From NCBI RefSeq assembly GCF_964204645.1, contig NC_134025.1:26504001-26568000 (forward strand): DNA of 64,000 bases, in the 5' to 3' direction. The notes beneath the pieces were generated by a model that saw only the letters and a program-made list of their open reading frames with translations, did not search any database and was not told the origin of the DNA. The position numbers were made by a program, and so were the translations under genes. Numbering within the stretch: the first letter of the stretch is position 1; each line of letters begins with the position of its first letter. Source of the DNA: Tubulanus polymorphus (taxonomy: Eukaryota; Nemertea; Palaeonemertea; Tubulaniformes; Tubulanidae). Positions 1-64,000 of this stretch are shown here, in pieces.

Positions 1-493
1 TTTATCTATACTAGATCCATTATATTAGCACGATTACTGGAGGGGAATTCTAATAGTATACTGTTCCAGTATACTACTTAATGACAGAGTTGCACACGGG
101 GTCGGAAATGGCTATTTTTTACTCACTTCATTCCATTACTTTTCAGTCGTTTTAGAAAACACCTCACCTTTGCCATAGTCTGACCAGATTACTGTGTGTA
201 TTTGGGAAATTACATAACTGTGTGGACTTGATGTGGTGATATTTGCATCAAAAATTTGACCGAATTGACTGATATAAGATATGAACATTGCTTGATCGAT
301 GGAGGGAAAGCTTTGTTGACCTTACGTATTGTATTTACCAGTAATACAATGTCCCGGGAACATCTCGTGAGACATTTTCTTTGCGTATGGTCAGATCATG
401 TTCATTGGTCGTCACTAAAACTGGTCAAAACCCTGGATTTATGCAAATCCGTACAAACGAATAAACAAATGATAAGTAAATAATCTGGGGGTT
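1..493. other. No gene recognised
   Basis: The stretch is AT-rich with no open frame that looks like a conserved protein. It lies downstream of the minus-strand tail exon and may contain its 3' UTR, but I see no minus-strand AATAAA-type signal here. Confidence 0.4.
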
Positions 494-1065
494 CTATCGT
501 TTTTTCATTTTGAAGCCCCCTTTCCGCTTTTTTATTCCACCAGATTTTTTCATTCCACCCATTTTTTTCTTCGTAGCAGGTGATTTCGATCTGGATCGAC
601 TGCCAGCCTTTGATCTGGGTGATCTTGGGCTTTTAGTGCTTCTCGGTGACTTCGATTTCGATCTGGACTTTTTGTTGGGGGATTTCGATCTGGACTTCTT
701 ATCGGGGGATTTCGATCTGGACTTTTTATCACGGGATTTTGATTTTGATTTCTTATCAGGAGATTTTGATTGTTTATCTTTAGATTTAGAGTCTTTTTTG
801 TTTTTTCTATCGGATGATTGTTCATGTTTTTCTTTACGCGATTTTCGTTCATCTTTGCCCTGTTTATTTTTCGATGATTTCTCTTTCTCTTTATTTTTCC
901 GGTCATTTTTATCCTTGTCTTTACTTTCTTTTTCTTTGCCCTTTTCTTTTTCTTTCTTCTTTGATTTCTCTTCGGGTTGGAGCCCAGAACCCTGACCTTG
1001 ACCCTCTTCTTGTCCAAAGCTTTCCATGTTTCCAGCTTCGCCAACATCGTCCCAGACTCCGTGAC
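494..1065 (-). CDS. Lys/Ser-rich tail exon, probable alternative last exon of the tetraspanin
   Basis: This open frame of about 190 codons ends at a TAG at 494-496. It begins with an acidic, Gly/Gln-rich stretch (HGVWDDVGEAGNMESFGQEE). It then becomes extremely basic: Lys/Glu/Asp-rich, then repeated SPDKKSRSK-type units resembling SR proteins, then a Gly/Lys/Met-rich end. A good acceptor (TTTTCAG) lies just upstream at 1066. Joining it to a GT at 1311-1312 inside the tetraspanin's last exon keeps the frame (GAT GAA G|GT CAC). The long form would be 572 residues. The donor GTTCGT is weak, so this is inference. Alternatives are a separate small gene starting at MSRSIRK further upstream, or non-coding 3' sequence. 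Low complexity prevents a homology call. Confidence 0.45.
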
Positions 1066-1301
1066 CTGAAAATTCAGATGTTCTTTTATTCCACAGCTTT
1101 CGGATACTACGAGACATTTCGTAACACGAATAAATCCGATGATAAACTAACGATGCCGATAAGCGTATCATGTCTAATTTATCATGATTTCGTCTGAGTT
1201 AATCGTCTTCTATATAATCAAATGGGTATTCGCCTGTTACATCTCAAACATATCAAAATATATAGTTCGACTTTCCGTGTAATGATAGCGCTATACGTGC
1301 T

Positions 1302-2866
1302 CTAATACGAACCTTCATCGACGTCATCGAAATTATTTCCTCCTCCGCCGGTTTCAGCGCCATCTTCTGCTAGTAACGGTTCATTATACTCGTCATCGTA
1401 ATCTTGTAGAGTATTCATGGGCTGGTAGCTACAACATGGTAATCGCTCGAGCAACCAGCCAGGTGCTGAAGCACTCACGTTGCCTTTGTCAACAGCATTT
1501 TTTATTGATGTACGGAGATATTGGGCTAAGATAATCATTATCAACTGAAACACGAACATATCGTACGCTCATTGCCGTTTACATATATATCCACAGTAAA
1601 TCCTTTTCCATCATAATTATTCTAATCATGATACACGCAAATTCAAAGTGAATCTGATTAACGCCTATACAATAGTAATTTCAATTCATTCAATATGAAA
1701 TTGAAATTTGACATTTAAAATTGAATTAGCAGTTTTAATTTGATTTGTTGTAATTGGTTATAATGATACTCACATTAAAAGCCCAGATAATTAAGACGAG
1801 AATGCCGCTGGGTTTCAAGATTATTTTCTCTAAGTGATTTCGAAGTGCGTCGGCGCATCCAGTTTTGTACAAAGTGACTGATGTATATTTCTTGCCGTGT
1901 AGAGATTTATTGCGAACGAAACGATCAACGCACGGTCGCATCGAACTCGGGTCACAACAACTGAACGGTACGTGGTCGAGAAAAACCTCGTCGTGTTTCA
2001 TTTTACTACGTGATGAGAATAACAATATGCATTACGTTTGAAATAAGTGGAACACTTACTCCAGAGAAATATTTCCAGGAGAAAAGCATGTTCATGTACT
2101 TCAACTTAATGAAAAACAAACGAGCGATATAATTTTCATTAAATATGATCTGAATTAATGATTTATGTTTTCCTGAGATTTACCTCTTTACGATTGCGTT
2201 TTCGATATTTATATCTACGCCATTGATCCAGCTTATCGCGTACCAGTCGCTATGTCCATTACTGCCACAACACTTGTATTTCATCTGCATATCATCGATT
2301 GTCGTTTTGATGTCCATATCTTTTTTGTAAGAACCCAACGCACCTTTTAATCCACGAGTGAAGGCGTCATTTATGAAATATGTGTGCGTGAAACACATGC
2401 AACCAGTTGTCAGGATTACCCAAGATATCAAGAATAAGATGATTTGATAAGCAAGAAGCACTATCACAAACTTTTTGCGAGTGCCAGGGTAAGCACAATC
2501 GTTCCATATCTTTATACCACATGAAAATATGAGCACAAGTATGATCCCACTTGACATGAGCATTGATGGAACGACATCACCATTGTAATTGTCTAATAGT
2601 TGCATGCGTTTTTCTAATTTCACCTTCATATAAACGCCCAAAAGTACCATCACTGCCCCAGAGAGCACAGCAATTCCGGCCAAAGCAGCCAAGCTTTTTG
2701 CTAAACGATGCCTCCTGAGTTCCGTAAATGGGATAGCTAAAATTGCCGACATGGCCAATCTAGAAAGGGAAGAATAATTTTCCTTTTTAAGAGTAATTTC
2801 CGAGTCTCGCCAGCATTTTTGGAACGATTCAATTTGAATTCGTCGGATGTATTCTTTCTGTTTCAT
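1302..2866 (-). CDS. Peripherin/RDS-like tetraspanin
   Basis: Three exons: 2184-2866, 1774-2005 and 1302-1544, giving 385 residues. Vertebrate PRPH2 is about 346. TM1 is at about 57-80, TM2 100-120, TM3 133-155 and TM4 295-312. The large loop carries the hallmarks of the peripherin/ROM1 subfamily: KYKCCGSNGHSDWY at 197-209, VPFSCCDP around 240-247, a lone downstream Cys (RPC) and TGC near 278. The C-terminal segment keeps GWLLER, as in vertebrate peripherin. Known members are four-pass proteins that oligomerise and shape membrane rims in photoreceptors. That role here is inferred from family only. The start Met at 2866 gives an N-terminal extension of about 45 residues relative to vertebrates, and an internal Met at residue 39 is an alternative start. 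A short acidic, Gly-rich tail ends DEGSY. The last exon may alternatively splice to the basic exon at 494-1065. Confidence 0.88.
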
Positions 2867-5800
2867 GTCTTACAGTCGTCGAATTACGACTCCACTTACC
2901 ATTTTTCGAAGAAACAAGTCAAGGAAATAATGCTAACGCCAAACCTTCAGAATCTAAACAATAACTGTTTCTAGACCTTGAACATCAGATTTAATTGTGT
3001 TGACAGCAGCAAAAACAGCCTTTATTGTTGTAGGCTATTTATATCGCTGTACAGAATCAAGAAAAGCGAAAAGCAGAGAGAGAGAGAGAGTATGTCGATG
3101 TGATACGGCTCTTCTTACAAACATGGGGAATATGAATAGTATCGTGGAAAAATTACGAAATCTGAAACCGAAGAAGAATCGTCACACTGCTAGGGTGTTT
3201 ACTGTCGTTCCAGCAAATTCTGATCATACGAAACCCGAACACGTTTTGACACTTCCAAAGATGATCATCGGCCGAGAAGATGAATGATTTTTTTGTTTGT
3301 TATTTTCTAAACGGCATGATTTAAAGAAAAAAAACTTTTTTTGCATAATTATTTTTACGGATCACATTGTCACTTCGTTAAAACTCATGGATGCTACCTT
3401 GCCTATCGGGCAATTTCATCCAAAATCTTAGGCTCGGACGGACCTGAACGTCGAGATCGTGGCTGTTTCTCAACTAGGAAAAGAATAATGTGAGGATATT
3501 CAATAGTTTTATTTAGATACTTAGTACATCATACGAGTTTCCCAAACGTACCGACCGTACAGTGCTGCCTTAACTAGATAAATACCTAGATACTCGATAG
3601 ATGGCGAAAGTGTACCATTTTCCGGGCTCGCCATTATGGCTGCTGTTTGCGATGGATTAAAATTTTACTCATTTCATGGTTATCCTGTGACCGTCTGAGT
3701 TGCGTTCGTGTTTCCAATCTAACCGTTCTCGAGTGTACTGTAAATTTTTAAGCTGATTATTTATCCAGAGGTAAGATTTGTAAGTAGGAGTGCTGAGAAA
3801 GTGATGGATTTATTTATTAAGTTGTAGGTACGTGTCGTTGTTGACGTCGTCATACTCAGTTTCATCTGAATCGCTAACGCCCGGTCGGCGGTCCATCAAA
3901 TAAAACTGCCTTTCATTCTCTACCATCATCAATATCAGCTCCTTGGTATCTACTAAAACTAAAAGCAACGCATCTTATTTTCTCAATTGTTGGTTTGGTA
4001 TCGAATGTTAATGTCAGATTGGGCAATGGCCGCATGCGATAGTTGTTTCTGTAAGAAGACTAAAAGTGAAGATTACATACAGTTTCAATTTGAAAAAGGG
4101 GTCATTCATTTCATAAAGTACATACACTGTTGCATTCATGGGGTAAGGGTGAAAGATTTGCTATTTCTCTGTACAGTACGCATGCAAGCTGGTGAGGGGG
4201 ATTGAAAAAAACAGTAGCCCAGCCTAATGTATGGGATGAATCATTGAATGACGTCTTTGGCTGGCCAATTTTTTCTTTCTTTTCCAATTCAAAGTTCTGG
4301 TCATTATTCCATCAATCCTCTCAATCTTTTGGTTGTGCTGTAGACTATCTCAAAGTAGTCTTTCTTTGTTGATAACCGATGTAGGGGTCACATAGGCTAC
4401 AGGAACATGTTCTTTTGTCATGGTGACAATGTTGAGATCGAAAGAACTATACTCTATGCTCAATATGGAGAAGATATAAGCTGCGGCCCAAAAATTGGCA
4501 AACTGTTAACACTGAATGCCAAATGGGTCTGTGCCTATTTAACACTGGCCGAATTATGATGTAAATGTCAATGAATATTGGTTCTGGAAGTAACCTTGCT
4601 TGCCACTGCATCGTTTTGTATGCATTTCATGGTAACAAGTGAGTGATTTAGGCCTATGTGAATGCACTCTTTAATTAGGTATGGCCAAAAATTGGCCGTA
4701 TGATCGCGACTAGGACAGCAGTCCCAAGCTACAAAGTTCCAGATTGGATGGTTTTAACTAATACTGAAGGGTTTCATCAATTCATAGTCCAGGCCTAGCA
4801 TGTCCATCCCTATGTTAAAGTTAAAAGCCAGAACTAGGGTGACCTGTAAGGTAGATCCTGTTAAGTTTTACTCCAAGATGATGTACTACTGGTTATTGCA
4901 ATTGCAACTTTGGATTAGATTAACTCAAGCCGAAGTCTGCCACCCACTTTCTGGTTCAGATTAGCCTACCAGCTGAATAAATTAATCAGCTCAGTGATCT
5001 GAGAAAATCAGTAAAAAGTGTGCGGCGGTCTTACTCTGAAGTTCAGTGGAACTAGAGAATATCTACTATAGCTTGGTTTTTGCTACCGGCACATGAATCT
5101 ACCTTTATCTAATCAAAAATAACAAGGATATGAATATTGCCTGATATATATTTACTCATCTGTTGAATTTTTATTCATTACTTCATTCTGACACAAATAA
5201 TCAGTCATGATATATCCCGGTTTTACCAGCATTTATCTTCAGTCCTACTACACCTTCCTGTTTTATTGAAGTCACTGCTATAGTAACGCGCTGTCTATAA
5301 TCTAATAGGCCTTAATACGCCCGGCCTCCTTCGTTGGTGGTTGATTCGTTTAAACCTGTTTAGAATATATGCCATATTTGGCATTGCAGTAACAATAGAC
5401 TGAAATATTATTACACAGTACGGTATTCAAATAGGCCTACCATGACCTACACTATGTAATAAAAAGATTACATATAAGAACCGTACGGGAAATCGGAAAT
5501 GAAACCCAAATCTAAATTTTCTGCAACCATAATTTTTAATTCAATCATTATACATTTCTTTTATTTGATATCGCGAAAACATTTACAACGTGTCTTCGAG
5601 ACACTTTTCAATGAATCAATAGTATAGGGCCTATACCGCTACTAAGTGGATCTGATTTTCAAGTATCCACTCGGATGTATTATTTATAACAAGGCAATAT
5701 CAGATGAGTCCAATTATCGTTTCTAAGCTGATTTAACCGTCACATCATTAAGAATACGCCTCTGTTATCTTAAACTAGTGGTTTATTAATGTAGCAGTGC

Positions 5801-5914
5801 GGATCGTCCTGTCTGGGAGTATCCTGTATAATAGGAAGTGCTGTTTTTTTCTTTGAGAACGATATTAAAAGTAGTTCGTACGAGGACGTACCAGGATCAA
5901 GTGTGCTCGAAATC
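2867..5914. other. Intergenic region and likely 5' region of numb
   Basis: No conserved protein is seen. A GAGAGA run lies near 3074. A sequence CAGAG|GTAAGA near 3771 could be the donor of a non-coding first exon of numb, since the next coding exon starts at 5915. That is inference without transcript support. Short open frames at 3124-3287 and 3987-4205 have no recognisable relatives. Confidence 0.3.
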
Positions 5915-8900
5915 ATGGGTGATTTTGGATCTTTTAGAGGCGCTATTTTCAACCTCTTCCATCGAAAGAGGAAGAGACCAGAGCGCTCAAAGTGAGTAGG
6001 CTATAATATCGTGAACAATTTCAAATAAGTCAAGATTTCGTTTTTTGCTAATTTTTTGTATGAAGGTTTACACTTTCGGTGTGACGGATTGATGAAATTT
6101 CTCATTGTAATGTCGTGTGAAGATATAGACTATACCATCAAAAAATAGGTTTCGTCGAAATATGAAATGCCTAGAAATGGTTCAAATTATGAATGGTTGA
6201 TTCAATAGGTTTGTGTGTAATTTTTAATTTTTTTCGTTGTAAGTGGCGGGGTGATTTCTTATTGCATCATATAAATATGATATCGATTATAACAAGGACT
6301 CAACTGATAAGAACCTTTATTTGATTAGTCTATGACCAATATGATTATCTTGGTGCCTTCAGATATTTATTTGGCCCAGTAATGTTGTTTGTAATACTAC
6401 ATAGGGATTAGATTAAGTTTTATATGATTCACTCTGGCGTTTTTTTCCCCATCCAACACGGTGATGTAAAGTCTCTAAGGCCTATTCATTAATTAGTTTC
6501 ATCATTGTCCCTTCGTCTACCTGCTGGATATGTCTTAACGTTATTTGAGATATTCGAGAGACTGGTATCTATGTAATGATAATGTTGGAAATGTCATCTG
6601 GTTTTGACTGTCTAAACGAAACTATGTATTATAGTGGAGGTAAACACTAAGTTTTGGTGCATGTTAATTAATGCACAGTGTTCACATAGCTTTATAATTT
6701 CTATTGTCTGGTCAACAGTGACCAGTGGGGGTTGCCCTTTAATCCCTGTGTATTGATCTAATGATCAATTGCTGATCAGGAATGCGTGACCTATATCGTT
6801 TGTTGTACATAGAACTTTAGATGTCCCTGTCTATAATATGGTATGACAACCACCTGACCCTACACCTATATACACATACTAGGCGCAGTTGAAAGTGGAA
6901 TAACTTTATGAATCCAAGCTTTATAAAATTCAGTTCTTTAAACAGGATTAATTTTTAAAAAGTAATCATGCCATTGTTTGGCCAACGGTCCAAGTAAGTA
7001 GTTCCATGTCCCAGTTATCGCATTCAAAGATTAAACTATATTACCAGCTCATATTCTAACGACAGACTACAATTTCAATCTGTTTAAAAATGGCTGACAT
7101 GTCTCTGCCTGTTTGACCTTTCAAACCAACACATTTTTAATTAGACGCTTGTTTATATTGAATATCGATATAGATTATTTGAATTTTTTAAGGCGGATAT
7201 TTAGAAGAAGCAATTTGTGATTTAGTTGATCATTGCCAGGTGGTTATGACTTCCATAAGCGCTAAACTCCTGTTTTTGTCTGAAACTTGTGCCGAAATGC
7301 TCGATGGTTCGAAGTAGTTGAAATCAAACATATTAAGCTTACTTGCTTGTTACACTCCAGTCATCTTAATGGTAAAACCTATCTCAGTTGTTAGCGTATA
7401 TTGTTAGCTCCCAGGTTTCTTTGCTGTATGCATAATTTTGCATATTACCAGCCACTACTAGATGCTCTTAAGCAAACAGAACAATTACATGTTATTTCTA
7501 AAAATTATTTACATATATATTAAGCGATAAGTTAGCAGTACTAGTCTATACTGACATAACAGATGATCTCCTATTGGCTACAGTGTGAAATCGATAAGCT
7601 CCGTACATTGAATCCTAGCAGCAGTTTTATCTCGTAGTTTGCTATGACTGTGATCTACAGGTGTTAGTCATCAAATGGGCGTATTTTGTCCTCTCGGTGG
7701 CTCACTAACTGATTGTCACATAGGCAAATCTTTTGTCGTTATTGTCTCTTGATATAGGGTGAATCATACTTGATGTGTTGGCGCTATAGTTCTCGCTAGA
7801 TTATGCGGATGAGAATCAGGAAGGCAGTTTTGGATTACTTGTACATGGATAATGCCTGTATTTACTTCTGTTCCTACCACTTTCAGTGATAGAATTTCTG
7901 ACTCTGATAAAAGGTATGGAGCTAAGAGCATGTTTAGTGAAGTATACTAGTGCTACTGTATATGCTGAGAAGTATTTCAGTGAATATCAAATGTCTTACT
8001 GCTTACATCGAAGGGAAACAGTTTGTTGATTGTTAGTTATTAGCCAACAGTGCTTCTTTCTTTCGATGTTTCAAACTCGCGCTCTGCCCGTAATGATTTA
8101 AATCTTCCCTCACGATGAAAAGGTTATCTATCCGATATTGGTTGAGAATTGATGTTATCGGTGTGTAATCTACTACTGTCAAATTAGCTGTAAATATCAG
8201 TGTGGTAAATTACCTATTTACTGTTATTAGGGTAACGCTAGTATGGGTGCCAATGATACGAAATTAACATCATCCCATTAGTGACCTCAAACTAGTGCAG
8301 GTTCCTCATATAAACATGGTATGATGCCCTAATGTGACGATGATTTAAGTTAAAGCAGCTAATGGTAAGAACGTTTAATTAGTTGACACTTTAGATTTCT
8401 AAGCTTTTCTGTAGGTCTAGTTCTTGTAGGATTCAGTACCAGTATATTAAGTGTATTTTATTTAACGTCCTGAGGTAAAGACTTATAGCCTTTATTATTT
8501 CACGTCAGCTTGACTCATAGAATGAAATAATATCATAAGAATGAACTCATGTATTCTTAGAATTCCTTGAACACCTCGGCCTAATTTCCGCTATGAAAAT
8601 ACTTCACAAGTACTGAAGAATACGTTTTGAGAGATTGAATGGTGATATTGAATACTAGAGTTTCATGAAATTGTATCGTTTACGTCCAAACAGTGACGAA
8701 GTTCGGTAAAATATGGGAAGGCGTTCTTTATTATGTGACGAGAACAACCAATGAAAACTGGTAATTATCATTATCAATCGATTAAAAATGTGGAATTTGA
8801 TTGAGTTAGATAAAAAAATTTGGAATGTCGTAGGAATGAAATTTCATACTCAATGTGAGAATACATTGGCTTCCACACCATATGTTCGGTTAACATCTAT

Positions 8901-11900
8901 TGAAAACAGTGTCCCTGGAATATGAAGAGCGATTTCTCTATCATATGTTCTAAATGGATTCATAAATGTATTATGAGAAATATGTAGTACTGTCAATGTG
9001 TACATTACCATTAGATTTTGATATAGCGGCCATACATATTTACCAAGGGGATTTGAATGAAGTCATAGTTTATATAGGATGGTGAGGGTGAAAGTACGCA
9101 ATCAGGAGTAATCAAGAAATTGATTTATTAAAGGATATCTGTCGACCTTTCATCCGATTGATTATATCAGGATATTTATCGGGTGAACTATTTTGATTTA
9201 TGTATGATGGGTGTTTCTTTGTGGCCGTTCGGTAAATCCAAAGACAAATACAATTCGGATGCTGTCGGCGCTACTATTTATGCCCACCATAAATATATCC
9301 CCAGTCCGTTTCCGCGGTGAGTAGATTATAATATGAGAAACATCGAAATGAATATATGAATAATTTATTGAACGGTTTATGAGTTTTAAGTTGAGTTTCA
9401 ATGGGATTATATTCGGTAGTAATGTGTATTAGTTATATGTCTGGTTTCGTTATCGTTTCCATTAATTTGAGAGGTGGTTAAGTAAAATGGTAGGTAGAAA
9501 ATAGATAACCTCGGTGATCAATGATCATTAACTTAACTGATAATATATAGTACTCTTCATATCAACCGATGTAGGGGTGTCTCGTCGTTGATCTCAACAG
9601 CGATGTTTGCCAAAGCATGAATTAATCTATCGAATCGAATGTCTTTGCAGGTCTTTTAGAAGATCTCACTCCATGAGGATGGAGAAATTCAAACGGACTT
9701 TTAGTTTTAAGAAGAAAAAAGATCACGTTCCCGAATGCAGCAAGCCACATCAGTGGCAAGAAGATGAGAAGAAAGTCAGAGAGGGAACTTGTAGTTTTCA
9801 AGTCCGGGTAAGATCGGGGATATGTTTTCTGTTCAAGGTTACAGCTCAGTTCTGTGTCATTATTGAACTAAGTATGATCCAAGCGCTGCATTTTATAGAA
9901 TCTACTGAGGTGCTCGACAGAGATATTTATCGATGGTAAAAATGGATAGGCCTTTGTGGATACGTTTCTTCTTTGTTGAAATCATCAAATTCATTACATG
10001 TATATCGAAAATCATTTCATTCACTGTGTGGAGCTCTATGCATTGTGTATTAGTGATAGCGAAATAAGATTAGATACTAAGTCTAAAAAAGTGTTATTGG
10101 TTGATGTCCTGATTAATATCACGATTATGACTTGCTCTGATTGTAGATTTGTTTTGTATTTTCAGTATCTCGGTTGTATTGAAGTATTCGAGTCGAGAGG
10201 TATGCAAGTATGTGAAGAGGCAGTTAAAGCCCTGAAACAGGTGAGAATTTAGAATCCTAACCGATTTACCACAAAAATAATTATCACAGAATGAGGTGGT
10301 TTATAGAGATTGTTGAGAACATTTACGCAAGAAATCCACAGCAAATTGTAGTGGCCTGAAATATGACCAGGAGTATTTTTCGTGGGTTGTTGCCTTCTGA
10401 AGTGTCTTCAGTATGTTTGTAAGTGTTATGGTATAGTAGGGATATAGTGTTGAGCTCGGGTAGAACAAACAGTCTCAAGTTCTGTTTGTTTCATCAGTGT
10501 TTACAGAGCAATGTCTTAAGTTTTGCCATTATTTTCTTCTAGCAATGCAAGGGTAAATACCAACGAGCTATCTTGTATGTATCGGGCGACGCACTGAGGG
10601 TTGTCGATGAAATAAGCAAGGTAAGATGAATTACTAGGTGCAGCTATTATATTTATTTCGCTTGAAGACATAAATGCGTCATTATTAAAAAGTTCTCTCT
10701 GCTAATTCCTTATGGGAATTGAGTATATTGCGGAGCTACTGAGGGACAGCAATGCTGATCGGTGGTCTTCACTTATGATTCCTTTTCAATTATAAGTAAT
10801 GAAGCTGATATTGCCAAATAACCTCACAAGTCAGGCCACCGGTCGAGTATTGAGTATGGATCAGTCTATATGACATGACATCGGATAATCGATATGTACA
10901 GTAGTAAGAGACAAGTAATCAATAATTTGATGCGGTCTATGGATTTAAATACTTATCCTTGTCTTGAAATCTTTAGCAAGAAAATCCGCTCCGAATGGAA
11001 TTCAATTAATTCTTTGAAAAATAAGTCTCCAAGTCTTTCATCCTGCAAGTACATAATTCTGTAATTGAGAATGTCTAGGCTATATGGAGCGTGTTAGTTA
11101 GTAGTGAATAGATAACTGAAATTCAGTTGTTGAAAGAGAGTGACCGTAATGGCGTGCGCTAAGTATTTAAGCGATATCTTTCAAATAATCAATGCTCCAT
11201 TGGTCGTGATGTTTAGTGGCTAAGCCTGACATGCGGCGATTGTCCTTTCAGTAAATCCATCCAGTTCTGTAATAAGCATCCAAGTGTCAAAAACCCATTG
11301 CTTTAATGAGCAGTGCTAAGTGCAGACATAAACATACTAATGGATTTGAATATTCACACACTTCTAACCCATGACTAAATCTCATCTAATGATGTATCAC
11401 ATTTCCCTTATCGCTTCCTGTATGAGAGCTGGCACCCGTTTTTTTTTTTCAGTCTGATCATGTGAATACCGATGAATATATACAAAAATCTCTTAGATCT
11501 TTGTCTTCAATATATGCTCTATCGATGTATCAAAATTTATGAAATTTCTTCTTTAGGGTTTGATTGTCGATCAGACAATTGAAAAGGTTTCTTTCTGCGC
11601 GCCGGACAGAAATAATGAGAAAGGATTTGCGTATATATGCCGTGATGGAACGACTCGTAGATGGATGTGCCATGGGTTTTTGGCCTTGAAAGAATCCGTA
11701 AGTGTTAGTATTGATTTATTATTTCTTGGGTGGTGGTCACATTGTGAAAGTTAATTCCGCGTATTTCCCGTCACACATTTCTCCTATCTGTCTCTGGATA
11801 TTTGCGTGTTTTTTCGATGTACTGTATCGATGTACCCAATCACGTTTCTCTTTATCCCTTCACGGCTGACGTCTCAGTGTTGAATATTCATCTGGTGGTT

Positions 11901-12078
11901 AGAGAATATATTGAAAATATGGAAGCAGCTGGATTTGGTTTGAGAGTAATACCGAAACCTCAAAAAGAATCCTGTTTATAAAACCTACATAAACGAGAAT
12001 TTTTCTTGTGTCTAAAAGTTTTGTTTCGTTGAATTACTCCGAATTGAGGATGTGATGCAGGATATAATTGGATTTTGT

Positions 12079-12138
<60 letters not shown>

Positions 12139-15100
12139 CGAACGTGTTTTGAATGTAATTGCGCGAATGCTAGTATAGTTTTCAATGTATGTCCCAGCTG
12201 CGATGATTTAAATCAGAATCAAGGTTTTTCAATTGCGTGTTCTAATAGGTATTATTACAATATATCACACGCTATATCCTGATTCTTTTTATTTTTTCGT
12301 ATTAAGGCAACTGTTAAAAACCTTAAGGTAAACGCGGTCCACCCACACTGTTGGTGTTAGATCGACATGTAACATAATAATACTTGCGTGGGCTGGATAA
12401 TACCTCAGGGTACGTTAATCAAGCCTGTTGATGTATCCTTTCGTTTGAAAAAAAACATGCATTATTTATTGAAAGTTAGGTTCTTCTGAGGAAAGTTGAC
12501 TTGATAATTTTTGATAAAGAGTACCTTAAATGTTTGTAATGGCATGAAGACATTTTTACTTGAAGCGACCGGTGAAACTTCACATCAAACTTTTAAGAGA
12601 TTCCTCTCTCTCCCTCTTCCTCTATTTGAAATTTCACCCTTTTCTGACCTGCTCATTCCTAGTTTACATCACTAGTCATGATTTATATTCCATAAATAAT
12701 GATCAAAGTGATATTTATCGGGGGCCCTAGCTATTGGCTTGCTGGGGTTTCCTTCATTGTTTCATAATTTCAGAACGTATGCATTATTTATTGTGTATTA
12801 TATTACCTGGTATTCATATTATTAATACAAGGAAAATAAAGATTCATTCATTCAATCCAGTGTCAGGGTAGTTCGGTATCACGATCGCAGATTTCTATTA
12901 AGCCTTGCATGAGGGTCATGTTCTTTGACATGGAAAATGTTTGCCTTTTAGGCCAGCTTTATTTGTATCCATTTAGAGATGGTTAGTAAGTTATCAAAGC
13001 CTTAAAAAGCTGTAATCTTGGTTAAAAAGGATTTTAGAATTTAAACTAGCTGCAAGTAAGATGAATAACTACTGCTAATGTCAGCTGTTGCCTTTAAGCA
13101 AATTATCCATCCCTGCGATTATAAGAAGACTGATAATGTTTGTTTTTCATCCGCCCTGTGAAGTCGTCCTTGTGGCTGAAAATTCATTTTCTAATGGCTA
13201 CGCTTTTCCGTGATTAATCGAAGTTTTATGATGAATTTTGCGTTGCAGGGTGAACGTCTCAGTCACGCTGTCGGCTGTGCATTCGCAATATGCCTAGAAC
13301 GGAAACAAAAAAGGGATAAAGAATCCGGAGTGACTGTTACGTACAGCGAAGATCGGACAAGTTTTACTCGTACCGGATCTTTTCGACAGACTACAATGAC
13401 TGAACGAATTGTCGATCCACAAAGTGCTATAGTCGCAGGTATGGTCATACGATGGCTGGAAAATTCGGGGTTCTTCGGATTATTTTGTGGAAGATGCCAA
13501 TTAAGCGAAAGACCGACAGCACTTCGAGCTAATTCACTAGTTGATCAGGCAACGAGTAATTTCCCTCTTACAACCGTCCAATATCTCAATACGTGAATAC
13601 TGTGAATTCGCCTTAATTAGGGCTGATAGATGATTTTCCCAACTGAACGCAGAGTGGTTGAGTTATGAGAATGCATGAAACGTTCTCCAGGGAATAGCAG
13701 TGGTGCTGCGCTGCCGCTTGCCATTATTTTATAGCTCTACATGGTTTCATTGTATTTGACTTGTTTTAACCCTTAACTCTATCTTTGCCGCGCTATTCTT
13801 CTGATAGTAGAAATTCTTGATTTATTTCAGAACCTGTTCCGATGAAAAAAGTGGATACACCGTATGCCGTACAACGACCACATGCAACGGTTTCTATGCT
13901 ACAGCGAATGGGATCATTCAGGGGCTTTTCTAAATTAAATGAGTCTTCGTCCCCTTTTAAAAGACAATTATCTCTTAGACTGAGCGACTTACCATCCACT
14001 TTGCAAAGACAACAAGCAATGGCTTTCGATAATAATGGCAACGTGAACAGTTCGAATGGTCCAGGTATGTACGCATACATATTCAATATTTACATACACA
14101 AAGTTTATAAGGTAAATCACTGATTAGGAAGGATCATCCTGTAACTGTATCAGCATTCATCAATATAACGGTGAATTCATTTCCAAGCTTTTGATCGAGA
14201 AAGTTCATATTCGTAGCTACAACGCGTTTACCAGCTATCTAAAGTAAATGGCACCTATTATTGTCTTGAACATTGTTCATTAGAAGGATGATGAAGAGTA
14301 CAACAAATGTGTTATTGAAATGATCGATAATATCTGTGCTACATAACCGGTACTGGTACACGGCGTGCGCGCTGTTCACACTGAAATGGTTCTGTTTGCC
14401 CGTAACCATGGTTACAGTATCAGCTGCTACGTGTGGTAGATGGTGTTATCTGTTTCGTTAAAACAAACATTGTTTGATGGGTATCAGGCATTGTGAATCT
14501 TTCTGTATGTAGTGTGCGCGTTCGGAAGAAATAAATGCATTCAGCAAATAGAATATACAGTATATCGCATTGACTGTGAAAAGCGTAGGCGTTTGATAGA
14601 TATCGTGGTACAGTAATAAAGCCTTTCGGCCATAAAACGTCTCATTCAATTTTTCTTTTTTAGCGAGTCCAATTGCCGAGGCTTCGCCAACTAAAGAAAA
14701 TGCTGATAGTATTGCGGAGATGTGTCAACAGCTCAGTCAGGGTTTAACAGCGATGTCGTACGAAGGCTTTTCGAAGAATGTACGCGAAGGATCGGCCCAC
14801 TCTTCGGTTAACTCCACTCCACCTCCCCTTACTGCAGCTCTAGCCCCAGCACCAGGTAAATTGATTTCAACCTGTGAAGCGCAGTGCTCAATTCCAGTTG
14901 TCGGAAAAGGTGGCTGGACCAGGAAAAATAAGCTAATCAGAAAAACATAAGGAATTTGACAAATAGCAAAACCTGGAAAGCCTGGGAAATTGGACATGCT
15001 AATTAAACACGTGTTTCATAATCAATACGTGATTGATGAAGCATGAATAAATTGTAACATCTTAGACCTAGAAAATTCTCCATTTACCTGCTGATTCACT

Positions 15101-15719
15101 CAGGGACTTTTATCTAATAACATGGGGTAACTCAGGGAATATGAAAAGGGCGGAAAGTGTCTCATGAGATTTGACTTGTTACTCAATTTTTAACCCAGAA
15201 CTGTTGCATATCTCTTCCATTTGCTGATTGACAATTGTTTATGATATCGTTCTAGGTACTGAGGCTATCCGTCAAAATAATCCATGGGGAAGTCCTTCAC
15301 ATTTGGAGCCACACTTGGAGTCGAGTGCATCAACAACAATGACAGTAATAGATTGGTCGAAATCGCGTAACACCTCTAACAACGGAGACGGTGAACTGTT
15401 TCCACTCAACAACCAATACAATAGTGCATCGGCATTTTCTCGGGCTCCAGCCCTCTCCCAGATTAGAAGCCATTCCATTGATACAGGTGAGGTTTACTCC
15501 GCGAGGCAGATGCAGTCGTCACGAGCTCCGACATTACGAGAAATGGGCCATTCCAGCTCTACCACCCGCAACTGGCAGAGCATGTCCAGTCCACAGGGCC
15601 CGAATCTAGAGGATCCATTCGATGTTGCTTGGGCGGCTAAGGCAGCTGCAGCGAAAAATAGTACTAATACCAATCCGTTTAATAATAAATCAGTGAAAGC
15701 ATTTGAGGTAAATTTATAA
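5915..15719 (+). CDS. numb: Numb, PTB-domain endocytic adaptor
   Basis: Nine coding exons: 5915-5991, 9651-9807, 10166-10240, 10543-10620, 11557-11697, 13249-13438, 13831-14064, 14664-14855 and 15256-15719. All junctions keep phase and give 535 residues. The PTB domain spans about residues 50-190 with family signatures ([77 protein letters not shown]). The vertebrate 11-residue PTB insert is absent. Downstream are the conserved GSFRGF and [10 protein letters not shown] segments, [20 protein letters not shown] (DPF, AP2-type) and [16 protein letters not shown] (NPF, EH-domain binding) at the very end. Numb is known to be a membrane-associated inhibitor of Notch signalling and an endocytic adaptor partitioned at asymmetric division. 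The basic N-terminus ([19 protein letters not shown]) fits membrane attachment. An AATAAA at 15780 follows the stop. Confidence 0.96.
6968..6993 (+). CDS. numb: Alternative first coding exon of numb
   Basis: ATG CCA TTG TTT GGC CAA CGG TCC AA is followed by a strong donor GTAAGTA. It leaves the same phase as the exon at 5915-5991, so both splice in frame to the exon at 9651 through an AAG codon. It would give Numb a short N-terminus (MPLFGQRSK then SFRR) in place of the 25-residue basic MGDFGSFRG form. This is inferred from splice motif and phase; the initiation site is not visible. Confidence 0.55.
12082..12136. repeat. (AT)n microsatellite in a numb intron
   Basis: About 55 bases of uninterrupted AT dinucleotide lie in the intron between the numb exons ending at 11697 and starting at 13249. 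The short reading frame that crosses it is an artefact. Confidence 0.95.
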
Positions 15720-17583
15720 CAGTGTACATTAGATTTCGCATCTCAATGGACCTACCTAAACATATCTATTAATATCGAAAATAAAGTAAAACTAGTTTGT
15801 CTGGAATGATATTGTTAGTGCCGGGGTATACATTATGACCAGTCATTGGATCAAGTAAGACATTTGTTGAAGCAGATACAGGTATTGCAAGCATATACTG
15901 TTGGAAGATGAAATAGGTGCTTTTATAAGAATGTGAGCTATGTTTTATTTCAGTATTTTGTTTATATTGATTATTTATCTTCTGAACCCTATTCTTTTTT
16001 CACATATTTACGCAATTTATTTTAACGATGCGCATCATAGCCTGTTATATCTATTTCACTCATTATAAATGATAGTGCTCAAAAGTCTAGCTCAGGCCAT
16101 TCTTAAATCAAAGTGATCATCATCATCATAATGTAAAATCTCAAGTGATTAATCAGTATGTTATTTGGCCTATATTGCACACATTAGGTAAACTGGTATG
16201 TTTAAATCATTCATGCTCTCAATTTTTACTTTAATGCATCACTTATGCCTATTGCAGGACACGTATACTTAACAAAACTCTCAGTCCGAAATGATTTTGT
16301 AATGAACTCTTAATTTTAAGTGATCATAGTTGAGTTAATACGTCATAATAATGCAAGTAAACATTCAGCAGTCATTGTATTCCACAAGCTTCTGTGATTA
16401 TCACTTGAGTGAGCTAAAATAGCTGATATGGTACGAGAGCATTTTATTATTTTCTTTGGCTTCATTTTTCATTTCTTACATACCGGCCAGTAAAAGACAA
16501 AAAAATTATTATTTGAAATAAACAGTGACATCTCTGATGGATTACCACATAATCAATTGTTGTTTCCGGAAGCAATGGCATTATGCATTTCTGGTATTGT
16601 GAAGTCAATTAAATAATGAATAGGTTCCCTTCATTATCATCATCACTATCATCTTTATGTCATCTTTATTCTTATTGCGTTATCATGTACAAAATTGTGG
16701 TATATATTATTATAACGGATATCTTATAAATTCTTTTTTAAATATGTAAATATTGATGTATCAAATCACTTGATCATTATCTATAATACAATATTAGATG
16801 TAAATATAGAAATGATATGTTTTAAATCTGTTATACAGAAAATTGGAACAGAACTACGAATATTTAATTTTATAAATGACAATTAAATGTTGTGATGCTT
16901 GTTCTTCGCCAGATCCACTGTTACTGATCTGTCCGGGATTTCAATTGAAGCTTGGTTTGCTTGTCAGTTATTGAACATAGATTAAGGTGAAATTTGAATT
17001 CCCAGGCATAGGTCAGAAAGTCTCTAACCAACATAGCCTATGTATTTGCTTCTGTATTTAATGTCAGTAAAAAGTTCAAACGATTTCGTCCAAATTTATG
17101 CTCGATTCATAAATAGAACATTTTTCTATTTAGAAGTAACTTATCTGTGAGGAAATGTCCGTAGCAACTTGATGTGATGTTTCACATACTGAATGAATAT
17201 ACACCTACTAGGAAAATAGTTATCTAAGGGAAAAAGGGCATATTCTATTGTAGAATTATGATTAGGCTTAGCCTACTACATTTTAAATCATAAAAGAAGT
17301 AACAAGATAAATACATTCTGGTATAGGAAATGTAGATTGTGAACAAGATCGACATTCTGTTCCAATATATCTGCCAATCACAATTCCTTGGCGGAAACAA
17401 ATAGAATTTGTTTTAAAATGGGAAATAATAAACTGTAAAGAGTATCAATGAAAAAGTATGTAGTTATTGTTTTATTTGCTGGAAAAAATTATTTAATGTC
17501 AATGAAGGATTTCAAATCACTGGTTGATCATTATATCACTCATAGTTCATAGCACATTATATCTTGTGGTATCCTACTGGATA
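15720..17583. other. Convergent intergenic region with 3' UTRs of numb and ccs
   Basis: No gene is recognised in this AT-rich stretch. Plus-strand AATAAA at 15780-15785 and 16517-16522 could end numb transcripts. Minus-strand AATAAA (TTTATT at 17471-17476) lies about 110 bases past the ccs stop and is its likely polyadenylation signal. Confidence 0.5.
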
Positions 17584-18902
17584 TCACGAGTTGCCGGCTT
17601 TCGATCTGCTGGGCCCAGCGATTGGTACATCTCTCTCATCCCATAAAGTCACTCCATCACAAGCACATATTCGTTTTGTGTTTTGAAATAGTCCAGCGGA
17701 ACGTGCTATTATTCCACAAGCCAACCTGAAACAAGAGGAGATAATTTGCATCCTAAAACTCATTCGTCAAGCAAGTCGAATATCGAGTCGTAACTACACG
17801 TATATACTTTTACCTGCTCATCGATGAGGTACTCTGTATCGAGCTGACTACTATTGATCTTCCAATTAAATCCCAGACCCTCAGGTTCTTATTATCGAAT
17901 CGGAAAGTCGATCTACCTGAATCAGCGGCACTTATTTCACCAATAACTCCAATAGGCTGAAAGATCGAAAATTACTATTAAATGATAAATCGAAATACAC
18001 TATCCAAAATGAGCAAAACTTTTTATCAATCACCTAAAAAATCAGTACATACATTTTCTTTGGAGTTATCGCAACCATATATGCCACCACAACTGAAATC
18101 CAATAGTAACAAATTGTAAACTATACAATAAGCATTATGCAGCACAAGGAAAGATTTGCCGCCTTACCTTTCACAGCCATTAGAGATATCTCCATATTGA
18201 TGAACTGCAAGTTGACAATGTCCGACTGGTAAACCATCAATCGTTCCATCAATCACAAATGTTGTCTCATCAGTTTGTACCATTCTAACTACTCCCTTAC
18301 AAGTTCCTATCGTTCCTGCCATCATCGCAACTGCAGCACCTAAACTCTTACCTGGACAGGTATAATAAAACTGACCCGTTACTCAATGGAAGCTATTTCA
18401 TCAATTGTCTGAGAAAATGAGGAATAAAATGATAGTTTAATCACCTGTACTACCACCAAGACCTTTGATCACTGCTCTGCGTCCTGTTTCTTCAATAACT
18501 GATTTGATTGTATCTGAAGGAAGTTCAGTTTCAACCACAACTAACTCCTTCTCTAAATCCACGGTGAAGTCAGTTTCATTGATACCTGCGCAGAAAGATT
18601 AAATTCAATTTTGGAATGAATCGCCTCAAGTCGAAGACGTTGAAATTCCAGATTTTCAAACTTTATACTGTATTATTACCATTTTTTGTGAGAACAGATT
18701 TGATGGCTGAAACACAGCTATTGCAAGTCATTTGAACCGCAAATTCTATCTGTAATATACTTCAACACTTATAAATAGCAATCGAGACGTTGATGCTGTA
18801 TATTGATTTGTAAAATATAATTTGATTTGAATTTTACATTTTTCCTATTGTAAAACGCTTTCTACGCTCATCAAACGGTTTTACCTTCGATTTACTCGAC
18901 AT
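17584..18902 (-). CDS. CCS: Copper chaperone for superoxide dismutase (CCS)
   Basis: Seven exons: 18885-18902, 18680-18749, 18445-18585, 18168-18351, 18053-18092, 17814-17956 and 17584-17725, giving 245 residues. Human CCS is 274. Domain 1 is an HMA-type copper-binding fold with MTCNSC around residues 13-18. Domain 2 is SOD1-like ([60 protein letters not shown]). Domain 3 carries the CxC delivery motif as [12 protein letters not shown] and ends [12 protein letters not shown] inserts copper into and oxidises SOD1 in the cytosol. Both copper-handling motifs are intact. The SOD-like domain is eroded: the first copper-ligand His is Ala, and the zinc subloop with its His and Asp ligands is replaced by a short [13 protein letters not shown] segment. 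It is head-to-head with the next gene. Confidence 0.95.
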
Positions 18903-19177
18903 CTTTAAATTAACGTTTCTATAAGACTGAAAAGTGTATCTTATGCTTGGGAGTAAAGACCAGAACACCACTAAAACCAGCAAAAACACGAAAAATCCAT
19001 TTCCGCATGTATTATCGCATGTTCGTACATACATGCACATGTATGACGTCACGCAGCCGAGCTCGATTGTTACACGCATGCGCATCCGGTTTCGGATTTG
19101 AAATTGTTGTCGCGAGAAATGAATGATTTGTCGATAATTAAACGTTGATTTAGCTTATTGAGATATAATTTATCAGC
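18903..19177. promoter_or_regulatory. Divergent promoter between ccs and the PHF7/G2E3-like gene
   Basis: Only 275 bases separate the two start codons, so the region must serve both genes. It holds a perfect palindromic CRE, TGACGTCA, at 19044-19051, and an NRF1-like CGCATGCGCA at 19075-19084. Both motifs are typical of animal housekeeping bidirectional promoters. Factor use is inferred from the motifs. Confidence 0.6.
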
Positions 19178-22100
19178 ATGGATACGATCTCTGGTAAGAT
19201 ATTGCCGATATTGATTAGATTAGTGATGTAATGATGAGTGATATCGCTTAAAATCAGCGGATTAGTCATTAAACACTCGTTCCCGCGGTGACAGCCTACA
19301 TACAGGCAGTAGTCTGGGCAAACTCCTTTGGTTTCTTAGTCTTAAAAGTCATTCATTTATTACGTACGCATTAGGGGAGAGGGAGGGGTCAGTGCAATTG
19401 CGTACTGTAATGCTTAATGTATATGAAAGAATGGCCAATTTTGCGTACAGAGGGGGGTTGAAAAAATCAAATTTTATGCGTACGTAATCAATGTTTGACC
19501 CCTATCTAGGTTCTAGTTAAATGAGGTTCAAACAAGAATTCTGAAATATCATTTTATCCAATTCCTAATGAATAAGATTTAATGCACAGGCATCAAATCT
19601 TCATTCATCTTGTGGAGAATTTGCAGAGAGCATTATTTCGGAAGAAGTGTCTAATTTGACGTGTCTGTGACTGAATGATGGAAGGTATGACCAGCAGCCC
19701 AAATGGCCAACCTTAAAACTATAGCGACTTAGCGTCTTAGAGTTTGATTAATATTCTTGTTGACTTGGTCTGAGATTTCTATTGGCCTGTGTCTAATAGT
19801 ATTGGTGTTTATTTTTGTTGCAGAACATTGTGACAAACCTAAAAAGATAAAAAAGAAGAAAAGACATTCTGTTGCTGAGCCAGGGACATGTTTATTTTGT
19901 GGCACATCGTCGAAAGATGAAAATTTCTATGGAAAGTTATTTTCATTGAATGGAATATCAGTGCATTACTTTTGTATGGTAAGTTTCTACTAGATTTTGA
20001 GAAACCTTTAAAATATACTGATTTGGTCTGAGTCGGTTTTTTTTTTTAGCTTTTTTCCAGTGGATTATGTCAAAATGGTGGTTCTGAAAAGGATGGAATA
20101 CTCGGGTTTTTAACTATCGATATCAAAAAGGAATATCGACGTGGAAAGCGTTTAGTTAGTATTGTACCGTAGATCTACTCACTGGTTTATTGCTGTCTTA
20201 CTCATTTCTTCTTGTGAGTCAAAATATATTTTCTGTTTCAGAAATGTGGCTATTGTAAAAATAAGGGAGCCACAATAGGATGTTGCATGAAGGCGTGCAG
20301 AATGATGTTTCATTTTGATTGTGGAAGAAAAAATGGTGCTTTGCATCAGTTCTTCGGAACCTACAGGTACAAAATGGAAGTGTCTAGAAATTGATAAAGT
20401 TTGGAACAAACCATGCAAATGTATTGGCACAGCATCTGCAATTTAGGATTCATTTTTATGCTGCGTTCGCTGTGCTGTAGGTGATCTGTGGCATGTGAAA
20501 ATCGCACTGATATTTTTGCAAAACATCCATTAGATGTAAAGAAAGTCTTTGCTAAAAACAAAATGCGCACGCGATACGCTGCCTTCTGATCGTAGAGAAT
20601 CTGTCCACTCGGCTCCGGGTGAATAGATTCGCGTAGTGCGTCCCCCACTTGAATTGTCTGAAGTGTCATGAATATTTTTGGTAAGGCCTACTCATGAATA
20701 CTGTTAAAAAAGTGTGTAAAACAGTTAGTAGAAAAGATTCTTTTCTCTTTCAGTTCTTACTGTCACAGTCACAGACTCAAACAGCAGATACCACCAGATA
20801 GGACGTATTCAGACCCATGTCCAATATGTATGACTCCGGTTGAAACGGTGCCTTCATTACAATCATTGAAACCTCAATGCTGCAGGAAAACATGGTTTCA
20901 TAGATCCTGCATTGAGGTAAGATTTTAGATTCACCAGAAACTAATAGCAAGTAGTACTGATTACAGGCAAACTTTCGAAAGTCATCACATTACAAGTTAT
21001 ATAATATCAGCTAGGGCGTATGAATGTCAAAATCATTTTTTATTCCCATTCAAAATGCTTTTAAAATCTGTCTTGGAGCTGTAGTTTGCATTACAGGGTT
21101 GGAGGTCCCAATTCTCTTATTTCTTGATTGAATCTTTCAATAATTGATAAGTCGTGGGCTCACCTTATATTTGACTTGCACGAGTTCAGCTATAGAACTT
21201 GCAGTTTGCGATCATGAGCTTAAAGCTATTTGTCAAAATATTCTCGCATATTATTTCTTACAGAAATTTGCTGTATCTGCTGGGTTGTACTTTTTCAAAT
21301 GTCCGATGTGTAACAACAAAGATGAATTCCAAAGTGAGATGTTGAAATTTGGTATTTATATTCCTGACCAGTAAGTTGATTATATAACCTTGAATTGTTA
21401 AGAAAAACTGATTTTAGATGTATTGAAAAATTGTAAATCGTTATGTTATATTTAAAGTTCAAATCTATTTCTATATATAATATTAGAGATGCTACTTGGG
21501 AACGCGAACCAAATGCCTTTGTTGATCTTATTGAGAGATACAACCATTGTGATAGTACTGAGTGTTTCTGTCCAAAGGGTCGAGACTTCAATAAAGATGA
21601 CACGTAAGTACATTATGTACATGCACATATGCAATAAATTTGGATCATTCCTGATCAGCGAGAGACCAACAAAATTCATCTGAAGATTCAAAATCTTACA
21701 TAACTGGCATATTGATTAAAGAGAAAATAGAATAATTCCATTTGATCAAAATCTAGATTTGCTAAAATTGTACTCAATCCTTGAGTTTGATGTTTTACTT
21801 GCACTTATTTGTAGGAAATGGGAAATAGTTTTATGTGACTTGTGTGGTTCTAGTGGCACTCATCTAAAGTGTCAGAAATTGAAATCTCATATGGATAATT
21901 GGTCATGTACAACTTGTAAAAATACAGATGCTGCTGGTAAGTGTTCATTTACTGGCTAGATTATTTCTGTAAAATCCATTTCTACGTTCAATCAAACATT
22001 CTGCTCTTCAGCTAAAAGCTGCGCAAGCAAACCTAACAAAACGGAAAATGAGTACACAAAGATCCTTAAAAAGAAAGCGGAAAGCGAATACCCCTCCTCG

Positions 22101-25035
22101 TCGAAAAGTAAATTACTGTTAACTGTGAAGGATAAACCAAAAAAACGCAAACATAGTGCGACTCATATTACTGTAAAAAGGCGGAAAACAGCAGCAACGT
22201 CAACAGTTACCCTCACTCAAGTAAGGTTTTATCAGTTTTATTTTGGTAAATAATCTTAGTCCTCCTACCCATTCGACTATAACCAGAAATGCTAGTTTTC
22301 CGGAAATTTAGGATCACCGATGTCAATTCCGGAAATTTGGTGAGAATTCCTCGCGGCAACCAGTAATGGCACGGACTGTAAAAGCGTTCGTTTGCTTGTA
22401 CTCATCGTAGCTTCTGTGTGATTTTATCTTGGTCTCTGTTTCTGAGGACTTTCTGCTACAATGTATATATGTGTGCTTGTTGTGGTATCTGTGCGTGCGT
22501 AGGCGGAGCGCCACTGTTGTGACGCCATTTCCAATTAAAAGTCAATTATCTTTACGCGCCGTTGTACATCGTCCCGCTGACGGCCAACAATGTGAAGATG
22601 CATGTGGTAATAATTAAGATGATATTTAATAAATATCATCTTAATTATTACCACGCGCGTGCTATGTCCCGAGGCACGCAGCTTTGTAACTTTCTTTTTG
22701 CGGGGCGGTCTGCAAAATGAGCACGCACGGAAAGATTGTCAGTCGGGAGTTTGCCGATATAAAGGCAATTGACAGCGGTATAAAAAATAAATTTAACTGG
22801 CACTGGCTAGAGTGTAAGGACAGTAACGGGGACTACTTATCGAACTACATTCGTAAGATAGACTTAGCTGGCGTGGCGTACTGCGTCGTTTGTAAAGACC
22901 AGGTCAAATACGGTAGTGGCGGGAAAAAGATATTCTTCGTCACCCGGATAGCGCGCGGCATAAGAAGGCAGCGAGGGATGTGAAGCACAACGAATGCCTG
23001 CCGACGTATTTTTTAGATGAAAGATGCCGATCGTGATACTGCATCTCTGGCGATGCAAAAACGCAAAATTTTTTCTGGGGGAGGACCCCCAGACCCCCTG
23101 TTCTAAATTCCGGAATTTTGGTACTTTGACCCTAGCATCTCTGTATAACCTAATAGTCATCTTCAAGAATGAAGATGACTATTAAGTTATAGTTGAAAGG
23201 TCAATTTAAATTATTAGCTTGGAGGAAACTCGTTTTATTAGTGTGGGATTCTCTATATATCGTTACAGCACGGAATAGTGTTTCACCAATGGTTATTTAG
23301 GCGTTTGTTTGGAATTTGAGACAATTTTGTACATGTGCAGTTTCTCCCCGTACTCTCTGTAAAGATTATGAATATTTTGGAAATTTTGTATTTTGTTTTG
23401 AAAAATCCAGGTTTTTTACTGAATGTAGAAAATGAACAATGACAATATGTAAAAATTCCACTTTACACCAATCTTTCCACTGCTTAATGAAATTTTGTTA
23501 GCTTTTATCTCACGATATCAAATCGTATTTTGCTTTCAGTGTGCCAACAGCGAGATAGATAATTCCAATACAAGTGCTCTTCCAGCGACAGAGAAATCAT
23601 TATCTGGCAAAGAAAAGATGAAAAAGCAAGGATCTAATAGATTTTGGACCTATATTCCCACTCCTCCTCCTCCAGAACATTCTCCCTCGAAGGTCTCGCC
23701 GTCAAAAATTCTCAATAAGAGACTCCGTTCGCAAAGATCGAGCAATGATCAGGGACAACTAACTACAGCTCATGATAGTGAATCATCAGACTCCGATTCA
23801 TCTCAATTGATCTCTTCAAATTCAGCTAAGAAATCACTGATGACTGAAGCTTCAGTTGTTTCTTACCATCCTATTGTTTCTTTGCCTACATTTTCCGATA
23901 ATCAAAGCGCAAAATTTGAACCTACATGTACCGGCTTTGATACTAAATCATCTCATGCAAAAGAAATGATGAAACAACCCAAAAATAAGAAACTTCGCAA
24001 AAACACAGCGCGTAAATCAATGCAGCGATCAGCTAGTAGCAATTATAAACTGTTGAATCAGGTGAATAGTACAACGTGGAAAGTGACTCCAGATTTTTCT
24101 CCGAATTCTCACGAAGTTGCGGCACCAGTTTCAATTACGGTTGATTCGGATTCCGATGACGACATCAAAATAACAAGCGTGAAACTAAACAGTTATAAAT
24201 GTGTTTGTCACGCCGTGAAACCGCGACGTTTCGTTCCTCGAAATCCGGGAATTATTGTCGATTTAACGTTAAATAGCGACACCGATACCGAGAATACGAC
24301 ATCGATTGAATCATTTACCTCAGATAAACATGATCCGAACTGTAAAACTGGGGTTAGATTGAATGATGAAATTCCTGCACATTCGTTATACGTTGACAGA
24401 GATTCGGCGAACATGCGTAAGCTATTGATTGCCGATAGTTGCGTTGCTAATAAAACAACTGAGTACTGTGATCTTAACGACCTCGTGAAATTAGGATGTC
24501 CTCAAATTGTGGCGCCTTCATCAGTTATATCTGTTGAATATGAGGGAATAAAATCAGCGTCGAAGTCGCCAAAGATGTATCATAATTGCAATTCTAATCA
24601 ATCGCCGAGAGGAATAAAACTCTTCAGTCCTACACAAGTGGCGAAAATATACGGTGAAATTAAGCGCACTGGAAACTGCGATGCAAACCTGAGGTAAGAA
24701 ACATATATAGTGCCGGTGCTTTCATTATTGGGAGATGTCCTCCAATAGACCAAATATAACTTGAACCTGTACAAAATACTGTTTTTGTGTTGTAGATCAC
24801 CTAACTCTCTCGCCTTACTAATGGGGCACTCCCAGCCTTCAGCACATACCACAGATGTAAGTATGATGTTCATAACTATTAAAGCATTCACAATGAATGG
24901 TAGTGAATTTGGGTCAGCATTGGCACAATGAACCCTGAATTATACTGGTGTGAAGAAAATGGATTTTTCTTGTATTTTTAGAATAGATCAAGTGGTAAAC
25001 CAGTTGGAGTAGTGCAGCCCCTGGACTTTGTTTAG
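19178..25035 (+). CDS. PHF7/G2E3-like extended-PHD and RING-like zinc-finger protein
   Basis: Twelve exons: 19178-19193, 19824-19978, 20050-20154, 20242-20366, 20754-20916, 21264-21370, 21487-21603, 21815-21936, 22012-22220, 23540-24693, 24796-24856 and 24982-25035, giving 795 residues. Residues about 25-180 form an extended PHD module (CLFCGTSS, VHYFCMLFSSG, KCGYCKNKGATIGC, MFHFDCG). A PHD/RING-like module follows (CPICMTPV, CCRKTWFHRSCIE, YFFKCPMCNNKDEF, MLKFGIYIPDQDATWE). A further zinc module ends LCDLCGSSGTHLKC and NWSCTTC. This order matches vertebrate PHF7 and G2E3 and fly pineapple eye, which act as ubiquitin ligases or chromatin readers. There is no HECT domain, unlike G2E3. The last 420 residues are disordered, Ser/Lys-rich, and hold two SUMO-interaction-like stretches (ITVDSDSDDD near 572, IIVDLTLNSDTDTE near 611). 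Confidence 0.9.
22284..23143. mobile_element. Decayed hAT-like DNA transposon in the PHF7/G2E3-like intron
   Basis: The ends form 12-base terminal inverted repeats with one mismatch (CAGAAATGCTAG and CTAGCATCTCTG), flanked by the direct repeat TATAAC at 22278 and 23144. Subterminal TTCCGGAAATTT-like motifs occur at both ends. Inside is a broken frame from 22717. It encodes a C-x2-C plus H-x4-H zinc finger (CVVC, then RHPDSAHKK) that continues only after a frameshift near 22935, as in the N-terminus of BED/hAT-related transposases. No catalytic domain remains. hAT assignment rests on the CAG end and finger; the visible 6-base target repeat is shorter than the usual 8. Confidence 0.6.
22604..22654. 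repeat. Perfect palindrome inside the transposon
   Basis: Two perfect 25-base arms (GTGGTAATAATTAAGATGAT...) surround a single central base. It would extrude as an uninterrupted hairpin. It lies about 320 bases inside the left end of the mobile element. Confidence 0.9.
23144..23191. repeat. Imperfect hairpin at the transposon's right flank
   Basis: Arms of 22 bases with one mismatch (AATAGTCATCTTCA and TGAAGATGACTATT at the core) surround a four-base AGAA loop. The left arm begins with the right-hand copy of the target repeat. Confidence 0.75.
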
Positions 25036-27377
25036 CTCATACACTTCACTACTCATTCTAGTAGATGGAGATTGAAACTAGAGAAACCTCATCAACTATT
25101 AAAACCTAAATGTCCATAGAATTTGACCCAGGGATGTATATAGTGGCTTCAAAGCAATATTTAAAATAGCATTCATAACATTCATCAATTTCTTGTAATG
25201 CGCTTTTGATGTTTACAAATATCTACAAATATCTACAGCCTATTGATGATTGACTATTTATGTACATACTATAAATCTCTGTATAGTGATTGTATTAGAA
25301 TGATCATGTAGAATGTAGCAGTAAATATATTTTCGCTTTGTATGCAATGCAATATTAGATTGAATATTTTCTCATTGATACTAATTGAAGCCGGGGGGAG
25401 GAAAGTGCTTGAGATCATGAAAAGAGAATCTTGTAGTATTTTACCATTGTAGTTATAGTAGTTAGTTTTATTTTCACTTAGGAAAATAATATCCCCTCCC
25501 CCTAGAGCAATATTAAGCATAATGTATGTATGAAGAAGACGTCCTCCGCGTCATGGATGTGTACATACGCGTACCTTACAATAGAAAGAATTGAAAGTGG
25601 TAATTTTGTGATCAATTCCATTTGGCATGTCTTCCTGTATGATTTTGCATTATCTTCCATTTGAAATGTCTTCCTATGTATTTCATCAATATTGTCCTCT
25701 GGTTATGGATGCATAGTTATATTTTAATACATTTTATGGACTGGGAAACTGTTGTGATATTTTAATGGTTTGGTTGGTGCCTGGTTGTGATCCTTTTAGT
25801 GCTTCTTTTGGAGAACTTTAGTGAATGTTTTGATTTGTGCTCATTTTTCACTTAGGCATACAAGTTTACTAAAAATATTGGGCACATATATCATTTCTGG
25901 GCAATAACATGCCATCACTGCATGTCCTAGTGCATGAATAACATAAGTGAGACCTATTGGTCCCATGAGATCCGAGGAAAGTGAAAATTAATGTGTTAGT
26001 AAGATATTGATTGTCATTATTATATATTGTCTGAAAATCTTGAAGTATAAAATTTAATTTGCTTTAAATTCTTTCTGTGGCATGTGAGTCATCGCTAGTC
26101 TTATAATAGTGGCTTTAGAAAATAGATTTAAAAAGCAGATCCCCATATAAAACTTGGACGTTGATGCAAATATTCATCAAAACAAACTAGAGTTGAATGA
26201 ATGATGTATGAAATTGAAGAAAATACATGTATATGTATTCCTCACATGCCACAGTTGATTAACAAGGCTGTATTAGATCTCAACCCATCAGTGCTGCCCC
26301 TATGAATAACGATAGCGGAATTTATGTAAACTGAAATACCGCCGGAATACGCTTTACGTTCAATACGACCACTGTGAAGTCCAATTCTATATAATACCAT
26401 ACTATGAATCGTCCTAAATTTTAAATGACATTTCCATATTTTTTTCGGGTAAATGTATTAAATTCGCAAAACTCTTTGAACAAACTTAGAACGTAGTCCG
26501 GCCATCGATAAAACACTCTTTTTTTTCGATTCCGTCGCCCTCTCCTCAACATAAAAACGCTTATAAAACGAATTCATTTATAGATAAATTGCTAGGGAGT
26601 TTCAGCCGAGCTGTTTCTCGGAATCCAGCCTGCAAATCGGTATATATTTTGTCCATTACGGCTGTTCAAAAACATGGCAAACAAGTATTACGTTAGTAAA
26701 CGTTTTTCCGCTATCGTTATCAACGCTTTATTTAATGAGACTATTCTCAATAAAGAATACAAATATAAATGATTTTTTTACCCAATTTTTTGTTTTGTTT
26801 AATCATTTGTATGGTCAGTCTGTCCATTGAATCACAGTACCAGGGATACTGGATGATCTAAGCTACAGTTCACCCCAAACTTCAAATACTAGCCCCTCTG
26901 CATTGAATGCCTGCCTTCTATCATGGGCGCCGAGTGCCCATGATTTTTACACACCATAACTGCCAAAAGTACTTGGCTTTTACTTAAGCCTTACTCTCAC
27001 AAACCATGTGGTTATTCAAGATGTCCAAATTTATGTTCCATTGTATTATCTATCATAAGCTCCGAGAATTGTGGATACAAGAGGAATTACTGGAAACATG
27101 TAGCTCCATTGTTGAAATAACTGCATTCAAATGTATCCGGTAACCAGGTAAATAGATAGGGACAATCCTTGTTAAAGAATTTTAAAAAAAACATGATAGT
27201 ATTCATGTATTCATATTTATTATCGAAATATTTATGAAACTATACATACGCTTTATAAAAAGAAACATGCTGCTAACACAATACCCATTTATACCAGGTA
27301 ATTACAAATACTGGTAAACAGTACTTCTAAAAAATGTACACTATATAAATTCGTCTTCAGTCACTGATAAGGTTTTA
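25036..27377. other. Convergent intergenic region, 3' UTRs
   Basis: No coding potential is recognised. A plus-strand AATAAA lies at 26749-26754. A minus-strand signal (TTTATT at 27216-27221) lies about 160 bases past the TMEM170 stop. A terminal-inverted-repeat element occupies 26306-26720. Confidence 0.5.
26306..26720. mobile_element. MITE-like element with terminal inverted repeats
   Basis: ATAACGATAGCGGAA at 26306-26320 is repeated in exact inverted orientation at 26706-26720, about 415 bases apart, with no open frame between. If the target repeat is TA the true ends are two bases further in. No superfamily is assigned. Confidence 0.55.
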
Positions 27378-28679
27378 TCATAATGTAGCCAAAATCCGAG
27401 TAAATGATATGAATAAAACAAGGATTGTCTGTCCAACTCCATAAACTAAACAATAAAGTGGCGCCATTGTAAATCCAGATGAGCGGTAGACTCCTGCTAT
27501 TACAGCACCTGAGTAAGAGATCAGAATACACAGTGAGAAATACAGTCAAACTTCGTTTAAAATTAGGCTATACAAAAATGATACCTTGTTTCTCCTAATC
27601 GGCAGGGTCGTTTTGTAAAATGCAATTAAATTTGTACTCAGTTCATTCCTATAACAATGTAATGTACATGGTAGATAGGCGGCCAGCCGGGTCAACTTAT
27701 AAGCAAAGGAGAAACGAGGTATGACTTTTTCAGCCTTATCACAATATTTTTTGTGCAAATTTGTATTTCTAACACTTATAGAAATACAGTCAACTCCCAA
27801 TATACCACCACAGTATGGCGGTATAACGGGGGTGTTTTACTTTGTATTCGTATAGAGATGTACATTGAGAAAACCTGGCGGTGGGGGAGGTGGCAGTAAA
27901 TGGGAGGGCAGTATATCGCAGGTTGACTATTCATTGCCACAAATGCCTATTCAAAAATACAGGGCAGATAGAAATGTTTAGCCTTATTTATAATAAACAG
28001 TTTTCATACCATAAAACAGAGTAAAGTCAAATCAAATGAAGTAACTATAATTCGAAGACTTACTGGTGATAACTCCACCAGTTAATGGACTGACTACGCC
28101 CATGACTAGAATTCCGATCGGAATAAATCGACCGATTTTATGATTCTGCAATCGACAGAAAGCAATAGCTGCGGCTATCGTGTGAACAAATATCGACGAA
28201 AACAACGCCCATAGGAACACTTGATACCAAATTTCTGTAGAGAAAAATAAACACAATTAGATAGAGCTTAAAAGTTGTGTAACTGTGGTGTAATGAATTC
28301 TGATTGATTTACCAGCAAATTTATTTATCAGGTTATTTGGTTGTAGTCCTATGACATTTTTGATTGATCCAAGCTCCCCAATCTGGAAAGAGAAGAGGTT
28401 ACACGGATAGGGACACTGGCGCCAAGCTGAAGTCATAATACTTCATACTAATTAAAACACTGACTTTGACTTGACAATGACACTATAATTAGGTAGATGT
28501 TTTTGTTTGGAAGTGGATATTTTGACTTTGTTTTACCTGTTTAATTAACTACAAACTAACTACTTATCAATCGCTATAAATCAACAATCGCGGGCCTTTT
28601 CGCCTTGTTCGAACTATATTATCAAAGATTTTATTCAATCATCTGAACAGTCAAAAAAAGCACTCAAAGTACTTACCAT
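27378..28679 (-). CDS. TMEM170A: TMEM170 family membrane protein
   Basis: Four exons: 28677-28679 (only the ATG), 28313-28382, 28064-28234 and 27378-27508, giving 124 residues. Human TMEM170A is 144. The core matches closely: EIWYQVFLWALFSSIFVH, HKIGRFIPIGILVMGVVSPL, AVIAGVYRSSG, GVGQTILVLFISFTRILATL at the C-terminus. Three hydrophobic helices are evident at about 28-48, 60-83 and 100-124. TMEM170A is known as an ER and inner-nuclear-membrane protein that promotes ER sheets and nuclear-pore assembly. The start codon is the last codon of its exon, so the Met depends on the donor at 28675-28676. TMEM170A versus TMEM170B orthology is not settled. Confidence 0.9.
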
Positions 28680-29443
28680 AAATGCAGGACCGCACAATAT
28701 CAAAGAGAGCATTCTTAAAATATATCAGCGCCTACATCCAATAACGTTCTATGGCCTCTAACGTCAAATTCTATTTTTCTCAAGGTCGGCGGCGACCAAA
28801 GCGTATCGTACTATTTACCAAGAATAACCGAGAAAAAAATACAACGTTCGCGGCGGGTGCCGCCTGTGTTCCTTCATATCAGGCCAATTTACAATCGCGC
28901 GCTCCGTACGAGTGTGGGCAGGGGGACACACGTGTCCGGCAGCCAGAGACGGGTACTTCAGTAGATTTTGATACTATCTGACTACCGAATTACTTTACCC
29001 GGGTGGTTGTCTCCACACTATAGGCGTTCCCGCTAAGTGTACCTCTGTGCCGTATATCAGACACAAGGTTCTTGATGAACCGAATTACTTGAGGAACTTA
29101 ACTCAGGCCGCCCGGTCGCCCGCGCCGGACTAACTCTGAACAAACGAAAAAAGATTTTGGAGGTGGTCACCCGTGCCACACAAAAAATACCAGACTGATT
29201 TCTGGTACCTAATTCATTTCCCATAACTTTTAAGCTGTCGCCGAACAAGACAAAAGAATAATAAGTATTTGCCGAAAATAAACTGAAACACACGGCGTGA
29301 TCTGGTGCGTGGCCACGCGTCATAGTGGCGAGTAATGGTATATATATATACAAATAAATACCAATGAGTTAGAAAACAAATATCAGGGCGACATTCAGAA
29401 AGTATCGCCTAACATTTGATTTCGTAGACAGAAGAACGCTACA
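28680..29443. promoter_or_regulatory. Divergent region between TMEM170 and the repeat-receptor gene
   Basis: There is no protein signal; the two open frames here lack relatives. TATATATATATA at 29339-29350 lies 94 bases before the first signal-peptide ATG of the plus-strand receptor and could be its TATA box, by position only. Confidence 0.4.
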
Positions 29444-32400
29444 ATGTTGGCAATGTGTGGTGTCTTGATATTCGTTTTATCATTGCTCTACGGAATCGGC
29501 AATGGGCAAGGTAAGAATCGGCGGATTTAGAAAGCGTGGCAAGCAATATTAAATTTTTGGCGCGCTCGTCGTCAGTTTCTACAATATGATTATATGAATT
29601 TTAGAGATTTTCTTCAAATAAACATTTACCAATTTGCCGCTTAAAATCCTGGTTAATCGAATGTTACGATGTTTGGTGTAATCAAAATTGATATTCGATA
29701 AACATGTATATCGATACATATGATTAAAAGATACTTTTTGAATACGGTCAAGTTAGGACGCACTATTATCAGAGTGTCGTAAGATTGATCATAATGAGAT
29801 CACACGCATGTATACTCATGAGCCTAAACGGAAAAAAATAACTACCATTGGAAATAAATAGGATTGGTCGTTTCACAACTTGAAAAACAATTCTTATCAT
29901 AAATTGTAGATTTACAAATGACATCATTCACGACAAGTCCAGCCACATTTTACCTGGGTGAAGCACAGAATGCCGTTCCTCTAACGATTAATATAGAAAA
30001 TGCCGATTCTTCAAACGTGATTCCTGCTGCAACATCTCCAAATGAGAACTATGTTTTCACATTCCAATTTGCAACGGGTACAACTCAAATTGGTTCAGTT
30101 ATTACAATAAGCGGTATTACACTAGCAGAAAGGCAAGTGGGTCTTGCAGCAGCGACTACTCTAACATTTACAGGTGCTACAGCAGATTATCCTGCATTAG
30201 ATGCAGTCACTTGTCCAGCAGCTACTCATCTATGTATGACTGTTGCCGAAAGTAGCACCGCTTACACAGATGCAGTAACAACTAATAATCAAGCATGTAT
30301 AACTATAACAAGAGTTTGCCAACCGGGTAAGTGCTTCTATACTTGAATCTCTGATGAATTTTAGAGATAGATTAATTCTAGAATGAATTGATTTTCATTT
30401 AGACCCAACGGCTTCTACAGGTCCAACATGGGTTGGACTAACTACACTACCACAGGGTACTGCCACATCGGTAACGTTTGACTTACCAATACAAAATGTA
30501 GCTGCATCGGGACAAGGAAATGATATCGTAGCTGCACCTACGGGCACGAAAAACTTTGCTACGGAATTGTATTTTGCGTCAGATAGCGCCGGAGCAACAG
30601 CAGTTACAGGGAATGTCGCGGCTACAGTGTCATCGAATGATGCCGCAGCTTTACCAGCAGATTCATCGACTACAGTTACTCTTCGAGCGACTGGAACTGT
30701 AACTTTACCATCTGCCATTTGCTATACTACCGACTTCTTGTGTGCCCGTGTGAAAGAAGGAGCTTCGTGTAAATGGGCTGATGCTGGCTCAACAAACAAT
30801 GTAATGTGTTCCTCGATAGTGTCAGTGAAAGCTTGCGATCCTGGTTTGTATAGATTTCTTACATTGTATTTACCGTATGGGATACCCATAAAATGAACGG
30901 TCTTTGCATTTTCAGACCCTATCACAAAGACATTTACACCACTTAGTACAGCTGAGTATATTCAACCAAACACGTTCACGTTAACATTTGATATCGTTTT
31001 CGAAAACACTGCTCCAGGCGGTAATTCAGATATAGCCTCAGTAACGGCTCCTAATTCCAATTTCAAAGTCGACATAATTTTGTCTAATATTGACATGACG
31101 ACTTGTGCTGCGGGTTCAGTGTCGATTTCATCTACTTCAAATGTTGACCAAACAGTGTCTCTAGCAAGTGGAGCAGTAACAAGTACAATATCTGGCAGTG
31201 CTTCAATAACGGTGCCTTCAGCCACATCAGACTGCAATGATATGCGGTATATTTGCGCAAGGTTGAACGTCCCCGCAACAGCATCTTACACAGATAAAGA
31301 CCTCACAAACAACTGTAAATGCGTCGATATATCGGCTCAGAAATCGTGCTTTCCTGGTACGTCTTATGATAATTTTGAGAAAATAATTTAGCCATTTGCA
31401 TGAACGTGTTAGTTAATTATGCAGAAGATTTTACACGATTTTATTCATAATAGATCTAAAGCTGAATAGTATAACGGGTACGCCAGTATCAGGAGTTCTA
31501 AATGATGCATCAGCCACAAATTATAAAATCACAACTGCCTTGAAAAATAATGCCGTGAATTCAGCAATCTACTCAGGAAACAATATTCTAGCTACAACTG
31601 GGACCGATTACAACTACGATATATCGGTTATCATTTCTAATGTTGATATCGGTGCTGGTGGAACTGATACTCTTGGACATTCTGCAATATCTATTTCATC
31701 ATATACAACACCAGCGCAAAGACAAACAGCTTTGGCAGCTCAGGCAACTACGTCGATCGTTGATATCGTCATGAGTATAACGATTGACCCGGCTTACTGT
31801 GCGAATGCGCTGTATTTATGTGCAACTGTGTCACGAGGTACCAACGCGAATTTCCCCACGGAAACAATCCTTGCAAACAATGCCCAATGTAAAGATATAT
31901 CAGCAACTTCAGATAAAACATGTACACCAGGTAAGTACATTGTACGGCGAAAAGTCATTTTATCACAGTTATGAAATGACTTATGACTGGCGTGTGTAGT
32001 CCGTTGTCATTGCCGAATGTATGAATAATACAAAAGGTATCTTATTCATTTTTAGATCCTGTTATAAATACATTCACAGTATCATCGGCTCATAATTTTA
32101 TTACTGGAGTTACTGTAGCTTCCGCCGCATTTGACATAACAATTGAGAACAGTGTCACTTCAAATGCTGATATAGCGGCTGCAACAGGAGGCAATATTAA
32201 TTTCAAAACGAACCTGATTCTTGCTAGTGCTGATATGGTGACATGTACTGCAGGATTTACAAGTACAGTTTCAACGGTCAGTAGTCAAGTAGCACTAGCA
32301 TCAGGAGCCACCACATCAGTAATCTCAGCTACAGGATCAGTAACAATGCCAACTGTAACAGCGGATTGTAACAATGCTAACTTTCTATGCGCGCAACTAG

Positions 32401-35400
32401 TAGCTGGAACTGGAGCAACTTATACAGATGGTGACACTACGAATAATTGCAAATGCGCGGATATAACTGCACAGAAATCCTGTTTCCCAGGTCGTATAAC
32501 ATCTCTAATTACCCAGAAGTTGTTGCTCAGTTGTCTAAAAACATATCCTAGTTTAAACCGTCTTGAATTTCAGATATTGATGTTCTATCCATTGTGTCAA
32601 ATGGCCCTTTGACTGCTGGAGAGAAAATAAATGATCAATCAGCCATTGATTATCAATTCAACCTTAATTTGAAAAATGTTGCAACAGCGGGTCTAGGAAA
32701 TCACATCTTACAGGCTACTGGTGCAAGTGATTACAACTATGTAGTGACCGCATATCTGTCAGATAACGATGTCAGAGGTGGAACTGCTGATACTTTGTCA
32801 CTTGGAAATATCGCCTCATTGACTTATACTTCCGGATCAGCATCAACGGAAAGAAAAGCAGCAATGGCAGCCCAGGCTACGCATTCATTAACATCGATAA
32901 ATATCAACTATCAGATACCTGATTTAACGAAATGTTTGACCGTCACATATTTATGTGCTACTGTTACTCAAGGAACAAACGCGCAATATGCAGCAGAAAC
33001 AGTAACAACTAATAATGTTCAATGTGTTGATATCAGTGCTGATATACAATGTAGTGCAGGTATGATAAACTGAAGTCATGCTTGAAGAAGAATGTTTTAA
33101 TGACTTTCTAATGGTACCATTATTTTTGTTACAGATCCAGTGATCAAGACGTTCACTCCACTTTCCACAGCGGTGTACATTCAACCTAACACGTTCTCAT
33201 TGACATTTGATGCTGTCTTTGAAAACACTGCTTCAGCAGGACACACTGACATTACGGCAGTAACAGCTCCTAATTCTAACTTCAAAGTCGACTTAATCCT
33301 GTCTAATATCGATATGACAACGTGTACTGCGGGTTCAGTCTCAATTTCTTCTACATCAAATGTTGACCAAATTGTTGCCCTTTCGAGTGGAGCCGTTACT
33401 AGTACAATATCCGGTAGTGCGTCAATCACAGTGCCTTCAGTCACCGCTGACTGTAATGATATAAGATACGTTTGCGCAAAGTTGAATGTACCATCAACTG
33501 CATCATATACAGATAGGGATCTCACAAATAACTGCAAATGTGTCGATATAACAGCCCAGAAATCCTGCTTTCCGGGTGCGTTCTAATTGGATTTAGATAA
33601 TGTTTTGAATCAATTGAGAGGTCAACCAGCTTGGAATAATTTGATCGATATTTCTTGATATTTTAGATTTAAAGATGACCAGTATAACAGGTGCTCCAGT
33701 ATCTGGAACTCTAAATGACGCATCTACAACAAGTTATAAGATCACAACAGCCTTGAAAAATAATGCAGTTAATACGGCAGCTTACTACGGAAATAACATC
33801 CTCGCCACGACTGGGACCGATTACAACTACGACATATCAGTTATCATTTCTAATGCTGATATCGGTGCTGGTGGAACTGATACTCTTGCACATTCTGCAA
33901 TTTCTATTTCATCATATACAACACCAGCTCAAAGACAAACAGCTTTAGCAGCTCAGGCAACTACGTCAATCGTTGATATCGTCATGAGTATAACGATTGA
34001 CCCGGCTAAATGTGCGAATGCTCTGTATTTATGTGCAACTGCGTCACAAGCTGCCAACGCAAAGTTTGCGGCTGAAACCATTCTAACAAATAACGCTCAG
34101 TGTAAAGATATATCAGCAACGGCGGATAAAATATGTACACCAGGTAATTTCATATGAATATTCGTGATAGTCGATACACATATCCTTTTCACACATAACT
34201 CAATGTTCTAATCGACTTGATTTCAGATCCTATCATCAAAACATTCTCAGTAGCATCGACGAATCATTTTATCACTGGAGTCGCTGTAGCTGCCGCAGCG
34301 TTTGATATTACATTTGAGAATAGTGCTACTACAAATGCTGATATAGCAGCTGCGACAGGAGCAAATATCAATTTCAAAGCAAACCTCATTCTTGCTAGTG
34401 CTGATATGGTGACATGTACTGCAGGATTTACAAGTACAGTTTCAACTGTCAGTAGTCAGGTAGCACTAGCATCAGGGGCTACCACAGCCACAATTTCAGC
34501 AACTGGATCAGTAACAATGCCAACTGTAACTGCGGACTGTAACAATGCTAACTTTCTATGTGCGCAACTTGTGGCCGGAACTGGTGCAACTTATACAGAT
34601 GGTGACAATACGAATAATTGTAAATGCGCGGATATTACTGCGCAGAAATCATGTTTTCCAGGTAAAATCGATTTATGCACTGATAATTGGTAAACATCTT
34701 GTGTGACTTCAATCGTATGTCATAAACTGTAACTACATGTAAATACCAATATACAGTTGAAGAAATATATCGGCATGTATACCTCATGGAAAAATAAATT
34801 CGCATAGAATGATTCCTTTGTAGATATCGACGTGGTGGCAATCGTGTCTAATGGTCCCGTGACTGCTGGGGAAAAACTGAATGATCAATCAGCCATTGAT
34901 TATCAATTCAACCTTAATTTGAAAAATGTTGCAACAGCTGGTCTAGGAAATAATATCTTACAAGCTACTGGTGCAAGTGATTTTAACTATGATGTGACCG
35001 CATATCTGTCAGATAACGATGTCAGAGGTGGAACTGTCGATACTTTGGCACTTGGCAATATCGCCTCATTGACTTACACTTCAGCATCAGCATCGACGGA
35101 AAGAAAAGCAGCAATGGCAGCCCAGGCTACACATTCATTAACATCGATAAATATCAATTATCAGATACCTGATTTAACGAAATGTTTGACAGTCAAATAT
35201 TTATGTGCTACTCTTACCCGAGGAACAAACGCGCGATATGCAGCAGAAACAGTTACAACTAATAATGTTCAATGTGTTGATATCAGTGCTGATATACAAT
35301 GTAGTGCAGGTATGATAATAAAAGCCACCCCTGAATCAATTCTTCCACCCATCCCGAATGATGACCCTGAACTAGCAAAAAATTATTCAATATTGTTTTT

Positions 35401-37562
35401 ACAGATCCAATAATCAAGACGTTCACTCCACTTTCCTCAGCGGTGTACATTCAACCTAACACATTCTCGTTGACGTTTGATGTTGTTTTTGAAAACATTG
35501 CTTCAGCAGGACACACTGATATAACGGCAGTAACAGCTCCTAATTCGAACTTCAAAGTCGACTTAATCCTGTCTAATATCGATATGACAACTTGTTCTGC
35601 GGGTTCTGTCTCAATTTCCTCGACTTCAAATGTTGACCAAACTGTTGCTCTTTCGAGTGGAGCCGTTTCTAGTACAATATCCGGTAGTGCATCAATCACA
35701 GTGCCTTCAGCCACATCAGACTGTAATGACATGAGATATGTTTGTGCAAAGTTGAACGTCCCTGCAACAGCATCTTATACAGATAAAGACCTTACAAACA
35801 ACTGTAAATGCACCGACGTATCCGCACAGAAGTCTTGCTTTCCTGGTGGGTTTAAACAAATCAAAGGCCGTTCAAATTCTATAACTTTTTACATCCATTA
35901 ATTTATGCATCGACATGAAAATGATTAAGTTTATATTTCTGCTTTATATGTTTACTTCATCTTTGTAGATATTCAAATGACCAGTATAACAGGTGCTCCA
36001 GTATCTGGAACTCTAAATGACGTATCAGCTACAAATTATAAGATCACGACAGGTGTAAAAAATAATGCAGTAAATACAGCAGCTTACTATGGAAATAATA
36101 TCCTCGCCACGACTGGGTCCAATTACAACTACGATATATCAGTAACCATTTCTAATGTTGATATCGGTGCTGGTGGAACTGATACTCTTGGACATTCTGC
36201 AATATCTATTTCATCATATACGACACCAGCACAAAGACAAACAGCTTTGGCAGCTCAGGCAACTACGTCGATCGTTGATATCGTCATGAGTATAACGATT
36301 GACCCGGCTAACTGTGCGAATGCACTGTATTTGTGTGCGACTGTATCTCGAGGAACCAACGCCAATCTTCCTGCGGAAACCATTCTCACAAATAACGCTC
36401 AATGTAAAGATATATCAGCAATCTCTGATAAAATATGTACACCAGGTATTTAAGGATACAGGGAATAACTGACAAATGTTGTATGTTTTATTCTAGATAT
36501 ATTGTTTTATTGTAGATAAAATTCAGATTTGGTTTCTTTTTAGATCCTATCATAAAAACCTTCTCAGTCGCTTCGACGAATCATTTTATCACTGGAGTCG
36601 CTGTTGCCGCCGCAGCGTTTGACATTTCATTTGAAAACATCGTTACTACAAATGCTGATATAGCAGCTGCAACAGGAGGCAATATTAATTTCAAAACGAA
36701 CCTGATTCTTGCAAGTGCTGATATGGTGACATGTACTGCAGGATTTACAAGTACAGTTTCAACTGTCAGTAGTCAAGTAGCACTAGCATCAGGGGCTACC
36801 ACGTCAGTAATCTCAGCGACCGGATCAGTAACAATGCCAACTGTAACAGCGGACTGTAACAATGCTAAGTACCTATGTGCACAACTTGTAGCTGGAACTG
36901 GTGCAACGTATACTGACCGGGATTCCACGAATAATTGTAAATGCGTCGATTTAACTGGACAGAGGTCATGTTTCCCAGGTATAAGCCTCGTTTTTATATC
37001 ATTGGTTTTACTATATCCATCCGCTTAAGTAATGGTGCTATTCAAATACCTTTACCTATTCATTTTAGATATCGATGCTGTAAGTATAACCTCCAACGGT
37101 CCGGTCCATGCTGGAGAGAAACTGAATGACTATTCAGCAATTGATTACAGATTCAGTTTAAATCTTCAAAACGTAGCTACAGTTAGCATTGGAAATGATA
37201 TACTACTTGCAACTGGTGCAAGTGATTATAACTATGTCGTGACTGCGTATCTGTCAGATAATGATGTCAGAGGTGGCACTGCCGATACTTTGTCATATGG
37301 TAATATCGCTTCATTGACTTATACCTCAGCATCAGCGTCGACGGAAAGAAAAGCAGCAATGGCAGCCCAGGCTACACATTCATTAACATCGATAAATATC
37401 AACTATCAGATACCTGATTCAGTGAAATGCGTGACAACAAAGTACTTATGCGTAACCGTCGATCGAGGGACAAATGCACAATACGTAGCGGAATCAGTTA
37501 CAAATAATAATATTCAGTGTTTAGATATAAGTGCCGATATCTATTGTAATGCAGGTAAATAG
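29444..37562 (+). CDS. 5' part of a giant repeat receptor, or a truncated duplicate (14 repeats)
   Basis: A signal-peptide exon (29444-29510, MLAMCGVLIFVLSLLYGIGNGQ cut at the end by a phase-1 donor) is followed by 14 repeat exons: 29910-30326 (a), 30403-30843 (b), 30916-31356 (c), 31454-31930 (d), 32056-32490 (e), 32574-33059 (f), 33135-33575 (c), 33667-34143 (d), 34227-34661 (e), 34824-35309 (f), 35405-35845 (c), 35969-36445 (d), 36544-36978 (e) and 37069-37554 (f). Every repeat exon is a multiple of three and begins and ends in phase 1. If translation runs past 37554, it stops at once (GK then TAG at 37560) and makes a secreted 2149-residue protein. No AATAAA or ATTAAA lies between 37555 and 38068, so splicing on to the repeat exon at 38429 is at least as likely. 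I do not recognise the family. Confidence 0.75.
29910..30843 (+). repeat. a-b repeat pair, first copy
   Basis: Repeat a (139 residues, four Cys, ends RVCQPG) and repeat b (147 residues, five Cys, ends ACDPG) occupy one exon each. The pair recurs almost unchanged at 38429-39367 after the second signal exon. A diverged version lies at 50576-51535, and the minus-strand paralog has one at 62813-63802. Confidence 0.85.
30916..33059 (+). repeat. c-d-e-f higher-order unit 1 of the first array
   Basis: Exons of 441, 477, 435 and 486 bases. Repeat c has the GGNSDIA variant. Repeat d has a divergent VNSAIYSGNN where most copies read VNTAAYYGNN. The e exon uses a weak donor, GTCGTA. Repeats c and e carry six Cys; d and f carry four. 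Confidence 0.85.
33135..35309 (+). repeat. c-d-e-f higher-order unit 2 of the first array
   Basis: The four exon lengths are the same as in unit 1. Repeat c has the AGHTDITA variant and carries VTADC and DITAQKS, which are otherwise typical of e repeats. Repeat d has ASQAANAKF in place of VSRGTNANF. Confidence 0.85.
35405..37554 (+). repeat. c-d-e-f higher-order unit 3 of the first array
   Basis: Same exon lengths. The last f repeat (37069-37554) ends ADIYCNAG. It is the final repeat exon before the second signal-peptide exon. Confidence 0.85.
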
Positions 37563-38068
37563 GCGTGATAATACATGTAACCTTCTTGATACTGATGTTT
37601 CGATGAGTTTGTTGACCGCCGCCAGTCTAAGGGGTATCAGCTTGTTTTCAACTCGTATTATTTTAAGACAATTGCTTTAGTAATCTTTTATGCTAGACAG
37701 TTCAATACTTGAAATAGGTTGTTTATGAGCCATATATTTCGCAATTACTTCGTCTTCGTCGCAAGGCATTTTGTCAATAGAATTATACATACCTCCCTGA
37801 ATGTAAATGACTTTTCAACAAAAGATATTTGTCGACCGTAACTGCTCTAATCTGGTTTTCGTGACCACTCACTAATTCCACCGAAGCGTTGAAAAATAAT
37901 CTAATCTTTGGCCATTAGTAAACATTTCAGCGAATGAGTGAATTGTTTTGCGCCTATGTTACATATATTTCTGACCAAGAGCGGCGGTTTTCATCGAGAA
38001 AGGGAATAACTAAATGTCTGATAGACCTCACTTTCAAAATATCTTTGTTATGGATTAGGGAAAATACA
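37555..38068 (+). promoter_or_regulatory. Candidate internal promoter before the second signal exon
   Basis: This 514-base stretch separates repeat exon f from a new signal-peptide exon. Most introns in the array are 60-160 bases. It holds no repeat, no polyadenylation signal and no clear TATA box. The promoter role is inferred from the signal-peptide ATG at 38069. Confidence 0.35.
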
Positions 38069-41000
38069 ATGGGGAAAATAGTTTTGGGTTTGCTATGGAT
38101 TTGCTCATTTTTAATGAGTACGGTGATCGGACAAGGTACGTAAGTTTCTTGGGTGATTATCCAAGTAGGATGATCAGCGTTTCTGTTCATCGAGAAGCTA
38201 TTATATGTGACTGGTCGGCAAAGGCAGCTTCTTGCGACCGAATATCTTTTCTTAAGAAAATTTCTAAATTGATTCTGAAATGGTAATCCTTGCCATCCAT
38301 GCTAATATATGACGACTTTTTAGGGAAATGAACCAATGATAAAAGCTTGCTAAAATTAATTGTAATATTCTTCAATTGGTTGGTAATGATATAGATAGCG
38401 AAGACTTGATTCCATTCCATATTTGTAGATTTGGAAATGACTTCGTTCACAACAAATCCAGAAACATTCTACCTGGGTGAAGCACAGAATACTGTTCCAC
38501 TCACGATTAATATAAGAAATGCCGATTCGTCAAACGTGATTCCTGCTGCAACATCTCCACATGAGAACTATGTTTTCACATTCCAATTTGCAACGGGTAC
38601 AACTCAAATTGGGCCAGCAATTACTATAAACGGTATTACACTAGCAGAAAGACAAGCGGGTCTTGCGGCAGCGACTACTCTAACATTTACAGGTGCTACA
38701 GCAGATTATCCAGCACTGGATGCTGTAACATGTCCAGCAGCTACTCATCTATGTATGACTGTTGCCGAAAGTAGCACCGGTTACGTAGATACACTTACAA
38801 CCAATAATCAAGCATGTATAACTGTAACTAGAGTTTGCCAACCGGGTAAGTGCTTCTAAATAATGAATCTGCGATTTTTGTATCTACAAGAACAAAGAAG
38901 TTCTACTGGGAATTCATCTTTTCCAGATCCAACGGCATCTGCGGGTCCAACTTGGGTTGGACTTACGACCTTGACCGCAGCAACAGCCACAGCGGTTACG
39001 TTTGACTTACCAATACAAAATGTAGCTGCATCTGGACAAGGAAATGATATCGTAGCTGCACCTACGGGCACGAAAAACTTTGCTACGGAATTGTATTTTG
39101 CGTCAGATAGCGCCGGAGCAACAGCAGTTACGGGGAATGTCGCGGCTACAGTGTCATCGAATGATGCCGCAGCTTTACCAGCAGATTCATCGACTACTGT
39201 TACTCTTCGAGCGACTGGAACTGTAACTTTACCATCTACCATTTGTTATACTACTGACTACTTGTGTGCCCGTGTGAAAGAAGGAGCTTCGTGCAAATGG
39301 GCTGATGCTGGCTTAACAAACAACGTTAAATGCTCATCGATAGCGTCAGTGAGAAACTGCAACCCAGGTATCATCGAAGGCTTTAACGCTATTTTGTGAG
39401 GATTGATTGTGTAATACCTTTCTGAAAACTGCTTTGATATTTCAGATCCAGTAATTAAGACGTTCACTCCACTTGCATCAGCGCATTATGTCCAGCCAAA
39501 TACGTTCACTTTAACATTTGATGTCGTCTTTGAAAACACAGCTCCAGGTGGTAATGCAGACATAGCCTCGGTGACAGGTCCTAACTCAAATTTCAAAGTT
39601 GATATAATATTGTCAGATATTGACATGACCACTTGTACAGCGGGTTCGGTGTCGATTTCATCTTCATCAAATGTTGACGAAACGGTGGCTTTAGCAAATG
39701 GAGCGGTAACTAGTACAGTATCTGGCAGTGCTACGATTGCAGTACCTTCAGCTTCATCTGATTGTAATAATATAGCATATGTTTGTGCTAAGTTGAATGT
39801 TCCTTCAACAGCCTCTTATACGGATAGAGACCTCACAAACAACTGCAAATGTGTCGATATTGTAGCACAAAAGTCCTGTTTCCCTGGTAAAGACATTTTT
39901 TTCTAACATTTTAATATTCCCAACTTGGGAAATAACTCAAATCACACATTTTGATAAAATATTTTATTCTGTATTGTATAGATGTCAAGATGAACAGCTT
40001 AACAGGTGCTCCAGTATCAGGAACACTAAATGATGCATCCGCCACAAATTATAAGATTACATCTGTCCTGAGAAATAATGCTGTAAATACGGCAGCTTAC
40101 TACGGAAATAATATTCTGTCCACGACTGGGTCCGATTACAACTACGATATATCAGTTATCATTTCTGATGCTGATATCGGTGCTGGTGGAACTGATACTC
40201 TCGGACATTCTGCAATATCTGTCTCATCATATACAACACCGGCACAAAGACGAACAGCTTTAGCGGCCCAGGCAACTACGTCGATCGTTGATATCGTCAT
40301 GAGTATAACGATTGACCCAGCTAAATGCGCGAATGCTCGATATTTATGTGCAACTGTATCACGAGGTACCAACGCAAATTTCCCCGCAGAAACAATCCTC
40401 ACAAACAATGCACAATGTAAGGATATATCAGCAACCTCAGATAAAACATGTACACCAGGTAAGAAAAATAGATCATTTTAACAAATACATTTCTTTTTGA
40501 TCAACAATTGATATTTCGAGAGTGAGCAATTTTTCAGTCAAGTGGGGATTACTATTGGTTATGTTATTGAAATTCACAACGAGATAAACTCATCAAATTC
40601 ATCTCCATTCACAAAAATGATGTCATTCTCAATTTCAGATCCCGTGATAACTACCTTTTCCATTGCATCAACGGACCGTTTTATTACTGGAGTTGCAACT
40701 ACTACGTCATTCGATACTAAATTTCAGAATATCGCAACAACTAATGCAGATATATTGGCTGCTACTGGGGGTAATATCAACTTCAAAACTAACATATTCT
40801 TGGCAAACGCTGATATGTTGATATGTACATTACCGGGAATAACAACTTCTGTATCCACTGTAAGTAGTCAGGTAGCAATTGCATCAGGAGCCACTACGGC
40901 AACCATCGGAGCAACAGCATCAATAACAATGCCAACTGTAACAGCGGACTGTAACAATGCTAATTATTTGTGCGCGCAACTTGTGGCTGGAACTGGTGCA

Positions 41001-44000
41001 ACTTATACTGACGTGGACGCTACAAACAATTGTAAATGTGTTGATATAACTGCGCAGAAATCATGTTTTCCTGGTGAGTTTTAGCAATTTACTAATTGTT
41101 GCATCTAATCTACCATTAAGAATTATTGAAACAACGGTATGTATGAATTACCTCTATTTATTCAAGATATCGATGTGGTGGCAATAATATCAAACGGACC
41201 TGCGACGACTGGTCAAAAACTGAATGACCAATCAGCAATTAACTACAAATTCAGCTTGAACCTCAAAAACGTTGCGACGGCGGGTCTAGGAAATGATATC
41301 TTGGAAGCTACTGGAACCACCGATTATAACTACGTAGTGACTGCATATCTGTCAGATAATGATGTCAGAGGTGGCACTGCCGATACATTGTCACTTGGTA
41401 ATATCGCTTCATTGACTTATACCTCAGCATCAGCATCAACTGAAAGAAAAGCAGCAATGGCAGCTCAGGCTACACATTCATTAACATCGATAAATATCAA
41501 CTATCAGATACCTGATTTAACGAAATGTCGAGCAGTCACATATCTATGTGCTACTGTTACTCGAGGAACAAACGCGCAATATGCAGCAGAATCTGTTACA
41601 ACTAATAATGTTCAGTGTCTTGATATCAGCACTGATATACAATGTAGTGCAGGTATGATCATTGAAAATACCTCTTGGCTTTTTAATTTTGTTTGAGGGA
41701 TGACTACCTATATTAAGATAGCCATAACCTTCCTTTTCCAGATCCTACCATCAAGACATTTACCCCGCTATCGTCAGCAATATACATTCAACCAAATACG
41801 TTCTCATTGACGTTTGATGTTACTTTTGAAAACGCAGCTTCTGCAGGACACACTGACATTACGGCAGTAACAGCGCCTAATTCTAACTTCAAAGTCGACT
41901 TAATCCTTTCTAATATCGATATGACAACGTGTACTGCGGGTTCAGTCTCAATTTCGTCTACATCAAATGTTGACCAAACTGTTGCTCTTTCGAGTGGAGC
42001 CGTTACTAGTACAATATCCGGAAGTGCATCAATCACAGTGCCTTCAGTCACCGCTGACTGTAATGATATGAGATATATCTGCGCTAAGTTGAATGTTCCT
42101 ACTTCTGCGTCATATACTGATAATGACCTCACAAACAACTGCAAGTGCGTCGATATAACAGCTCAGAAATCCTGCTTTCCTGGTATGTTAGTTTATGGAA
42201 TTATTGTGGAAATCTTTGTTTTATTTCAGCTCTTTAGTTCTATAAGTAACATATAAGTGTTTCTTTTTAGATTTAAAGATGACCAGTGTAACAGGTGCTC
42301 CAGTATCTGGAACTCTAAATGATGCATCAGCCACAAATTATAAGATCACAACTGCTCTGAAAAATAATGCAGTAAATACGGCAGCTTACTACGGAAATAA
42401 TATCCTCGCCACGACCGGGTCCAATTACAACTACGACATATCAGTTATCATTTCTAATGCTGATATCGGTGCCGGTGGAACTGATACTCTTGGACATTCT
42501 GCAATATCTATTTCATCATATACGACTCCGGCACAAAGACAAGCAGCTTTGGCAGCTCAGGCAACTACGTCGATCGTTGATATCATCACGAGTATAACGA
42601 TTGACCCAGCCAAATGTACAAACGCTTTGTATTTATGTGCAACTGTGTCTCGAGGAACCAATGCAAATTTCCCTGCAGAAACCATCCTCACAAATAATTA
42701 TCAATGTAAAGATATATCAGCTACCTCGGATAAAATATGTACACCAGGTACTTTCATATGAATATTCTTGATAGTCGATACACATTCCCTTTTCATACAT
42801 AGCTTGATGTTGTTATGGACTATATTTCAGATCCTATCATCAAAACCTTCTCAGTCGCATCGACGAATCATTTTATCACTGGAGTCGCTGTTGCTGCCGC
42901 AGCGTTTGATATTACAATTGAGAACAGTGTCACTATAAATGCTGATATAGCAGCTGTAACAGGAGGAAATATTAATTTCAAAACGAACCTCATTCTTGCA
43001 AGTGCTGATATGGTGACATGTACTGCAGGATTTACAAGTACAGTTTCAACTGTCAGTAGTCAGGTAGCATTAGCATCAGGAGCTACCACATCACCAATTT
43101 CAGCAACTGGATCAGTAACAATGCCAACTGTAACAGCAGACTGTAACAACGCTAATTATTTGTGCGCTCAACTTGTTGTTGGGACTGGTGCATCTTATAC
43201 AGATTTGAACACTACAAATAATTGTAATTGTGTCGATATATCTGCGCAGAAATCATGTTTTCCAGGTATACCAGAAAGTCATTGTATTGTTAAATAGTCG
43301 TTAGTTACTTTGTTTTGTAAATTTTCTGAATTCGGTTCGATAGATGGCCTTAACCACGTTTGGCGATTTACAAGGAATCCCGTGTAATTGCGTTAAATGT
43401 TGTGTTGGGTTATTTGCTCCTTAACGTTTGATATCTACTAACATTAACACACTTTCTTCATTTTAGATATCGATTTGGTGGACATAAATTCTAATGGTCC
43501 GGTAACGCCTGGAGAAAAGCTTAATGATCAGTCAGCCATTAACTATAAATTCAACCTCAACATAAAAAACGTCGCCACCTCTGGTCTAGGTAACGACATT
43601 TTGGAAGCTACGGGTGGAAGTGACTTTAACTATCAGTTGACTGCGTATCTGTCGGATAATAATGTACGAGGTGGCACTGCTGATACTTTGTCACTTGGTA
43701 ATATAGGCTCATTGACTTATACATCTCCGAATGAACGAAAAGTAGCACTGGCCGCTCAGGCTACGCATTCCATCACATCGATAATCATCAACTACCAGAT
43801 ACCTCATGCAGTAAAATGTTTATCCATCACTTATCTATGTGTTACTGTCGATCGAGGAACAAATGCACAATATGCGGCAGAAACTGTTACAACTAATAAT
43901 GTCCAATGTCTAGATATAAGTGCTGATATTCAATGTCAGGCAGGTCAGTTAATCGTGCACATCTTCAAATTCGGCAATAACGAAAACTTATAAATGCATG

Positions 44001-47000
44001 TATATACATCTATGACTGCTGAATTGCATTTCAGATCCAATAATCAAGACGTTCACTCCACTTTCCACTGCGGTGTACATTCAACCAAACACATTCTCAT
44101 TGACATTTGATGTTGTTTTTGAAAACACTGCTTCTGCAGGACACACCGATATAACGGCAGTAACAGCTCCTAATTCTAACTTCAAAGTCGACTTAATCCT
44201 GTCTAATATTGATATGACAACTTGTTCTGCGGGTTCAGTGTCAATTTCTTCAACTTCAAGTGTTGACCAAACTCTAGCGTTGGCAACTGGAGCAGTGACC
44301 AGTACAATATCTGGTAGTGCTTCTATTACGGTACCTTCAGCTACATCCGACTGTAATGACATTAGATATGTTTGTGCAAAGTTGAACGTCCCTGCAACAG
44401 CATCATATACAGACAACGACCTTACAAACAACTGCAAATGTGTCGATATATCAGCACAAAAATCCTGTTTTCCAGGTATGTCTCGTACCCTGGTTAACAT
44501 GTATTTCTTTTTAGATTCTTAATTTCGTTACCAGGCGATACTGAGTGTTCTAACAGATTAGATACGTATTAATGATTTAATACCTGAATTCTAAGTGCGT
44601 TTTGCTTCTTTTGCTCTGTAAATGTGCATTAATACTTAAAGAATAAACCATTGGTTTTTTTTGAAACCATGAACAGCATATTTCATATAAACATAAACGT
44701 GCTAAGTGATTTCAATTGTATATCGTCTTGTAGATTTCAGGATGACCAGTATAACAGGTGCTCCAGTATCGGGAACACTAAATGACGCAACTGCTACAAG
44801 TTATAAGATTACGACAGCCTTGAAAAACAATGCAGTAAATACGGCAGCTTACTACGGAAATAACATCCTCGCCACGACTGCGTCCAATTACAACTACGAT
44901 ATATCAGTAATCATTTCTAATGCTGATATCGGTGCTGGTGGATCTGATACTCTCGGACATTCTGCAATATCTGTTTCATCATATACAACACCAGCGCAAA
45001 GACAAACAGCTTTGGCAGCTCAGGCAACTACGTCGATCGTTGATATCGTCATGAGTATAACGATTGACCCGGCTAAATGCGCGAATGCTCTGTATTTATG
45101 TGCAACTGTGTCTCGAAATACAAATGCGAATTGTGCTGCTGAAACCATTCTAACAAATAACGCTCAATGTAAAGATATATCAGCAACTTCAGACAAAACA
45201 TGTACCCCTGGTTCGTATAATTCTTGAATCGAACTCTCTGATATTACATCATCGGAAATAGAACGATAAACACACTCAAACGTGGTGAACGGATAATAAG
45301 ATAAAAACCCACTACCTACAAATTAAAAGAATTTAAAAACAAGAAATTCATTTACTCGAACAATCTAAAAAAATTTTGAACTTCGAATATTTTATAAATT
45401 TAGATTGTTCGAATAAATGAATTTCTTGTTTTTAAATTCTTCTTATTTGTAGATAGTGGGTTTTTATCTAATTATCATCGGAAATATTTATATGTGTATA
45501 CATATGATTCTTTTCGTGTATTCATACTTTTTTTATAATAGATCCTATCGTCCACACGTTTACGATTCCATCAACCGATCTCTTTATAACTGGGGTTGCT
45601 GTCACGCCGTCAATCACCATCAAATTCCAGAATACTGCAACTACAAACGCAGATATATCTTCTGCAACTGGTGCAAACGTAAATTTCAAAACGAATCTGA
45701 TTTTGGCAAACGCTGATATGTCCACGTGCACCCTACCAGGAATAACGAATACAATATCTACCGTGAGTAGTCAAGTGGCGCTTGCATCAGGAGCGACCTC
45801 ATCCGCCATTTCAGCAACTGGATCGGTAACGATGCCAACTAGTATCCCGGATTGTTACAATGCAAACTACCTATGTGCTCAACTTGTGGCCGGCACCGGT
45901 GCAACTTACACAGATGGTGACACTACAAATAATTGTAAATGCGCAGATATTACTTCACAAAAGTCGTGTTTTCCGGGTAAGTCAACTTAGACCTTCTATA
46001 AAAATTTGAGATAAATTCATGTATATATATCATGTATTGGCATCAGTCATACATAGTTTTGATTTGCACTAACAGATATCGACGTGGTGGCAATCGTGTC
46101 TAATGCTCCTGTCACTGGTGGAGAAAAACTCAATGATCAATCTGCTATCAACTATAAATTCAACCTCAATCTACAAAATGTCGCGACTGCAAGTTTAGGA
46201 AACGACATCTTACAAGCTACTGGTGCGAATGATTTTAACTATGATGTGACAGCGTATCTGTCCGATAACGATGTCAGAGGTGGAACTGCTGATACTTTGG
46301 CACTTGGTAATATCGCCTCGTTGACTTACACATCAGTATCAGCCTCAACTGAAAGAAAAGCAGCAATGGCAGCCCAGGCTACACATTCATTAACATCGAT
46401 CAATATCAACTATCAGATACCTGATGCAACAAAATGTTTGAGTGTACGATATCTATGTGCCACTGTTGGTCGAGGAACGAATGCAAAATATGCTGCAGAA
46501 ACAGATATTACTAATAACGTCCAGTGTCTTGATATCAGTTCTGATATAAAATGCAGCCCAGGTCAGTTTACAAGACATTTACCATATTGTGCATTTATCC
46601 CATGTGAATACTGTTTTATTATGTTAATATAAATTATTGTATAATATTCCAGATCCAGTTATCAAAACATTTACTCCGCTTGCATCAGCTCTCTACATCC
46701 AACCGAACACATTGGCTTTGTCTTTTGATGTCACCGTAGAGAATACTGCATTAGGTGGAAACTCGGATATAGCCTCAGTAACGGCTCCTAATTCTAATTT
46801 CAAAGTCGATGTCATTCTGTCTAATATTGACATGACGACTTGTGCTGCTGGTTCAGTTTCAATTTCATCTACTTCGAATGTTGACCAAACTGTGTCTCTA
46901 GCAAGTGGAGCAGTAACAAGTACAATATCTGGAAGTGCTTCAATCTCAGTACCTTCTGCCATATCAGACTGCAATGAAATGAGATACGTTTGTGCGAAGT

Positions 47001-50000
47001 TAAACGTCCCTGCAACAGCATCTTATACAGATAAAGACCTCACAAACAACTGCAAATGTGTTGATATATCAGCACAGAAATCCTGCTTTCCAGGTATATG
47101 ATGATCCAATGATCTAACGTGCATATCGGCCTCTTCATAAATATGAATCATAATAAACATTACCCGGTGATAATTTTTTACAGATGTAAAAATGACATCT
47201 ATAACTGGCGTTCCAGTATCGGGGACACTTAATGACGCATCAGCCACAAATTATAAGATCACAACCGTCTTGAAAAATAATGCAGTAAATACGGCTGCAT
47301 ATTACGGAAATAATATCCTCGCAACGACTGCGTCCAATTACAACTACGATATATCAGTAATAATTTCTAATGCTGATATCGGTGCTGGTGGAACTGATAC
47401 TCTTGGACATTCTGCAATATCTATTTCATCATATACGACACCGGCGCAACGACAAACAGCTTTGGCAGCTCAGGCAACTACGTCGATCGTTGATATCGTC
47501 ATGAGTATAACGATTGACCCGGCTAAATGCGCGAATGCACTGTATTTGTGTGCAACTGTATCTCGAGGAACCAACGCAAATTATCCTGCGGAAACCGTGC
47601 TCACAAACAACTATCAGTGTAAAGATATATCAACAACCTCGGATAAAACATGTTCCCCTGGTTAGTGAGGAAAGACTTTTTTATTATCGTACATTTGCTA
47701 TATGCTGATACTATTTTGAAACAAAATAAGCATAATGGCAAATTGTTTTGTTCATGATGATTATCTGACATGTATATAAATTATTTCAGATCCAATTGTG
47801 AGTTTGTTTACAGTTTCATCTACTGATCGTTTCATCACCGGAGTTGCAACCACCACGTCATTTGACACGAAATTCCAAAATATCGCAACAACTAATGCAG
47901 ATATATCGGCTGCAACTGGGGGTAATATCAACTTCAAAACTAACATATTCTTGGCAAACGCTGATATGTTAATATGTACATTACCGGGAATAACAACTTC
48001 TGTATCCACTGTAAGTAGTCAGGTAGCAATTGCATCAGGAGCCACTACGGCAACCATCGGAGCAACAGCATCAATAACAATGCCAACTGTAACAGCGGAC
48101 TGTAACAATGCTAATTATTTGTGCGCACAACTTGTGGCTGGAACTGGTGCAACTTATACTGACGTGGACGCTACAAACAACTGTAAATGTGTCGATATTA
48201 CTGCGCAGAAATCATGTTTTCCTGGTGAGTTTGTACGGTACTGAATGATAAACCTTTTCATATTTCAATATGATGCATTATTTTCGTTACCTTTTTTGAA
48301 AGATATCGATGTAGTGAGCATAGCCGCCAATGGACCTGTGACGACTGGGGAAAAACTGAATGATCAAACAGCAATTAACTACAAATTCAGCCTGAATCTC
48401 AAAAACGTTGCGACGGTGGGTCTAGGAAATGACATCTTGGAAGCTACTGGGACCACTGATTATAACTACGTAGTGACTGCATATCTGTCTGATAATGATG
48501 TCAGAGGTGGCACTGCTGATACTTTGTCTCTTGGCAATATTGCCTCATTGACTTACACCTCAGCATCAGCATCAACGGAAAGAAAAGCAGCAATGACAGC
48601 CCAGGCTACACATTCATTGACCTCGATAAATATCAACTATCAGATACCTGATGCAACAAAATGTTTGACAGTGTCGTATCTATGTGCTACCGTTGGTCGG
48701 GGAACAAACGCGCAATATGCAGCAGAAACAGTTACAACTAATAATGTTCAATGTGTAGATATACGTACTGTTATACAATGCAGCCCAGGTTTGTTCTAAA
48801 TACCACTCATGCGTCTAACATTCCTTATCCGATAATTTTATGTTTTTTTATTTTACTGAACCTTTTTTTAGATCCAATCGTCCAAGCATTTACACCGACG
48901 TCAGCAGTTGTCTTTCAACGAGGAGTGGCAGTATCGACGAGTTTCACGATTGTTCTTAAAAATGATGCACCTGCCGGTCACACTGATATACAAGCAGCAT
49001 CTGGAAGTGGAGTGAATTTTGATGTTTCTTTGTATTTGAGTGATGTAGATCTTTCTACTGGTGCCAACCCAACCGTTTCTTTGCCCTTTACGAGTGATGT
49101 TTCTAAAGGTGACGCTCTGGCGCGAGCTGCTCTTCTTCCAGCTACTGGATCAATCAGTGGTACCTCAACAGTTACTATGCCAGATGCATCAACTTGTAAT
49201 AGTATCAAATTCCTGTGTGCTCATACCGCTACTGGAACTGGAGCGACCTTTACGGACAGAGATTTAACAAATAACTACAAGTGCACCAATATTGTTGCTC
49301 AAAAGTCTTGTTATCCAGGTAATGGTAAGAACTTCTTCAGCTTTCGTCCCATTTCCATGTAGCTGTACTGAATGTTTTGTTTCTATCCTCTCATATCTAG
49401 ATATCAATATAGCAAGTCTGACTGGCGCTGCTTTAAATGTTGGTGAATTGATCAACGATAATCTACCTATAGATTTCCGATTAACCATAGGTCTTCAAAA
49501 TGTAGCCCCTACGAAATCAAATTACGGCAATGACATTTACGCAATTTCTGGTATTGGCAATTACAATTATGACGTTACAGCATATGTCTCTAATGCTGAT
49601 GTTGGAGCAGGTGGTATCAACTCACTGTCCAATCATGCAATTTCACCGTTAACTTACACAACGGCATCCCAAAGACAAGCTGCATTAGCAGCCGGTGCGA
49701 CACATTCGTTGACGAATATTGATACAAATTATCAGATCCCAAGTGCAATTTGTATAGATGCAACTCATCTATGCGTTCAAGTATCTGCTGGAAATAATGC
49801 AAAATTCACCGAAGATGTGCTGACTAATAATATCAAGTGTATATCCCTTGGAACAACGAAAGTGTGCACAGCAGGTAACGTAACCATAGATGAAGTATCC
49901 TGCAATGTAATAATTCCGAGAAAAATTGTTTAACCTTTGTCATTTTTGTAATTCTATAGATTGGGACTGTATTAGTTTTGCTGATGATAATGATCCGATA

Positions 50001-53000
50001 TACAAAGACAGCCTAGCTACACCAATAACCTTTACGGCCAATGTAAAACACATCGGTCCAGATCCACCGGCGCGAAATATCCCATCAGTTGTAGGAACAA
50101 CAAGTAACTACATATCCTTTCTTTTTTCTTATTTTCGGGGGTATAACTTAAATCTTTACATTTAACTTCATCTTTGTCGCAGGTACAAATTTCGTTCTCG
50201 AGATTCGACTAGCTCAATTTGATATTCGTGCAGTTGGTATAGCATCTGATACATTGAATCTGATTCAGACATCAGCTCCCACAACTGCAGATGATCTGAA
50301 AGTTGGCATGAACTACGGGGAGACAATAGCGTTCACTGGAACGGCCACTATAACTGTGCCATCTGCACAATGTGACAATATAATATACATGTGTGCAAAA
50401 ATAGGACAAGGTACAGCGACAGGGCTTTATAACCTCGCGTCGAATGATTGGAGTTGCACGAATATAAAAAACAGAGTCAGCTGCGCTATAAGTATGTTAT
50501 CACAAATGTTGTGTGTATCAAAAAGTCATTGAAAATAATTCTCGTTTTCATTGATATAGATATGTTGCATTACAGATGCTCAAATACCAGCGTTCACAAA
50601 TCCACCGGAACTGACACTGGGTGTTGCTCAAACTGGGGTAGCCCTAGACATTAATGTTAAGAATGCCGCTACCACGGACAATATTGCTGCTGTAACAGGA
50701 ACTAATGAAAACTTCGTCTTTACGTATACCTACGAACAAGAAACAGCACCGGGGGTATACTCAGTAATATCGACGCTTACAATTAGTGGACTGACTGTCG
50801 CAAAACGCCAGGTTGGTATAGCGGCTACAGCGACTCACACATTTACTGGAGCTTCCGTTGATTTTCCAGCTTTAACGACGTATACCTGTCCCCTTGTGAC
50901 ACATGTCTGTGTAGAAGTACAAAAAGGGACGGGAGCGTCATACATTGAGTCCGCTACCACTGATAACAGAAAGTGTACCCAAACGCAGAGGATGTGCTTT
51001 CCAGGTAATGAATCATTATTGATGGTGATAAAATCAAATCTTTAAACAAAGGCGTTAATGACGTTATCTTTCATTTTAGACCCTACGTGGAAGGCACCAG
51101 CACCTAACAATCCAACTTGGGTAGGACTGGCAAATATTCCACAAGCCACAGCTACTACGGTTACATTCGATGCCATCATATTCAATACGGCTCCGACCGG
51201 ACTGGGCAACGATATTCTTGCTGCCACAATGGGGGACAAAAATTATGCCCTCGAACTATACTTTGCATCTGATAGTAGTGGATCTTCATCATTAACAAGT
51301 AATTTTACTGCAACCCTCAGTACAAATGATCAGGCAGCTTTACCGGCTGATAGTGGGACAACATCTGTAACGATCCGAGCATCAGCAACTGTGACACTTC
51401 CTACAGCTAATTGTCCTCAGGCCGATTATCTTTGTGGCCGAATAAAACCAGGAACTGGTCCAAAATGGGTCGACAATGTGTTAACTAATAACGTTTCCTG
51501 TTCCACAATATTGTCCGTCAGAGGTTGTAATCCAGGTAAGCCCTAAATTGGGTTATGATTTATTTCATTTTCAAAGAATGTAATATGTTGATTGATGTAG
51601 ATGCATGTTCCATTCTACAAATATAATTTTCAGATCCAATTGTGAATTCATTTACGGCACCAACAGACACGTTTGTAAGATCAGTTAATGTTCCAACCTC
51701 AGGATTTGATGTCATTTTACAAAATATAGCACCCGGTGGAAACTCAATCATAACAGCTGCTTCTGCGGGTAATGTTAATTTCAACATCACTTTGACTTTG
51801 ACGGACGTTGATTTAAGCACAGGAGCGACAGCAACAGTTTCCGTAGTTTCAACAACCACTATCAATAAAGCGGATGCATTAGGAAGCGCCAATTCATTGT
51901 TGCCTACTTCTGGTAATTTTGCGGGAACAAGTTCTATTACGATGCCGGATTCAGTAAACTGCAACAAAATCAAATTTATTTGCGCTAGAACCGAAGAAGG
52001 AACTGGTGCAACGTTTACTGATGTTAATTCAAACAACAATTACAAATGCAGCAATATAGTTGCGCAGAAAACATGTTTCCCAGGTAAAATTATAGATTAT
52101 TCAGCACCATCAATTGTTCTCCAATGTTATCATTTTTGATCATATAACTACAAACTATTCCGTTTATAGTTCTATGATTTAGTTTTCTGTCAGATTTTGA
52201 AGCGAGCATTACTGATAAGTGGTGGATTATTTGCCTTTGCCTTTGTAGATGTCGACATTACGAGTCTATCGGCGTTAGGACCAGTCACCGGTGGTGATAA
52301 ACTAAATGATCGTGCAGCAATTAACTACAAATTCACTGTTAATTTACAAAACGTTGGAGCAACAACCGCCGATTACGGCAACAACATTCTAGCAGCAACC
52401 GGTGGAAACTCTAATTACGAAGTAAAATGGTACATCTCCGATGCCGATGTCAGACCCGGTGGTGGGACGAACACTTTGGGTATTGCGCAAAGTGGAGTTG
52501 TGACTTACACAACTCCAGCGCAGACACAAGCGGCGATGGCAGCTGGAGCAACGACTTCCATAGTTGACGTCCAAATAAATTACATGATCCCACAAGCGAA
52601 GTGTCCTAATGCCGCTTACTTATGCGCATACGTGCAGGCTCACAGTACCGCGAAATACATCGAAACACCATTAACGAATAATTTGTATTGCTCTAGCATA
52701 CTGGCTGATAAGAATTGCGCACCAAGTAAGTTTCTACATCTAAGTTCCCTTCATCTAAAAGATTAAGTTCCAATACATACATTATACATCTACCTAGACA
52801 ATGTCTCGACATACAGTTTCAAATGTTTCATTTAAGTTTTTACCAATCTAAATGGAGCTGTATCTGTACCAGAAAATACGACATCAGGTTCCGATATATT
52901 TAACGCCACAGCCACTGACGGCAATGGTGATACACTTACTTATTCAATCCAAGCTGGAGTCGGGCCATTCACTATCAATACTGCCAGTGAGTGTGAAATA

Positions 53001-56000
53001 TCCACATATTTTCATACAGTCATTTTTGATAATAACTTCTCTAATTGACTACGTGTTATTCATTTTAGCTGGAGATATCTCGTTAACGGGAACTATCAAT
53101 TTCGAGGTTGATCCTACAACATACTCTTTAGGCGTTTATGTTACTGACGGAGTCTACAGCGTCACTGATAAAGTATTGACGATTACAATCACAGATTCGA
53201 ATGATCCTCCAGTTGCAAGCAATTTAGCACCCAATGTAGCTAACGCGGCAGCTACTGTTACCTTTGCGGAAGATTATACTGGTCAGGTATTTGATGCTGC
53301 ACATACAGATGAAGATTTGCCGGCACAAACAATCACATATTCTATTCAAAGCGTTTCATCAGGCGGTACCAATGTTGCGAGTTATCCATTTTCAATTGAT
53401 GGAGCCAATGGTAAGCATCAGTTTAGTTCTAAACATGTATATGAACAGTATTTCCATATGTTTCTAGATGATTATGTATGTTTTATTTTCTATACAGGGC
53501 AAATAACAGTTGTCAGTCCTTTTCTTAATTATGAGGCTTACACCGTTTACGAGGTCATCATACTAGTTACAGATGATGGGTCCCCAATCAAATCTAGTAG
53601 TGGTACCCTGACAGTGAGCGTCACTAATGTACAAGAACCTCCTGTTTTCACAAAGCTACCAACAACAGTGAATATTCTTGAAAGTGAGACAGTTGCAAAA
53701 ACAGTTTTTACCTTGGCAGCGGTTGATCCTGAAAATGATGCTGTAAGTTACAAATTGTCCGCAAGTCCTTTCGATGGCAAATTCTATATGGATGGTAACA
53801 GTAAGTAGATTATCAACTATTGGTGCTGACAGAATTTCAGAACTTCTTATTCCTAACCATTCATCACGTAGATTAAAAGTCAAGTCTACACACATCATTT
53901 TATTATAGGTATTAAACACAATGCTAATCCAGGATTTGATCACGAATTCAAATCAAGCTACATACTTAGCGTTTTAGCATACGATGGGAATGTTCCTGGT
54001 AATGTTGAAAGGTTAACTGTGATGATAGATAACGTTCCCGAAGTTCCAAAGTTTACCAACCTTCCTGGTGTGGCTACTGTCCCAGAGAATAGGGTTAATT
54101 CTGCAACGATTTTCAAGGTTTGCCCTCAGAGGATAACTTGAGTATTTTGATGATAGATTGTACTTCAATGATTTTAAACATTTCTACAACTTTTTATCAA
54201 AGGTGCAAGCAGTTGACGAGGAAAATGATGCAATCACTTATAGTGTTGTTTCTGTTTATCCTCCCGAGGGTTCGAGTAAATTTACATTGGATTCAGGTGA
54301 ATATTTTTTCATTGACAAATAATATTTCATTATACAAATAAAATCATTTTATTTACATGAAAATTATATTTCAAAATAAGCTATGTTATCATCAAAAGAC
54401 CGTTTGTATAAGAAAATCTATGCTATATTAGATTATCTTTTATTTGCAGCTACTGGTATTCTCACTCAATTAGCAAGTCCTCAGTTAGACTTTGAAGCGT
54501 ATTTCAATTCGTACGAACATTTGATAAAGGCTTGTGATTCGAGTGGCTGCAGCTCCGCGAATCTAACAGTTGACGTTCGTAATATCAACGAGGTTCCAGT
54601 AACGAGTACACCAAAGAAAACCATTAGAATAAAAGAAACAGTTAGTTCATAATGTCATTTCTAATAAATGTATTGCAGTAAAGAATTCAAATAACAAATA
54701 TTTATTTTCTCCGTTTTTCTTCTTTCAGGAAACTGGAAGTTACACCCATGTTCCAGTCCACAGTGATACTTCTTGTACTCAATTAACGACAATTTACACT
54801 AGTTTGATTACAATGAGCGGCTGTACTGTTAATGTCGTAATGACTGATCTCGATAAATCAAACGGTTACCCGTCATCATTCTATGCAGGCAAGTAAAGAA
54901 ACTACTTGATGTTTGGTTACCAATTGGTTTGCATTTTGGCAGCACTCCATTACTCTCTCATTTCGTTTTACAATTCTAGATATAACAGAAAAGGATAATG
55001 GTGGACTCTTTGCGACAATCGGAATTGAAGTCGAAATACAGAATGTTAACGACGAAACACCCGTGTTCACATTAGGCTCAAATCCGAGTTCAACAGTCTC
55101 AGAAGATGCCACTTCTGGAACGACAGTATTTTCATTCACTGTTACCGACGCCGATTTACCTCCATTTGACATTTTTTCTATAACTGTCGATCCATCCACT
55201 TTAGCATGGAACTATTTCCAAGCATCTATGATAAGTGCGTCGGTCGGGATTGTAACGGTTAAATCACCTCCAGATAGAGAATCTATTTCAACTATGTTAA
55301 TAAAAGTGTTAGCAGTTGATAGTGATTTTGTCTGGGTTCCTGCAACTATTAATACTGGTCAGATTAACCAAACGGTCACCATCACAAATGTAAACGACAA
55401 TATTCCTGTAATGAGCAAAGATCTATACAATTGGGAAATATCATCTACGGCGAAAATGGGAAAATATATTGGTGTATTGTCAGCCACAGATGGAGATATA
55501 GGTACGTGTATTGTTTGTAAGAGGATAGCTTCTTATCTCGAGTAAGAGATTGAGGCTTGCTCTTAATAGAATTTGCTTTTTTTTCCATTTTAGAGTTTAA
55601 TATTGTAAGTTATGAGTTTCTGTACAGTTCAACTGAGTTCACATTAGGACAGTCTACTGGTGATGTAAATAGCCGCGTTACACCTTTACTCGACAAGCAT
55701 AAATACCTACTCTATGCTGTTGCCAAAGACAATGTACCAGTTCCTCCATCTTTTACCTCCTTGTAAGAAAGATTTAATAACGAAAATTAAGTTAGATTAA
55801 CAGATGCATTGAATTCATGTTTCTTTTTATATTCATTCTCTATTCATCAGAGTTAGTACAATAAGAATTGACACCTACAATGAATCTGATGTTCTATCAA
55901 GCTGGTATACGAATAAAACGCTGGATTATTGGATACCTTCAACGATTCAAGACTTCTTAGCTGCAGCGAGTTCTGTTTGTGGAAAGTGTGTGGCAAGGCT

Positions 56001-56803
56001 TCACAATGTTTCTGATGTGGAGTACCGGTGTGTTTCCTATTAATCTTAGATCTAACAACGTCTTTTAATTTGTATTCATATTTTTCTCTATATCATTTCG
56101 ATTTGCAGTACCAATTCGAAGCTTTTGCTTTACTTTCTACAAGATGATTCGACAAATCTTATTGGAAATATAGGCCGAAGAAAGGAGTTCATGAACGTTG
56201 ATTCCTTGATAAATCTGTATACCGAAGATACCAATGGAACTCCAATACAGGCCATACAAACAAATGCCTTGTTTTCTGGGTTTCCCGTTTCGAAAATTGA
56301 AAGAACAGTTGCTTCATCTGAGGTTCCTTATAACTTCTGGAGGGACAATATTGGTGCTCACTTGTTGATTGGATCTGGCCAGTGTATAGCATTAGCTCTG
56401 GTTCTTGGATTTATCGCATGGGCAACCTATAAAAGCCACCCGGGGCCATTAAATAAACAGTGAGTTGAATTAAAGCCGAGTGGTTTAAAAGTAGATGATA
56501 AGTAAGGAATTTATAATAGATTCTTAATGCTACTATGTCAATTATTTTCTTTACAGCGCTATGGCTGATGATTTTATATACAGTCGGCGGTCCGTACTCA
56601 ATAACAAAATATGGCCTGCTTGGCAAGACATAACACCTGCACCAACCACTTCACCGAGAGTTATTATCAGGAATCAGAAGACGAACCATCCTCTTCCCAG
56701 CCCACCGAGGCGTGAGCCAAGCAATGCAAGCACATCTGATGTTGTTTTCAATATTCATCCGGGGTCGACGGGTGATGGCTTCATTCCTATGGACAACTGG
56801 TGA
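38069..56803 (+). CDS. Giant repeat-cadherin transmembrane receptor
   Basis: 38 exons give 4790 residues. Signal exon 38069-38135 (MGKIVLGLLWICSFLMSTVI). Repeats: 38429-38845, 38927-39367, 39446-39886, 39982-40458, 40639-41073, 41167-41652, 41742-42182, 42271-42747, 42831-43265, 43467-43943, 44035-44475, 44734-45210, 45542-45976, 46076-46561, 46653-47093, 47184-47660, 47790-48224, 48303-48788, 48872-49318, 49401-49874, 49960-50103 plus 50183-50491, 50576-51004, 51080-51535, 51634-52083, 52249-52725. Cadherin-like region to the end: 52837-52986, 53069-53410, 53498-53800, 53909-54117, 54203-54296, 54450-54640, 54729-54888, 54980-55501, 55594-55762, 55851-56027, 56109-56459, 56557-56803. The product would be a type I membrane protein with a very long repeat ectodomain. 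Adhesion or recognition is inferred from the architecture. I know no named animal family with this combination. Confidence 0.85.
38429..39367 (+). repeat. a-b repeat pair, second copy
   Basis: The exons are 417 and 441 bases, exactly as in the first copy. Long nucleotide runs are identical to 29910-30843, including DSAGATAVTGNVAATVSSND in repeat b. A recent duplication or conversion of the array's 5' end explains this. The signal-peptide exons in front of the two pairs are not similar in sequence. Confidence 0.85.
39446..41652 (+). repeat. c-d-e-f unit 1 of the second array
   Basis: Repeat c is of the GGNADIA variant. Repeat e is of the variant class with LICTLPGITTSVSTVSS, nearly identical over most of its length to repeat e of unit 4 (47790-48224). 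Exon lengths are 441, 477, 435 and 486. Confidence 0.85.
41742..43943 (+). repeat. c-d-e-f unit 2 of the second array
   Basis: Repeat c again has e-like VTADC and DITAQKS ends. Repeat e has the c-like DISAQKS end. Repeat f is 477 bases, nine shorter than the other f exons, with SPNERK where others read SASASTERK. Confidence 0.85.
44035..46561 (+). repeat. c-d-e-f unit 3 of the second array
   Basis: Longer than other units because the introns around d and e are enlarged, one by a fold-back element at 45292-45476. Repeat d has an extra cysteine (NTNANCAAET). Repeat e is of the CTLPGIT class with SIPDCYNANY. Confidence 0.85.
45292..45476. repeat. Long fold-back (inverted repeat) in an array intron
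   Basis: Arms of about 80 bases surround a short AT-rich loop near 45371-45396. The core arms read ACAAGAAATTCATTTACTCG and its inverse GAATAAATGAATTTCTTGT. ATCATCGGAAATA flanks the structure in direct orientation at 45248-45260 and 45474-45486, like a target duplication. A fold-back MITE is likely. Confidence 0.75.
46653..48788 (+). repeat. c-d-e-f unit 4 of the second array
   Basis: Repeat c returns to the GGNSDIA variant seen in the first units of both arrays. Repeats e and f closely match those of unit 1 (40639-41652), including TGTTDYNY in f. Exon lengths are 441, 477, 435 and 486. Confidence 0.85.
48872..52725 (+). repeat. Seven diverged membrane-proximal repeats
   Basis: In order: a c/e-like repeat ending SCYPG, a d/f-like repeat, a unique repeat split over two exons (49960-50103 and 50183-50491), then an a-like, a b-like, a c/e-like and a d/f-like repeat (lengths 149, 158, 151, 143, 152, 150 and 159 residues). 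They lack the near-identity of the quartets. They have one-to-one counterparts in the minus-strand paralog, so they predate that duplication. Confidence 0.8.
52837..56803 (+). other. Cadherin-like repeats, membrane-adjacent domain, TM and cytoplasmic tail
   Basis: About six to seven cadherin-type repeats are marked by SVPENTTSGSDIF, DSNDPPVASN, VDPENDAVSYKL, VTNVQEPPVFTKLP, VDEENDAITYSV, VNDETPVFTLG, SEDATSGTTVFSFTVTDADL, LAVDSD and NVNDNIPVM. Several DxNDNxP calcium motifs are incomplete. A membrane-adjacent region with a C-G-K-C pair follows (SVCGKCVARLHN). One transmembrane helix is at about 56365-56420 (IALALVLGFIAWATY). The tail has about 95 residues and ends GDGFIPMDNW. The exon ending at 54888 uses a GC donor. 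Confidence 0.8.
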
Positions 56804-57060
56804 CAAAAACATCTCTTCTAGAGTTTCAACAGTTTAGATCTGTCATACGCTTACACGACGTCATCGGTTATCTGCCAGTGCATGTTGGTAATATGTGCAG
56901 TTACATATGAATTATTATGCATTATGCGCACAAATTAGTAGTATATATTAATGTATTTAGCTTTTATATGGTTGCATTTCATTTCGTTGCGTTACGACTT
57001 TCTTCATTCCACACTTCGAATATATTGTATGAGATTTATTATCCGTTTTTATGTGTTTTG

Positions 57061-57066
57061 AATAAA
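57061..57066 (+). terminator. Polyadenylation signal of the plus-strand receptor gene
   Basis: AATAAA lies 258 bases past the stop at 56803, the first such hexamer in the 3' UTR. Confidence 0.55.
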
Positions 57067-57302
57067 TATCAATGTAATGAAACATCATCGTACATGAAGT
57101 ACTTCAACATTTTATTCGGTAATATTAGACCGCGCAGGAAGACCATTGTTTCTGTAAGTAATTTGAATTTCTCGTTCATCAGTCGAAAGCCAGAATCGTT
57201 TTTAAGAAATTGTATAAGACAATGCACCCCGTGTGACAATCCATTTCTATTCTACATCCATACAGTAAAAAGGTACTTATACAATTTTGTGTAGAAACAG
57301 TG

Positions 57303-57308
57303 TTTATT
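57303..57308 (-). terminator. Polyadenylation signal of the minus-strand paralog
   Basis: TTTATT on the plus strand reads AATAAA on the minus strand, about 200 bases past the minus-strand stop at 57509. Confidence 0.5.
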
Positions 57309-57508
57309 CAAAAATAGCACTAAAATTAACATGTATAAAGGTGATTGTGAAAATAAAAACATGTGAGACAAATAGTGTCATATTTGGCACGTGACATTTC
57401 GAAGAAATGAGACATCTTTAAAATTAAGTGAACAAATTACAGAACGTATACAATATATATAATGCAACACAAATATCATATCTACTTTGTATTACTTTGG
57501 TGTAGAAA

Positions 57509-60500
57509 TTACCAATTATCCATTGGTATATAACCTGTATCGTTATTGCCATGTTTGAGATTAATATTTACATCGGATGAACTCGTTTTACTCGCTTCCC
57601 TTGATGGACCTTTCGGAGTAGAGGGTCGTCGTGTTATGTTAAGAGCAGTGCTTCGAGCGGCCCGAGATCTCCTAGGGGTAGGGGTTCGATTCTGCTCAAC
57701 CTGAAGAGCTGTTTCTTCAATATCCTTAGTGACATTGCTAGTTTTTATTTTGTTCTGATCATGTCCCCTCGTCACGAGAGCATCATCAAGCGACATCCTG
57801 CGTAGATTGATTAGATTTTCAAAAGTTAATTTCGTTCCTTGAAACAAGAATACGCTGTATTTCGATATATGAATCTCAACTCACCGCGATGCTGTTGGAT
57901 TGGGATGGCATTTATAGGCAGCCCAAGCAAGAATTCCTAGGAACAGAGCTAACGAAGAACTTATTCCCATGCCCATAACTATGTGAGCGCCAGCATTATC
58001 GTGCCAAAAATCATAAGGTACTACCGGAGCTGGTACAGTTCGCTCGATCTTTGTAACAGGGAATGCAGCAAATAGAGGGTTTGTTCTTATGTCTGCCACT
58101 GGGGTTCCGTTAACAGTATAAAGATCCAGAAAAGAATCTACGTTTAGAAATTCCTTTTGCTTTCCAATATTGCCTAAATTGTTGCTTGTATCGTCTTTAA
58201 GAAAGTAGAGTTGGAGTTTCGATTTACCATCACTGCAAATGAATAGTAAAAAAAATAAAACAATCACGCATGATTTACTGCTACCAAATAAAAACTAACG
58301 TGGATATACGTACGCTGTGCCTGTGACGTTGTGTAAGCGAGCAATACAAGTTCCACAAACAGAACTTGCTGCAGTCAAGAAACTTTGAATATTTGCCGTT
58401 GTCCAGTAGGTAGGTGGTTGGTCGGTGTACCAACTTGATAACGAGTCACTCTCGATATACGTATCAATTCTAATTGTACTTACCCTAAAAATTCATGCAT
58501 TCATTATAAACTAAATGAATCAAGTATTGTTTTTTAATCAGAAAATGGCGACATAAAAATAAACGTTTTTATACTGACAAAGATGAATAGAAGATAGGTG
58601 CAGGTCCTGCATCCTTCGCTGTCACGTATAAAACGTATTCATGCCAGTCTAGTAACGGTGTTACTAGACTGTTGACATTCCCACTGCTTGCTTCAACTAT
58701 AAATTCAGAAGAGCTGTACAGGAGATGAAACGACACCGAGTTGAATTCTGGAATGAAATGGCGAAGAAGAATAAAAAGTGAAACAAGAAAATACAGAATA
58801 TGAACACCGAAGCAGCCACAAAACCTACTTCCAGCTGATGAATATTACATACCTACATCCGCATCTGACGCCGTGAGGGTTCCTAGGAGTTTACCGATAG
58901 TAGCTATTGAAGATATTTCCCAATTATAAAGGTTCTGACCCATCACAGGTATATTGTCGTTAATATTGGTGATAGTGACCGTGTGGGTAATTTGACCAGT
59001 GTTAACAGTTGGAGGAGCCCATATATTATCACTGTCGACTGCTAACACTTTTATTGAGATAGTTGAAATAGATTCTCTATCTGGAGGTGATTTAACCGTC
59101 ACAATCCCGATTGACGAACTTATCATAGATGCTTGGAAATAGTTCCACGCTGATGTGGATGGATCGACAGTAACAGAAAAAGTGTCAAATGGAGGCAAAT
59201 CAGCGTCGGTAACAGTGAACGAAAATACTGTACTCCCAGGAGAAGCGTTCTCGGCAACAGTAGCAGATGGATTTGGTCCCAACGTGAAAGCTGGTGTTTC
59301 ATCATTGACGTTTAAGATTTCAGCTATGATCGAAAATGTAGCAAAGAGACCACCATTATCCGTCACTTTCACATCTGAAATGTTTAGAATAATCAGCATC
59401 AATGACATGGCCTAAAACTATCACAAAGGACTAAAACTCACAACACATACCAAGATAGAATGTCGATGGTTTTCCACCTGCCTTGTCAATATCTACAGGG
59501 CCAATTCCAACGACACAGTTGGTTAGAGTAAATAAATTACTATAGATACTCGGATATTTGGTACATGTATGGGTGGCACCAGCATCTACATCTAACGGAA
59601 CAATAGTGTAGCTCGAAGTTTGCTGAAAAATTTGGCAAACAAAATTTCTTTTTTTTAAATTATCGAAAATATGACGGATTTTGTTCGCTCAAATTGATAC
59701 TAACCGTTTCTTTAATTCGAATTGTATGTATCGGATAACTGAAATATGGCGCTTCGTTGATATCGGAAACACTGACAGTAAGATTAGCAGTTGTACAGCT
59801 TACCGGATCACAAGCCATAATAGCCTGTTTATACGTATTGAAATATGCTTCATGGTTTAATGCCACATTCGCTAATTGGGTAATAACACCAGTGGCTGAA
59901 AGTGTATAGAAAGATAGGAAACATAGAAAGATAGGAAACCAACATTTAAATTAATTGCATTCAAGGTTGAAGTAATACGACTGCAAGGTCCACGTGACAT
60001 CGGCTTGATATTTGAATTCGTAGATACCTGAATTAATTTGAAACATGCTTGAACCTTCGGGCGGGTAAACAGCCGTTATTGTATAGTTGATAGTTTCATT
60101 TTCGTCATCAACTGCATTTACCTACGCGTGGAAAAAATACACCCATTAGACATTAAGATATTGATATTGAAATATCGAAATTTATAGATAATACATTGGA
60201 CTGGAATATAAATTCCAGTCCAGTTGCTTATATATTGAAAAAACCTACAGTGAAAAACTGAGACGTATCAACTCGGTTTTCATCGAGCGGTGCGGTTCCG
60301 GGCAGATTCGTAAATCGCGGTGCCTCAGGAACGTTATCTATGAATACAGTCAGAGTTCCAACTGTCCCAGGTACATTTCCATCATAAGCCAAAATGCTTA
60401 AAGTGTAGGTTGAGGTGAATTCGGTATTGAAATTCGGATTCGCGTTGTATTTAAGAACTACAAGATAGAGATGGAACTAAAATGTTCATACAAAATATAT

Positions 60501-63500
60501 GTTCCAGTAGCGTTGATGTCGGGCCTATATATAAAACATTTCAATATTTCATTGTTTTCTTAAGATATGACAATGTAATCAATCTTACCGTTACCCACGA
60601 GACTGAATTTCCCGTCCAATGGACTTGCTGATAACATGTATGATACAGTATCATTCTCAGGATCGACTGCTGCCAATGTAAAAAAGTTACTCGCTGCAGT
60701 GACACTTTCGGAAATGTTTACAGTTGTCGGTAGTTTCGTGAATACAGGCGGTTCTTGTACATTCGTCACACTAACAGTAAGAGTACCACTACCCGATTTT
60801 ATCGGGCTTCCATCGTCAGTTACTCGTACAATCACCTCATAAACAGAGTGAACCTCGAAATTTAGGAAAGGACTGACGACTGTTATCTGCCCTGTTTAAA
60901 AAAAACCATATCTAACTTCAGATTGTTCTTATTGTTCCCAAATCATCTATAGAATCATTCTGTATTGGAATGTTACCTTACCATTGGCTCCATCCATTAA
61001 AAATGGAGAACTCGCTACATTGGTACCGCCTGATGAAACGCTTTGAATAGAATATGTTATAGTTTGTGCCGGCAAATCTTCATCTGTATGTGCAGCATCA
61101 AATACCTGACCAGTATAATCTTCCGCAAAGGTAACAGTAGCTGCCGCGTTTGCTACATTGGGTGCTAAATTGCTTGCAACTGGAGGATCATTCGAATCTG
61201 TGATTGTAATCGTCAATACTTTGTCAGTGACGCTGTAGACTCCGTCAGTAACATAAACACCTAAAGAGTACGTTGTAGGATCAACCTCGAAATTGATAGT
61301 TCCCGTTAACGAGATATCTCCAGCTAAAATGAATAACACGTGGTCAATTAGAGATGTTATTATCATAAATGACTGTATGAAAATATGTTGATTTATATTT
61401 TGCACTCACTGGCAGTATTGATGGTGAATGGCCCGACTCCAGCTTGGATTGAATAAGTAAGTGTATCACCATTGCCGTCAGTGGCTGTGGCGTTAAATAT
61501 ATCGGAACCTGATGTCGTATTTTCCGGTATAGATACCGCTCCATTTAGATTGGTAAAAACTGAAGTGAAACAGTGTCAATGTATATATAATGCTAAAATG
61601 TGTAAAATCTGTAAGACGGGTGTAGTGCGACTGATCTATGTAATTGTCAAGGAAACTTACTTGGTGCACAATTCTTATCAGCCAGTATGCTTGAGCAATA
61701 CAAATTATTCGTTAATGGTGTTTCGATATATTTCGCGGTACTGTGAGCCTGCACGTATGCGCATAAATAAGCGGCATTAGGACACTTTGCTTGTGGGATC
61801 ATGTAATTTATTTGGACGTCAACTATGGAGGTCGTTGCCCCAGCTGCCATCGCCGCTTGTGTCTGTGCAGGTGTTGCGTATGTCACGACTCCACTTTGTG
61901 CAATACCCAAAGTATTCGCCCCACCACCGGGTCTGATATCAGCATCGGAGATGTACCATTTTACTTCGTAATTAGAGTTTCCACCGGTTGCTGCTAGTAT
62001 GTTGTTGCCGTAATCGGCGGTTGTTGCTCCAACGTTTTGTAAATTAACAGTGAATTTGTAGTTAATTGCTGCACGATCGTTTAGTTTTTCACCACCGGTG
62101 ACTGGTCCTAGCGCCGATAGACTCGTGATTTCGACATCTACAATTCAAAGGAATATAATACACCGCTCATCAGTAATGCCTGTTTCAAAATTCGACGGAA
62201 AGCTAAATCAAACAAGGATAACGTTGGAGGAGAATTTGATAGTACTGAATAATTGATAATTTTACCTGGGAAACATGTTTTCTGCGCAACTATATTGCTG
62301 CATTTGTAATTGTTGTTTGAATTAACATCTGTGTACGTTGCGCCAGTTCCTTCTTGCGTTCTAGCGCAAATAAATTTGATTTTGTTGCAGTCTACTGAAT
62401 CCGGCATCGTAATAGAACTTGTTCCCGCAAAATTACCTGAAGCAGGCAACAATGCATTGGCGCTTCCTAATGCATCCGCTTTATTGATAGTGGTTGTTGA
62501 AACTACGGAAACTGTGGCAGTCGCACCTGTGCTTAAATCAACGTCCGTCAAAGTCAATGTGATGTTGAAATTAACATTACCCGCAGAAGCAGCTGTTATG
62601 ATTGAGTTTCCACCGGGTGCTATATTTTGTAAAATGACATCAAATCCTGAGGTTGGAACATTAACTGATCTTACAAACGTGTCTGTTGGTGCCGTAAATG
62701 AATTCACAATTGGATCTGAAAATTATATTTGTAGAATGGAAGATGCATCTACATCAATCAACATATCAAATTCTTTGAAAATGAATAAATAATAACCTAA
62801 TTTAGGGCTTACCTGGATTACAACCTTTGACAGACACTACTGTAGAACAGGAAACGTTATTAGTTAACACATTGTCGACCCATTTTGGACCAGTTCCTGG
62901 TTTTATTCGGCCACAAAGATAATCGGCCTGAGGACAATTAGCTGTAGGAAGTGTCACAGTTGCTGATGCTCGGATCGTTACAGATGTTGTCCCACTATCA
63001 GCCGGTAAAGCTGCCTGATCATTTGTACTGACGGTTGCAGCAAAATTACTTGTTAATGACGAAGATCCACTACTATCAGACGCAAAGTATAGTTCAAATG
63101 CATAATTTTTGTCCCCAAGTGTGGCAGCAAGAATATCGTTGCCCAGTCCTGTCGGAGCCGTATTGAGTATAATGGCATCGAATGTGACTGTAGTAGATGA
63201 GCCTTGTGGAATACTTGTTAGTCCTACCCAAGATGGGTTGCTAGGTGCTGGTGCCTTCCACGTTGGATCTGAATAAAGGAATGAACGTTAGTGTGAGACT
63301 ATTCATTCGTTTTACATAGATTAGAATGTTTATTCAACTTATAGGAAATTACATGCTTTAAGGTAATACGTACCTGGCTTGCACATTCGTTGCGTTGTTT
63401 GGCAAAACTTATTGTCAGTTGTCACGGCATCAACAAACGAAGCTCCTGTACCTGCCTGCACCTCTACACACACATGTGTCACTCGAGGACAAGTATAATC

Positions 63501-64000
63501 GGTCAACGCTGGGAAATCAACGGTAGCTCCTGTGAAGGTGTGAGTCGTTGTGGCCGCTATACCAACCTGGCGTTTTGCGACAGTCAGTCCACTTATTGTA
63601 AGCGTCGATATGACTGAGAATGACCCCGGTGTAACTTCCTGTTCGTAAGTGTATGTAAATACGTAGTTTTCATTCGTTCCTGTTACTGCGGCAATATTGT
63701 CCGTTGTAGCAGCATTCTGGACGTCTATTTGCAGGGCAACCCCAGTTTGAACCACACCCAGAGTGAGTTCCGGTGGAGTTGTGAACGTTGGTAATTTAAT
63801 ATCTGCAAGATTTACTCAAAACAAATAGTGACGATTGATGATGATACAGGTCTGGATATTATGCAAATAGATTTACTTACTTATCGCACAACTCACTCTA
63901 TCCTTGATGTATATACAGCACCAATCGTTTGGAGTAAGGTTAATGAACCCAGTTACGGTCCCTTGTCCAATTCCTGCGCATAGATAGTTTGTTCTGTCAC
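57509..64000 (-). CDS. Inverted paralog of the repeat-cadherin receptor (3' part, runs off the window)
   Basis: Exons in transcript order: 63881-64000 (partial), 63374-63802, 62813-63268, 62266-62715, 61661-62137, 61410-61559, 60982-61323, 60589-60891, 60249-60457, 60028-60121, 59705-59895, 59451-59622, 58853-59374, 58579-58747, 58314-58484, 57885-58232 and 57509-57797. Most exon lengths equal those of the plus-strand gene exactly (429, 456, 450, 477, 150, 342, 303, 209, 94, 191, 522, 169). The visible part holds the last five diverged repeats, the cadherin-like region, the membrane-adjacent domain (SVCGTCIARLHN), a TM helix (SSLALFLGILAWAAY) and a tail ending DTGYIPMDNW. The C-terminal seven residues differ from the plus-strand gene only at Tyr versus Phe. 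The N-terminal part, signal peptide and any quartet array lie beyond the right edge. Confidence 0.85.
61661..64000 (-). repeat. Diverged repeats of the paralog
   Basis: Five repeats, the outermost partial, correspond in order and exon size to 50183-52725 on the plus strand. The outermost is the counterpart of the unique split repeat (NYLCAGIGQGTVTG, ends DRVSCAI). Confidence 0.85.

Follow-up and report, generated by a model that had tools for sequence, protein, structure and literature searches.

A giant single-pass cadherin gene of the nemertean Tubulanus polymorphus with an N-terminal array of up to 39 predicted Ig-like repeats

Introduction

Several animal and choanoflagellate proteins combine cadherin repeats with unexpected partners, or build large ectodomains from Ig-like domains. 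Hedgling, coherin and lefftyrin of choanoflagellates and sponges are cadherins with hedgehog, cohesin, FN3 or phosphatase domains. Hydractinia Alr proteins are transmembrane and hypervariable, with few Ig-like domains and no cadherin repeats. In abalone VERL, the N-terminal repeats bind lysin, and the two of them show positive selection (PMC3567151). At the highly polymorphic Botryllus fuhc locus, what had seemed to be a single gene with alternative splicing was in the end described as two adjacent genes; the one for the membrane protein encodes three Ig domains, and the account considered here mentions no cadherin (PMC3691228).

We analyzed a window of 64,000 nucleotides from Tubulanus polymorphus (assembly GCF_964204645.1, contig NC_134025.1, positions 26,504,001 to 26,568,000). 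As judged from its exons, a + strand gene in this window is an intact gene for a single-pass transmembrane cadherin with an N-terminal array of cysteine-containing repeats.

Results

The + strand gene runs from an ATG at 29444 to a TGA ending at 56803, with one open frame throughout; both ends fall exactly on the span given in a preliminary description of this DNA. From the 5' end, a signal exon is followed by 39 homologous repeats, cadherin exons, one transmembrane (TM) helix and a short tail. A convergent paralogue begins downstream. The features, in window positions, are as follows.

29444..29510, + strand: signal exon 1, MLAMCGVLIFVLSLLYGIGNGQ, ending in phase 1
29910..37554, + strand: upstream repeat block r1-r14, order a b (cdef)x3, 14 phase 1-1 exons
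38069..38135, + strand: internal signal exon 2, MGKIVLGLLWICSFLMSTVIGQ, phase 1, inside an 874-bp gap
38429..48788, + strand: repeats r15-r32, order a b (cdef)x4
48872..52725, + strand: seven diverged, membrane-proximal repeats, r33-r39
49960-50103 and 50183-50491, + strand: repeat r35, divided
52873..55762, + strand: cadherin ectodomain, nine exons, with six repeats recognised by Pfam and about seven counted by eye
55851..56459, + strand: juxtamembrane domain and TM helix LLIGSGQCIALALVLGFIA
56557..56803, + strand: cytoplasmic tail exon, C-terminus GFIPMDNW, then stop
57061..57066, + strand: candidate poly(A) signal AATAAA of the + strand gene
57509..64000, - strand: 3' part of the convergent paralogue, with a tail ending GYIPMDNW, TM, cadherin exons and repeats matching r36-r39

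Summed exon lengths predict about 6,900 aa for a product that starts at signal exon 1; with signal exon 2 as the start, the figure is about 4,780 aa. The earlier claim of nearly one repeat per exon is borne out, with 38 of the 39 repeats lying in single phase 1-1 exons with AG/GT borders, separated by introns with a median of 91 bp. The 12 exons that follow the array (52873-56803) join in a single frame, across introns of which one is GC-AG. That intron, at 54888 in the cadherin region, has the donor gcaagt; by eye, the paralogue seems to have GT there.

A tetraspanin gene lies elsewhere in the window (2180-2869, - strand; PF00335, 1.1e-14), as do exons resembling Numb on inspection by eye (9592-15719, + strand); taken singly, these exons have no Pfam match. 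On another sequence of the assembly, C12:7069001-7071500 holds a conserved 18S 3' end and an apparent ITS1 after an approximately 118-bp GC-rich tandem array, not an 18S gene; the interval has no Rfam match.

The cadherin-like repeats and single TM helix of the preliminary description are both present. PF00028 matches the region after the array at 2.1e-44, in six stretches, and sequence matches of this region include CELSR1, protocadherins and cadherin-23 (CDH23). The one helix found has a hydropathy of 2.2 over 19 residues. Pattern matching recovers the linker-like motifs DSNDPP, NVNDET and NVNDNIP, plus one DRE and one DAD. The other linkers are degenerate, making classical calcium-rigid adhesion doubtful for part of the stalk. 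The juxtamembrane domain has no Pfam or PDB match, and the tail matches neither Cadherin_C nor any other Pfam family at E up to 1. On these sequence features the protein is a member of the cadherin superfamily and, by its tail, not a classical cadherin. Long cadherin open frames of 900-1757 aa, intron-free and clustered in the manner of protocadherins, occur at C5:250-272k, 2.28-2.59M and 19.2-19.34M.

AlphaFold models of one c and one f repeat are beta-sandwiches with short helices (pLDDT 82 and 89), and the structures nearest to them are mostly Ig-like; the repeat is thus predicted to be an Ig-like domain. Fold comparison against the PDB gave no outstanding match, the best being ASF1 (Z 7.0) and a beta-galactosidase sandwich domain (Z 7.5). 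ZP-C appears among the generic Ig-like folds listed in that comparison, and Pfam scans gave no match to a ZP domain. CARDB (PDB 3idu, 2kl6) has a similar Ig-like sandwich (Z 6.3, rmsd 3.8, 102 aligned) and differs from the repeat, which has four conserved cysteines; identity with CARDB was rejected, as its Z is tied with many other folds and there is no Pfam CARDB match. A Pfam scan of 38 repeats found no family below E 0.009, and a PDB sequence search for the repeat returned weak or generic matches only. The best profile match, to a phage coat protein (E 0.0017), spans only 50 profile positions and was taken as chance. No cadherin with such repeats was found in the literature searched. The repeat, and its combination with cadherin, thus seem undescribed in Pfam, the PDB and that literature.

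The repeats share the invariant columns N, I, N, C, C, N, C and C, in keeping with their earlier description as cysteine-containing. Most have four cysteines and the c and e types six, with odd counts (5) only in the b repeats r2 and r16 and in r26. Mostly even numbers (4 or 6) are compatible with disulfides inside each domain. Mean identity between repeats is highest at offsets 4, 14 and 18. In a tree, types c, d, e and f each form one group in which copies from the + and - strand genes are intermixed, so the types are older than the split of the two giant genes. Of the diverged repeats, r36 is placed with type a and r37 with type b; r33 and r38 fall among the c/e types. The membrane-proximal repeats therefore look like an old array behind the outer blocks, and we infer that the outer blocks grew from it.

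The array is constrained and not young. Pairs of the same type among the c, d, e and f repeats have a dN/dS of 0.08-0.2 and a dS of mostly 0.4-1.2 (Nei-Gojobori), values that compare copies within one haplotype rather than alleles or species and that conversion can blur. A per-codon parsimony count over these types gave 31-58 purifying sites per type and 0 diversifying sites at p below 0.05. Types a and b, which form the outer end of the predicted + strand proteins, are likewise constrained, with a dN/dS of 0.12-0.29 between paralogous copies. Low dN/dS with high dS indicates that constraint, rather than recent origin, accounts for the high protein identity of the repeats. A recent diversifying expansion was rejected on both counts, dS being too high and dN/dS too low. 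The dS values do not support the statement that the array had recently duplicated. Nor is there support for the self/non-self or gamete receptor that had been deduced from it, since the repeats are strongly purified and have no diversifying site.

Repetitive sequence of this kind could also arise as an assembly artefact or a pseudogene array, a reading that we regard as scarcely credible given introns that differ in length, protein identity between repeats of at most about 94%, dN/dS of about 0.1, and 39 repeats with neither a stop nor a frameshift. The locus is not a chance pattern: it is stop-free, its dN/dS is 0.08-0.2, and its architecture recurs in the convergent paralogue and in smaller relatives.

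The paralogue is built from the same kinds of repeat. Its counterpart of r35, which straddles the window end, is also divided, as in the + strand gene, and the gene extends to about position 77441 (C1:26581441) with 25 repeats in all. The C-termini are GFIPMDNW in the + strand gene (56780-56803) and GYIPMDNW in the paralogue (57509-57560, - strand); the latter contains a YxxM-type sequence, where the + strand gene has F. A DNA pattern for IPMDNW plus stop, searched over the whole assembly, matches the two giants only. Divergence between the twins is mosaic: r33 and r37-r39 are nearly identical (dS 0.09-0.19), and their neighbors r34 and r36 are far apart (dS 0.7-1.3). This alternation of near-identical and diverged segments suggests conversion between the inverted copies.

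Five smaller repeat loci lie on the same chromosome, at C1:about 842-848k (+), 854-864k, 236-242k (-), 28.853-28.860M and 29.275-29.280M. At all five, matching cadherin or TM exons follow shortly after the repeats. At 854-864k and 28.85M, the two loci read exon by exon, the repeats lead into cadherin exons, then a TM helix and a dissimilar tail. These small members have about 3-6 repeats, several of them intron-split like r35. Outside the two giants and the small C1 loci, no repeats were found in the assembly at the search sensitivity used. The + strand gene is, as far as these matches tell, part of a small one-chromosome family whose other members, bar the giant twin, keep few repeats. Since the small members retain a few repeats together with cadherin and TM exons, the join between repeat and cadherin appears ancestral, and the few-repeat form is probably the ancestral one from which the giants derive. 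The linkage is conserved and phase-compatible in both giants and recurs in the smaller members, making it unlikely that the repeat exons are not joined to the cadherin exons, a possibility that the preliminary description had raised. The members at C1:236-242k (-) and C1:842-848k (+), 0.6 Mb apart and in opposite orientation, are almost identical where read.

The giant arrays have nearly lost their N-glycosylation sequons. With the split r35 left out of the counts, the + strand array (29910-52725) has 4 sequons against 103 expected by shuffling (s.d. 8), a depletion of about 25-fold. The paralogue has 5 against 60 expected, and 13 divergent type representatives have 3 against 32, all three in the membrane-proximal r37 and r38. 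The small members have 17 against about 23, near expectation. Loss of N-glycans thus goes with amplification of the array, and selection may have favored bare surfaces able to pack or bind.

Bare surfaces of this kind would suit direct protein-protein recognition, as in an allorecognition (self/non-self) or gamete-recognition receptor with the array as its variable recognition surface. A large tandem Ig-like ectodomain whose repeats are exchanged between paralogues also resembles known recognition loci, and the mosaic divergence of the twins suggests such conversion. The strong purification of the c, d, e and f repeats, with no diversifying site in the one haplotype compared, argues against this role, which we consider unlikely; purifying selection between paralogous repeats is nevertheless compatible with allelic diversity. 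Neither a self/non-self nor a gamete role appears to draw support from the sequence. The array, constrained, repetitive, rich in T, A, S and N and without N-glycans, might instead be a secreted or shed structural material, a matrix, mucus or tube polymer for which the cadherin and TM parts would serve as an assembly anchor. We hold this to be improbable, as the TM helix and tail are intact, the C-terminal motif is conserved in both twins, and the small members share this TM architecture.

Within the array of each giant lies a second signal exon, directly before an a-b pair. It occupies the same place in each, in the sole intron-like gap of about 800 bp (874 bp in the + strand gene and 807 bp in the paralogue). 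The inner exons are at 38069-38135 and 69310, the outer ones at 29444 and 77441. A strict scan (ATG, hydrophobic core, cleavage-like end, phase 1 donor) recovered the inner exons and had no match in 69 kb of background or in the other introns of the + strand array. The exon at 29444 misses the -3 rule of that scan and was accepted by eye and by a separate signal-exon search. We thus take both signal exons of the preliminary description, 29444-29510 and 38069-38135, to be genuine. We lean towards alternative promoters, which would yield forms of 39 and 25 repeats from the + strand gene and of 25 and 13 from the paralogue. First exons normally have no 3' splice site, so transcripts begun at the outer exon would bypass the inner one, with every join in phase 1.

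Alternatively, each locus may comprise a pair of neighboring genes. The upstream one would encode a secreted array of 14 or 12 repeats, with its own signal exon and no TM helix, and the downstream one a membrane receptor with 25 or 13 repeats; this arrangement is compatible with any of the proposed roles. Each locus does have two signal exons and a big gap before the second, and translation continued past the r14 donor terminates at once (CNAGK, then stop). The r14 donor is nonetheless a plausible splice site, and no terminal exon common to the two gaps was seen. The + strand gap has no AATAAA or ATTAAA, whereas both main genes carry AATAAA after their stops; this carries little weight, the chance density being about 1 per kb and the paralogue gap having candidates. 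Poly(A) signals were set aside as an arbiter between one gene and two, as AATAAA is common in this DNA. Botryllus fuhc provides a precedent for two genes (PMC3691228). We regard two genes per locus as possible, though less likely than one.

Discussion

The strong conserving selection on the repeats points to a conserved, long-reach adhesion tether rather than a rapidly changing self/non-self receptor. We give about even chances to the proposal that the + strand gene encodes a giant adhesion or tether cadherin with a conserved, bare, multivalent array. From the size of the domains, such an array would extend as a rod to well over 100 nm, presenting many nearly identical, N-glycan-free surfaces to a ligand, for which the same array on a neighboring cell or a matrix component is a candidate. 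The cadherin stalk and TM helix would anchor the array, and the short tail might link it to the cytoplasm via short peptide motifs and not catenins. Repeat number would then set reach and avidity. Over evolution, unequal exchange could add or remove copies of the four-exon cdef unit; within an animal, length could be chosen by use of the outer or the inner signal exon from alternative promoters.

A more ambitious reading is that of a new receptor family, joining an undescribed four-cysteine Ig-like repeat to cadherin, with glycan-free arrays in the two giants whose length is switched by signal-peptide first exons and which serve cell or individual recognition; as a whole we find this rather unlikely. 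The locus is of interest for coupling cadherin repeats with many tandem copies of a domain unnamed in the libraries searched, and for the array growth that it seems to record, from a few-repeat ancestor through duplication of a four-exon block. Two marks were unexpected: N-glycosylation sites are nearly lost in the amplified arrays alone, and both twins carry a second signal exon inside the array.

As in CELSR, FAT/Dachsous and CDH23/PCDH15, large non-classical members of the cadherin superfamily, the predicted protein has EC domains within one very long ectodomain chain. Here, however, that ectodomain is mostly an unrelated array, predicted to be Ig-like, and neither EGF/LamG domains nor a catenin tail could be recognised. 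Like hedgling, coherin and lefftyrin, it adds unexpected N-terminal domains to cadherin repeats, though its repeat differs from theirs as they are described. With Hydractinia Alr it shares a transmembrane form and, by prediction, Ig-like domains, and it departs from Alr in its long array and cadherin repeats. If the upstream block were its own gene, adjacent secreted-type and membrane-type coding blocks would recall Botryllus fuhc, from which the strong constraint found here, in one haplotype, sets it apart (PMC3691228). Like VERL, the protein has a long tandem array of extracellular repeats, Ig-like by prediction here and ZP-N in VERL; unlike VERL, its repeats are purified, including, by dN/dS between paralogous copies, the N-terminal a and b types, have another signature, and are carried on a transmembrane cadherin (PMC3567151).
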